From NCBI GenBank assembly GCA_029851415.1, contig CM056744.1, positions 71,046,172-71,110,171 on the forward strand: a stretch of DNA of 64,000 bases, given 5' to 3'. Below, piece by piece: positions 1 through 64,000 of the stretch (the stretch's first letter is position 1; every line of letters begins with the position of its first letter). The notes under the pieces are model-generated. The model ran no database searches. It was not told the DNA's origin and saw nothing but the letters and a program-made list of their open reading frames with translations. Origin of the DNA: Eretmocerus hayati. Lineage: Eukaryota > Arthropoda > Insecta > Hymenoptera > Aphelinidae. The position numbers and the translations under genes are program-made.

Positions 1-415
1 GTTTCTGACAAAAACTGCCGTAACTTGGCTTCCATGGGTCAAAATGAGACGTTCTTCGCCTCATTTTGAAGCTCTTTTCAACAGCTACTTAAGTATGTAG
101 GATTCGAGGATGATATCAATCTTGGGAAATGATTTAGAGTACATGAATAAGTGTTCCAAAGTTACCCCGGTTTCTGGAAAAAATACATTTCTGTCAGTTA
201 TTACTCTACAAAATTGAAAGTTCGTGAAAATACTCCAATGTAACAATGTATTCATCCAGATATGTGTACATACCAGTGAAATATAGCTCGGCTACCTTGG
301 ATTCGACCTGATAAAGTCGGAACTACAGCACTTTTTCCGAAAGACTGTTTGTACGGTTAAAAACGCACTTTTGAAGAAGTCATCTTATGAACGGATTAAT
401 ACCTGATGCAGGCCC
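1..415. repeat. Left arm of a long inverted repeat (pairs with 3181-3595)
   Basis: The first bases (gtttctgacaaaaactgccg) reappear as their reverse complement at the end of 3181-3595, and the match continues with scattered differences to about 415. The arm contains the dispersed motif ttccaaagttaccccgg. The left end may lie outside the window. The two arms enclose the minus-strand R1-like retrotransposon, so this looks like a foldback-type element with another element in its loop. Confidence 0.85.
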
Positions 416-744
416 TCGCGCCAATGCAAAACATTGGTTATGCTTGTCTCAAGTGGAGGGAACCGGTATTAAGGCCTCAGGATCCTTTGCCTAGCCAACT
501 GTGCGTGATAACCACTCTTCCATGGGTTGTTCCAAAGTTACCCCCCGTGTTCCAAAATTGCCCCGGTTGACGGTCCCTTGTCCTTGACCAAACCGAGAAT
601 TATTGATCACCTATTCGAAGGGGAATTTATTAATTTCCATGAGACTGATATATGTGACATATTTAATATATACGTATCTGTGATTTTTGTCTACAGACAA
701 ATGGAGGACCATCAATCAATCAATCAATCTCTCTCTCTCTCTTT
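416..744. other. Non-coding spacer inside the inverted repeat
   Basis: No gene is seen. Two further copies of the ttccaaagttacccc-type motif occur near 530-570. The stretch ends in a CAAT/CT microsatellite (about 711-745) that abuts the 3' end of the minus-strand retrotransposon. Confidence 0.5.
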
Positions 745-3165
745 TTTTCTCCTTTTAAGGTGGTTAGAGGGCAAAATCTGTCTCAAGATCCTTCGGGTCC
801 GTCCCCAGACACCGGGCTGGTTCAGCTTACGCGGACTACGCATAGCCCACGCAGGCTATACTAGGCGGGGCACGGGTTTGGGTGGGGCCCACCGAAGGGT
901 GGGCCCGGCCGTGTAATATCCCTCTCCCCTTGGTGTCCGATACCTAGGGCATCGGACAATCAAGAAGGAGATCCACCTGCATCTGCCATCTCATCCCGGA
1001 ACCGCGTGAGCATTACTTCAGGATGAGCGGCATGTCTCGCGCTCGATTGCGAGCGTTCCTCTTCTCCATCTTCTCTCTTCGTCCACTTGTCGGCATCTTC
1101 TATCTTCATTCTTCATTGTTCCCCCTCTTTCTTCTTTCTTCCCTCTTCTTTCTTCTTTCTCCCCTCTTCAGCGCATCATATTCCTCCTGGAATCATTTGG
1201 GCCTCTTCTGTTTTCATCGGCAGACTCACTGTAATTCGCCGGCATCGAGGCGCCTCACTTCCCTCTCTTTCTCCTCCTTGCGGGTCATCACCAGTCTGAT
1301 GTATCCGGTGACTCTATCCCATGTCTCCTGGTTGCGGAGCAAGTACGGGACGAGATTCTCAGGTATTAGTTGAACACCCAGCCATCTATCCAGCTCGGCG
1401 CGCTCTCTCCGGGTGTCGCTGCACTTGAACAAGGCATGATCGGCGGCATCCCAGTCGTCCCCGCATGACTGACATGCTGGGGTCGTCCTCTTCTTGAACC
1501 TGGTTAGATAGGAGCCGAAGTAACCATGATCGCTCAGTGCCTGAGTCGTCCAGTAGTCCATCTCTCCGTGGGAACGTTCCGCCCACTTGGCTATGTCACG
1601 GATCAACCGGTGCGTCCATCTGCCATTCGGGAATGGCGAGTCCCACTCAGTTTGCCACAGTTCGAGGGTGGTTTCCTTCTCGTTGTCACGGATGATCTCC
1701 TTCATCGTCGGAGTGAGTACTCGTTCGGCTCCGATCACTTTCTGGCGATCCCAGATCCTTACTAACTCCGCGACGAGCAAGTGGATGGGCGGAGTACTCG
1801 CCAATACGTGAGCCGCATCTCCTGACACGGTGCGATAGGCACGAGTACTCCTCAGGGCCGCTCTTCGATGGACAGGCCCCATTCTCTTCTCGATGATGGT
1901 CTTCTCTACTCTCTTTCCACATACGGGTGCACCGTACAGCATGATGGAGGTGGTGACGGTGTTGAGAAGTGCGCGCCTCTTTTTCTTGGGTCCTCCGATA
2001 TTCGGCATGAGCCGCTGGAGCGCCGCATCGACCCTGCTACCCTTCTGGGCGGCTTCCTGGATGTGCTTTCTGAACGACCACTTGTCGTCGAGCCATACAC
2101 CGAGGTATTTCAGCTCTGTTTTCCGTGGAATCTTTTGCCCGTTGATATAAAACCGGGGTAAGTCAAACTTCCTACGCCTTGTGACCACGATTGCTTCGCA
2201 CTTCTTGACAGCGAGCTCCAGAAGCCTGCTAATTATCCACTCGTAGACTCGGGCCAGCGCTTCGTTCGCGCGTCTACCCAAGAGTTCCTCGTTGTCAGCC
2301 CATACTATGAGTCCCGCGTCGTCCACAAAAGCCACTATTATCACTCCTTCTGTCAGTTCGATAGACAGTAAGCTGTCGTACTGGGTGTTCCAGTTGAACG
2401 GCCCCGAAACCGATCCCTGTCCGATTCCGGCGGACAGTCCCCGAATCTCTTGTCGCTCGTCGGTGTCGTACACGAGGGTCCTGTTCCGCAGGTAGTCACT
2501 CGTGACGGCTTGTAGATGGGGGGGGCACTTTACCTGCTAGAGATTGATAAACTTGCTCCCAGCTCACGCAGTTCGATGCGTTCTTCATGTCCGACGCAAT
2601 GATGGCACAGAATCCTGCTCTTCCTTGGTATGGGTTCCCTACCGACGCTTGAACCCGTTCTTGGACCGCCTCGATCACGTGAACAGGGCTCCGTCCCTTC
2701 CGGAACCCGGACTGCATTGGTGATAGCCCACCTCCTTCTTCGTAGGCTTTCTCCACCCTATTGAGCACCATCCTCTCGTACATTTTCCCGATATTGTCGA
2801 GCATGCTGAGAGGGCGTTGACCTCCTTGACCCTTACGTATCAGGACCAGCTTCTGGCGTTTCCACTTGTCCGGGAAAATTCCCGCGCTCAGACAGATGTT
2901 GAAAAGGTCGAGGGGTAAATCTGGTTTGTATTTGAAGACCAGTTTCAGAGCCTCGTTTGGAATGGAGTCCAGGCCAGGGGCCTTGCCGTTTGGCAGCCTC
3001 TTCGCCGCTATGAGTAGCTCTTGCATAGTGAAGAGCGGGATGGGGTCTTCGCTCTCCGTGGGGAATGTAACTCTGGGTTCTATTGCTGGGAAGAGGTCTT
3101 CCACGATGTTGCGCAATGTTGCTGCATCGGTTGGTGCTGGTCTCTCTCTCTCTCTCCCTCTCTCC
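745..3165 (-). mobile_element. R1-clade non-LTR retrotransposon, copy 1, 5'-truncated
   Basis: The minus-strand element consists of a reverse transcriptase reading frame (1226-3165), a pyrimidine-rich 3' UTR on the plus strand, and an A-rich tail against a (CT)n run near 720-750. The 5' junction at about 3140-3165 is also a (CT)n run on the plus strand. The copy begins inside the RT domain, so the endonuclease and gag-like ORF are absent, as expected of 5'-truncated target-primed insertions. A second copy lies on the opposite strand at 5232-6466 and shares both the C-terminal coding region and the start of the 3' UTR. Confidence 0.8.
1226..3165 (-). pseudogene. R1-like reverse transcriptase with C-terminal zinc finger, frameshifted
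   Basis: The product would be the RT of an R1-clade retrotransposon, which copies element RNA into a nicked chromosomal target. The upstream frame (to 2496) carries the N-terminal RT block with NGKAPGLDSIPNEAL and the FRKGRSP block. The downstream frame (2473-1226) carries GQGSVSGP, the catalytic FVDD, the thumb region and a terminal CQSCG...H...C zinc finger typical of the R1/jockey group. The two frames are offset at a run of nine G at about 2518-2526, consistent with a homopolymer indel that is either real decay or an assembly error. The reading frame is open up to the (GA)n junction near 3160, so no authentic start codon is present. Endonuclease is missing by truncation. Confidence 0.85.
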
Positions 3166-3180
3166 CTGCCTGCATCTCTC

Positions 3181-3595
3181 GGCCTGCATCAGGTATTAAT
3201 CCGTTCATAAGCTGACTTCTTCAAAAGTGCGTTTTTAACCCTACAAACAGTCTTTCGGAAAAAGTGGTTTAGTTCCGACTTTATCAGGGCGAATCCAAGG
3301 TAGCCGAGCTATATTTCACTTATATGTACACATATCTGGATGAATACATTGTTACATTGAAGTATTTTCACGAACTTTCAATTTTGTGGAGTAATAACTG
3401 ACAGAAATGTATTCTTTCCAGAAACCGGGGTAACTTTGGAACACTTATTCATGTACTCTAAATCATTTCCCAAGATTTATATTATCCTTGAATCCTACAT
3501 ACTTGAAAAGCCGTTGATAAGAGCTTCAAAATGAGCCGAAGAACGTCTCATTTCGACCCATGGAAGCCAAGTTACGGCAGTTTTTGTCAGAAACC
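3181..3595. repeat. Right arm of the long inverted repeat
   Basis: This is the reverse complement of 1-415 with scattered substitutions. It starts at ggcctgcatcagg and ends at cagtttttgtcagaaac. It contains ggggtaactttggaacac, the reverse of the motif in the left arm. Confidence 0.85.
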
Positions 3596-4245
3596 GACTG
3601 TGAAGGTATTTTCCTCCTCGAGAGTTAGCCACGACGCGAGCAGCGAGGTATGCTGAAGGTGTCTATGCTCGATTGTAGAGGTTGAATTCAACCAAATAGA
3701 CTTTCACTATAGGTCAATGGAAAGCTAAGACACTCAGCTTTCGATTACTGATGATGAAAATCGATGGCGTGACCTAGTTCATGAATCAATTGACGAAAAT
3801 AGTAATGATGATGATTTCTGTTCCAAAGTTACCCCAATCCGTGTCTAACTTTGGAACACGACTTTCAGCGCTCAATGCTCCAACCAGATATGTCCAAATA
3901 GACCTTATGAACATCGCAATCGAAAGCTGAAACTGTAAGTTTTCGATCGACCACACATACAATGCACTTCTGATGTAAGACGTACAAGTTTCGCGAAGTT
4001 GATGAAAAAAACCGCGATTTTTGTTCCAAAGTCACCCCGGTTGACGGCATATCACAGTTCGTGAATAGCTATATGATACTAAAAATAAAATAATAGCACC
4101 GAGGATGAATACTCCATAGGTTACAATACAATAACGTCAACAAGGGCTCGCAGAAAATATCACAGTCATATATGAGTCTCGTGACGCAAGGTCACGTATG
4201 AAGGGTAATCCTCTTAGTCAAAAGGGAAGAATATAAGAACAGATA
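3596..4245. other. Non-coding; dispersed TTCCAAAGTTACCCC motifs
   Basis: No gene is supported. The motif ttccaaagttacccc or its reverse occurs near 3820, 3850 and 4022, and the last is followed by ggttgacgg as at 565-576. This suggests these flanks belong to the same repeat family as the arms at 1-415 and 3181-3595. Confidence 0.5.
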
Positions 4246-5138
4246 CACTACCGGTCACAATTTTGTGAGTTGAACTAGTCGGCTCTATTTGACCGTGGAG
4301 GACTCTCCCAGAGCTCATTTTGAAGGTTTTTCCACGTATTTTGAGATGGCATTACTCATTTTTATCCGTCCGGATCGGGATCTTTCCAATTCGAGCTTGG
4401 AAAAGTGTCAATTTCAACGATTTTTGAGAGAATCTTTTGGCTCGTGCCCATTTGAGCCACATGAATGTTTCAATATCGAAGTTGTGGGATACAAAAGTAC
4501 AATTCTACAGCTTCAAAATCCGTTTTTGAACGTCCCTCTACGCTACTCCCAGTCCGAGCTATGACACTTTCTCTGAGGGGATATTTCTCGCAAAAAATAG
4601 TATTCCAATTTGAGAGAGATACGGAGATGCATTTTTATGAAGTATAATCATCATTTCTGTCATCTTTCAGCTATATCTTGATTGAGGGAACAAGAAACCT
4701 TTGAAATATATCCAAAAGTGAATTTTCTCGTCATTTTTGAATACAGGTGCTAGTTTTCGCAAAAAATCTCCCCTCAGAGAAAGTATCATAGCTCAGACTG
4801 GAAGCGGCATAGAGGGACGTTCGAAAACGGATCTTGAAGCTCTGGAATTGTTCTTTTGTATCCCACAACTCCCATATTGAAACATTCATAAGGCTCAAAT
4901 TGGCACGAGCCAAAAGATTCTCTCGAAAATCGTTGAAATTGACACTTTTCCAAGCTCAAATGCGGAAGATCCCGATCCGTACGGATAGAAATGAATAATG
5001 CCATCTTAGAGTACGTCGAGAAGAACCTTCAAAATGAGCTTCAGAAGAGTCCTCTACGGTCGAATAGAGCCGATTAGTTCAACTCACAAAATTAAAAAAG
5101 AAAAATTTTGGGTGAGCTCATACTTTTGACCGGTAGTG
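4246..5138. mobile_element. Palindromic Tc1/mariner-type MITE
   Basis: The element is bounded by CACTACCGGTC at 4246 and its complement GACCGGTAGTG ending at 5138, with TA immediately outside on both sides, the target duplication of the Tc1/mariner superfamily. Long arms (about 4246-4600 and 4748-5138) are reverse complements of each other with moderate divergence, leaving a loop of about 150 bp. There is no transposase, so it is non-autonomous. Open frames within it are shadows of the palindrome. Confidence 0.85.
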
Positions 5139-5231
5139 TAAGAGAAAGCCCAGGTCACTCGAAGATTGAAATGTTGCATCCCGCTCACTATCTGACCCAG
5201 TATCAGATGATGAGAGAGAGAAAGAGAGAGA

Positions 5232-6466
5232 CCAAGGAAAAGAGGCCCGCACTTCTCAACACCGTCACCACCTCCATCATGCTGTACGGTGCACCCGTGT
5301 GGGGAAAGAGAGTAGAGAAGACCATCATCGTGAAGAGAATGGGGCCTGTCCACCGGAGAGCAGCCCTGAAGAGTATCCGTGCCTACCGCATCGTGTCAGG
5401 AGATGCGGCTTACGTACTGGCGAGTACTCTGCCCATCCACTTGCTCGTCGCGGAGCTAGCGAGGATCTGGGACCGCCAGAAAGTGATCGGAGCCGAACGA
5501 GTGCTGACTCCGACAATGAGGGAGATCATCCACGACAACGAGAAGGAGACCACCCTCGAACAGTGGCAAACTGAGTGGGATTCGCCATTTGCGAATGGCA
5601 GATGGACGCACCGGTTGATCCGTGACGTAGCCAAGTGAGCAGAACGCACCCACGGAGAGATGGACTACTGGACGACGCAGGCACTGAGTGATCACGGTTG
5701 CTTCGGTGCTTAGCTGACCCGGATCAAGAAGAGGACATCCCCAGCATGTCAGTCATGCGGGGACAACTGGGATGACGCTGAACACGCCATGTTCACGTGC
5801 AACGACACCCGAAGGGAGCGCGCCGAGTTGGATGAATGGCTGGGTACTCAACTAACACCTGAGAACCTCCCCCCGTACTTGCTCCGCAACCAGGAGACAT
5901 GGGGTAGAGTCACCAGATACATTGAGCTGGTGATGACCCGTGACGAGGAGAAAGAAGGGGAAGTGAGGCGCCTCGAAGCAGGCGAATCACAGTGAGTCTG
6001 CCGACTCAAACAGAAGAAGTCCAAATTATTCCAGGAGGAATATGATGAACTGAAGAGGGAAGAAAGAAGGGAGAAGAAAGAAGAAAGAAGAGAGAAGAGA
6101 GGAGATCGAAAAAAAAAGAGTGGGAAAAGATCGAAGAAGGAGCAACAACACCTGCGAGTCGTGAGAAAAGACAGTCGCTCGGTCCTGAGCGCGATACGCC
6201 TCCCACTCTGAAGTAATGCTAACGCGGTTCCGGGGTGGGTTGGTTAGATAGTGGTTGGCTGCCCCCAGTTCTGCAGTGATGACTTGCCAACACTGTAGGG
6301 CTGAGAGCAGATGGTTTTAGCCCCCAGGGCACACGGGCGCTGGATTCATGCTCATCCAGTTCACCGGGTGGGCAAAATGTAAGCGCTCATGGTCTGCTGG
6401 TGGGACATTCAATAGGGATGTCCTGTCATCAAATTTTTCCTTATATTCCACTCCAAAAAAAAAAAA
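5232..6466 (+). mobile_element. R1-clade non-LTR retrotransposon, copy 2, severely 5'-truncated
   Basis: Homology to copy 1 begins abruptly at about 5232, immediately after a GA-rich stretch (5214-5230). It continues through the C-terminal RT region and purine-rich 3' UTR to a run of 12 A at 6455-6466, followed by gaagagagagagac. The last part of the 3' UTR (about 6240-6450) differs from copy 1, so the two may be related subfamilies. Confidence 0.8.
5234..5995 (+). pseudogene. C-terminal part of R1-like reverse transcriptase, two in-frame stops
   Basis: The translation closely matches the C-terminal half of the minus-strand copy (RPALLNTVTTSIMLYGAPVW onward) and ends with the same CQSCG...H...C zinc finger. 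A TGA at 5636-5638 replaces the Trp codon found in copy 1, and a TAG lies at 5711-5713. The frame is otherwise continuous to the TGA at 5993-5995. The catalytic domain is absent by truncation, so this copy is dead. Confidence 0.85.
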
Positions 6467-9189
6467 GAAGAGAGAGAGACGGAGAAAAATAACGAAGCAC
6501 GTGAGCGAGGCGGAGATAGTATGAAACGTCTGAGAACTCATTTCAATGTAACTTTTTCGGAAGTATGAAGTTTTGATTTGGAATCTTCCTATAATGATCA
6601 TTTGATGAGAGGAAGCTTCACGAAATGTAACCGAGTCCAACACTAACGAGGAGAGGTCCAACCCTGGGGTTTCTGGATCTTGACGGGACTTGGGAATCGT
6701 CTTGTTTTCGTCAGGAATGTAGGCATCTCCGAGGTTCTTCATCCAATGGGCATCCGATCTCGAGATACAGCTATGGGGATCAGCATTGCCCATATAGGCT
6801 CATGTCAAAATCACACATATATAGATATACTGGCGATGCTGATCTCTATCGCTGTATCCAAGGATAAGAGGCCCATTGGATCGAAATCTTTGAGATACCT
6901 TTAATTTTCACCAAAATAAGATGGTTCTCAGAGTTTGGAACGAATCCAGGACCCGCAAGGTTGGACCTTTGCTTGTAAGCAGATATGGATATGATTGATC
7001 ATTGTGTGGATTCGATCGATCCATAACAGCGTGTGAATACCCTTGATGAACAATCTTCCACGCTTAGGTCTACTATTCGCTATGGTCACGAATGAGCTAT
7101 ATAAAAAAAGTAGACTGCAGCGCCGGCAATGGCAGAAAATAACCTCAGACTGTGGTGGGCTTAGCAAGTTACGTGGCCGCTGTGGGGGGAGAGCGGGGAA
7201 GCCGAGATAAAACGGACATGGAAATGTTGAATGTCTGTTTCAGGCCCACCACGGCGTAATGCACGAGCTAGCCACTAGATGTCTCGCGGAAGGAATTGGA
7301 CCATAGCGAATATGTGACTACCACAATCTCAACCTCGCTAGCTATCAAAATGATGAATCAGTGTATTGATTCCTCCTGTTCCATGTTGAAACTCGGGACA
7401 TGGCTGTGCCCAGATTATTACGTATTGATTGGTTTTAATTCGCATATCTCGCTTTAGAGTCACGATTCGATGCGAGAGTGGATCTCATCAATGTGTCTAC
7501 GGCTTCATGTACATGAGAATTGAGTCTATCCGATGTGTTATTGAGGGACAAAAATGCAGATTCTTCGGTTGAAAGCAATAGAACCGGGTGCTATTTTCCC
7601 ATTTGAAAGTACAGAAAGAATGCTATCTCCATATGCTGTGATGAAAGATGCTTTCCATCTGAATTTTTCGAGTACTTCGCGGTTCAAAGTAGCAGAGTGT
7701 CAATCTCCAACCTTTTTCGGTTTTTACTTCGAACTTGAAGCACTTTCGAGCATAAATGGTGAGAATGGAAAATATCTATCTGATCAAATTCTATCGTTGC
7801 TATTGAATTTTTTTTCCCATGGCAGGCTTTGGCGAGACAGAAAATGGAAAAAACGTCATTTTCCGCTAATTTTGAGATTTTCTGAGAGATTTCGTCATGA
7901 AATGCAAACGTGATTGATACCAAATAAAAGTAAAAGAAGAGAGCAACATTCTTATTCCCCATCGATCTTCCGCCAGACCTTATTCCGTTCGACTAGTCAC
8001 CCTCCGAAGTTGAAAATCCACGCGAATCCGACAGAAAAAAGTGTGTTTTTGATACCTGGACCTCATTCTCCATCAACCAAAACACCCATGAAAGTGATAT
8101 CTTCAATCCAAGAACACGACCAAACAGGATTCAGAGTGTTGCATCTTCGAGAGTCCGAGTAGAGTGCGAGAAAGCACATTCGGCGTGTATTTTGAATGGG
8201 GTATTCTCCTGCCCACCACTGGGGTACGCTTGAGTTTCAAGGGGAAACACTCTACAGGTATATTCGGACACCTAAAACACGCATCTCAGTGCAATCTGGG
8301 CCCCCAAATCCCTGGAGCAGATTTGGCCTTATTCGCAACAGGTATTCGCAAAAGGTCCTTTGCACTTTTATTGATACACCTGCAGTTCTGTTGCGGATGA
8401 AGATACGGTAATTCTGCAAATTGCATCTTGTAGAGCGGGAAATTGCCATGTGCAGCTATCTTTCGATTAATGTTCACGATCCGCGTCTGAGAATGTATGA
8501 GCTATCATATTGCGCAGAATGTCGGGTTTTCACTGCTCCAGGTGCCGTTTCTAGTGAAAGAACACAATTTCGATTATTCTGATAGGTCATACGTCCTCCT
8601 ACGGGAACGTCGAAAATAACACAGCCCCACAGAAATGGGGTCTGAACCTCGGCTCTCACTATGTTATCTCTATGGGGTCACTGATCCCGATCCTGGTGTC
8701 GGTTCTTACCGATCACATCGTTTTTTCAAAATACTGGAGATCAAAACGAGGGGAAAATGGAAAATCGCTGAAGATTCTGATATGAACGTTTTTCGGGTTC
8801 GTGAACACGAATCCGATGCTATATCTCATCAACGGTCACACAAATCTGAGATATCGACTATGACTGGAGTTTTATGACGGAGAATTTGATTTTTGACTCT
8901 AAAAGAGCACAAAATTCTACGTCTAAATATGTGTTTCCAAGAATTTTTCAGTGACTTTCAGAAGGTCACACAGCGGAACAATTCAGCACTTGACGAGAAT
9001 ATGACCCACTGACCTGATGCATGACTCACCAACCCACCGGCCTGGTGAGCTGATGTATGACGTACTAACCTACCAACGTCTTTATCAGCCACATATAGCA
9101 CCATTCCGTCGGCTGGTGACCTATAGACCCCCTGACCTATGTATTTGTCATATCACCCGCCGATACGCTGACCTGCTAATCGCCCTACC
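6467..9189. other. Non-coding stretch with small imperfect palindromes
   Basis: Short open frames here show no recognisable domain. An imperfect inverted repeat lies at about 6743-6890 (catccgatctcgagatacag and its diverged complement), and a GCCCACCA/TGGTGGGC hairpin at about 7153-7250. Nothing else is supported. Confidence 0.45.
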
Positions 9190-9360
9190 TCAATGACACA
9201 CAATGCTGCCGCCATACAGTGCAAGGATATAAATACAATCCCTCAGGGATGTGAAGAAATGACGGCTGTGAAGAAATGAGGGATGATATCTTCACAGCCC
9301 TCAGGGATCGTATTTATATCCTCGCACTGTATGGCGGCAGCATTGTGGGTCTTGTGTCAG
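9190..9360. repeat. Near-perfect inverted repeat
   Basis: The stretch around 9200-9258 (acaatgctgccgccatacag and onward through ggatataaatac) is repeated in reverse at about 9285-9345, with a short loop near 9262. Outside it, TGACCT/AGGTCA-rich sequence extends the symmetry weakly from about 9000 to 9500. It is probably a MITE or foldback remnant. Confidence 0.75.
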
Positions 9361-10078
9361 ATTCATGAGTCGGTGAGTGAGGTCATACATCAGGTCACTT
9401 TGTCGTTAGATCATATGGCAGATCAGCAAATCGGTGGATTGTACGGCAGGTTAGTAGGTCAGAGAGTCACGAGGTCATATATCGGGTCAGTGAGCTACCA
9501 TCGATGAAGAGAGAACTCTATCTTGCACTGTGCGTTTGATGATATCGGAATGTTTCTAGACCGACCACTATTCAGCTGTCGACTCAATCGTTAGCAAAGT
9601 AAATTTTGAGCAACAACAGCGTAGAGCAGCCACCAGATTAGCTGAGATGTGCCGACATTGGCGTCGTGAGTATATATATCAACATATTCATAGCGTGGGG
9701 AGCGTATACTGGTGGTCGGAAGGGTCTCGCCACCCGATGCTCATGGTGCTTCGTGCTTCGGGCACCACGGGCGCAAGCCTCATTACTGGTACAAAAACTG
9801 CCAGATAAGCTCATGCTCCACATGGCTACTGGTGGTGCTGAACATACGTTACCTATATTCAATAGGAAACTGAAGCTCAGACTGTGCACCCGTCTAGACA
9901 ACAATCACAGTCTTATTTTGAAACGTTTTTAATTGTGTTTATTCATTCCAATTCCGTTCAGTTTTGTTTATGGCCAACGAATTTCGGGTTGAATTCGTTT
10001 TGTTCCATTTATCTCAATGTCATTATGTCTAGTTAGGGCGATGCAGTCACTGTGCATCGTGCACGCTGAAAGTTATTC
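9361..10078. other. Non-coding stretch
   Basis: No gene, RNA or convincing repeat is seen. Short open frames near 9600-9930 have no recognisable domain. Confidence 0.4.
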
Positions 10079-10381
10079 GCACTTTTGTCCGATGCACTCG
10101 CGATTTGAATTGAACGAGGAGAAGACGTATACGTCTTATCATCCAACTTGAGCTCGTCTTCTCGTCATTTGCCTCCAATAGCAAGAGAACCGGAGAAAAG
10201 TGGGGATTACTTGCGCGCTGGTATCTCGTAACCTATAATATGGGCAATGTGTAATTTACACTTTTATTCGATCCTCTTGCAATTTGGGTGGAATAACGAG
10301 AAGACAAACTGAAGTGAGATGATAATAAACACTCGTCTTCTCGTCGTTTTGCCCAAATCGCAAGAGAATTGGATGAAAGTG
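10079..10381. repeat. Two tandem copies of a 123-bp hairpin
   Basis: Units at 10079-10201 and 10259-10381 are both 123 bp. Each begins with a CACTTTT-type end, ends with its near complement, and contains an inner GAGAAGAC/GTCTTCTC pair. The second has longer complementary arms (CAAATTGC-type sequence against caagagaattgg). This resembles a tiny MITE family. Confidence 0.65.
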
Positions 10382-10577
10382 TCGTTTTTGGATGAACGAA
10401 ACTAATCTAAATCGAAAAGTTTCGTCTCTCCTATTCCCATTGGGAGCATCAGCTCCGGCCCCGCGGTGAGAGGATATTTCGACAAGAATACGAAATTTCG
10501 GTTCAATCTGTGATGACCAAACCTTTATGGATTTCAATTATGTTGAGACCCCATTCAACGAAACAGGAAGCGAACTA

Positions 10578-11243
10578 TCTGTAAATTGGCTCTATCAGTC
10601 TTTCCTGCTATGAGGGGAATCCGGAATTGACTCGAATCTCCATGCCCACAATGCAAGAACCGGCAATGTTGAATTGCCCAAATTCTGCACGCAGCATATT
10701 TGAGGATCGACAAAAGTCTCAGATCCGCCTCGGTTCCAATATAAGACTTGGCTCGAAATAATTAGAAGAGGAGTGTGTTCGAAATACTGTTCCGCCCCAG
10801 CCTCTCTACTTGGGCTCGTCAGAATGACGTTGGAGAGGCTTGTCATTCACAGCTATTGGAAGAATGATACGTTCAAAACAGCTGATTTTATCGCAAAAGA
10901 TGATACAAGTACTTGAGAATCCGGAGAATCGTTAGCCATCTGAGTGTGATCATGCGAAAGAACTAATGTATAGTTATTTGTACTGAAAATGGGAGAGCTC
11001 AGATTGTAGGCTTATCAAGAACCCAATGCCGGAATGATAGCAGGAAACACCGATAGAGCCAATTTATAGGTTTTTAAGAATATATCTTGCAATCAAGTCA
11101 ATTACGATTCTCCGGAATTGCGAGTACTTTTATCATCTTTTGCGATGAAATCGGCTCTTTTCAACGTATCATTCTTCCAATAGCTGTCAATGACAAGCCT
11201 CTCCAACATCATTCAGACGAGCCCAAAAGGAGAGGCTGGGGCA
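10578..11243. repeat. Palindromic element, about 140-bp arms
   Basis: Sequence 10795-10935 (cccagcctctctacttgggc and onward) is the reverse complement of about 11103-11243 with few differences. A second complementary pair, ttggctctatcagtctttcc near 10584 and its reverse near 11050, lies outside and inside these arms, so the repeat structure is rearranged. No coding capacity. Confidence 0.7.
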
Positions 11244-13478
11244 AATAGAACATTAAGTAACAAGGGCGCAAAGTACTTTCACGCACGAGTTCCCGGAATG
11301 AGTGCGCAAAAGTGAACTTTGCGCACAGCTGTACCTTCTGCGACGTGCGCAAAGTGTTTTGTGCAGGAAAATTTCGGGAACGAGAGCAAAAAAATTGCGC
11401 CCGTGTTGCTCACTATACTTTTTGATATGAGGAAATCTACAGAACCTTTAACATTTAGTGTACCATACAGTATTCCGATGAGATCGGGACTTTCACGCCC
11501 AGGAAGAATGTTCTTCATATGGTTTCTATAGTTTCTAGGATGGTACTCTATCGATTTTTTATGACACGTGTGTAGTGCTCTTGATACAAATTAAAAAATC
11601 GTCGAATTTTGTCCTTTTTCAGTGTAACTGGCGCGTCTTCCGAAACTTTTCGGCCTTTCGAGAAAATAACACTGTCCCGAAAAATCTGGAGAAGTTTCAT
11701 GTGACTCTTCGAACCTGATATGATCATAAGAGATTCGTTCTAATAGTGACTTAAATGCCTGGTCAGAGTCGTGCTCTCATGAAAAGTGTAACTCACTTTT
11801 CGGAGAATACTCACTTCCTCGAATTTTTCGTATGTAAAAAAATAACACTCGAGCTAGGATGAATCGGGTGGTGGTTAATTGAAGAATAATAACAGACAAT
11901 CAAAATGCTTCTTCGTTCGGCAGCGACACACTATTTTGGCCGAAGATCTGTGACGTTGAACTTGCAGAATTTGTCGCGCCCATCGCTCCAAAAAAGGACA
12001 TAAACCTTCGTTACTCAAATAATGAGCAGATATCGCTCCCGAATCCTATTGCCCAATTTACTTTGACGTATGATGAATTATCATGCACTTCAATGGGGTG
12101 CCTATAACGATTGTTATTTGAGGGAGGAGCTCGGAAAACTTGTTCACCCTCCGAAAGCTGATTCTTCCGGTCGAAAAAGATGAACGTAACAGAGCTAAAT
12201 TATAGGTGTCAACTTCGTATGTAGTCCTTTCACCATTTTCACACTGCACACTTATCATAATTCGAGTAGGAGAGCTTTGGGAAAGCAAAAATTGCATATA
12301 CCTCCGACAACTCTGTGAACGCAGAAAAAATGGTAGTCGATGAGTATAACGGGAAGAGACTCAATTCTGGGAATGGAATTCGATCGAATGAGTGCAACAA
12401 CATCTCCATTGACCATCACACTGCACTATTCACGATCCATGCATGTGAAAAGCCTCTCAAAGTGACGAAAACGTAATAGACTAATTCCACCTCATTGTTC
12501 TCAGAGGACCAACATCTTTCAAAAATGGTGGGCACAACGTTTTTTCACATTTTGGAGGTACCAAAACACTATGGCATTGGTTTCAGAAGCGACGGAGAGG
12601 AAAAATTTTTTTTTCTCGGATGGTCCAAAAGTTAAAGGTTTGGTAGATTTCTCCATATTGGTACAGTTGTTTCCCGTGTCATGTACCGTGAGAAACCGGA
12701 GGCGGGTAGGGCGCGGGCGGGGTACAGGGGCGGAGCCCCGGCGGGGCTGCACGGGGCGGAGCCCCCCAACTGAAGAAAAAGTCCTCAAAATGTATCATAA
12801 GAAGATTTTCCAATTGATATACTATATGTTACCGGTTCGTTTGAAGATATAATCCTCCAATTCACTAATATGAGCCGTTATGTGCAAGCTCTTCGACTCA
12901 AGAAAAGTTCTCATAAGTATCAAATCAAGAATTCCAATCATGAAAGATTGACTTCATGGGGAAATTCATCGTCGAATTCCATGACAAAAGATTGACGACA
13001 TTCAAGATATTCAAATATTTGTGCTGCAGAGACTCAGAGTTAAAAACTAGAATGAAATGAATGCATGTAAAGTTATGTTGAATTTTGTGAACATGGACTA
13101 CTTCCATGCATATTTGTAAAGAAGAATCCGAGATCATTATCTAGCTATCAAAATTAGAATTCAAATCATCATGTGACCCTGCTGTGATTCAGATAAGATT
13201 GGAATGTAAAGTGCAGAAGTAATTTTCATCACTTTATGATCATGCAGAGGGTGTGACACTAATATTTTAGTATTTAACAATTTCCAAATCGAATACATAT
13301 AGTATTCACATGGGGATGGTTATCATCACCTACATCGTTGAGTACATTGCATCAAACCAACCAAAATGAGAAATCCGTGAGAATTCAGGATTCAAATCGT
13401 CTCCTGTGATGATCCATAGATTGATCAGATCACTCGAACATGGAGAGGAATTTGAGATATAATTTTACTGGCACGTTC
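11244..13478. other. Non-coding stretch with a GC-rich hairpin block
   Basis: No gene is supported. Positions 12704-12772 form a GC-rich island with two copies of GGGGCGGAGCCCC that can fold on themselves. The motif gaaatctac..aacctttaac near 11430 recurs inverted near 12632-12655, so fragments of one repeat flank the stretch. GTGCGCAAAG recurs at 11310-11360. Confidence 0.4.
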
Positions 13479-14167
13479 TCAACTCAACTTCTGTTCAACG
13501 AGGGTGCTTACGATTGCCATTATCTTATCTCCGTCCATCCTAGAGCTATTGATATTTGCAAATACAGAGCGGGCGCTCGTTTTATTCTCGAAATTTACTG
13601 CTTCTGGAATGGTTTTACGTAAAGTCATAGGACTCGTTGACCTTACCTGGTGTTCTATTGCTCCCGTGAGACCGAAAATGAATTGCTGTGATGCTCCATT
13701 ATCCGCGTTGTTTTGATAAGTTTCTCGTTTCCAATCTTTGAGGCTTTGATCCGAGTCGTACACGTTGAGCAAACGGTTATGGAGCGTTTGACAACGCAAT
13801 CCATAGTCTTCTGCACTTTCATGTTCTCTTTGCTTGACTAATCTCGATTCCGCCAGAACTCTGTCCGCTCCGCCGACTCCACTATATTGGGTAGTCATAT
13901 CTGATAACAGTCTTTAGATCGATGTGTATTGCGTTCACCGCGCCCTGCAACCCTCGGCGGCTTTCCCTTGCAATTTACGTGTTAAAGTTGCGAGTTTCTA
14001 GGTTCCGCGTCCGGTCCGTATTCGTCTACTATATATCTCACGGATTGACAGGAAAATGCTAACATATCTAGATTCCCATCATAAGGCATGATATTGTTGA
14101 GAGCTTGATTCAAAGTGAGATTGAATTTGAATGTGTGACGTCGATCAACGAGGGCTCTATTGTCCAC
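13479..14167 (-). pseudogene. Gag capsid fragment of an LTR retrotransposon, broken
   Basis: Two minus-strand frames read as the capsid part of a Ty3/gypsy-type Gag. The first (14167-13982) contains NIMPYDGNLDMLAFS, resembling the start of capsid. The second (13898-13479) contains REHESAEDYGLRCQTLHNRL and a later FGLTGAIEHQV block, as in gypsy capsids. About 80 bp between them (13899-13981) holds stops in both frames, so the gene is frameshifted. It lies just left of the 32.6-kb insertion and, by strand, may continue the gag begun at 48109. No zinc knuckles are seen downstream. Confidence 0.6.
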
Positions 14168-14306
14168 GTTCCTCGCTCCTTAGAGGATGCATTACGGCTG
14201 GGTTCCATCTCAAAAAGTCAGAGAGAGATAGCACGGAAGCGGCTGATTGTTCCAGCTCGAAACGACTTCTCACCCAAGAGTTCGGGAAATGGATATAACT
14301 CTGAAC
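14072..14306 (+). pseudogene. Left half of the reading frame interrupted by the giant LTR element
   Basis: A plus-strand frame is open from after the TAG at 14069 to the target duplication. Omitting 14307-46873 (element plus one duplication copy) lets it continue in frame into 46878. The composition is polar and rich in Asn, Arg and Ser, reminiscent of the nucleic-acid-binding tail of a Gag, but no domain is recognised. Its start overlaps the opposite-strand gag fragment by about 60 bp, so one of the two frames there is fortuitous, or a small inversion separates them. Confidence 0.5.
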
Positions 14307-14310
14307 GAGG
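14307..14310. repeat. Target-site duplication GAGG (left)
   Basis: GAGG directly precedes the TGTTATG start of the left LTR. The same GAGG directly follows the right LTR at 46874-46877. Four-bp duplications are within the usual range for Ty3/gypsy integrases. Confidence 0.85.
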
Positions 14311-14884
14311 TGTTATGGCCTGCGAATATTATTCTCGATTAAATAGCGTCCAGTCACCCAGAGTACTTTAATGCTAAATTCACACATGGAGTAGTGCCGG
14401 GGCGAGCCATACATCCTCTCAGCATATCATCCTCTATACACGATGAACCCAAGACTATTTGAAATATCTTAGAGCAAATGTCTGCTGGATTATCATTTTT
14501 ACAGGGACACTTAGTTGCGGCTCATTGACTAATTGGACGACTAAACGAATGACGGCAACAATCCAAAAATAATGTTTACGACGAGACGATCTCCAGGACC
14601 AAATGTAATGCCTTCTCTGGCACGTTTTGACTGAATTTGTACCTGACGCGGAACTGAGTATTGTGGACAGGAGTGAGAAGTGAACGGACTGCATCAATGT
14701 GAAATTAAGAATGATTATTCTGTAATTAATATTACCATCACTATTAAATTATATGCTGGTCGTGAGTATTTCGTGGCGGGAACCAATTGTCGGATGTATA
14801 TGTATAATCATGTGTTACATTTAGAAAAACCTATGCAGCGCACGAGAATAAACGTGCAGCCCATAAAGATTTCATTTGAATGAG

Positions 14885-15140
14885 AGAAAAGGGGCTGCGG
14901 CGCACTAAGCACTGTTGCTTTTAACATGGGTTTCCTATTTCACGATGTCAAAACGCTATGCGGCGCGCAGCAAGTCAATCGTTTTACATAAGCTTGCCGT
15001 ATAGAATCAAGGAAATGCTGTGCGGCGCGCTGCGAGTCGACACTTTAACATGAGCTTTCCATTTAGAATCAAGAAAACCGTGCGCGGCGCATGGAAAATC
15101 GAGCGTTTAACACGGGATCTCCATAAGAGCTGTCTCGGCT
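14885..15140 (+). repeat. About 62-bp tandem repeats in U3
   Basis: Four to five degenerate units each carry a TGCGGCGC(G/A)C core followed by a cgttttaacatgggctttcc-like segment; cores lie near 14895, 14958, 15019 and 15080. Repeated blocks just upstream of a TATA box are typical LTR enhancer arrays, and that role is inferred. The same kind of units recur at 26040-26290 and 27230-27480 inside the element. Confidence 0.7.
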
Positions 15141-15187
15141 CGACGAATCGGTTTTCAAAGGCGCATGCTCACGATTTTCCTCTCTTG

Positions 15188-15195
15188 TATAAATA
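15188..15195 (+). promoter_or_regulatory. LTR TATA box
   Basis: TATAAATA follows the U3 repeat array and lies about 330 bp before the LTR end. It is duplicated at 46538-46545 in the 3' LTR. It would drive the genomic RNA of the element. Confidence 0.6.
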
Positions 15196-15527
15196 TAGCT
15201 GCTGACCGCTGCTGGCCAGCTTTTTGACACGAAACTCGATACTGTAAAGTTCTCTCGACCAGCAATCTCACAGATGTCAATATTGTCAAGTGTCACGTAT
15301 AGAACTCGAGTAAAAGTAATCTTCAAGACAACTCTCGGCTCTTGTATTTCAATACTTAATCTGGGAACCCCACGGCCCTTCAATAACTTCAACCCACAGC
15401 ATTTGAGCGCAAGATTGAATTTCGCGCTCTTGGAACGAGTCTGCAGAAACAAACTGGAGTGAATTGGGCTGTAAGCTTCGAAACCGCTCGGAGGAGCCAC
15501 CTGTGCCCACCTGGGGCATAACAGATT

Positions 15528-15547
15528 TGGTGTCAGGAGTGGGATTC
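15528..15547 (+). other. Primer-binding site, tRNA-Leu type
   Basis: TGGTGTCAGGAGTGGGATTC begins 4 bp after the LTR. It fits the complement of the 3' end of a leucine tRNA (ending ...CTGACACCA). tRNA-Leu priming is known for the mdg3/blastopia/micropia group of Ty3/gypsy elements. Checking against the host tRNA-Leu set would confirm it. Confidence 0.85.
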
Positions 15548-15604
15548 TCCAGAAGAGCAAAAAGGAGTTGCAAAAATTACTTATCTAGAGAGAATCAAAC
15601 ATCT

Positions 15605-16102
15605 ATGAGCAGAACGCTGCCATTCACATCTGGCGTTCGGAATTCACCAATGACCAGCGAGGAGGCTCGACGCACTTTCGACCATTTGGTTGAAGTTATC
15701 GACGATCAAATCAACGAGGCTGTTCAACACGACAACTCGTCAAAACCCGACATTGAGAGCCAGATTTTGAAACAAATAGCGGACCAAGAAGCCTTCATCA
15801 GGGATCTACGCGCCAAGGAACCACAAAGCAATCGCGTCGGTTGCAGCGAGGCCCAATTGCTTGCCCTCAAAGGCGCCCTCAAGGGCTATTACGCCAACAA
15901 AGCCCGAGGCCAGCCTAGGCCGCTTCCACATTTGGGGGACGAATTCTCTGTGCCATCGAATCTTCCACGTATCCGAGCCTACGCAGATCTTACTGCTCTG
16001 GACTTGAGCACTCGTCCTACCTTGACCAATATCAGCGAAGAGGAGGAAACCACCTTATCCCGAGAGGAACAACCCTCAACTTCACGACGAAACGACTGCT
16101 GA
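15605..16102 (+). CDS. ORF1 of the giant retroelement, unknown function
   Basis: This is a 165-residue frame from an ATG at 15605 to a TGA at 16100-16102, located between primer site and gag. The protein is hydrophilic. Its N-terminal half is rich in charged residues and likely helical (DHLVEVIDDQINEAV and IESQILKQIADQEAF), and the C-terminus is acidic then Ser/Thr-rich. No known domain is recognised. It is in the same frame as the start of gag, so it could be a leader or matrix region cut off by a stop, or a separate product. Nothing like it is standard in mdg3 elements. Confidence 0.55.
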   Translation: MSRTLPFTSGVRNSPMTSEEARRTFDHLVEVIDDQINEAVQHDNSSKPDIESQILKQIADQEAFIRDLRAKEPQSNRVGCSEAQLLALKGALKGYYANKARGQPRPLPHLGDEFSVPSNLPRIRAYADLTALDLSTRPTLTNISEEEETTLSREEQPSTSRRNDC

Positions 16103-16300
16103 GGATCAGAAGCTCTGAAGTCCTGACTGACGAACATCGATGTAACGAGTCAACGATTACTGACAACCTGCACTCCGGCCCCCTCGACTGACGACCGCCG
16201 ATCGCTCTACACATTACTGCGCCGTTCTTCTGTTAAAAGCTAAGTAGTAGTCATAAGAATTTGGGACATTGAAAATTTGGGTATTTTCGATTCTGTCGGC

Positions 16301-17959
16301 ATGACCTCGGAGATGAGTGAGATTTTGACGCGTCTTGAGAAACTTGAAAAGGCAGTAAGCTCGTGCGAATCGAATGTGCGTGATCTTTCAAAACGAATGA
16401 ACGAAGTAGATGATCTTTTTGGCGAACAGTATAATATCAACTCGGAGGATCAGGACGCTCAATTTAACATCACTCGGGAACTTGTCGAACTTGGAAGCAA
16501 GTATACTTCTATCCTGCCTGTCCTCAAGGATATGTTAGAGTTGGTTAAGTTATCGAATGTTAGTCTTGAAAAGTACATAATAGAAATCAAACAAGAAATA
16601 AAATCATCTCTCGAGAGAATCGACAGAAGCGGAAATGATGCTGAGAGGAAGAAATCGAAAACCCGGCGCAACTAAATTGGCGAGGCCCACTATTTCCGAT
16701 CCCGTGGGGTTACCAATGAACACTATGAATTCAGACGGAAATAACGAAAATACCAATAATGTAGGGGAGCAGGGGTCCGTTGCGTCCATCCAATCTTCCG
16801 GCCTGGACCCTGGCTCCATGGAAACCAGCCGATTCAATAATCTTATGGGTGGCAGTCCCTTCGTTTTCCCTGTTTCTGTGAATGACGGTAGCACGTCCGT
16901 GCGAAACAATGATCATATTTCTCGCTGCACGGTGAGAAAAGCCACCGATGTGGTAAAAATTTACCAACCTTCAATGGTCGTGATACTACGGTGGATCAAT
17001 TCATTCGCGAGTGTAAAAACGCCGAGAGATTCGTGGACCCCACTGATAAAGATTTCTTCTTAGAACTTGTTAAATCCAAGATTGTAGAGCCAGCTAGAGC
17101 TCATATGCAGGGACGAATTTTCACGACTTTTGACGAATTTGTAAAATGTTTAAAGAGAACCTTCTCATCTGCTCAGAGCTTGCCTCAATTGCAGGTCGAC
17201 CTAGCCCGTGTGATTCAAAAAGAGGAGGAAAAAGTGACCGACTATGGGCTGCGTGTGACCAATATGCTTAATAGGGGGGTGGAACTGGTGAATGGTGGTT
17301 TTGAAGCTTCGGTCGCGCAAGGTATTATTGAGGGTCTTACCACGACCGCGATCGACTGTTTTGTGCTAGGATTGAAAACCGAAATAGCTCAAATGATTTT
17401 GGGGCGCGTTTTCACCACTCTCGAGAGTGCAATTGGCACAGCCAACGATTTAGAAAGACGGCTAGAACAAAGAAGATATTTGGGAGTTTCGGTGGACGCT
17501 AGACCGCGGCGTCTGTTTTGCCATGCCATCGAGAAGATCGACGATACAGTTAAACCCGACAACAAGAAAGATTATGATAAATCGAAAATACAATGTTATA
17601 ATTGCTCAAATTTTGGACATTACTCTCGTGAATGCAGGGCGAAACGAGCACCATACGGGAATAGACGTTTTTGTACTTATTGCAATAGATCCGGACATTC
17701 TATAATAACTTGTGAACAATTGCACCGACCTTCTAATCGCCCTACGGGACGCATAGTGAATCGTTCCGAGGAATATTGTAATTTCTGCCGTAGAGTGGGC
17801 CATTCTTTTAATGGTTGTAGGCAACGTTTGTCGCTGGAACGAGCTCCTCAGGAGAATAATTTAAACGGGAATCGCGACCGTCTGTTGGGGGCAAAGACGA
17901 GCTCGCCTCTTGCTAGACAGCCGTTGTCCAAAACCGTGACCTCCTCGAACAACCCGTAG
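16301..17959 (+). pseudogene. Gag polyprotein with three CCHC zinc knuckles, frame interrupted twice
   Basis: Gag would form the particle and package element RNA. From the ATG at 16301 the first part is a predicted coiled coil (SEILTRLEKLEKAV and following heptads). The reading then shifts to another frame at about 16640-16675 and back at about 16957, near AAAAA, so the central Asn/Ser-rich linker lies in a second frame. After 16960 the capsid starts with LPTFNGRDTTVDQFI and runs through the QKEEEKVTDYGLR block. Three nucleocapsid knuckles follow, all CX2CX4HX4C: CYNCSNFGHYSREC, CTYCNRSGHSIITC and CNFCRRVGHSFNGC. The compensating shifts may be genuine decay or homopolymer errors. Pol overlaps the end in the -1 frame. 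Confidence 0.8.
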
Positions 17960-17961
17960 AT

Positions 17962-20900
17962 AGGACACGCTGTCCCGTCATCCGTGTGCGTAGTCCGGAT
18001 TTGATTCATCGCGATGTCATATTATTGATCGACACTGGATCAGAATTGAATTTGTTGAAGATTAATATGCTCGCGACTCATGTGCAAGTTTCCGCGGGAC
18101 GTGTTTTCGGACTAGCAGGCATTGGCCATGAAATGCTATCTACTATAGGAGAAAGTATCATTCGCTTCGGAAACACGAATTGCGTAATGAATATGGTCCC
18201 AGCAGAGTTTCCAATTCCGTACGACGGAATTTTTGGTATTCAGTTTTTAAGAGAACAAGGAGCCCTTCTATCATTCAAAAACAATTTCATGATCTTGGAA
18301 AATTGCACTAATGTTCCCATACCTTTTTCGGTCCACAACACATTTCGTCTAACGGCTAGATCAAAAACTCTTTGCAAGTTAAATTTGAAGGGTACTAATT
18401 TGAATACAGGGTATGTGCCTCGCATTAACGTGGGACCAGATATTTTCGCGGGGGAGTGTTTGGTAAAAAACCGAGGGGGTTGGGCATATATGTTCGTGAT
18501 AAATTCTGCATCCAAGGACGTGAACCTTACCTTGCCACCGCTAACAATCTATGATTATGATGTGAAAAGAAACCGATATGTGAACTCTATAAGACAAATC
18601 CCTGAGGAGGAGAAGGATAGGGTGATTCAGGACCGGATAAAGAGAATCATGAAAGAATTAGATTTAGAGGAATTAAATGAAGAGGAAAAAGATAGTGTTA
18701 AAAGTCTAGTTGCCAAATTCCCTTATGTTTTTCATTTACCTGGTGACAAACTTAGCTTAACGAACGCAGCTGCGTATGAAATAAAAACTATAGATGAGAA
18801 TCCAATAAATATCAAGCAATACAGACACCCGCCACATTTGCAAAAGGTCATTCAAAAGAAGGTCGACGAATTAATTGAGAACGATATAGTAGAGCCTTTC
18901 TCATCACCCTATAATTCTCCTCTGTGGATAGTGCCCAAGAAAGACGATGCTAAAGGCAATAAACAGTACCGACTTGTCGTGGATTTTCGCGCCCTTAATG
19001 AGAAATCAATTGCTTCGGCATACCCGCTGCCAAATATTACCGACATCCTCGATCGGCTTGGTCAATGCCAGTATTTTTCGACACTAGATTTGGCCCAGGG
19101 CTTTTATCAAATTCCCCTAGCTAGGGAATCTAGGGGAAAAACCGCATTTAGCACCCAGTACCAGCACCTCCAATTCAGAAGACTAGTGATGGGTTTAAAG
19201 GGCTCGCCAGAATTTTTCCAGGAAACTATGAACAAAATTTGCAACGGTCTCCAAGGTACCGAAATTCTGATCTACATGGATGACGCTATATGTTATTCAA
19301 AAACCCTTCGGGAGCACTCTGAGAAAATGAAAAAACTCTTTGGCAGACTACAAACAGCTTCGCTGACGTTACAACCCGGTAAATGTAAATTCTTGAGAAA
19401 ATCGGTCGATTATTTGGGGCACATCATATCTGAAAGTGGCGTCAGACCAGATCCTAAGAAGTTGTCGGCAGTATCAAACTTCCCACGTCCGAAAACTCCA
19501 AAGAACGTGGAACAGTTTCTTGGATTAGCAGGATATTATAGACGATTTATCCCTAACTTCGCTAGCATAGCAAAACCGTTGACAACCTTGCTGAAACAAA
19601 ATGTACCTTTTTTTTGGGATCATGGGCAAGAAGAAGCTTTTGAGAAATTGAAAAAGACGCTGTGCTCCGAGCCACTGTTACAATATCCAGATTCCTCTCG
19701 TCCCTTCGTCGTGACCTCTGATAGTTCTGATTTTGCGTTGGGATGTGCGCTGAGCCAAGGTCCTATTGGCCGAGACTTACCTGTAGCTTACGGATCAAGA
19801 GTCCTAACGAGATTAGAACGAAACTACTCTACAATTGAGAAAGAATTGATGGCAATCATATTTGCAACAAGCCATTTCAGGCCTTATTTGTATGGCAAGG
19901 AGTTTACGCTGGTAACTGACCACCGACCATTGGTATGGCTGCACTCTCTTAAAGATCCCATGTCTCGATTCGCACGTTGGAGGATAAAATTGCGGGAATA
20001 TACGTACTCTATCGTACATAAACCTGGGAAAATCAACATGAACGCGGACTCGCTCTCCCGAAACCCTGTTCTCGCCGTTACAGACGACAAAAATGACTCT
20101 GACGACAATGACAGTGATACCGATCCTCTTACTAACATCCTGAAAAAACCCGAGACGAACGACAATACGACAGATTTCCGTACGACACGCAAACGAAGAG
20201 TGAGGGGGGTGGACGGAGAGAATGAAGGTAGTCCATCGAAAAAACGAAGACCCGATTGGTCGGATGATTCAGTGAGTAATGAAGGCAATCCATCGATAAG
20301 ACAAAGACCCGAATGGTCGGATGATACTGTGAGATATGAAGATAATGAGAAATTGAGATATGAGAAAGTTGATGGCCTGGATATAATGAGACGAGACGTT
20401 GACGAAATTGAGAGTGACACTATTATTGACAATCACCCCTCGTTGGTTGGGGTGATCCATTTGACTGACACCACAGTGGCGCATGTGGAAGAGCGGTCAT
20501 CTGTATACAGCCCCGCGAGAATCAGCCGAGACGGGTTGCAAATTGAGAAAGAGAATGACGATATTGTGAAAAGGAATCATGAATTGAAACTTACCTCATC
20601 GGTAAGAGTGATCCATTCAGCTGGTGCCGCATCAAAGCATGCGGCATCCCGGCTGTCTGTATACAGCTCTACGAAAACCGATCGAGACGATTATCGAACG
20701 CATAAAGAGAATGAGAATGACGATATTGTGAAAAGGAATCATGAATTGAAACTTACCTCATCGGTAAGAGTGATCCATTCAGCTGGTGCCGCATCAAAGC
20801 ATGCGGCATCCCGGCTGTCTGTATACAGCTCTACGAAAACCGATCGAGACGATTATCGAACGCATAAAGAGAATGAGAATGACGATACTGTGAAAAGAAA

Positions 20901-22782
20901 CCATGAATTGAAAATTTCCTCATCGGAAAGGGTGATCCATTCAGTTGATGCCACATCCAAGCATGCGGCAAGTCAGCTGTCTGTATACAGCCCCGCGAAA
21001 ACCGATCGAGACGACTATAGAACATATAGAGATGGATTGGTGCCACCAGAGGCAGAGGTCTGGTTTGAACCTCGATTGAAGGTTGACGAGAATATTATGA
21101 TACAATTGGGGGCCAAGCGCCCAGTGGATGAGGCACTATGGCCCGAAACAGCTCGGAAAAGAGCAAGATCAAGCGATGCTACCTTCATTACTGAGATTCC
21201 GAGTCCCATTGTTGATCGAAGTAAAGGACTGATAATTGAAGAAATAATTGATGATGACGAGAAACAACTGGAGAATGTACGAACAACTCAGATATTTTAC
21301 GTGACTAATATTGAGTACAGCCCAACGAGACTTCTAGATGAATTGGACAATATAGTGCATTTCATGTCATTAGACTGTGTTATTAATACACCTGTCGGTC
21401 ATATGTTGGTTGAATTGGAATATATCAATTTGGAAGTAATTAAGGCCCAAGACTTGGGAATTGGACACATAATACGCACAGAATTCGGAGATTACAATAT
21501 ATTTTCGATTTTCATCAAGGTACATCATAGAGACGCGGCTTCTGTAGAGTGTGTATCACATTGTCTCAAAATATTCAGAGATTACTTGAAGGACGAGGGG
21601 ATAAAATCGGTTCGGATGGCACGCATTGGTGATGGTTTGGATAACTTATTCTGGCCACCCATCGAGATGACGTTGAAAACCTTTGTCACGCTCGGCGACT
21701 TTAAACTGACGATATGTTCAGGGGAGATTTTGACACCTGAAGGGGATGATAGGAAAAGAGCACTAGCAGAAGCCCATGATTCCGCGGTTGGAGGTCATCA
21801 AGGGACATATAAAACATATAAGAGATTAAGGGAGAGATTCACGTGGCCTAATATGAAAAGGGATGTCGAGTATTATATTCGCACTTGCGAAAATTGCCAA
21901 AAAAATTAATTACGGAGAATCAAAACTAGAATGCCCATGAAAATCACTTCCACACCAACGGAAGCTTTTGAAGTAGTAGAAATCGATATTGTAGGACCCT
22001 TACCGGTAACCGAGAATGGTAATAAATACATCTTGACAATGCAGTGTAATTTAACGAAGTTTTCTGAAGCATATCCGCTTAAGGACTATACTGCTGAAAC
22101 AATCGCCGCCGTTTTTGTTAAAGAGTTCATATGTCGGTATGGGTGCCCTAGAATCATCAAAACTGATCAAGGGAGTAGTTTTCAAAGTGCCTTCATGGCT
22201 AGAGTTGCTTCTCTTTTCAAAATTTCCCAGTGGAAGTCAACCGCGTTTCACCCGGCAACTATGGGTTCACTTGAGCGCTCTCACCATGTATTTACGGAAT
22301 ATCTGATAAATTTTGCAAAGAAAAATCAGTGGGATCAGTGGATCAGCTTCTCGGTGTTCTCATACAACAATTCCACCCATTCAGGGCATGGATTTGCTCC
22401 TTACCAGTTAATTTACGGGAGGAAAGCGCGACTGCCATCAAGTTTTGAGACCCGAGTTATCGAAAAAACATACTCCGATTATCTTGATGATCTAATAGCC
22501 AAATTGAATGAAACGCAGGCTACTTCGTGAGAAAGACTTCTCCTAGCTAAAGAAAAAAGTAAACAATACTATGATCGAAAAACAAATGTTCAGTCATTCC
22601 ATGAAGGAGATATGGTTTACTTTCTGAAGGAACCCAGGACTGGAAAATTGGATGGACAGTATAGTGGGATGTTTCAGGTTGTGCGACATATTACTGATCG
22701 GAATGTTCTTATAAGGATGGGGCAAAAGACAAAGATCGTTCACATTGATAAATTGAAACATGCGTTTACTAGAGCAGATTGA
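17962..22782 (+). CDS. Pol polyprotein: protease, RT, RNase H, macro domain, integrase; two in-frame stops
   Basis: Pol is in the -1 frame relative to gag and open across the gag end, suggesting ribosomal frameshifting. Numbering from 17986: protease DTG at 16-18; RT from about 300, with YMDD at 430-433; RNase H with SDSSDF near 576, KELMAI near 619 and TDHRPL near 644; then a linker with basic NLS-like clusters (TRKRRVR, SKKRRPDW) and three 54-residue repeats; then an OARD1-like macro domain (about 1108-1239); then the integrase HHCC finger ending CENCQKN. A TAA at 21907-21909 follows. The same frame resumes with the integrase core (EIDIVGPL, KTDQGSSF, GSLERSHH giving D, D and E). A TGA at 22528-22530 precedes the C-terminal GPY/F-like segment, which ends at 22780-22782. 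All catalytic residues look intact, so the copy is recently dead or needs stop readthrough. Confidence 0.92.
20551..21012 (+). repeat. Three 162-bp (54-residue) tandem repeats inside pol
   Basis: Units start at 20551, 20713 and 20875 (GAGAATGACGATA), spacing exactly 162 bp, so the reading frame is kept. The first two are nearly identical and the third more diverged. Each encodes an ENDDIVKRNHELK...SVRVIHS block followed by SVYS..KTDRD. The array lies in the linker between RNase H and the macro domain. It is probably a flexible spacer expanded by replication slippage. Confidence 0.9.
21310..21700 (+). other. Macro domain (OARD1/Poa1-like) embedded in Pol
   Basis: Between the linker and the integrase finger the protein reads as a small alpha/beta domain. 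Its second half (IFIKVHHRD.., then HCLKIFRDYLKDEGIKSVRM and ARIGDGLDNLFWPPIE) follows the signature of OARD1-type macro domains, which have a Leu-rich helix, a G-(I/V)-K beta strand and the (R/P)IG.GLD.L.W loop. Family members bind ADP-ribose and remove ADP-ribose from Glu/Asp or from DNA bases. The N-terminal part (NIVHFMSLDCVINTPVGH) is more diverged, and whether the catalytic Lys is kept is unclear. The call rests on my recognition of the motif and not on a search. Confidence 0.65.
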
Positions 22783-22959
22783 GAAGCAACAAATAGCGGG
22801 GGCCCAAAGGCTCATTGATCAAACGTATGTGCCTTCCCCCCCCCCCCCCCCCATTTTTGCAATCAACTCTATATTATCAGGTTTAAGAATTTAATTCTAA
22901 TTACGTTGAATATATACAACAAAAACGCAGACTAGCATTTACATCAAAATTTCGATTTA
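22783..22959. other. Post-pol spacer with a poly-C run
   Basis: After the pol stop comes a purine-rich patch (agcgggggcccaaagg) and a run of about 17 C at 22836-22852. No LTR follows here, which is where a normal-sized gypsy element would have ended. No env-like gene is seen. Confidence 0.5.
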
Positions 22960-23900
22960 AGTTACACTGTTTTAGCATAATTTCAGATTCAAATCCCAAT
23001 ATCGGCAAATAATTTTTCCTAGATTTCATTCAGCTAAGGTAATTCTACGTAACACTCAAGTCTTCAATATCCGTTCAAGGATGCATATTTGGAGTAAATA
23101 TAAGGTATCATTAACCTCTTGAGATTCGACTCCAATCAAGGGTAGGTTTTATCTCATACTCGTGACCATTCTATATTGCGTGCTCAAAATGACAAGGAAA
23201 TAGAAAAAAAATACAAAAAGGGAAGTAATATATTCAGTTAGGTTGTTTAAGGATATATTGAGTATGTTAGATCGAGTAATTTTTCAATAGCAATAAATGA
23301 TTTTTCCTATTATACTTACTTCCAGGAATGATACCATTAGGGGATAAGATTTCATTCAAGTTGAAATGAGGTTCTATTTCATATTTATAAGCATTCTATG
23401 ATCGTGTGCTCAAAAAGACAAAGCAACAAAAAAAAGGAGGAAAGGAGATCATATACCCAGCTAGATTATTCAAGGTCGAGAGTCTATTGAATATGTAAGC
23501 TCAAGTAATTTTCCATAGCAGTAGATGATTCTTTTCATTTTTTCATTCGAAAGATATCGATTGAGGTGTTATTAGAATACCTACTCATGAAATTAAGGCG
23601 TGAGATTTGATTCGAGCTGAATTCAGCTCCATTGCATACTTATAAAAATTCTATAACTACGTGCTCAAAATGACAAAAAAAAGAGAGTGGAGGAAATCTA
23701 ATATTCATCTAGTTTAATCAGAGTGACGATATACTAAGTTATAGGGTATAACCTAAAAGCGGTATACGACTTTTCCTAGAATTCACTCGACTTAGGTTAA
23801 TCAAGTATTTATTGGCCCCAATATTCCTTAAGGATAAATATTCCTGTAGGCTTAAGGTATCACTGGAAGCTTGGATTTTAGATTTTTTTTTTCGTCTCAC
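22960..23900. repeat. Degenerate tandem repeats of about 225-250 bp
   Basis: The phrases GTGCTCAAAATGACAA (near 23178, 23404 and 23655) and a GATTTTTCCTA-type phrase (near 23010, 23298, 23527 and 23770) recur in the same order, giving about four diverged units. No coding potential is seen. Confidence 0.6.
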
Positions 23901-25560
23901 ATATATACGATAACCGATATTTATTGTCGTGGGGAAAATAACGATTTATTTATATCATACTCATAATTAAGAAGGAAATAGATGAAAATGTCAAGATGAC
24001 AGCCCAAAAATACCATATAATACAATTGTGCTTTAGAATTAATTGTCCTGATTAAGACTGTATTTGTATCTCTGGAAATAAATAAACAAAAATGGAAATT
24101 GAGAGGAAACAGAGGGATGAAGAAATCTTCGATCCTTTGATTCTGATACCGGCATAGCCGGTGATGAGCCGAATAAGAGAAGATGAGATAGGCAGCATCT
24201 CATGGTGATGGGGCGCAAGGAGGGGCCCTACCACCCTCTCAATTTCCATCTTTACCATAAGTTATATGGATATTTTGGGATGTGACTTGGTATAGATTAT
24301 AAACACGTCAGACTAGTTAAGGAGGGTATTGACAATTACTTTACTTGAGCGAGTAGAAGCGTAAACGCGTGATGAAAATCTCGACATTGACGGAACTATC
24401 AGCGAACGAAACTCTATCCCGATTCTAGATGGCGGTATAACCGATACATGCAAGTTCTGTTCTTCCGTGAATCGGGTGGCGTACTTCTGTGTAAACCCAA
24501 CGAATTTTATGACTATCTGAACTCTTTAAAGGGACACTTTGTTTCGGAGAAATTTTAGGGGCGCCGTTGTTCTAATCGATTGAATATGCTTCCTCGTGGA
24601 GTGGCGTGATCGGGGAGTTATTATTAAACTTGGCTAAACCTATATTTGAGGCATAAACGATGCATAAGATGCAGAATTAAATTAAGACTTGGGAGTACAG
24701 AATCAAAAATATCTAGTTAATTAGAGGTGGCAATTGAATGAAATGCCACTCGTTAAATATACCCTCCAGTTATGGAGATGGATGAGTCATTTCACTAATC
24801 GGGTGTTCGTTTTTTTTAATGATCAACTCCATCCTCTCTGTCAGCCCCATCACTCTTCGTTTTACACTCCAGTTATGGAGATGGATGAGTTATTTTTTAG
24901 GCACCATTAGAATATGACCAGTGATTTTTGCAATGTCACCTATCGAGCAGTGTTTCCGTCTTAATGAAAGTCTCGTGATGGTGTCCTTTCCGGTGATCGC
25001 GTCGATATTTGGCTAATTATCTTCATGGCCAATAAATTATCTGATCAGAGGAGTTGACAAACTAAGTCCCCTATACAACTACTTCAACCACCTCTTTTCC
25101 TGAAATGCTTCATTTCGCGAGAAATTTAGTTCGCGGTAAGAGAATAACAAATTATCATCCTATTGGGCTTACAAAGATTAATATTCATTAGCACGATCAA
25201 TATGCATTGGATGCATTGGATATCTTCTTGAGCAGCGTCACGACGAGATGAGACGAAGCTCACGGCGCGAAACTAATCGGGTACTCGAAATGTGCGAGAT
25301 GGAAGGACTCCATCAAGGCTCTTTTATGATCCGTAAAATAATTCAGCAGAATGTAATATTGAGCCGATCGAGTACTGACAAATACGGCATCGTATATCCC
25401 CGCGCCGAATAAAATTTTCTCGAGGTAACGCGGGGTTGTAAATATGCGTGTGATTGTCTATCACGAAACCCTTCCCAGCCGGCATCTAGAGTTAAACAAA
25501 TTAGGCTCTTGAATTGTAACAATCAACGTCAAAAATCTCGTATCCCAACATGTGTAGCAC
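23901..25560. other. Non-coding cargo sequence
   Basis: AT-rich, without a supported gene. A roughly 30-bp direct repeat containing CTCCAGTTATGGAGATGGAT occurs near 24765 and 24866. A small hairpin (ggcatagccggtgatgagcc) lies near 24151. Confidence 0.4.
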
Positions 25561-25601
25561 GTGTACATCGCCGGGGTGGCGTGTAGGTCCCATCAGGCTT
25601 G

Positions 25602-25815
25602 TTAACCATAGGAGTGGGGGCATCTCTCAACGTGTTTGATGTGACGCGGATCGATATGGTCTTTCGAGGCGTGGTATCGATTCAGCTTGCAATCCATCAT
25701 TCTGATTCCTTCAAGAATTGCTTTTATATAGGAATTTTGATCGAGTGTGAATACGTAATTTCTCCTCTCTATTTTTATCCCGAGGAAACAAGTCATTGCC
25801 TTCACACATAATTTT
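25602..25815 (-). pseudogene. Ty1/copia reverse transcriptase fragment, antisense
   Basis: The minus-strand translation FLGIKIERRNYVFTLDQNSY followed by IKAILEGIRMMDCKLNRY matches the conserved C-terminal region of copia RT (LGI.I.R....I.L.Q..YI..IL..F.M.DCK). Both ends break off quickly and a stop follows within about 70 codons. It is a short relic of a second retroelement class, lying inside the cargo of the giant element in reverse orientation. Confidence 0.7.
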
Positions 25816-26039
25816 GTATAGATTCCTTGGAAAATTCAAGTTACCGTTTGATGGAAAGATCCGTGGAAGTTTTGCGAAGCATTTTGAATCACAACTTCAA
25901 CACGGTGACTCGCGTCCGGGTCTCGTTTTCCCCGGGTACCCTGATTTCTGAGAGGGCTTGATTTTTGTGTGCTTTAGTTGTATCGCAATAGTGAAAACCT
26001 GTTAATGGTTTGAAATTCTATTTTCGTTTTTTCTATGTG

Positions 26040-26290
26040 AAGTCCCGAGGAGCGCGCGCGGCGCACGATGTCTCGAACCTTTAGCATGGGACTCTCAAAA
26101 GAGGTCGCTCAGACGGAGCGCGGCGCACCCGAATTGGAGCGTTTTACGCGGGACTTCCATAGGAGCTGCAGCGGCGCGACAAAACGTCATTCGGGGGTGC
26201 ATGCGTCGTCTAATTCAGGGGTTGGTTCGCATGACGCAGCTCGATCTTGCTTCGCTCGATACATTTTTGAACATTCTAACAGTCGCAATT
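26040..26290. repeat. LTR-like fragment related to the U3 repeat block (copy a)
   Basis: Units with GCGCGGCGCAC cores followed by gagcgttttacgcgggactt and ccataggagctg resemble the U3 tandem units at 14885-15140 of the flanking LTRs. It ends with cgcatgacgcagctcgatct, which is shared with 27230-27480. It may be a relic of a related LTR carried in the cargo. Confidence 0.55.
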
Positions 26291-27229
26291 AGTTGCGCGA
26301 CTAAACGTCCTTAGTCTCATCTTGGTATACCTAAATAGTCCAGACGTCAGGTAGAATCCGGAAAATCGTGGTCCTTAGTCTTATCCATATCCAATTAGCT
26401 CTTTATTGTTGTTCATAACAATTAATCTGGCGTCATGCAGGAAGTTAGTCAAACCGTGAGAAAGGAGGCATTTGCGTTCAGTTATGGAAATCATCTCGTC
26501 TGAATCATTATCCTTAAAATGTCGCCGTCAGTCGTACTGTTTGCGAATCCTGATGGTTATCTTGCTGCTGATCCCCTTATAATGGAACAGGATTATTCTG
26601 AGGACTCCCCATTAGACTGCTACTAAAGCCTTTCGATAAAAATTTCTGGATCATGAGAATCCACTTCTGATAACAAAATCTATTTCATTCATATATGATG
26701 ACGCTGGGGTGTCAGCAATGTCATTGTTCTGAAGACACATGAGCGATTTCTGGTCACACGCGGTCGTATCTCTTGTGCACTAACTAAATGACAGCTTGCG
26801 TCGCACGTGTCGCGTTCACATTTTGATAGAAGGAGAACCTGGATCGGCCAGGTCATAAACAATTCGTCTCGGTATGCATTAGTTCTGGTTTCGTTGCAAT
26901 ATTAGTAACGTCACCCAAAATTTTGTGATTTCGCCTATTTCAAAACTGTCATTACGACGTGTCTGTAATTGATCTGTGTGACCGTTTTTTGACGAGTGAA
27001 ATGGCTGACAGTATTCTCGGATACACCTTTTGTCATCATGGAAGCAATAATTAGCGAGCGGAAGTAATGATGCATGTCGCGTCAATCTCACAAATGGCAT
27101 CGGCACTGTTCTAATAACTTCCAGTTGGATATTTGTCGTAATGATTGACTCTCCAAAATTTAGAATTTAATTATTAGTGATTCGAACGATATTATAGGCT
27201 CGTTAAAAGCACGACTAACGTAAAAGATT
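26291..27229. other. Non-coding stretch between two LTR-like fragments
   Basis: No recognised gene or repeat. The about 0.9-kb distance would fit a collapsed or non-autonomous element between two related ends, but this is conjecture. Confidence 0.3.
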
Positions 27230-27480
27230 TGAAGCTCTATTTTGTTGCACCTTTATCTCGGAAAAGACGGTTCGTGGAGAGCACCTTGGGACCGAGAAAC
27301 GGGCAAAGCAGCGACGGGAATTTACATGGGATCTCCATGAAAGCTATCGGGGCGCGACGCGGCATTGCTGAAGAGGCCGTGCGTCATCTCATTATGCGAC
27401 ACACGCGGTGTCCTGTGGGTTTCCCAATGAAACTATACCGCATGACGCAGTTCGATCTCAATTGATTCAATAGGTACTGG
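27230..27480. repeat. LTR-like fragment related to the U3 repeat block (copy b)
   Basis: It shares tttgaa..tctatttt, a tttacatgggatctccatga block and cgcatgacgcagttcgatct with 26040-26290 in the same orientation, and more weakly with the U3 repeats of the giant LTR. Confidence 0.5.
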
Positions 27481-28796
27481 AACATTTTAACAAATATCCA
27501 TATAATTTCTTGATAAAAGCGGGAGAAACAACAACCCCATATCTGTAATGAATGCTTAAGTTATAAATTCCGAGATGATTGAAATATTATCACACAACAT
27601 TTGAATTTTTGGAAATAATATAAGTCAATGAATAATTGTAATCATTTGGAACAAAATTTAGAAAAACCTCTAGTCCTGGGTACTCTTGTCTTGATACTCT
27701 GAATTTCCTCGCAAACGACGTGAATTAAGGCAAGGGAAATTGGTTGTTCAGGAGTCTCAACGTATTAACTTGAGGCAACGATGTTGTCTGACTGGTTTGC
27801 AGACGATTTAGATCGGTATGAGCCATTTTCGATGAAGAATTTTCCAAAAATTCCAAGCGGGAAATCAATGTGACATAATACATGATTAGCACGCAGTTGG
27901 AAGAGAGGAAGAATTTTGGCCGAGCAGAAATTTTCCATACATTATAACTGACGGCGATGTGAAGTCCTAACGCCATTAATTCTCGATGGGCGCGTGGCCT
28001 CTGTAAATAAATATGACATGAATATTGAATGGCTATTCCAGAGAAATTTTGGCTATTAGGTTAGGGAGTAAAAGAATACCTAAATTCAGAGATCCCATGA
28101 GATTCGACGACGTATTGATGACTGCACGAAAAATAGGTCGAACAAGAAACACTCCGGGCCCGGGACTTTGTATGAATGAGAGCTCCTCGAGTGCTAAGAC
28201 ATAACGGTGAATTGTTGATGATATAAATTATACTTTTGAGTTGGAGGTTTATGAATTGGCATAATGAGACAACATCATTAAAAACAAATCGAATTTTGAT
28301 GAATGGAATAAAAGGAAATACAAGGCTTGGGATAGTTCATTGAGCCATGATGAACGAATCACCTGTGGCATTCACATTTGTGGAATCCTGGGCATGGAGG
28401 AGTAGCTCGGCAAATAACCATGTAGTTCGCAGGTTTATATATACACTAGAGAAAAACCCATCATGGACAGATGGGGGGGGGGCGAAAGGTGGACTTGTAA
28501 TTACGGCCCAGAGGTTATATAGAGAATTGGTCTCGCAGCTACCTTCTACATCTAAAATATGTACAAAACGGCTGTTCAACCAATGCAGAGAATAAAAGTA
28601 TTAGGAGTTGAAAGGGAGATTAACGAACTAACCTAAATCGTGTAAAAGCTCAGCGACCATGGACCACACTGTACAGGGGGACGCGTGATCCGCAACATGA
28701 GAGGGGGGCAGCTTCCTTCCGGTAGTAATGAAAAGATAAGCTTGATGAGCAGGTTTGAGCACGAGAGATAAGCGAGGAAATATTTCTATCAAAAAC
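27481..28796. other. Non-coding cargo sequence
   Basis: Only short open frames are present. Runs of G/C at 28473-28482 interrupt any frame there. No domain is recognised. Confidence 0.35.
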
Positions 28797-28996
28797 ACTT
28801 ACGAGGCCGGAGGTCGTGAACGCGTAAGCATCTCATGGAAGATGGCCCAAATTTTGCATGTATCAGGAACCTGCGAGATGGACCAAAAGGAGGTACATCA
28901 ACACAGACGAAAAATGACTCAAACCGGAGCCGCGAGATTGCAACCACATCAATCTGATGAGCGCGATATGCTCCTGTGACGTCTCGCACGGCCATA
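28797..28996 (-). other. Possible exon on the minus strand
   Basis: An open minus-strand segment is bounded by a pyrimidine-rich acceptor-like ctgtaatttag and a strong donor-like GTAAGTG near 28797. It encodes about 65 residues (starting EIDMAVRDVTGAYRAHQ) with no recognised domain. Part of it resembles the 73-bp repeat at 30238-30480. It may belong to the same transcription unit as the JmjC gene or be fortuitous. Confidence 0.2.
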
Positions 28997-30037
28997 TCAA
29001 TTTCTAAATTACAGATGGGATGTTGCAAAATACCAAAAGGGAAATATCCTGGGTGTAAGGTTAACAACAACAAACGATGTAACAATGACTCACAAGAGGG
29101 TTATAAAAAGTCGCCTCGCGCGTGCAGCAACGGCGAGCGGTGTGAATCTGGCCGCGTATTAACAGATGAATAGATTCCATAGGAAGTAGGCGGGGTTAGC
29201 AATTTCAGGGAAGTACTATGCTTGACGCAAGTGTCGAATTGGTGGGTAAAATTGATACGATAGGTTATTAAACGAGCAAACCGCGGTGCAAAGATTTCAA
29301 CACTGATATAAAAATCGTTGAGCATTTCATGGGCAATTTCGGATTCAATAAATATGGAATAGATTTCTATTTTTCGCCTGGACTAAATCTATGGAGCTTA
29401 GATTAGGTACATGTGATTGAGATCTTTTCAAACGATCGAATCAAATCAGGTGTAGTCTTTAGTAATTGGCTGGGTGTTGCCGAAATCAAGTCTGGACATC
29501 AGAGATCAACTTGTTCTATACTGTTACTTCAAAATCAAACGAACGTCATTGCTGTCAACATCATTTCTTTCAATCTTTTTGTGAATGAGAAATTTATTGT
29601 GATAGGATTTGGAGATTATGTATCTGAAAACGGATTTGATAATTCTCTTTGACATATTGCTGCACCAAGTAAATTGATATCTATGAACTCGAAACCAGAC
29701 ATTTTGGAGCAAATGATCGGAAACCATATTTGAAATAGAGTGAATGAAATTTTACGAAAATTAAACGTGATCGATAATATGAGAGGGTGGAAATAATAAA
29801 TCGTGATGTGAGTGGAAACTACCAACAGAAATTTATTAGAGCCTGAAAAGTGATCCAATTCTGAACTTTTGGATCCGAAAGAAGACGCACTGGACGACCG
29901 GGTTTGGAGTATTCGGTCCGTCCCTCTCCGCATTCGCCCGGACAAAGAAACGTCCGTGAAGCGAGGAAAAACTCCAGTGGAGAAAACCTGCTTCAGAGAG
30001 TTGCGCACAGACTCATGATACAATTTTGGTTACAAAG
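28997..30037. other. Non-coding cargo sequence
   Basis: A weak minus-strand open frame (30023-29616) has no domain and a low-complexity Ser-rich start. Nothing else is supported. Confidence 0.3.
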
Positions 30038-30136
30038 TTAGACAAAAGGTGGACAAAAATTTTGCTCAAAGTGATCCGGAGCCACCTCTTGAAGGAAAGC
30101 AACGCCCTGTACGGCAACGCAGACGATGAAGGCCAT
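30038..30136 (-). CDS. Candidate 32-residue secreted peptide or first-exon fragment
   Basis: On the minus strand an ATG at 30136 lies 14 bp after an acceptor-like ttaattgcag. It opens a 32-residue frame starting MAFIVCVAVQGVAFL, which looks like a short signal peptide, followed by an acidic tail and a stop at 30038-30040. It is too short to be confident and may be chance. Confidence 0.2.
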   Translation of the reverse strand: MAFIVCVAVQGVAFLQEVAPDHFEQNFCPPFV

Positions 30137-30237
30137 TTGAACCGCGTTTTTCCTGCAATTAATACAAAACCAATGTTAATTTGACTTCATCATAAAGCTA
30201 CAAGTGCAAAGGTCAAAGATAGTATACCAAAACTTGG

Positions 30238-30480
30238 CCAGAGTGCACGACGAGGCGGAGATTGACTTAAACGCAGAGAATTTACAGCATCTGAAGATGG
30301 GCCAAAATTGCACGACGAGGCGGGGATTTACTCGAACGCAGAGAATTTACAGCATCTGAAGATGGGCCAAAATTGCACGACGAAGCGGAGATTGACTTGA
30401 ACGCAGGAAATTTATAGCATCCAACGATAGGCCAAGATGCATGACGGGGCGGAGGTTGATTTCAGCGCAGAGATTTTACA
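30238..30480. repeat. 73-bp tandem repeat, about 3.5 copies
   Basis: The phrase aatttacagcatctgaagat is followed by gggccaaaattgcacgacga and ggcggagattgacttgaacg, and this order repeats at about 73-bp intervals with increasing divergence to the right. The array sits just downstream of the JmjC gene on its strand. Confidence 0.85.
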
Positions 30481-30723
30481 GCATCTGACAATGGAGGAGG
30501 GAAGGCAGGCAGCGTCTCGCAGAACAGAGGGCTAACTGCAGACACGATCTCCGAGTAATCGACATGAAATGTAGAGAAAACCATGAGTTAAATATGGGAA
30601 TGGGAAATTGAATCTGGCTATTCAGGAGAGGACTTTGATTGAATGATATGTATGACCAAGCAGCTTCCGTCAAAAAGAGGGGTGGACAAATGAGAATTCG
30701 GTGTTTGGATTCAGATGTAAATT

Positions 30724-32119
30724 TTACCATGAGAAAGATCTAGCCGCACAGCAACTGCAGAACAAAAAGGTGTAATGTAGATTCTGTCGTGGAAAAAGAA
30801 ATAAGAGACGAATATCACTTATTAGATTTACCCCAGCATGAGTACCGCGAATGTGACGCTCCAGGCCAGATCGTGTCACAAAAGTAAAATCGCAATGTTC
30901 ACAGTGGAAAGGCTTTGTGAGGCATCTTTTTTCGTGGTGAGAATGTTGAACTTCAAGGAAATACCGGTGACAATACTGGCATCGCATTACTCCGTACCCC
31001 GGTCCATTGTCATAACCAGCAGGCAAGTTAACCATGTTCTCTGTTAGATGAAATTTAGACAAGATTCGTTTGGAAGACTCGGGAAAAATTTTTGAGAATG
31101 CAAATACTGACCCCTGTGACTGAGGGTTGCAATGTGCTCCGCTACACGCTGGACGGCAACCGATTTGTCGCATGCTAGACACCACATCTTATTGGCAGGC
31201 AACGTTGGACGACCCCTCGCGTGCGCAGTCCGGATATGCTCGAGGAACCGAGAATAGGTGCGTGAAGTAAAGTCGCAATTTGGCTCCTGGCAGGGATAAG
31301 CTGGCAGTTGGCGAGACGTTAGCACAACATCGAGGTCCGGGTTGGGAGATATCAGCGAGTATGGGACGCCCTCACACCTGCAAGATGACAAATGCGGGGC
31401 AACAAGGTTCCAAATATCGCTACCAAAATTTATAGCCTCTGCCAAATTAGGGGACACATTAATGACCTGGTGAAAGACCCCGATTCGGACAAACACGCTA
31501 TCTCCAAAATACTGGTAGAATGTAGTATATGGGATGTTGTGGTGTTCAAGGAAAGGAAGAGAAAGAAATAGGTTTTTGTGTAAGTGTATGAAGTGACAAA
31601 TTTGTTGTGCGTCATCGTCGGGCCGATAAACTTGTTGAATGACACTAATAAACCTCTGGGAATCGAACACAAAAATCCATAATTTCGCGGGAATTTCTGG
31701 ACGCTGGTAAACAAGTGGTACGCAAGCAACATTGCCTGATTCGGCATGAGAGTCCTCAATATGCATTTCGCCGTGTGCATACTGACTAGCGATGTAAAGG
31801 AAAGACCTATTGATTCCTGGCATAATATCTACGAGCCTGTTTCGCGAAGGATCGAGGTTACTGCGGGTGCGGATGGTGTGATTTTGATTCAAAAAACCCT
31901 CAAAATGTGGTGACAAGTTATCAAAAGAAACGTTGTAGCAATATAGATACTCGCCGGGCAATGCTGTAACGGCACGCATAATTTCATCCAGCTGCGGAGT
32001 GGGACGCGTATGATTGTAGTTCTGAGTCAGCAGCTCTAGGTGTCGGCGATTTGGATTGTTAGCAGGAGGGCGGTGGCGAGCAGGAAAAACGTAGGGCCGC
32101 CGGTCGATGACACGAAGAC
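30724..32119 (-). CDS. JmjC-domain protein with four zinc fingers, spliced, antisense cargo gene
   Basis: JmjC proteins are Fe(II)/2-oxoglutarate dioxygenases, many of them histone demethylases. The main exon (about 32119-31112) follows an acceptor ttactttttattag. It encodes LYIASQYAHGEMHIEDSHAE with the first iron ligands (His at 31761-31763, Glu at 31755-31757), then N and K positions as in KDM4 (GNVACV, PAKLWIFV), and a distal ligand in GVFHQVINVSPNLAEAINF (His at 31470-31472). Two zinc fingers follow (CQEPNCDF...H...H and CLACDK...H...H). A 71-bp GT-AG intron (31111-31041) joins in frame to exon 2 (31040-30832) with two more fingers (CQYCHRYF... and CEHCDFTFVTRSGLERHIRG). A last short exon ends at 30724. 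Catalytic residues look intact and no stop interrupts the exons. Upstream exons before the (TA)n run are uncertain. Confidence 0.75.
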
Positions 32120-32160
32120 CTAATAAAAAGTAACCCAGAAATAATTTAAAAGAGAGAAAA

Positions 32161-32162
<2 letters not shown>

Positions 32163-32210
<48 letters not shown>
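32163..32210. repeat. (TA)n microsatellite
   Basis: About 24 TA units just upstream of the JmjC acceptor site. Translation through it gives a meaningless Tyr-Ile run, so it is likely intronic. Confidence 0.95.
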
Positions 32211-32212
<2 letters not shown>

Positions 32213-35200
32213 TTCTGAAAATTAAGCCTCGCCAAGTCAAATAAGAACGGTAATACATGAACTTCATGCTTGCAACGAATACTAACATCGTGCGTTTTCG
32301 CGGATTGAGACAGCTATACATATCCTCATATAATTCGTCGTGTCAAGAGCAATATATACTAATACTTGTAATACTGTTTAAAGGAAGTATCGCGATGTGT
32401 TAGCCGACCATATAAAACCAAATTCCAAAATCCGGCCCGAAACCCATTGAGTTCCGGTTCGGAGATCCGAACCAAAACTTTTTGGACCTATATTAGATGA
32501 ACCCACGATTAGTGGGCTTTGTTTTGTTTCGGGTTAGCTCGAGAAGTTGCAAATTTTTACATTGGAAAGCCTATTCTCTAGAAATTTTGCTCTGTGAACC
32601 CTCGATGTCTCTAAGGTCGCGTAGATTTCTTTATGGCACCCCAGTAGTTTCATTACAAATATCTGAGTACTTTATTTCGGCCTAAAATTCTGCTGGTGGC
32701 ACGGTGTGGGTGCCGGATTTGGACGATCAAACGTTTCTCGCGTGATAATATCGATTTTTTTTTTGGAAAAATGTCAGATACCTAGTAGTGAGTAACTTGT
32801 AACCCAAGTCTGGTATTTTATCGTGTTTCTCGTAGAGTTTCAATTTGGAACGATGTAACATGAAAACTCACGGAGCAATCGCGAGGACACGGAAGATTGA
32901 ACGGGAAAATGTTCCAATATACTTGAGGCTTTCTGATGTGAAAATTCCCGTTCGCGTAGTTCTAAAGGCGTATTCAAACATTCTCGGAAGAGTTTTTCGT
33001 CAAATTCTTCAAGTCGAGAGGATTCAAGTGTGGGCCCATAAAAAGTCGAAGCATAAGAATAAATGAGTGTCTGCAAATCGTCGCTTCTCGGGATAGTCGT
33101 TTGATTCTATGTAATGAATGAATAAATTGCGTAAAAAAAAAAAAAAAAAAAACGAAAATCCGAAAAACTCAGCGAAATCGGGTCCAACACCAAAACTGCT
33201 GTGCTTACATGTTCATTGTAAAGTAAACAACGAGAAACCACCACGACATAAACCATTGGATACGTCTCCGCTGTTGGATGTGAGCTGAAACTCAATGAGA
33301 AGTGGGCCCCATCCATGGGCCCATCGTAGTGAACGTGTTAATATGTTCGAGAGTGATTGACTTAGATTTTGAGAGTTGTTTTCTTGAATGTGGAGTTCGA
33401 TCCGGCAAATTATTCATACGAAAACTTAACAATTGACTCGATAATAATAGTTGGAATGACACAAGGTTCGAACAACAAAATATAATAGTGATCGTATAAT
33501 ATTTAGGGTGGGTAGAACTAAAATAAATTTCTAATCGCTTAGAAATGATAATTTTTGTACTAATGAGAGTCATCGAGTTTCTGGACTGCTTATTTTTCTT
33601 CATTGTTTCGCACATATTTCTTTCAAGTCTTAATATTTTATACAGGATTTCGGCTCATTTTGAAACTTGTTTCAAGACCTACAAAACGGACCAGCTCGTA
33701 CACAACTTATTTCAAGTTGTACAGAACTACTTCATCGCAGATCAAAGAAGAAAATATACATATTTTCCAAAATTTAACGTTGTAGAGTCGGTTGATCACA
33801 CCTGTTGCATTGACGTTGTAAATTCTTCCAAGTTTTTCCTCAATCTACAAAAAAAAAAAAAAATCTCAGTTAACCCTTCCAGACTGTTGTCACAGAGGGA
33901 AATCATGCAGGATATTGATAAATTCACAATAAATGTTGTATGAGTCGTGGAAAACATCTAAAAAAAAAAGGTTCTAAAAATGACCTATCGCTTTTTTCCA
34001 TTGGCATTTCTGAATTCAAAATCAATTTCCTGCAAAATTTCATTTCGCAACATGCCTGGGAGCTTCGGGAATTTTCAAAATGTGACCAGGTACGAAATAT
34101 AATATTTTGACATTTAAAGTGCGCGAAAATGATACTTCTACACGGACTCGTAATTTTTACCCATAATTTGTCACCATATTTATAAAATTTGCTACTTGGT
34201 CCCACGATCTAGAGCTTGCGTCCTTTTGGATTTATTTAGCTGAAACTATGACTATTCAGCCGCATCTCATCATCAAATATTCATCGATAGCTCATGAATA
34301 ATATTTTAAGGCATCCCTGGATCGATCGATTTTGAACCATAAGTAATGCATTTTACTCTTGCTACCTTTTAATTTTTAGAAAAACTGTTCTACTCATAAA
34401 CCTTCGTCCATTATTCTAGAGAAATAAGGTAGCATATCTTGAATAATATTCATATCATTGTAAAGCATTATGCATTTCGCATAATATACATAATCGCAAT
34501 AGAGCATAATCGAGTAATCATACAGCTGCGCAATTGCGTGGATAACTTTGTGCATAACCCATCGAATAGTGAATGTAAAACGCTTGGTAAAATGCACTAG
34601 ATTTAGTAGCGCACTTTTCACCTTGTAGAAATTCAATTCCAAGTATTATCAAAGCAAAGCGAAAGCTGTTGAACGAACTACAATCCACTTGAACAATCTT
34701 TTCGAGCGTGAACTGCAATTTGCACCCGTGATGTGTCTCTAGTATTTGTTAACAAAATATATACCCTTGTGAAAATTTAATATTGATATAATGAATGTGC
34801 ACTAGTAATATCAAATAATTGCTCAAATCGTATGCACTGAATTTCTTATTATGAGTACAATACACGTACGTGTGGTCTTTTTGCCGGTTGGAGCAATGTG
34901 AGATTTCAATGACAGAGTGCAAGTGTATGATATGAGGGCCTCGTTAGATTTCATTCTTAACGACAAAAGTAAAAACTAGGCATCGTTGACATGAAATTAC
35001 GCTCTTGGAAACAAAGAATGAAAGTCCCTGACCATATCATGTCCGCTTTGGATCGTGATTATTTTTTTTTCAATTGAAGCGATATCGGCGCAGCGAAGTT
35101 CTATATGTCGAGCTTTCAAGTTATTAATATTCGTGGGGACATGTGATTGAAAGTTGTCTCATCTCACTTTATAATGGAGTGATTCAATGTCGAGTATCTC

Positions 35201-35552
35201 TTGTAACTCTACAACTTTGTATCTCTAAGATGTCGATGGAAAGGCTATTTTAATTCCATTGCTGTCGAGATATGAATGACATTCCATTAGCCCTGCTATT
35301 TTAATAACCAAAGTCTGATAAATTATTATGATAGCGGTGTTCCTGAAAAGGATGGTTATAATTTGCGTTCGATCTGCGCATTGTAATAATGAGCACTCAA
35401 ATAAGTTTTGTAGCTTTGCATTTTTGAGTTTTGTGAGCCTATTTCAACGGCTATCGTTTCTCTCCGGCAAGATGATGTGAACTATGCATGCTTCTTTCGC
35501 GGTTAATTTAGAATTTATTAGATCCGATGAGAACTCATTGCACGTGGGATAT
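32211..35552. other. Non-coding cargo sequence
   Basis: AT-rich with poly-A runs at about 33134-33151 and 33850-33862. A minus-strand open segment at 32321-32214 (NPRKRTMLVFVASMKFMYY) could be an upstream exon of the JmjC gene, but no initiator context settles it. No other gene is recognised. Confidence 0.4.
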
Positions 35553-37594
35553 TACTATCGGTTTAAAAATGATTGACACCTAGAGAATTTCTGCTATCCT
35601 GGCTCCAAAAAAAATCGCTAATTTTTTTAACTGGGATAACGTCGAAGCACATCTAGTCGCGGCCATGATGAAATTTTTTTGAAGTCGATCGGATGACAAC
35701 TGCGGCTGTAGCTGTTATCAGAATGTAAAAAAACGCGGGTTTAAGGCCAATTTCAGAGGTAGCTCGACTTTGGGATGCTACAGCTCTGGCAAAAAAAATT
35801 CTGGGGCGCTGCAAAAAATGTAGGTGATAGATATTTGGTTCCCCAATAGCGTCCAACAACAATCAGCTAAAAAAATTAATAACTTTTGGAGATAATCCAG
35901 TTATTGTTATCTCGGGATCTATTGAGGTTAAAGACTTGATTCAAAAACAGAAAAATCATAAAAAAATTCTGGATGTCAAATACAAAAATGCAATATGAGA
36001 TTTTAAACAAACAAACGCGTGGCAAGGTCGCAAAGTTGAAAAAAATTAAAGTTTGCGCCTTTTGTGAGGCTTTTATTGTCCTTTACAGCCGGGGCCCGTA
36101 AAATCGTCGATGGGCGAGACTACCTGACCGCGGACCATAAAAGTCGTAAGGTTGCGGTCTCGGAGTCAATTAGGGTACCATCAGTCTGCTTCGGCTGCAA
36201 TATAGAAGGTGGATTTTCAACAAAGAGAGCAATAAAATTATTTCGAACGTGATTTGGGCCTTGCGTTACTATTACAAATATCGCCGATTCATCGATGAAG
36301 CATTGTCAATGATGAGTCGGACAGTATATCAATGACGCGTGTGTGCAGGTGCATGTCTCTCTCTCTCTCAGAGTTTCGCGATATCTGCATGTAAGTATTC
36401 TTTGGCGGATCCTTTAAGTGATTGATAATATACAATCAACACTTTATCCACATGATTCCGATGTGAAACAGTTGGATATCATCCGTATTGATAAGATGAC
36501 AATCGACAGTTGAATGATTTGGCTATCATCTTGTTCGACCGATCATTTATAGCATCATAGAAATGAATGTATGTCGTGTTATTGCGCGTTTTGCACAATC
36601 AATAATTATCAGTCAACGATCGAACAAGATAATAGTAAAATCATTCAACTGTTGATTTTCATCTTATCAATACGGATGATATCCAACTCTTTCACCATCG
36701 GAATCATGTGGATGAAGTATTGATTGTATATTATCAATCATTTAAAGAATCCGCCAAAGAATACTTACATGCAGATATCGCGAAACTCTGAGAGAGAGAA
36801 AGACACCTGCACTCACGCGTCACTGTTCGACTCATCATTGACAATCCTTCATCGATGAATCGGCGATATTTCTAATAGTAACGCAAGGCCCAAATCGCGT
36901 TCGAAATAGTTTTATCGCTCTCTTTGTTGAAAATTCAGCTTCATTATTGCAGCCGAAGCAGACTGATGGTACCCTAATTGACTCCGAGACCGCAACTTTA
37001 CGACTTTTATGGTCCGCGGTCAGGTAGTCTCGCCCATCGACGATTTTACGGGCCCCGGCTGTAAAGGACAATAAAAGCCTCACAAAAGGCGCAAACTTTA
37101 ATTTTTCTCAATTTTGCGACCTTGCCACGCGTTTGTTTATTTAAAATCTCATATTGCATTTTCGTATTTGACATCCAGAATTTTTTTATGATTTTTCTGT
37201 TTTTGAATCAAGTCTTCAACCTCAATAGATCCCGAGATAACAATAACTGGATTATCTCCAAGAGTTATTAATTTTTTTGGCTGATTGTTGTTGGACGCTA
37301 TTGGGGAACCAAATATCTATCACCTACATTTCTTGCAGCGCCCCAGAATTTTTTTTGGCAGAGCTGTAGCATCCCAAAGTCGAGCTACCTCTGAAATTGG
37401 CCTTATACCCGCGTTTTTTTACATTCTGATAGCAGCTACAGCCGCAGTTGTCATCCGATCGACTTCAAAAATTTTTCATCATGGCCGCGACTAGATGTGC
37501 TTTGGCGTTATCCCAGTTAAAAAAATTAGCGATTTTTCTTGGAGCCAGGATAGCAGAAATTCTCTAGGTGTCAATCATTTTTAAACTGATAGTA
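35553..37594. repeat. 2.04-kb near-perfect palindrome (foldback element)
   Basis: Termini TACTATC and GATAGTA enclose two arms of about 990 bp (35553-36545 and 36612-37594) that are reverse complements at roughly 95% by eye, with a loop of about 65 bp centred on 36573. Matching open frames in both arms are mirror images of the same DNA and not genes. No transposase is present. Confidence 0.9.
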
Positions 37595-38665
37595 GTTAGC
37601 GAGACCGAATCAGTTGTAGATCTTGATTTATGATTTAACTAGAGGTTGGTGCACTACACAGTGGTTATGCATGATGATAAGGATGCATTTTCTGATTGGT
37701 TCATGATACAAAAACTTTAGAAAAAGGAGTCAGATAAATTTTCAAAAACTATCATGGTGCATCGGGAAGACTCGGGGGTCGGCGATCCACAGGAACATAG
37801 AACCGCAAGGATAAAATCTCTGTATGGTGATATTTCGAAGGAAATGGGATAAGATGAAAATGAAGTTTCAATTTTTACGTTTTCTAGCATTCTACAACAA
37901 GTCATTGACTTATTTTAGGAGTAGATTTCGATATGAGTGGATAAACAGTATATTGTGGCATTGCACGTACATGGGTGATTTTGTACTAAAGACTGTTTGA
38001 GTATGAGTTTTTCGTAACAAAACTATCTATCTGTACGTAATCCAATACAATATTTTCGAGCACGAAAATCTGAGAACCGCGTTTCAAGTTGCGATTTTTA
38101 GTTGGGAGTGCTGGACAATTTTTTCTCCAAGAATAAAAGGTGAGGTCTGAAGTGAGCAAACCAGTAAAATTCATCGCATGATTAGTAACACGGCTTCTGA
38201 ATGAACACGATTCGTTGACAGTTCTTGACAGAGTCAACATTTTGTATATGGAAAAATTCGTATTCAATGATATTCAAGCTCTCGGACCGATGTCGAGGAA
38301 TTCAGTCATTCTCAAGAAGAACTCAAATTTTTCGAGTGGATAGGTGATTTTGAAGTGAGTGGCTATTATCAATTGGACTTGGAAAAGAGCCATAATTTTC
38401 TGCACATTCAACTGCATGATATTCAACTATTTGCTCCGTAATCTTTCGAGTGTAGATTTAATAGTAAGAGCATGATGAGGCTTTCAAGTATAGAAAATGC
38501 AGGGGTTATACAATTAGATGCAAATTTTTCATAGAATAAGAAATCTATTGTGAAGATTGGGATAAAATTGCGAGGTTATACTTATCGCGTGGCTCTTTGA
38601 GTGGAAGCGTATAAACTCAATCTTGAACACGCAAAATATGACTTGAAAACTACACTTGAGTGATA
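37595..38665. other. Non-coding cargo sequence
   Basis: No gene or repeat is recognised between the two foldback elements. Confidence 0.4.
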
Positions 38666-41268
38666 ACACCGGCCCACAATCCGAAGAAAAAATCGTTTAC
38701 CAGAAACGCGACCCACATAGATCGACGTAAAATCGAGCGCTGAATCCGAAAATGATGCCGGTTGAGCCACGCTACGTCACAATTTCGAGATAATCGTGAA
38801 AAAATTTTTTTTAACGGTGGTATCGGAATTTTGACCTCGGATTCTGAAAGTACAGATGATTTTACGTCCAAATATTGATTGAAAAAAAAATCGATTTTTT
38901 CACTCGGAAAACTGATAACCGTCATCCCAATTCCAATTTCATATTCCGGATCGAGTATTCGGAGAGAAATTCATGACAGAGTGCCCAAGGTGGTACTCGT
39001 GACGAAGTACTCCCAGTGGAATCCGTGACGAAGTACTCAGAGTGGTACTCGTGACGAAGTACTCGGAGTGGTACTCGTGACGGAGTACTCAGAGTGGTAC
39101 TCGTGACGAAGTATTCAGAGTGGTACTCGTGACGAAGTACTCTGCGTGGAACTCGTAACGGAGTACCCGGGATGGTACTCGTAACGAAGTACTCCGAGTG
39201 GAATTCGTGACGGAGTACCCAGAGTGGTACTCGTGACGAAATACTCAGAGTGGTACTCGTGACGAAGTACCCAGAGTGATACTCGTGACGAGTAACTCCG
39301 AGTGGAACTCGCGACGAAATACCCGGATTGGTACTCGTAACGAAGTAATCAAAGTGGTATTCGTGATGAAGCACTCGGAGTGGTACTCGTGACGAAGTAC
39401 TCGGAGTGGTACTCGTGACGAAGTACTCAGAGTGGTACTCGTGACGAAGTATTCAGAGTGGTACTCGTGACGAAGTACTCTGCGTGGAACTCGTAACGGA
39501 GTACCCGGGATGGTACTCGTAACGAAGTACTCCGAGTGGAATTCGTGACGGAGTACCCAGAGTGGTACTCGTGACGAAATACTCAGAGTGGTACTCGTGA
39601 CGAAGTACCCAGAGTGATACTCGTGACGAAGTACTCCGAGTGGAACTCGCGACGAAATACCCGGATTGGTACTCGTAACGAAGTAATCAAAGTGGTATTC
39701 GTGATGAAGTACTCGGAGTGGTACTCGTGACGAAGTACTCGGAGTGGTACTCGTGACGAAGTACTCAGAGTGGTACTCGTGACGAAGTATTCAGAGTGGT
39801 ACTCGTGACGAAGTACTCTGCGTGGAACTCGTAACGGAGTACCCGGGATGGTACTCGTAACGAAGTACTCCGAGTACCACTCTGAATACTTCGTCACGAG
39901 TACCACTCTGAGTACTTCGTCACGAGTACCACGCCGAGTACTTCGTCACGAGTACCACTCCGAGTACTTCATCACGAATACCACTCCGAGTACTACGTCA
40001 CGAGTACCACTCCGAGTACTTCGTCACGAGTACCACTCCGAGTACTTCATCACGAATACCACTCCGAGTACTACGTCACGAGTACCACTCTGAGTACTCC
40101 GTCACGAGTACCAATCCGGGTAGTTCGTCGCGAGTTCCACTCGGAGTACTTCGTCACGAGTATCACTCTGGGTACTTCGTCACGAGTACCACTCTGGGTA
40201 CTCTGTCACGAGTACCACCCTGGGGACCGTCACGAATTCCACTCGGAGTACCTCGTCACGAGTTCCACTCTGGGTACTTCGTCACGAGTCCCACTTTGAT
40301 TACTTCGTTACGAGTACCACTCTGGGTACTCCGTCACGAATTCCACTCGGAGTACTTCGTTACGAGTACCATCCCGGGTACTCCGTTACGAGTTCCACGC
40401 AGAGTACTTCGTCACGAGTACCACTCTGAATACTTCGTCACGAGTACCACTCTGAGTACTTCGTCACGAGTACCACTCCGAGTATTTCGTCACGAGTACC
40501 ACTCTGGGTACTCCGTCACGAATTCCACTCGGAGTACTTCGTTACGAGTACCATCCCGGGTACTCCGTTACGAGTTCCACGCAGAGTACTTCGTCACGAG
40601 TACCACTCTGAATACTTCGTCACGAGTACCACTCTGAGTACTTCGTCACGAGTACCACTCCGAGTACTTCGTCACGAGTACCACTCCGAGTACTTCATCA
40701 CGAATACCACTCCGAGTACTACGTCACGAGTACCACTCTGAGTACTCCGTCACGAGTACCACTCCGAGTACTACGTCACGAGTACCACTCGGAGTACTCC
40801 GTCACGAGTACCACTCCGAGTACTTCGTCACGAGTACCACTCTGAGTACTCCGTCACGAGTACCACTCCGAGTACTTCGTCACGAGTACCACTCTGAGTA
40901 CTTCGTCACGGATTCCACTGGGAGTACTTCGTCACGAGTACCACCTTGGGCATTCTGTCATGAATTTCTCTCCGAATACTCGATCCGAAATATGAAATTG
41001 GAATTGGGATGACGGTTATCAGTTTTCCGAGTGAAAAAATCGATTTTTTTTTCAATCAATATTTGGACGTAAAATCATCTGTACTTTCAGAATCCGAGGT
41101 CAAAATTCCGATACCACCGTTAAAAAAAATTTTTTCACGATTATCTCGAAATTGTGACGTAGCGTGGCTCAACCGGCATCATTTTCGGATTCAGCGCTCG
41201 ATTTTACGTCGATCTATGTGGGTCGCGTTTTTGGTAAACGATTTTTTTTTCGGATTGTGGGCCGGTGT
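38666..41268. repeat. 2.6-kb foldback element built on a 26-bp satellite
   Basis: Unique arms of about 300 bp (38666-38975 and 40965-41268) begin ACACCGGC and end with its complement. Between them lies a tandem array of a 26-bp unit (GTACTCGTGACGAAGTACTC plus ggagtg, with variants), about 75 copies. The array reads in one orientation up to about 39872 and in the reverse orientation after it. In the left half the array has a 338-bp (13-unit) higher-order period: gagtacccgg at 39161, 39499 and 39837. In the right half the corresponding phrase recurs 182 bp (7 units) apart (40373, 40555). Open frames here are repeat artefacts. Confidence 0.93.
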
Positions 41269-41494
41269 AATTCTTTCATTATTCTTAATTCTACGTCTCT
41301 ACTTCAACTGAGTTACCTGTAATTTTTCACCAGTGCAAATTTCTATCATCTGCATAGAATTTATGAGATTCTTTCGATTGATAAGATCGTAGGCCATATG
41401 AATAGAAATAGGAGGCATAAAAAAAATCCGGTAATATTATTTAATATGAAAAGGTCAAATGAAAGGTTTCCCGTTTGTCGCATCAAAATTACAC

Positions 41495-41884
41495 TTATTT
41501 GAAACACCTTGACAAGATTATAATGAAGAATAGAATCACGAAAATGGAAGCTATACCATACATACATAGAAAGAAATTGTCTCTCGCCACAGCCTCACCT
41601 GCGTACGACTGTCGCGAGGAGACGACTGTGATGGGGATGAGGCGAGGGTTGTGCCGAATTACGGTGTCCAAAAGTGCAACGCGCTGCTGTTCCGTGAATT
41701 GTAGCACACCTCTGGCGAAGAATACTCGGCCGCTTCGAAGATTTTCGGTTTCCAGTGCGACAGCGGTAGACATAAAATGCTCAAGCCGGGCGGCATTCTC
41801 CATTAACTGCTCTGGAATCTCGATTTCTTGTAGCGGCCCGTCAGGTCGGAGGTTAGCATCTTCGGCCGGGCGAAATGGTGCCAT
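41495..41884 (-). CDS. Tail-anchored membrane protein of unknown function, cargo ORF
   Basis: This 129-residue frame starts with an ATG in good context (aaaccATGG) and ends at 41495. The first 100 residues are soluble and mostly helical by composition (IPEQLMENAARLEHFMSTAV). A single C-terminal hydrophobic segment (about 105-125, MYGIASIFVILFFIIILS) is followed by RCFK, the layout of a tail-anchored protein inserted into ER or mitochondrial outer membrane. No family is recognised. It lies antisense to the retroelement, on the same strand as the JmjC gene and directly beyond the 26-bp satellite foldback. It is not an obvious env, since signal peptide, furin site and fusion peptide are absent. 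Confidence 0.5.
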   Translation of the reverse strand: MAPFRPAEDANLRPDGPLQEIEIPEQLMENAARLEHFMSTAVALETENLRSGRVFFARGVLQFTEQQRVALLDTVIRHNPRLIPITVVSSRQSYAGEAVARDNFFLCMYGIASIFVILFFIIILSRCFK

Positions 41885-42153
41885 GGTTTGATGTGCAAAT
41901 TTTACAAAAATTTGCAGAACTACAGATTTTGAGCCTCACAGAATAAATTTTTTTTGACAACAAAACTATACTGAATTTAGAAATTTTAGAGGGGGAAAGG
42001 GCAAAACATGACAAGAAATTTGGGGGTTGGGGAACGAACAAATATTATCGGATGGACAAACAAAACAACTGGGTAACGTGATGAAGTTATCGCCTTTTCC
42101 GTCGAGTATGGAATCGAACCTTTATATTCTGCCGCGAACCGTGATAATAGAAA
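41885..42153. other. Non-coding spacer
   Basis: Contains a B-box-like GGTTCGATTCC (minus strand, near 42110) without a convincing A box or cloverleaf, so no tRNA is called. Confidence 0.4.
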
Positions 42154-43975
42154 ACCGGGATTTGGAGGCACTCCAAATCCTACCTCTTAATTAACTTCTT
42201 GGATACATAACAGAATCGTACAGATCATTTGAAGTGAATATTTTATTATCGGGGCACAATTAAAACGTATTAGAATCGAATTTTCTCGGAAAATAGGACA
42301 TTTTGAGAAAACCGGGATTTGGATAGGATCCAAATCCCGCTTCCAAAAATTATTATTTTTAGGCGTACGAGGGGGGAGAAAATTATTTCGAGTGAATGTT
42401 TATCATCAAGAGGGTGTAAAGATACATTACAATTGGTTTTTTCGAAAAAATAGGAAATTTTGAAAAACCGGGATTTGGATGGGATCCAAATCCCGCTTCC
42501 AAAAAATTATTATTTTTAGGCGTACGAGGGGGGAGAAAATTATTTCGAGTAGATGTTTATTATCAAGAGGGTGTAAAGATACATTACAATTGGTTTTTTC
42601 GAAAAAATAGGAAATTTTGAAAAACCGGGATTTGGATAGGATCCAAATCCCGCTTCCAAAAAATTATTATTTTTAGGCGTACGAGGGGGAGAAAATTATT
42701 TCAAGTAGATATTTACTATCAAGAGGGTGTAAAGATACATTAAAATTGGTTTTTTCGGAAAAATAGGAAATTTTGAAAAACCGGGATTTGGATAGGATCC
42801 AAATCCCGCTTCCAAAAAATTATTATTTTTAGGCGTACGAGGGGAGAGAAAATTTATTTCAAATGAATGTTTACTATCAAGAGGGTGTAAGGATACATTA
42901 CAATGGGTTTTTTCGAAAAAAATAGGAAATTTTGAAAAACCGGGATTTGGATAGGATCCAAATCCCGCTTCCAAAAATTATTATTTTTAGGCGTATGAAG
43001 GGGGAGAAAATTTATTTCGAGTGAATGTTTACTATCAAGAGGGTGTGGGGATACATTACAATGGGTTTTTTCGAAAAAATAGGAAATTGTGAAAAACCGG
43101 GATTTGGATAGGATCCAAATCCCGCTTCCAAAAATTATTATTTTTAGGCGTATGAAGGGGGAGAAAATTATTCCAAGTGAATGTTTACTATCAAAAAGGT
43201 GTGAGGATACATTACAGTTGGTTTTTTCAAAAAGAATAGGATATTTTAAAAACCGGGATTTGGATGGGATCCAAATCCCGCCTCCAAAGATTGTTGTTTT
43301 CAAGCGTGCAGAAATTGGGAAAATTATTTCGAGTAAATGTTCATTATTGGAAGGATGTGGGGACGCACTGAAATCGGTTTTTTTTCAAAAGAACAGGATA
43401 TTTTATAAAACCGGGATTTGGATGTGATCCAAATCCCGCTTCTGAGAATTGTCGTTCTTTATGCATACCTGACTTACACAAATTATTGTGGGTGAATTCT
43501 ATCATCAGGAACGTAATTGGAGTGTGGTAGTGTCAGATTTTTTTTGGATGATAGAATATTTTGAGAGAACCGGGATTTGGATGAGATCCAAATCCAGCTT
43601 CTGAACGATCATCATTTTTGGGCATACCTGGGGTGCTTATGTTACTTTAAATGAGTTTTATTATCGAAAGGTGATTAAGATATATTAGAAAACGGATTTT
43701 TACGAAATAGGATATTTTAAGAAAGCGGAATTTGGATGTGGTCCGGATCCCACTTCTAAATGTTATCGTTTCCATGCACGCCAGAGTTGCACATGCCTTC
43801 TCGATTGAATGCCTATTATCGAGATGTGATTGAAATATGTTAAGGATATCGTTTTCTCGGGGAATAGGAATTTTGAGAAAGCGGGATTTGGATGCAGTAC
43901 ACAAAATTTGGCGAATTATGTGGAATGAGGTTTTTACTATGAAAGTAATATTGGGATATATTTGAGCCAAAAGTT
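42154..43975. repeat. 157-bp tandem array with a palindromic core, about 12 units
   Basis: Units begin near 42154, 42311, 42467, 42624, 42780, 42939, 43096, 43252, 43410, 43569, 43725 and 43880, spacing 155-159 bp. Each holds the hairpin GGGATTTGGAT..GATCCAAATCCC and a conserved attattatttttaggcgta segment. Central units are nearly identical and outer ones increasingly diverged, as expected when unequal exchange homogenises the middle. Confidence 0.95.
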
Positions 43976-44417
43976 TTCCTCTTGTCGGTCTCATCCCAAC
44001 CTTTTCATATCACGGCGGGGTAGCGCTGGGGTGCGAAAATGGACTATAAGAAAAGTGAAGTCTGCAAGAATTCATTTTCAGTGAGGGGGGAGCATGTGAA
44101 GGTGAATACCTACCTCTAGACAATTTGAAGGAGAATAATTCTTCCATACAAACCAACGATTTCTTGTCGCTGAGATTTTCGGTCAATTAATTCTCGCCCT
44201 ACTCAAGACTGCTGATTAGCATATGAGTTGCACTCTCACGCAGTGAAAAGGGCAATAAATATTCGTCCTCGTTGGATGCGTCACCCGATGCTGTTTTCGG
44301 ATGCAGAGCCATAAATTCTGAACGCAACTGCATGTTCAATCCTATAGTAAAAGAACCTATAGCGCAACAAGACCCAAGGGGTCAGCAGGAAGGTCTCTTC
44401 TCATAGAGACCCCGCCT
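43976..44417. other. Non-coding spacer
   Basis: No gene or repeat recognised. Confidence 0.4.
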
Positions 44418-44804
44418 TTACAACGCAAATATCATTAAAGCCAAGCGATTCGAATCGAAAACATAGATTCCGATCCACGGTAGATGAGCCAATGCATCAC
44501 AGCAATAACACTTAACCATCTTCTCATCGAAACTCAAAATAAGGAGGAAGGGGGGCGTGTCAGCATGACACATAGTCGTGTGAACTTGGAGATTTTCATT
44601 AGCTATGTGCAAGCCCTCGATTACGAAGAAGGAATCGATGCATGTAGTTGAAATATAAACATGAACAGGATGTATATACAAAGATCCAATGGCACCAGGC
44701 GAGTTGAGAATGGGCATTGGTACTCGATAAAATAATCTCATACGAAACATGAGGGTTAGAACCTGATAAGCAAATAAGTTATAGGAAAAATGAATCCACT
44801 TACC
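44418..44804 (-). other. Possible coding segment, weakly JmjC-like
   Basis: The minus-strand frame ending at 44418 contains MVKCYCCDALAHLPW followed by IGIYVFDSNRL. That last stretch resembles the WIFVFDSQRFISVI strand of the JmjC protein at about 31.7 kb. A donor-like CTGCAG|GTAAGT (44803) and acceptor-like tttgcttatcag (44763) flank a 41-bp candidate intron, short for an animal. The metal-binding His-x-Glu is not clear here. It may be a decayed second copy of the cargo gene or coincidence. Confidence 0.25.
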
Positions 44805-45651
44805 TGCAGAAATTTTTTCGATATCCCCAAAAGGACCTCCGAATTTGAATTGAACTAGTTGCTTTCACAAAAAGGCGCGAATCGAACCACCTGTTGCAAA
44901 TAATGATGGCAAGACTCCCAACGCGATCTTATGCGCACGATGAAATAGTAACGAGTATGAGTAATTTGAACCTGAGGTATGATCGTTTAGCAAACAATTC
45001 CACGATTATACGCGGTGTTCTTGCATCTTACTGGTGTCAGGAATCTCATGTAGCGGATGCGTAATATCGAAACCAGACATTTTTCTGAAAATTAAATGGC
45101 TTATGAGACAAGATTCGATGCGTAGCAGGGGGTGGGTCGGCAGCGAGACTGGATTTTTACTAATAAAGACATGGAGAAATTTCAATCATTAGCAAATTGG
45201 AGCTAGACACGAAGGTTGTGTAGCCCAGAGGAGGAATTCGGGAAAATCCGAACTCACTTCCGCGCGCACTTCATCGATTTTCGAGTATTTGGTTCACCTC
45301 AGTAACGGTTGATTCGATGAATTTCATGGGAGGTATCTTCAGTTGTAATATCAGTCGATCAGATTTGTACGAATTGAATGGTACTCTGGTTAGTGGTCCC
45401 AAGATGGCCAAATTTGACATGATACTCGCAACCATACGGCAGCCTAAAGTTTCCTCTGTGTATTTCAGGCTTCAGCATAGCGAGTGCAATAATAAAAAAA
45501 GGGGGGTCGGGGGTCGCTTTTCATGCATCACAAATTCGAATTGCAAACGTCATCAAGTAATAGCCACCCCTCAGGTATCGAAGAAAATTTTTGTATGGGT
45601 CAAAAATGACTTATTAAAAGGTGCATCCTATAAGAATGCACTTTTTGCTAT
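44805..45651. other. 3' internal region of the giant element
   Basis: A plus-strand open frame from 45317 runs into the LTR but shows no domain. A purine-rich run (aaaaaaaggggggtcggggg) lies near 45495. Confidence 0.35.
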
Positions 45652-45660
45652 GGGGGGAGC
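45652..45660 (+). other. Polypurine tract before the 3' LTR
   Basis: GGGGGGAG followed by C directly abuts the TGTTATG start of the right LTR, the expected place for plus-strand priming. Confidence 0.7.
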
Positions 45661-46873
45661 TGTTATGGCCTGCGAATATTATTCTCGATTAAATAGCGTC
45701 CAGTCACCCAGAGTACTTTAATGCTAAATTCACACATGGAGTAGTGCCGGGGCGAGCCATACATCCTCTCAGCATATCATCCTCTATACACGATGAACCC
45801 AAGACTATTTGAAATATCTTAGAGCAAATGTCTGCTGGATTATCATTTTTACAGGGACACTTAGTTGCGGCTCATTGACTAATTGGACGACTAAACGAAT
45901 GACGGCAACAATCCAAAAGTAATGTTTACGACGAGACGATCTCCAGGACCAAATGTAATGCCTTCTCTGGCACGTTTTGACTGAATTTGTACCTGACGCC
46001 AAACTGAGTATTGTGGACAGGAGTGAGAAGTGAACGGACTGCATCAATGTGAAATTGAGAATGATTATTTTGTAATTAATATTACCATCACTATCAAATT
46101 ATATGCTGGTCGTGAGTATTTCGTGGCGGGAACCAATTGTCGGATGTATATGTATAATCATGTGTTACATTTAGAAAAACCTATGCAGCGCACGAGAATA
46201 AACGTGCAGCCCATAAAGATTTCATTTGAATTAGAGAAAAGGGGCTGCGGCGCACTAAGCACTGTTGCTTTTAACATGGGTTTCCTATTTCACGATGTCA
46301 AAACGCTATGCGGCGCGCAGCGAGTCAATCGTTTTACATAAGCTTGCCGTATAGAATCAAGGAAATGCTGTGCGGCGCGCTGCGAGTCGACACTTTAACA
46401 TGAGCTTTCCATTTAGAATCAAGAAAACCGTGCGCGGCGCATGGAAAATCGAGCGTTTAACACGGGATCTCCATAAGAGCTGTCTCGGCTCGACGAATCG
46501 GTTTTCAAAGGCGCATGCTCACGATTTTCCTCTCTTGTATAAATATAGCTGCTGACCGCTGCTGGCCAGCTTTTTGACACGAAACTCGATACTGTAAAGT
46601 TCTCTCGACCAGCAATCTCACAGATGTCAATATTGTCAAGTGTCACGTATAGAACTCGAGTAAAAGTAATCTTCCAGACAACTCTCGGCTCTTGTATTTC
46701 AATACTTAATCTGGGAACCCCACGGCCCTTCAACAACTTCAACCCACAGCATTTGAGCGCAAGATTGAATTTCGCGCTCTTGGAACGAGTCTGCAGAAAC
46801 GAACTGGAGTGAATTGGGCTGTAAGCTTCGAAACCGCTCGGAGGAGCCACCTGTGCCCACCTGGGGCATAACA
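45661..46873 (+). repeat. 3' LTR of the giant retroelement
   Basis: 1213 bp, identical in length to 14311-15523, with about 11 substitutions (for example at 45919, 46000-46001 and 46675). Same TGTTATG/CATAACA ends, with a TATA box at 46538-46545. A purine tract precedes it, and no primer site follows it, which fits a 3' LTR. Confidence 0.93.
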
Positions 46874-46877
46874 GAGG
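46874..46877. repeat. Target-site duplication GAGG (right)
   Basis: Matches GAGG at 14307-14310. Confidence 0.85.
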
Positions 46878-47362
46878 CAACACTGGATACGACGCTCGAC
46901 GTTACTACGAGCATCATGACAATGAAGGCCTGGCGTCGAACTATAGAGATAGAAATCCAAATTCTCGCAAAAATACGTCAAATATCGATCGGAGTCATTA
47001 CACCAGTCGGTCTAAGGAATTCAACAACGATATGAGTCCTAATCAAAATTGTCATGGAAATTATGGTGAAATTGATATGAGAAGAGCATCACAGAATGCC
47101 AATGAAACTTTACATGATAGTTTCCCATTCCAAAAACAGTTTCCCATTCCAAAGATCCCAGGATAATAGTCATACTCTGAATAACGACGAAAGGCATGGC
47201 AATCACCGAACCCCTCTAAATAGTGACGGGGCAAATTTTTTCCTTCACAATGAACGGCGTGATCATTTCACGGAAAAGAGGAATTCCCTAGTACCTTATG
47301 AACAGCATCAGCAAGAACTTATTGATTTCCCAAATACGGAAAATGCTTATTTCAATGGTTAG
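46878..47362 (+). pseudogene. Right half of the reading frame interrupted by the giant element
   Basis: The frame continues that of 14072-14306 when the element and one duplication copy are removed, and runs to a TAA at 47164-47166. A second frame then stays open to 47362, so there is an additional frameshift. The translation is rich in Asn, His, Arg and Ser (for example YYEHHDNEGLASNYRDR), like the basic tail of a Gag, with no zinc knuckle. Identity is unproven. Confidence 0.5.
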
Positions 47363-47557
47363 AGCCCAGTTGAGTCGTAAAATTTGTATATGGCCGAGGC
47401 CTACACATTTCGAAAAATTGTCCGGATGGCTTAGAACTACGTCATTACAATCATGGAGATATTAAAAGTATAGAAAACGCATGATTCTCTAATGATAGAA
47501 TTATTACAACACACGCGAATTTCGAATTTCATCGTATTTAGAACACATGTACAGTAT

Positions 47558-48109
47558 TCAATCAATTAATTTAGATCGGTTCATCTCGACGTTATCAATA
47601 TGGTTAGAACCCACGCATCTTCCTGTGATTTCTGAGGTAACTAGAATCCACTCAGATGGTTGATCTAAACGCGAGGATTCCGCATTGATGCGCAACTCTT
47701 CGAAATCCGTGTAATTTCCATTGAAGAATTCTTCCTCTCCCCTGGGAAATTTTGGCCACGCCCCGGTGACTATCTGCGATCATTCTAGATGATCTCTCAG
47801 ACTTCCGATTAGAGTCATTTCGTCCCCCGAGAAATGTTCTGGTTCGGTTGCGAAAACCCGGCTCAGGTCGCGGATCGCGACTTCCGCGTGTATTCCTCCT
47901 GGCTGCTCTAATCCGATGTTGGCTGCTATAAGCGCAAAAAAAGTATCGCGAGCTCTCCAATTGTCCTCCTGCATTCTCCCTAGGTATTCCAGTTTAAGTT
48001 GCCCGACATTCTCAATCTCGATATTATTTTGGATTGTTTCTTTCCCTACAGCTGCCTGCGGTTCTTCAGGGATCTGATTGTCCCTCTTAGGTTCCAAGTT
48101 GATGTCCAT
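47558..48109 (-). pseudogene. Gag-like N-terminal ORF of a minus-strand LTR element, one in-frame stop
   Basis: From an ATG at 48109 the minus strand encodes about 183 residues to 47558, with one TGA at 47780-47782. The protein is hydrophilic (MDINLEPKRDNQIPEE start, then KLEYLGRMQEDNWRARDTFF) and lies 667 bp downstream, on its strand, of the LTR at 48776-49386, where gag should start. No domain is recognised, and assignment to gag rests on position. The capsid fragment at 13479-14167 may be its continuation beyond the insertion. Confidence 0.45.
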
Positions 48110-48775
48110 AGTATTGTTAGTTTAGTTTGAGGCCTTACGACCTCTTGCCATGATCTTGTTGTACGGTGATAGTCGATTCAAGTGCAAGGCTGACAATTTT
48201 AGTTTCACGATGTCAAGTATACAGAGTTGCGTGAAAGGTGAAGATTTATTGCACGATTCTAATCGGTCCATTTCAGCAGGGTGTGTTCCGTGAATGAGCT
48301 AAGAGTTTCTTGAAAAATGTTTCAATCTGAGGACCACCTCTTCTACTCAGGAATTAAGAGTCATATATCACTAGAGCTTCAAAATTTCTCCCCCTTTTTT
48401 TCGTTTTTGTGTTTGGGTTGTGAAATTGGAACAGATAAAGTAGTTCTGACAGTTATTTTGGCTTCTAGATGGTTTGGAAGAGAACGAGTCTTTGCATCGC
48501 GACTCTCCCCACGAGGGACAAATATTGGGATAAATCAATTCTCTTAACCGATAGGGGCGATGACTGCGATGGCGCAATCCGGATCAACATCCTTCCTGTC
48601 TTCTGGTAGTTAGAAATCCGTCAATGCTGTTCGAATGCTGATGTTTGAAGAGGGAATGCGCCGCGATTCTCCTGAAATCCCTTGCTTACAGAAGACCACC
48701 CGCTGTCACCAGTTTCGTGGCTACCTGGTGGAAAATCCTTAATCTTGCTACAGAAGACCACCACTGCCACCAGTT
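48110..48775 (-). other. Leader region of the minus-strand LTR element
   Basis: Next to the LTR the minus strand reads AAC then TGGTGGCAGTGGTGGTC, a primer-site-like TGG start whose tRNA I cannot assign. The phrase CAGAAGACCACC..CTG(T/C)CACCAGTTT is duplicated at about 48689 and 48751. No gene is seen. Confidence 0.4.
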
Positions 48776-49386
48776 TGTTATGGACCAGGATTCTTGAAGT
48801 TCATGCGCTATGGGTTCTATTCTGTTCTTACCAGGTCGCCGAACCGGTAAGTTGGGGTGCAAGGTATTCTCTGAATGATGGGTTTAGGATGATGAATACA
48901 GTATAGGTTTATTCAAAGGTAAGTTATGAATCCGAGAGAGAGACCGTTAAATGTACTCGTGATTTGACTGAGTCTACAGTGATACGAGAGGACCAAGGAC
49001 TGGATTCACTTGACCTGAGGTGCTGCTATTCGCAATGTCTACGCTACGAAAGACGTGATTGACTGTGATTCTAGAAGCGCAGTTTCATATACGCGGTGAG
49101 TGTCCGCGGTCAACTGTTAGACCAGAAACGCGGCTTGGCGCTTTCGCACCGTATTTATACTCGTTTTCATGCCTGAGGCTTCGCGCCTCGGCGTCTACAT
49201 TTTTCCACATTCTTACACGTATACGCTTGACTTGTGCTTGGATATTCCTGACGGTACTCAAGCTTCATGTCTACACCGTGGCTCCGGCTTTTTGCAAATA
49301 CAATTCAGTGATATTTCGTTGCACCATATTGTGGATCTCGATATAGCTTACATTCATCGACATAGAGCTAGCCCCGCTCTATAACA
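48776..49386 (-). repeat. LTR (611 bp) of a second retroelement, minus orientation
   Basis: Plus-strand ends are TGTTAT and ATAACA. On the minus strand a TATAAATA (49159-49152) lies about 230 bp in and an AATAAA (48913-48908) about 245 bp further, the order of U3, R and U5. No matching duplication flanks it and no partner LTR lies in the window. It is probably the 5' LTR of the element whose gag-like ORF starts at 48109. Confidence 0.6.
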
Positions 49387-51460
49387 GCCCATAGTGCCAA
49401 ACTGACGAATTTTATTCTCAAAATACCATCTGAAAAGACAAACCCCTATTATCCCCGAAGCTGATGGTAGAGGGATTACTTTGACGAAGAAGCAGAGAAA
49501 TATTCCCAGGAATATCCATGTACCAAAAACGTATTCGTTTAATGTTCATTGCGCTGATCGACTTTCTTCCCGCGGAACTCTCTCGATTCAATGAGAAATA
49601 GCTCCTTGCAAAATATATCATTGTTCACGAAAACAAAAAACGGAGAAAAGAGAAAAAATTGAGACATGACGGGATTTGAAATCGAGCCATCGGATTGAGA
49701 AGCAAAAATGCTGACCTCGAGACCACGAGTAACCCCATTGATATAGCATGAATGTTATATATAAATTGCGGCCCTGAGATGAGGGCTTGGGATTTGATCC
49801 ATTCTCGATTCTGATCGAGTCCTTAACATCTCACGATGGAATACTACTTATCACCATCACTTGGTTATGTCAAACAGTTACAGAGTATAATTTTCCCCAG
49901 GTAAAATGTCAAGCGAAACGTAGTTGGCTCTAGAGACCCTCCAGGTCGTGATCTGCGGAAGGCCAGCACAGTCGCCTAGGGGCGTTGGCGAGGAACGCGG
50001 TTTGTGAACGGTGGAAGCGGATTTGGAAGCGCGCTTCCATTCAAAGCTGAAATGTCGTGCCCCTCTCAAGGAGGTTTCTTTAGTAGAGAATTGATCGCGA
50101 GATTTTGATGGAATTCAAGTCATGCGGTCATGATGATGATGTGAGAGATATACTCAAATTCGGCTGAAAATGGTCGCGCCCCCGTCGCGCACCAGCGGCG
50201 CTTCTGCCCCGCCACCGTCACGCGAGTGTTGCGCTACGTTCATGGCCCGCGACTGTTGCGCGACCGGCTGTGTAGTATATGCAGGTGGTGCAACGTGAGC
50301 ATGTTTTGTTGAAATTGTAAATTTCATCTCAGGGTTCATTAGAAGCGGGTATTTGAGCAAGAGCGGGTAACTTTTCTCCCAAAGCGGCTAGTTGTGGAAC
50401 CCGAAATTGGGTAATTATTAGAAATATTTTTTCCGAGTTCCAGGAGGTAAGTGCGGTAAAGAAACCGAAACCAAGATAGGTTCACTCGTACTGTTTGAGC
50501 TGTGGAGCGAGAAGGTCAAAAGGAGGCGGAAAATACGTTTCCTGGATTCTCTTCCATAACCGCTTGAACGGCGATTTTCATTCTAGCTAAATCATGATTC
50601 CAGGTGCTTGGATTCTTCAAAATGATGGATGGAGATACGAAATTGCCGATGGAGGTAACTCGAGTGCTTGCACTTGTCGTACACAGTTAGGTAATAGGAA
50701 ACATTGGGATAAATCGTGTATATGTGTTGAAATTAGCCTGAAAGTTGGCGTTCTGGACGTCCGTAAAAGTCGAGATATGCGAAAGATAAGATTTTTCCAA
50801 AATGAGCAAAAAATAGTAGAACGAATCTCTTCCTCCAGGCACTGAGGGCCAGAGAAGAGCCCGAGGAAGTCTCGAAGATTGATTTCCATTACTTTTGTAT
50901 GTGGTTCAAACAAACGAATAACGTTAGTGGAATGCTAGACCCCCTACTGACGGTACTGTTCGATATGCTTTGTTTCGATCCGTCTCTCATTTCCTCTATC
51001 TAACAGTGCAACATAACCGAACTATCCCTAGAAATAACTACGCAGGGTCCCCACCGTGAAAGACTGAGATACCCCTGAAAATACCAGAGCTGACGCTGGT
51101 CAAAACTCAATTTACAGTCAATTTTTTTCTGTTTATCAAACCATCGTGAGAATGCTTCTGGGAACCTCATCAATCTCGTCGACCACCCAAGGATTTTGTA
51201 CGTAATTTGCGTCACAAATACTATAAACTTGCTCCAGAATGCCATTGCTGCATCTCTCTCCGAAAATGATAGATTGGACTATTCCGTTGAGTTTCCCTCA
51301 GCCAGCGCAAAACTGTAAAAATTCTTCCCACAGTGGCCCCAAAAGTATGCAGAACATGCCATGAAGAGTGATCCCTACATTCACGACTCCCCGACTCCTG
51401 CGCCACTGCAACCTCGCCACCGAGGGCTGCCGGGCCCTCCATGTCCAAACGCGTATGTTA
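49387..51460. other. Non-coding stretch
   Basis: No supported gene. A tRNA-like remnant without good A box lies at 49660-49735 (minus). A CpG- and GC-rich patch lies at 50168-50275. Confidence 0.35.
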
Positions 51461-51467
51461 GGGAGGG

Positions 51468-51475
51468 TATATAAG
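51468..51475 (+). promoter_or_regulatory. TATA-like element
   Basis: TATATAAG within a GC-rich context (gggagggtatataaggagga) resembles a retroelement promoter. No downstream gene is recognised. Confidence 0.3.
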
Positions 51476-51885
51476 GAGGAGAGTAAACTCGGCCTCGGAG
51501 CAGGTCCAAAACGAGTTGCCAGCAAAAGTGACTTGGCTGCCAGGGGCACTGACTGCGCTATCTCGGCAGCCTCACTGACACGCGATTGCGGTTCATGCGG
51601 TCTGTTGAGAACAGAGAACGAAGTAGATCAATCTTGGACTCATTTCCTTTTTGTCAGCGTGACGAATAACGCAGCGAATAATCACGCAAACTTCGATTTT
51701 GCTCTGTGTTTACATTTGAGCTATAGCACTATCGGCTATACCTACAGTGGCAAGAGCGACCGACCAATCAGCGAAGTGCTGCCCGGGCCGGCCATATTGG
51801 ATTTCGAGCGGCAGAGTAGGAACGGTAGCGGAATTTACTCCTTAACCGTGAGTCAAGTTCGAGCACCGGAGTGAGCAGACCTTTC
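51476..51885 (+). other. Short open frame and spacer, no recognised gene
   Basis: A plus-strand frame open from 51368 to 51874 spans the TATA-like site. It shows no domain and ends next to the TGTTATGATC of the adjacent LTR-like region. Confidence 0.3.
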
Positions 51886-52589
51886 TGTTATGATCTTGAC
51901 CTGGAAGGAGCTAGTGTGATCACCCGTGCTAGTTGGTAATGGTGAGCCTTGTATATGTGGGAGCGCGGCAAGTGTTAGGCCACGTCCAAAGACTACGACT
52001 TGACTGAATTCACAAAAATATCGCACGGTTCACACTTCGTGGGTAGAATTCAATTTAAACACTTGAAGGTGTATGGAAGTTGGGTGGAGAACAGAATACT
52101 CACAAATCGGTACAAATTCCGATTTATTCAATGGTTTTCCTCAATACAAATAGGCGGTACTTGGATGATTATTCAATGTTTAGCCGTCTTCACATACTGG
52201 GTGGATGCAGGTCAATTCAGGAATTCTGCGTCACCGGTGATGATGTAGTACTTGAGCTGGTAGAAATTCCAATGTTGGTGTTTGCAAGGTTGTTTGTTCG
52301 ATGTTTTTGTTCCAGATGGGACTCCTCCAGGAGTCGGTCCGGTAATTACTGGTGCCACTCCAGCTGGATAAACAGGCGTAGCGTGGTAGTCCAGTGTGAA
52401 GATTGAACTAAGCGTATGTCAGGAGTAACTCTATGCAGAGACTGTCCGAGAGAAACTCTGAAACACAAGTGAGAGAGAGCCACTCTGTCGCTCTCCTTAT
52501 ATAGGACCGGGTGGCTGGGGATCCAATGCTCCCCACTCCTGATCCGGAAGTACACGGCATTCCTGGGCGGCCGCACATCTTACGAGGTA
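51886..52589 (-). repeat. LTR-like region, minus orientation, tentative
   Basis: The minus strand carries a TATATAA (52503-52497) followed by a CT-rich initiator region, an AATAAA (about 52125) and an end CATAACA at 51892-51886, the layout of R and U5 of an LTR. The outer boundary is not found and no clear primer site follows. Confidence 0.35.
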
Positions 52590-53115
52590 CTCGACATTCC
52601 ACAGCTGCGATCTGAACATCAAACGGGTGGCCCGCCCCATGGGTCTCATCCGCATTCCAAAAGCTGGGTGGTCTCGTGCAGCTGCTTCCGCATTTCAATG
52701 TCAAATGGATGAGTCGCCCGTTTAGCTGCATCCGCATTCCAATCTCAAGTAGCCGAGCCTTCCCTTACAGCTGTATCCGCATTCCAATCTCAAGTGGCTG
52801 AGCCACCCTATATAGCTGCATCCGCATTCCAACATCAAACGACTGGGCCACCCCATGAGTCCTATCCGCATTCCAATAGCTTCCGCATTCCAGTGGCTTC
52901 CGCATTCCAGTCTCGCGGTGGCAGGGCCACCCCTCCTTGCTCACATCCGCATTCCAGTGCCTGGGTGGTCCAGGGACTTGCGTCCGCATTCCAGTCTCAA
53001 GCGGCTGAGCCACAGCTGCAATGGCATTTCAGTTTGCTGGTGGCAGGGCCACCCCTCCTTGCTCACATTTGCATTTCAGTGCCTGGGTGGTCCAGGGACT
53101 TGTGTCCGCATTCCA
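52590..53115. repeat. Array of TCCGCATTCCA-centred degenerate repeats
   Basis: At least ten copies of (T)CCGCATTCCA with following tctcaagtggctgagccacc-like sequence occur at uneven 20-60 bp spacing. The array lies just upstream, on the minus strand, of the TATA at 52503, so it may be a U3 enhancer array. Confidence 0.75.
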
Positions 53116-53308
53116 ATCCTGAAACAGAAGTTTGTCCCGCGATGCCTGCGACTTTTGTCCAAACCGCTCGCCCCGCACTTGCATTATCATTCATCCTCAA
53201 AAATTTCTTATCTTTCTACTCGTAATTTGTTCATTTGCGGAGTATGCCTGGTGACGTACTTTGTGGACTGCCCCTATAGTCTCGGCGTGAGCGCTTTGCC
53301 GCGATTTG

Positions 53309-53380
53309 CGGTGGCTCTTCTAGAGCCACATCACAGCTCCCCCTATACACGAAATGCAGTCTCCATGAAGCTGCATTCCT
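53309..53380 (+). repeat. 72-bp dispersed repeat, copy a
   Basis: cggtggctcttctagagcca through catgaagctgcat recurs at 56274-56343 in the same orientation with few differences. It holds two small hairpins (GGTGGCTC/GAGCCACATC and ATGCAG/CTGCAT). Confidence 0.75.
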
Positions 53381-56273
53381 GAAATTGTTGTATCTCAAAA
53401 GATTGATTGGAAGATATGCAAGGATCCCCCATAAACGAAATCACCAACTAGGGGACAACAATGGGATCAACCCCGGCCAACTTGCTGATGAAAACCTTCA
53501 AGGGTCTGGCAACCACTAAGAGATTTGAGGTGTGATAAGACACACGCGTGTAGAATTCGTAGGTATCTCGATTCGATCGCTTATACTCACTCATTATTGG
53601 AAACTCTGATGCTATTTTCGAATTCTCAGTTTCCTGTGCTCTCGGATAAAATTTGCGTGTCATACGGAAAACCCACTGATGGAAGTGCATCATTCTTAAA
53701 TTTGTGGTTATCCAACCCAAATGACCAATTTCGACATTGAAAGCAAATTAGAAGAAGTCCTGAGATCAATTCGCGAAATTACTCGTCACATACGGCGTAA
53801 TTGCTCGGTTGAAGATTTCGTTTGACCATTATAAATTCGGGAGGCTAAAATAGCACTGGATCCACGTGAAAGCTCTTTCTGCAGCATCGGTTGAATCTAG
53901 CCGCGTTTGCACGTCGCCTTTATACTGTTTACATGTATATGGATACAATCGCGACAACCCACATATGTTGTGTCCAAAATTCAGAGATCAATCACCGAGT
54001 CTACGCCCGTCCGAGGCGACCCTTCCTGCTTCTTTTCGTATGGTCGGAATACATGTAATTCCATTGCTCCGTCCCTTCCGCGCTACCGAGTATCCTGAGG
54101 AGCAGCTTTTGAAAAGCACGGAATCGCTCACAAAATGACAGAGTCGACATAGACCTCTCCTTGTAGATTTCATCTATTCCCGCCATATTAGAAGAAGGAA
54201 TTATTCCCGCCCAGATAAATTGACTCTTAATGGGGTAACTTGGTATGCACTGAACTGACAAGGTTGATTACATGGCCAATTTTTTAGCATATGCCGCGAG
54301 CATAAAAAGGAGAGAATAAGAGTGTCTCATTTTCAGTGAAAAATGTCTCATTTTCAGTGAAAATCCCATAACAAATTGAGACGTGTAGCTTGGGGACTAA
54401 ATAACGAGTTCCGGACACAAAACCTATGAAAGGTGGTTGGTTTAACATTTTATACGCTAATCTGACGTTCTGATCTTTGATAAGAGAACGAATCGATCTT
54501 AGAGTCCGCTCGTTGGAATAAAAGATCACAACAGAATATCCGTGAAATTTTTCAGAGGTTAATTTTGCCATAATTCGTCAATCGCGGTTCATTCCTGCGT
54601 GTACTTTTCATTCACTATAGGTGTACTCAGGAAAAAAAAAATTACAAAAATAGGGATTTCTAAAAATTTAATTTTTGAATTTGATTCTTTTCTTCAACTT
54701 GATATTCGTTGATATCTTTGAGGCTCTATTCTAGTTTTTCCGAAAGAGTTAATGGACTAGCTATGTCACGCTGAAAGGTCAGTCCTGAAACCCTCTTTTT
54801 TACTCATCACACAAGGTCATATTCACGATTCTCGCACCGCACATTCCGTCACGTTTTTGAATGGTACTTGGTACCCACCTGATGCTTCCTGAAAGAAGTA
54901 CAAATATGTCACAACTTCGGTTTCTGAAAGTGGGATACCTTAGAGAAGTGATGTACAACTTTTCAAGTTTGACGATATTTCCACCCGAGTAAAGCGCGAC
55001 CATCTCAATTGCTAGAAGTGACACTTCCAAACGACCCTCGAGTTTTTGGCTTCATCTAACAAACAAAAATATGATCTCGAACAGAAAAACTCATCAGAAG
55101 CTGCACGCAAAAGTTCAAGAGACTTTCAGAGTCTCAGCTCATTGATGAAGTTATACAGTGAGAGGGCATAATCACTCTGCGTGAGAGGGTCTTGATGAAA
55201 AATTCCCTCACTCCTCCCATCTCTTGGTAAAAATAAATATCCACCTGATCTTCCCACAATTTTTTTTCTTTTGAAGAATTCATAGTCCACAAAGTTTTGG
55301 AAAATTTTTTGAATTTGGTGGGTATTGTGGAAAAAAAACAACTGCTTCTTTCTCACTCCTTCTTTGGTAAAAACAGTGTCAAATTTTATAATTTGCAGCG
55401 GAATCCATGCGAACATCCTTTGGGAATATTAGTCTAAAATCACTAGAACGAGCGTCTAATACAAACTATTTCGCTAATTGTGATACGCAATTTGAAAAGT
55501 CAATATCCTCATGAAATCCGTGAACTATATTTGAAACGAATGTTTTAATTATTCCTCAGGAAATTTCGTTTCTTTCATTCTAATTCGCAATCTATGAAGC
55601 AAAACTAGAACAGGTTCATCATTTCTTCTATGATCGGAAAATCTTTGGAATAGTACATTATCGCCCTGGGCGCGTACGCCCAGTTCGGGCGCTAGGACAG
55701 TTTATTCCCCGAGCGAAGCGAGGGAAATGAGACCTCCGCGCCCGAAATGGGCCTGCAAGCAAAGAGCAATAATGATTTTCCATCATGAGAATCCTAAAAC
55801 CGCATTTGAATGCGGCCTTTTCAGGTTAGAATGATGAAAATTCTTCTATTAAACTTGCTGGACCTCTTCTCAAACTCGGTACTGCGAGGGCAACTGTATC
55901 GGGATGTAAGGACGAAAAAATATCAGAATTCCCATATGGAATTTTACATACTTGGGAGAACTTTGGAAATTAGGTATTTATTGAATCCTGATAAAAGTAT
56001 GAGGACGTCCCAATAGAAAACTATGTTAACCGCGCGAATTCTAAAGAAACTTCTGGATACTCGTCAGAATTATTCTTATAAAATTGTAAATTCATCAGAA
56101 ATCTTTCATTTATAGACAGCCTGGTTGTGCATGATTTCCAATAGATAAATCGCTTCCAAACAACAACACCCATATATCTTATACGACGTTGGGCATTCCA
56201 TGGTGAGTGCGAAATTCGAGGGGAACCCTGAAAATATTGTGCGTTAGTCGGTTTCACGTGTTTTGTTGATTCA
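53381..56273. other. Non-coding stretch with a GC-rich patch
   Basis: No supported gene. Positions 55666-55750 hold GGGCGCGTACGCCC and a GAGCGAAGCGAGGG phrase with a GCGCCCGAA-type pair. Short open frames show no domain. Confidence 0.35.
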
Positions 56274-56343
56274 CGGTGGCTCCTCCAAAGCCACATCACA
56301 GCTCCACCATACACGAAATGCAGTCTCCATGAGGCTGCATTTC
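56274..56343 (+). repeat. 72-bp dispersed repeat, copy b
   Basis: Second copy of 53309-53380, cggtggctcctccaaagcca to gaggctgcat. Confidence 0.75.
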
Positions 56344-56466
56344 TTTTTAAATGGCTGATTAATCATGAACAGAGACAAGCAACGCAATTTTCCGGGAGTA
56401 CTCCAATTGAATATTCTTACCTCAAGAACTTTGCTGAAATATTATATCCATATATTAATATTAAAC

Positions 56467-59188
56467 TAGCGTAATGCCTCGCGTTGCTCGGCCTGTAACA
56501 GTTCCCGAGAGGCGTATTAATTTCTCAAAACGCTCTTTTGAATCAAAAAATAGTATATTACGCAACAAGTGCGAGAAGGTCAATTTCCGCACAAGTTGCC
56601 AAACGAGTGCGAGAAGTTAATATTCACGCACACTTTGGAACTTCTCGCACAACCAGAAGAACACATTTACGCACGCTCGCTTCGCGAGCGTGCGTAAATA
56701 TGTACTTCATAGATATAGAAGTATAGACTGCTGGTCCCGTATACTCGCCGTTGTCATCGAGAGATAGGCCTTTGCGTGAGAGTGAGAGAGACGGCATGCT
56801 CCAAGGCGCACGCTTTCAACATGCGATTCCTATGTTGCGTCTCTCTCACTCTCATTGGGGAGCCTCGATGTCAACGACGAAGATACGGGACCGGCAGTCT
56901 ATACTTCTGTGTCTACGATGTACTTCTGGGTGTGCGAGAAGTTTCGAAGTGTGCGTGAATGTTACTCCTCGCGCGAGTTGGCAACGTGTGCGAAAACTTC
57001 TCGCACGTGTTGCGTATACTATTTTGCTTTCTCTAAAGAGAAAGCTTTGTTTTCGACACAGCAAATTTTTGACCAATTTTTCCATTCAACTCAATATTTT
57101 CTTCAACATCATTTATCTTATCACAAAAGTGCTTCAACCATCTTATTCCTCTCGCCAAAATCTAACGATTGTAAGTAACACTTTTCTCCTTATAATCCTC
57201 AAAAACCCCCCAGTGACTCATCTCTCCGGCCCTTTGTCTGTGTCTGTGTGTGTGTGTATGTGTGTTGTTTTTTTTTTGCGCCACGCTTTCTCTTCTACAC
57301 TCCACTTCATCGATTTTTGCTTTTCTACAAGTTGTAGAGAATCACTCAGAGATGAGACCAGTGATTTGTCTGGTCTCCTCTCCAAATCGAATCTGATTTA
57401 AACGTTTTTTGAGGTAAAATCGGTGAAATTGTGTACTTTCATACTAAAATATCTCTTTTTAACTTCACCTTACCCCAATTTTGATTACCTAGGCTATGGT
57501 TTTTTTGGCTCAATCTATGTTTTGGTTAATACCGAAATTCCATTCAAACTCCATCAACGTAAATTTTTATAAAAAAAACCAAAATTTCCAACAAAAACAG
57601 CAATTTGAGCATGTTTAGACCTATTCTATCGAAATTCTGTTTTAACCGAATTACAGGTTTTGCTAAAAAAACCTCACTTTAGGTAGCCCAAATCCCGATA
57701 ACTATTTTCCTCGAAAAAATAACTCAAAATATACAAAAATATTTTTTTCAATATTCATACTTTCCTCATATCTCTCCTCTAAATTACTTCATTCAAATTT
57801 TACTCAACTAAGTTGATACTTTTCCATCGTTCTAAATCGATTGGTTGATACCGAATTTTCTCAAAATCCGTTTTAATACATTCAAAATCCGATTTATTCC
57901 CGAAAAATCCAAATTTTTTCAAAAAACTCCATTTTTATAATCCTTACACCAACTATATTAAAATTTGCCCTCAACCATACTACATATATTCCATGGAAAA
58001 CCCCAGTTTAGGTCATCTGAATTCCCCTAAAAAGCAATCTCCTTATAATAACTCAAAATATTAGAAGGAAATCGCATCTAAAATTCATTTTCCGCTATTA
58101 CCCACCCCCTAAACTAATATATACAAATTTTACTCAACTAAGTTTATACTTTTTCATCGTTCTAAATCGATTAGTTGATACCGAATTTTTCAAAATGCTT
58201 TTAAATACATTCAAAATCCAATTTATTCCCGAAAAATCCAAACTTTTTTTTAAAAACTTCATTTTTATGATCTTCTCACCAACTGTATCAAAATTTCCCC
58301 TCAACCAGACTACATATCTTCCATGAAAAACCCCAGTTTAGGTCATCTTAATTCCCCTAAAAGTGAATCTCGTAATAATAACCCAAACATTAGAAGAAAA
58401 TTGCAGCTAAAATTCATTTTATCCTCATATCTCCCTCTACAACTAATCTATCCACCTTTTAATGGACTAGAGAGATACTTCTCCCTCATTCTACATCGAT
58501 TGGTTGGTTCCAATCATTGGATTGTGAGTGTGATATGAAATGCAATTAAATTAGATTAAAAAATATAACTATTTTGTAGGAATCCCAATCATCATTTTGG
58601 AATTTGATCAGTTTTGCAAATTTCTCATTAGTTTCCGTGAACCTCTTAAACTATTTCGCTAAGAGAAAGCATTCTGCTAATCTCATTTAGCAGCGTATTT
58701 TGCAATTGTGCGCGAAGTTGTAATTAAATGCACCACTGTCCGAGCAAGATTATCTCGGAAATGAAGTTTCCAAGAAAGGCCAAATTCAGAGGGATGACGT
58801 GACATCATATTTTGGAACTGTGCGTGAATGAAAATGCATTAGAGCGAGAAGTTACATTCACGCACACTTCACCAGTGCGTAAATGTAAAACTGTGCGAGA
58901 AGTCATTCACGCATTACTTCTCGCACTGTAAATAATGAAGAGAAGTCTCATTTTTTTACAACTTTGCGCACACAGTTGCAAAAAAATATATTCTGTACCC
59001 TTTTTATGCATTGAGTTGAGTGATGGCATTCGTTATGGCCTCCATGAGTTCAAAACTATGTGGAAAACCATCGCTTAACCAAATATATAAAATTGTTGGG
59101 GAACAATTTGATTTGGAAGAGCGTTTTGAAAAACTAATACGCCTCTCAGGAACACTTACAAGCCGAACAACGCGAGGCATTAAGCTGG
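56467..59188. mobile_element. 2.7-kb terminal-inverted-repeat element, non-autonomous
   Basis: About 80 bp at the left end (taatgcctcgcgttgctcgg through gagaggcgtattaatttctc) recurs inverted at 59108-59188. The interior holds many GTGCGAGAAGT-type motifs near both ends, a palindrome at about 56705-56935 (cgtgagagtgagagagacgg and its complement), a TG microsatellite near 57240 and a 330-bp tandem repeat. No transposase frame is recognised. No target duplication is clear. Confidence 0.7.
57470..58530. repeat. 330-bp tandem repeat, about 2.5-3 units
   Basis: tttactcaactaagttgata recurs at 57799 and 58129, and ccccagtttaggtcatct near 58002 and 58331, spacing 330 bp. A diverged third unit starts near 58455, and part of an earlier one lies before 57799. 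Confidence 0.85.
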
Positions 59189-59472
59189 TAATCTAATAAT
59201 CGACAAGTGATATAAGAATTTGAAATTTTCATGTATGTATAATGTAAATATAAATCAATAAAATTTGTATATACAATCAATTATGGTAGCTATTTCTATT
59301 TGATTACATTATGAACAAATAACATTCATCTGATCAGTCGTTGTGAAGTACAAAATTATAAGACTGAAAAACATCGTCTTTAGACAATTTTATTTCACAT
59401 ATGTAATTAATTCTGACACTCGACCGATATAATCGAATATCGTATTTATCACTCGCGGGAATTTCAAATCAT
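59189..59472. other. Non-coding spacer
   Basis: AT-rich, nothing recognised. Confidence 0.4.
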
Positions 59473-59965
59473 GAAGATATAATTTTTTCGGTCTTTGCGA
59501 GCTAAAGTCAGCAGATATTGCTGACGTTTTTGGCATCAATCGAGGATGGATTTGACTCCACTCTCGATCAATGTACCTCTAGAGCCTCGTGTGGTTCCGA
59601 GGACGCATCTAAAGGATTTTGATGGGAAGGAATGAAAAGTAAAGATGAGAAATGAGAAACTTTATGAAAAAATTTGGATTCTACGCTGATATTGTGCGTG
59701 TTTCACCCCTCTCTCATTGCTCGGGCTTTTCAAAGTGGTGGAAGAGCAATGAAAGTTTACCACTGACACGCGGCTCAAGTGGCCGAATGTTCGATGGTTT
59801 GAACGCCCTTATATACGAAATCCTTTAGATGCATCCTCGGAACCACACGAGGCTCTAAAGGTGCATTGATCGATAGTGGAGTGAAATCCATTCTCGATTG
59901 ATGCCAGAAACGTCAGCAATATCTGCTGACTTTAGCTCGCGAAGACCGAAAAAATTATATCTTCA
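59473..59965. repeat. 493-bp palindromic MITE-like element
   Basis: tgaagatataattttttcgg at the left is matched by its complement ending at 59965. The arms (about 59473-59617 and 59815-59965) are near complementary, including ctctagagcctcgtgtggtt. The centre is unrelated sequence. Confidence 0.85.
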
Positions 59966-60147
59966 TAATTATATTTCACATTCAAATAGTTTACAGATGG
60001 AAGGCCTTCAAACTAATGTAGATGCAAGAAATACGAATCACCTAACGTTAGATTCCAAACAATATTCCGTAGAAAAGGAACATTCTAAAACTTGAATCAC
60101 ACTTCCATGAGAGACTGATCATTATAACGACCATTTTTTTCTTTCTT

Positions 60148-60819
60148 TGTGACGGCCGAGTCATTCCGTCTTCCTCTCTCCCTGGACCGAATATTGTACT
60201 AATCATATTTTATGTTATAGCACAAGCACGTGAAGAGTTGCTGCATAGTAAAAGTAGGTATGAGGGAGAGAGACAGAGAGATGGCAACGTAGTGGGGCCC
60301 GCGGGCCCCATATTTTGAGTCGTCCCTGGCGCAAGCCAATGCTGCTCCGGCCAGCAGCCATCTACTATTCATTCCGTCGTGACGTCTTGGAGCGCTCGCA
60401 CGCGCCTGTCGAGCTTATCGTGCGCGTTGTCCACGCCGCCCGGAGCCCGTCCTTGGCATAATTTAGCCGGGGCTCCGGTGCGTGTATTTATATATTCTGT
60501 GCCGTGGTCTTCGACCAAAACCACCATCGTCAGAGACAATTGTGCGAGCTGCCTGATCGCCGTGAGCTGCGATGGCCGGTGCCCGATCTGAAGTCGAGTG
60601 ACCATCCTGCGTCAAGGCCATTTATATTGTGAGTGCCTCTCGCCCCTGAATAGTTTTCTTGAATATATGCCCTTTCATTCTTCATTTGAATCGAGTGTGT
60701 GCTCATTCAGTACTCCCTTCTCCTGATTTCTTGAACAATTATAGCAATCGCTCACTCTCTAAGCCTCTCAAATGGAAGCAGGCTTTGCCTGCAAGTGACG
60801 AGTCACCAAAACCGTCACA
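60148..60819 (+). repeat. LTR (672 bp) of a third retroelement
   Basis: Perfect terminal repeats TGTGACGG and CCGTCACA, with a TATA-like tatttatata near 60486. The last base directly abuts a tRNA-Lys-type primer site, which marks it as a 5' LTR in plus orientation. Gag is not recognisable downstream and satellite begins by about 61300, so the element seems truncated. Confidence 0.75.
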
Positions 60820-60830
60820 TGGCGCCCAAC
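60820..60830 (+). other. Primer-binding site, tRNA-Lys type (partial)
   Basis: TGGCGCCCAAC fits the complement of the 3' end of a lysine tRNA. The following bases (tgatggcgc) diverge from the usual extension. Confidence 0.65.
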
Positions 60831-61299
60831 TGATGGCGCTGTAAGTTCAGATGGAATCAGTTCAGAAAATTGTGCATCAAATAGGCAAAACGTCATATTG
60901 CGCATAAGTTCAAATGTAGCCGTGTGTGCGTATTAGAATACAAGCATAGTGTGTTCAGTGTGAAAATACAAAGTGCGGTGAGGCTAACCAAAAAATTATT
61001 GCGTACTGGACAATATTTTTTCTTCATGCTCCGTTTCAGGCGTGTGGACGAGTCCATTTTTCGCGCGTCGGTTGACTCCCCCTACAAATTCTTCACGTTC
61101 TGCTTTGAGACACTTGTGCTCTCGTATTCTTATTCATTTGATGCACACGGCTTATTTATTATGTGCAACATCTCAGTGCTCAATTAATATTTAAATGCAC
61201 ATAATTTGATCATTTCATGTAGTTTCCGGTCTGGTTTGCAAAACCATGGAAATATCCAGTTAGCTTCTCGCGACATTTTGGCGTCCCGTGCTATACAGC
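60831..61299. other. Non-coding leader of the truncated LTR element
   Basis: A plus-strand frame of 87 residues (60924-61187) has no recognised domain. Confidence 0.35.
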
Positions 61300-64000
61300 C
61301 GCGACACAACAATGTTGGAAAAAAACTTGTGATAAACATCACAATGTTCATGACAACGAAAACATGCGATGAACGTTGTCACTTTTGTCCAATATCATGA
61401 CAACGTTTTGTGGTGATGGAAAGGTCACCTCAGAAAACTCATCACGTTTGTTTGCGATGTATGCATGTAATGTCTTGGAAAACTCGTGAGGTCCAAGCGT
61501 GATGTTCGGGACGTATGTGATGACATTTTGTGGTGATGACTAACCATGAATCCCCTCCGCGTCGCGTAACTTTGCGATGGGAAGTTGTTATGATTATTCG
61601 TCGTGTTATCTATGCAATGGTGCAACGAAAAATTGTGACGTTTTTTCGTAGAGTATGGGAAATTCGCCATGATATTCTACGATGTTCATAATAACGTCAC
61701 GACAGCCTGTCATGGTTACTTGTCACGTAACCCCACGTCACGGAAATCTTCCATGGTATCCAGTTATGTTTGTATGTGAGGTTTCCTGGAGATGTGAAAA
61801 TGTTATGCTTCTTGACCATGTCAGCGGAAAACGTGTGAGGACATCTCACGATGTCCGCCTTAACAACTTTGGATGTCATGTTCTACGATCGAGGGAAGTT
61901 GTGATGTACCTTGACCGTTTCCTGCGGAACATGTCATGGCATCTCTTCTCCGATGTCATGTTTGCACAGAATTTTGTGATGGGTATCAGCGATGTTCTCT
62001 GAACATGTCTGAGGGAACCATGGCATGTCTGACCGTAATGTTTTGGAACCATGCTTCTCTGTAATGGAAAATTGTCATGTTCCTCAGCCATGCTCTAGGA
62101 AGATATGTCATGACATCTTGTGATGTCTTGTATGGACGGGATTTCTTGTGATGGAAATTAGCGATGATATCTGAACATGTCTGAGGGAACCATGTCATGA
62201 CATACCGTAATGTTTGGGAATAACGCTTCTTCGTAATGGAAGAATGTCATGTTCCTCGGCCATGCTCTACGAAGATATTCATGACATCTTGTGATGTCTT
62301 GTACGGACGGGATTGTTTGTGATAGGAATTATCGATGTTTACTGAACATGTGTGAGAAAACATGTCAACACATACCGTAATGTTTGGGGATGACGCTTTT
62401 TTGTAATGGAAAATTGTTATGTTCCTCGGCCATGTTCTAGGAAGATAGTTCATGACATCTTGTGACGTCATGTATGGATAGGATTTCTTGTGATGGGAAT
62501 AAGCGATGTTCTCTGAACATGTCTGGGGAACCATATCTGGGGAGCATTGTTCACAAACATCACCATACGTCATGACATGATTCCCTCAGATATGTTCAGA
62601 GAACATCGCTAATCCCCATCACAAGAAATCCCGTTCATACAAGACATCACAAGATGTCATGACATATCCTCCTAGAGCATGGCTGAGAAACATGACATTT
62701 TTCCATTACAAAAGAGCGTTATTCCCAAACATTACGGTATGTCATGACATGGTTTCCTCCGACACGTTTAGAAAACATCGCTAATTTCCATCACAATATA
62801 TCCCGTCCATACAAGATGTCATGACATATCTTCCTAGAACATGGCCGAGGAACATGATAATTTTCCATTACAAAAAACCGATACGCCAAAACATTACGGT
62901 ATGTCATGACATGGTTTCCTCCGACACGTTCAGAAAACATGTCTAATTTCCATCACAAGAAATCCCGTCCATACAAGACATCACAAGATGTCATGACATA
63001 TCTTCCTAGAGCATGGCCGAGAAACATGACAATTTTCCATCACGGAGAAGCATGGTTCCCAAACATTACGGTCAGACATGCCATGGTTCCCTCAGACATG
63101 TTCAGAGAACATGGCCAATTCCCATCACGAAATTCTGTGCAAACATGATATCGGAGAAGAGATGCCATGACATGTTCCCCAGAAAACGGTCAAGGAGCAT
63201 CACAATGTTCATGACAACGAAAACATGCGATGAACGCTGTCACTTTTGTCCAATATCATGACAACGTTTTGTGGTGATGAGAAGGTCACCTCGGAAAACT
63301 CATCACGTTTGTTTGCAATGTATGCATGTGATGTCGTGGGAAACTCGTGAGGTCCAAGCGTGATGTTCGGGACGTATGTGATGACATTTTGTGGTGATGA
63401 CTAACCATGAATCCCCTCCGCGTCGCGTAACTTTGCGATGGGAAGTTGTTATGATTACACCGGCACACAAAATGAAAAAAGTATCTGTACTTTTGACCAG
63501 ACCTACTTCTCTTGATGTATTTTGGCACGCTGAATCCGAATCCGAGGTCGGTTTGGCCCGGCTACCTCTCGCTTTTGAGAAAATCCTGAAGAATATAGAA
63601 ATAGCGCAGAATAGCACGGTTTTCCCGAAAACAAGAGGTTTTCGGGCCAAACCGACCTCAGATTCGGATTCAGCGTGCCAAATTACATGAAGATAAGTAG
63701 GTCTGGTCAAAAGTACAGATACTTTTTTTTGTGTGTGGGAAGTTGTGATGTTCCTTGACCGTTTTCTGGGGAACATGTCATGGCATCTCTTCTCCGATAT
63801 CATGTTTGCACAGAATTTCGTGATGGGAATCAGCCATGTTCTCTGAACATGTCTGAGGGAACCATGGCATGTCTGATCGTAATGTTTGGGAACCATGCAT
63901 CTCCGTGATGGAAAATTGTCATGTTTCTCGGCCATGCTCTAGGAAGATATGTCATGACATCTTGTGATGTCTTGTATGGACGGGATTTCTCGTGATGGAA
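61300..64000. repeat. 170-bp CATGACAT-rich satellite with an internal inversion, continues past the window
   Basis: The phrase gaacatgtctgagggaacca recurs about every 170 bp (near 62002, 62172, 62342 and 62512). After a switch point near 62550 the same units run in reverse orientation to about 63200. Flanking blocks are shared in direct orientation: 61338-61598 matches 63199-63457, and 61890-62155 matches 63740-64000. Open frames within are repeat artefacts. Confidence 0.9.
63457..63737. mobile_element. Palindromic MITE inserted in the satellite
   Basis: About 280 bp with ends sharing AAAAAAGTATCTGTACTTTTGACCAGACC in inverted orientation, and an inner pair around ccgaggtcggtttggcccgg. The left end begins ACACCGGCACACAA, similar to the ends of the foldback at 38666-41268 (ACACCGGCCCACAA). 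It interrupts a satellite unit whose uninterrupted form is visible near 61570-61620. Confidence 0.8.

Follow-up and report, generated by a model that had tools for sequence, protein, structure and literature searches.

We conclude, with a probability of roughly 0.83, that the large insertion within the window (the whole 64,000-nt stretch analysed here, C4:71046172-71110171 of the Eretmocerus hayati assembly) belongs to a natively giant family of Ty3/gypsy retrotransposons with a modular middle, some copies of which carry a spliced JmjC gene antisense to gag-pol. The evidence comprises the boundaries of the element, the repeated insertion of its relatives with 4-bp target duplications, the joint movement of 16 kb of DNA lying beyond pol and the recurrence of antisense JmjC genes that share the codon position of intron 1.

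Boundaries and coding capacity of the element

The element proper occupies positions 14311-46873 (32,563 bp), while the span 14307-46877 counts both target-site duplications too. Its LTRs (left, 14311-15523; right, 45661-46873; both on the plus strand) are each 1213 bp long, have the ends TGTTATG...CATAACA, differ by 11 mismatches over 1213 bp without gaps, and are flanked by the duplication GAGG at 14307-14310 and 46874-46877, as the first-pass annotation had described. That annotation had placed a tRNA-Leu primer site inside the left LTR and a purine tract inside the right one; both are present on the plus strand, the former at 15528-15544, directly after the left LTR, and the latter at 45652-45659, directly before the right LTR. 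We take the primer site to fit tRNA-Leu; Rfam and tRNA scans returned no match. The exact primer-site motif is present in siblings E1, E2, E4 and E5 and absent from E3. Paired LTRs, target duplication, primer site and purine tract together identify an LTR retrotransposon, and a chance origin of these hallmarks is excluded because matched 4-bp duplications recur in 13 of the 14 copies tested, the window element among them (the test leaves out E10, C3:133, C2:36.9 and C1:110.8); in E3, the flanking duplications do not match.

The internal region spans 30.1 kb and the gag-pol reading stops at 22782, so the disproportion claimed earlier between a long interior and a short gag-pol is real. The gag region with its zinc knuckles (15524-17959, plus strand) has a broken frame, with frames 1 and 0 overlapping near 16.93 kb. 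It is followed by pol (17917-22782, plus strand), in which RT, RNase H, a macro-like domain and integrase were all detected and in-frame stops at 21907 and 22528 interrupt integrase; both gag and integrase are thus broken. The position of integrase downstream of RT-RNase H assigns the element to Ty3/gypsy by domain order, and no Pfam match to an envelope family was found in the larger ORFs of this copy or its siblings. Within pol lie three 162-bp (54-codon) tandem repeats (20545-21023, plus strand) and, between RNase H and integrase, the macro-domain-like stretch (21340-21714, plus strand), which matches O-acetyl-ADP-ribose deacetylase 1 in PDB with E 1e-4. The dN/dS of this stretch is 0.10 against E3 and 0.07 against E5. 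The value of 4.7 against E1 rests on 0.5 synonymous change and E4 gave no value, while RT in E1, most of which is lost, gave dS 0.64 on 144 codons; conclusions are drawn from the comparisons with E3, E4 and E5. Pol residues 700-1280 had no match at E 0.01 in the protein collection (7993 candidates scored), and fold prediction of the macro-like stretch without relatives was uninformative (pLDDT 35).

A giant family with a modular middle

The LTR has at least 59 matches genome-wide, a lower bound from 40 scored candidates of 160, and the matches listed delimit 18 intervals: 13 of 20-38 kb, four of 69-128 kb and one of 8.3 kb. The insertion of 32.6 kb, which had been singled out as far above normal size, is therefore real but unexceptional, 20-38 kb being usual among sibling intervals. 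Giant siblings lie on all four chromosomes and have sequence in common downstream of pol and again ahead of the right LTR. The most telling are E1 (C1) and E2 (C4), which are 99.6-99.95% identical along E1's full 25 kb, of which 16 kb lies beyond pol, while their sites and target duplications differ. Because these copies on different chromosomes match throughout, the long DNA beyond pol moves together with the LTRs. The mark of a giant LTR retrotransposon is an interior of more than 20 kb that moves as a unit; the window element has an interior of 30.1 kb, and joint movement is seen in the E1/E2 pair (22.7 kb). Among 12 copies read whole or in part, none goes from pol to the purine tract without the middle, the arrangement that the first-pass annotation had named as refuting its proposal. 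The 8.3-kb interval at C3:133.22 Mb, read at one LTR only, has gag and then a short ORF3 match, and therefore looks like a deletion copy. The whole-assembly search proposed earlier thus returned giant copies sharing sequence beyond pol, but no second copy of the complete cargo of the window element.

The middle begins with family sequence (22783-30606, plus strand) that is colinear in E6 with gaps, at about 78-91% identity; E6 remains colinear with the window element except for the block at about 30.6-42.3 kb, which it is missing and which corresponds to the JmjC/C2H2 gene. Intron 1 of this gene contains both foldbacks of the element, one with 773-bp arms that are 96.4% alike (35553-37594), the other made of 26-bp repeats (38663-41271), the outer 323 bp of its arms being 98.5% alike; no convincing target duplications were seen by eye for either. 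Beyond the gene lie a 156-bp (156/157-bp) satellite array (42281-43442, plus strand), with related arrays in E1, E2, E6, C2:36.9 and C3:170, and the conserved 3' region (44097-45660, plus strand). The JmjC gene, the 26-bp foldback and the array, all reported in the first pass, were thus recovered. ORF3, a sense frame of about 500 aa without known family, is frequent among the siblings; those bearing it hold it near 44689-44697, where the window element has a join, and its dN/dS is 0.29 (E4), 0.62 (E5) and 0.23 (E3).

Could this length have been gathered after the landing of an ordinary LTR element of 9-10 kb, by some 22 kb of nested insertions? Intron 1 speaks for such a history, since it measures 9.5 kb with its two foldbacks, whereas four siblings have an intron of about 0.15-3 kb. 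However, siblings have the sequence of 22.8-30.6 and 42.1-45.7 kb at the corresponding position of the element, E1 and E2 show a 16-kb middle that travelled with its LTRs, and the arms of the first foldback differ at 28/773 positions as against 11/1213 for the LTRs, even if the foldback could have arrived already diverged. Nesting as the whole explanation is thus very improbable, and of the two possibilities that the first-pass annotation had offered for its single integration event, cargo borne by the element is favoured. Growth by accretion did add to the cargo of the window element too, because about 9.5 kb of it is a single intron with two foldbacks. A large DNA transposon enclosing the JmjC gene, which would likewise favour nesting, was sought by inverted ends and duplications; the single weak candidate (26639-44816) was rejected, its score being reached by 6 of 200 random controls. 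That the architecture is an artefact of assembly is hardly credible, given its presence at many sites with matching duplications and an assembly described as built on PacBio HiFi with a contig N50 of 7.96 Mb (PMC10482854).

The antisense JmjC gene

In the window element the JmjC/C2H2 gene is intact and comprises three exons on the minus strand, antisense to gag-pol: exon 1 with the ATG (41599-41884; 54% to P0003, 49% to P0004), intron 1 of 9479 bp with GT-AG ends (32120-41598), exon 2 with the JmjC domain (31112-32119; Pfam E 2e-9) and exon 3 with a C2H2 finger, to the stop (30724-31040). The domain and its HxE...H iron ligands define a putative KDM4-like JmjC demethylase, and the predicted fold matches KDM4A/D (mean pLDDT 62, TM about 0.3-0.4). 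We do not take the intact frame as evidence of selection, about 0.27 nonsense changes being expected since insertion. A possible relic of another JmjC sequence at 28.06-28.19 kb is weak (E 0.004-0.3 without composition correction).

Five of the 12 copies read whole or in part carry the gene (the window element, E3, E4, E11 and E12), and the codon position of intron 1 is identical in all five; the gene is broken in E3, E4 and E11. By position, JmjC genes occur in a minority of the intervals, 7 of 18, the other 11 having no JmjC match, and are antisense in 8 of 8 cases. Genome-wide there are at least 126 JmjC matches (a lower bound, 120 of 276 candidates scored), from which 52 loci were hand-listed after merging fragments and omitting weaker matches, some with E near 1e-23. 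Apart from the window gene, 7 of the 51 listed loci fall within the 18 intervals, where 0.055 are expected; without C1:110.8, five remain. None of the omitted matches lies within the intervals, as judged by eye, and the enrichment would therefore hold with about 0.1 expected.

This evidence needs to be weighed against the possibility that JmjC constitutes an extensive gene family of the host, or one mobile by other means, captured several times, whose members are passengers useless to the element. The number of genomic matches, the position of 44 of the 51 other listed loci outside the intervals and the broken copies all agree with it; the two nearest relatives of the window gene among the matches listed, at C2:95.56 and C4:34.70 Mb, also lie outside. 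Against it stand the uniform orientation, the intron position common to five divergent copies and the excess of synonymous change between copies (pS about 0.8, pN 0.32-0.39), although this constraint could date from host copies. We consider the passenger role a serious contender, a little short of an even chance. An endogenized gene of filamentous viruses is, instead, an improbable source of the block. The named match outside Eretmocerus is indeed from Cotesia congregata filamentous virus 1 (CcFV1; 32% identity), filamentous-virus JmjC proteins take the first three places among the viral fold matches, and such genes have entered Leptopilina genomes (PMC11750357). Nevertheless, five copies have spliceosomal introns at conserved codons, Pfam scans of the element's larger ORFs revealed no further viral domain, and PMC11750357 itself argues that the virus acquired the gene from eukaryotes. 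Scans of viral contigs yielded no relative.

How, then, do E3 and E4 carry JmjC genes with pS of about 0.8 while their RT has dS of 0.16? Judging from these divergences, the JmjC lineages are far older than the gag-pol of these two carriers, and hence middles would have been exchanged or the gene re-captured.

Proposed mode of propagation and known parallels

For the natively giant family that we favour, the transposing unit runs from LTR through gag, pol with its added macro-like domain, a middle that is long and variable, frequently ORF3 and the conserved 3' region to the second LTR, the middle holding satellite arrays in some copies and the antisense spliced JmjC/C2H2 gene in others. The whole sense RNA would be copied, and the antisense gene would keep its introns through the RNA stage because the sense strand presumably lacks their splice sites. 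RNAs whose ends match might undergo template switching and so swap middles; alternatively, the gene may have been captured repeatedly. It is possible, but rather doubtful, that the KDM4-like protein relaxes silencing chromatin over copies of the element itself. We hold equally tentatively the broader idea of a family with exchangeable epigenetic cargo, in which antisense spliced JmjC demethylase genes and the macro domain of pol might counter silencing chromatin while middles are traded by recombination.

Several known systems offer partial parallels. The planarian Burro elements are giant gypsy-like LTR retrotransposons above 30 kb, with internal regions of up to 25 kb (PMC6431247), and resemble the wasp family in their Ty3/gypsy affiliation, size and extra host-like domains; however, these domains are mostly in one huge sense polyprotein, in contrast to a modular middle with an antisense spliced gene, and a term search of that article did not find JmjC. 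The plant LTR retrotransposons Grande, RIRE2 and Retand have ORFs downstream of pol and ahead of the 3' LTR that are antisense to gag-pol and conserved within a family (PMC7264820, PMC11963269). The word "intron" is absent from the available text of both articles, and the review among them argues that these ORFs have no relatives outside the elements, whereas JmjC is an enzyme of known type that has many relatives. Bdelloid LTR retrotransposons similarly gained accessory ORFs and passed them between retroelements, but JmjC is not among the captured ORF3 types named in PMC5408684 (GDSL, DEDDy, CC, TM). Finally, Filamentoviridae have related JmjC genes (LbFVorf11, MhFV ORF67; the window gene has 32% identity to the CcFV1 member) moving between wasps and mobile genomes, yet these reside in large DNA viruses and endogenized copies (PMC11750357, PMC10403939), rather than between LTRs.

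E. hayati thus provides an animal example of an LTR retrotransposon family whose size exceeds the usual several-fold and whose long DNA beyond pol moves with the element; in it three themes meet: giant retroelements, antisense accessory genes and JmjC genes passing between parasitoid wasps and filamentous viruses. Copying an intron-bearing gene via the opposite strand would constitute a route for the retrotransposition of whole genes with their introns, a route that is closed to processed retrogenes. Were the enzyme to erase silencing marks, it would represent a counter-defence borne by the element itself.

The element and its siblings in the genome

The element extends from 14311 to 46873 (32,563 bp) within a window located at C4:71046172-71110171 of the 692,130,109-base Eretmocerus hayati assembly. 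Its left (14311-15523) and right (45661-46873) LTRs are both 1213 bp long, begin with TGTTATG, end with CATAACA and differ at 11 positions without gaps, and GAGG lies outside both of them; comparison of the LTRs therefore bears out the equal lengths, the approximately 11 differences, the termini and the common duplication described in the first-pass annotation. The primer site and purine tract, which that annotation placed inside the LTRs, are present but adjoin them, the former directly after the left LTR and the latter directly before the right one. With assumed rates of 8.4e-9 and 2.9e-9, the LTR differences correspond to an age of ~0.5-1.6 million years. Zinc knuckle, reverse transcriptase (RT), RNase H and integrase are recognized by Pfam in the order of Ty3/gypsy elements; there is a frame change in gag near 16.93 kb and two in-frame stops in integrase, the nonsense changes expected in pol since insertion being computed as about one. 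Elsewhere in the window lie a broken reverse transcriptase of non-LTR type (1226-3188, minus strand; Pfam RVT_1 and zf-RVT), an inverted copy related to it (5096-5638, plus strand, 89% alike) and densely nested tandem and inverted repeats of ~171 bp (61337-64000).

Searching the genome with the window LTR returned at least 59 matches, the grouping of which defines 18 LTR-delimited intervals: thirteen of 20-38 kb, namely the window element and all of the siblings E1-E12; four long ones, namely E14 (C4:46786968-46855843, 69 kb), C3:170 (C3:170449288-170536486, ~87 kb), C2:36.9 (about 87 kb) and C1:110.8 (about 128 kb); and the short C3:133 (8.3 kb). Identical 4-bp duplications lie outside both ends in 13 of the 14 copies tested (GAGG in the window, GTGC in E1, GGAG in E2, GGAC in E4, ACAC in E5, GAGT in E6, ACTG in E7, CAGG in E8, CCCG in E9, GCGT in E11, ATCC in E12, ATAT in C3:170 and CTGG in E14), the sole exception being E3, with unmatched flanks. 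LTR pairs show 1/1207 mismatches in E1, 1/1213 in C3:170 and 26/1211 in E3. At C2:36962090-36963303, a single LTR has the 3' region (the conserved stretch before the right LTR) on one flank and gag on the other, an arrangement that, in sequence, resembles tandem copies with one LTR in common. A recent gypsy burst in E. hayati is described in PMC13116730.

The long middle after pol

Judging from the sequences, the long post-pol middle of this family moves. Taken together, the pieces that E1, on chromosome 1, shares with E2, on chromosome 4, at 99.6-99.95% identity span the whole 25 kb of E1, the 16-kb stretch separating pol from the 3' region among them. E2 has 9 kb extra within pol. In its final 20 kb, the C2:36.9 copy likewise matches E1 for the most part, at 94-99%. 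Because the RT core is absent from E1 and E2, and most of integrase from E4, these copies would need help in trans.

The composition of the middle varies among siblings. E6 is colinear with window positions 19768-30606 (~78-91% identity, with gaps), then reaches the 156-bp array within ~14 bp and continues with the counterpart of 44097-44603; hence, it lacks a block of ~11.7 kb, which is the block containing the JmjC gene of the window. Parts of the same window stretches recur in E1, E2, E3, E5, E12, C3:170 and C2:36.9. Eight of the 12 copies read whole or partly (E1-E6, E9 and C2:36.9) have, after pol, a sense ORF of ~500 residues, ORF3, which was not found in the window or in what was read of E11, E12 and C3:170. 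The versions of ORF3 in E1 (L010:8203-9708) and E4 (L021:7344-8870) have a cysteine-rich end, and it has no match in Pfam or PDB. The sequences preceding and following ORF3 in E3 and E5 abut in the window at 44689-44697, with a 9-bp overlap, in what looks like a deletion.

Macro-like and JmjC coding sequences

The pol of the element includes, between its RNase H and integrase parts, a macro-domain-like stretch (21340-21714, plus strand) that matches O-acetyl-ADP-ribose deacetylase 1 with an E value of 1e-4. Its dN/dS of 0.10 against E3 and 0.07 against E5 indicates constraint; the comparison with E1 is an exception, offering almost no synonymous change to measure on. Macro-domain ORFs are mentioned for fish endogenous retroviruses in PMC4977317, and none of the literature matches listed shows a macro domain within the pol of a gypsy element.

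The JmjC gene, antisense to gag-pol, comprises three exons on the minus strand (41884-41599, 32119-31112 and 31040-30724), separated by GT-AG introns of 9479 and 71 bp, with a reading frame of 536 codons plus stop. Exon 1 was recognized because the paralogs P0003 (54%) and P0004 (49%) match there. The protein retains HxE and H, the iron ligands of JmjC. The best fold matches of the exon 2 model (mean pLDDT 62) are a human 2-oxoglutarate oxygenase and KDM4 enzymes; the top three viral ones are JmjC proteins of filamentous viruses, which agrees with the 32% sequence identity to Cotesia congregata filamentous virus 1. The protein's nearest relatives in the protein collection come from E. hayati itself. 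At 28057-28194 (minus strand), a further stretch bears a weak resemblance to JmjC but lacks the histidine that serves as iron ligand, and may be a relic.

By sequence matches, the JmjC family is strongly amplified in E. hayati: exon 2 has at least 126 genomic matches at E 1e-5, many of which retain a long open reading frame, and protein trees contain three pairs or trios of close relatives whose members lie on different chromosomes. JmjC is present in 5 of the 12 copies read whole or partly (the window, E3, E4, E11 and E12); it was not found in E1, E2 and E5, each read whole, nor in what was read of E6, E9, C2:36.9 and C3:170. By position, eight JmjC loci, all antisense, fall within 7 of the 18 intervals. 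Besides the window gene, a list of 51 loci made by hand from the exon 2 matches places seven inside the intervals, versus 0.055 expected by length (Poisson P 3e-13); the other 44, among them the two loci most closely related to the window gene (C2:95.56 and C4:34.70 Mb), lie outside, which counts against JmjC being exclusive to the family.

Intron 1 interrupts the same codon in all five carriers, with a length of ~155 bp in E11, 200 bp in E4, 360 bp in E12, 3.0 kb in E3 and 9.5 kb in the window; exon 2 is open in E12, has stops in E3 and E4 and a frame change in E11. Between the window and the other four genes, the proportion of differing sites is ~80% for synonymous and 32-39% for non-synonymous positions, as against an RT-RNase H dS of 0.16 for both E3 and E4, so that the divergence of the JmjC lineages long predates that of the gag-pol sequences carrying them. 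Accordingly, either copies traded their middles or the element captured the gene repeatedly.

A probable route of propagation

Sense RNA started in the left LTR would serve as template for reverse transcription, and the resulting DNA would insert with duplication of 4 bp at the target. The antisense JmjC gene, presumably with its own promoter, would carry its introns through this RNA cycle, since its splice sites would be missing from the sense RNA. Recombination between co-packaged RNAs that agree at their ends but not in their middles would produce the mosaic seen among copies. Both giant gypsy elements and post-pol antisense ORFs have precedents; among the literature matches listed, in one search 12 of 52, from a collection with few subscription papers, none describes an LTR element encoding a JmjC protein. 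The likeliest benefit of such a protein to the element would be the removal of repressive histone methylation, a role as a passenger being about as likely.
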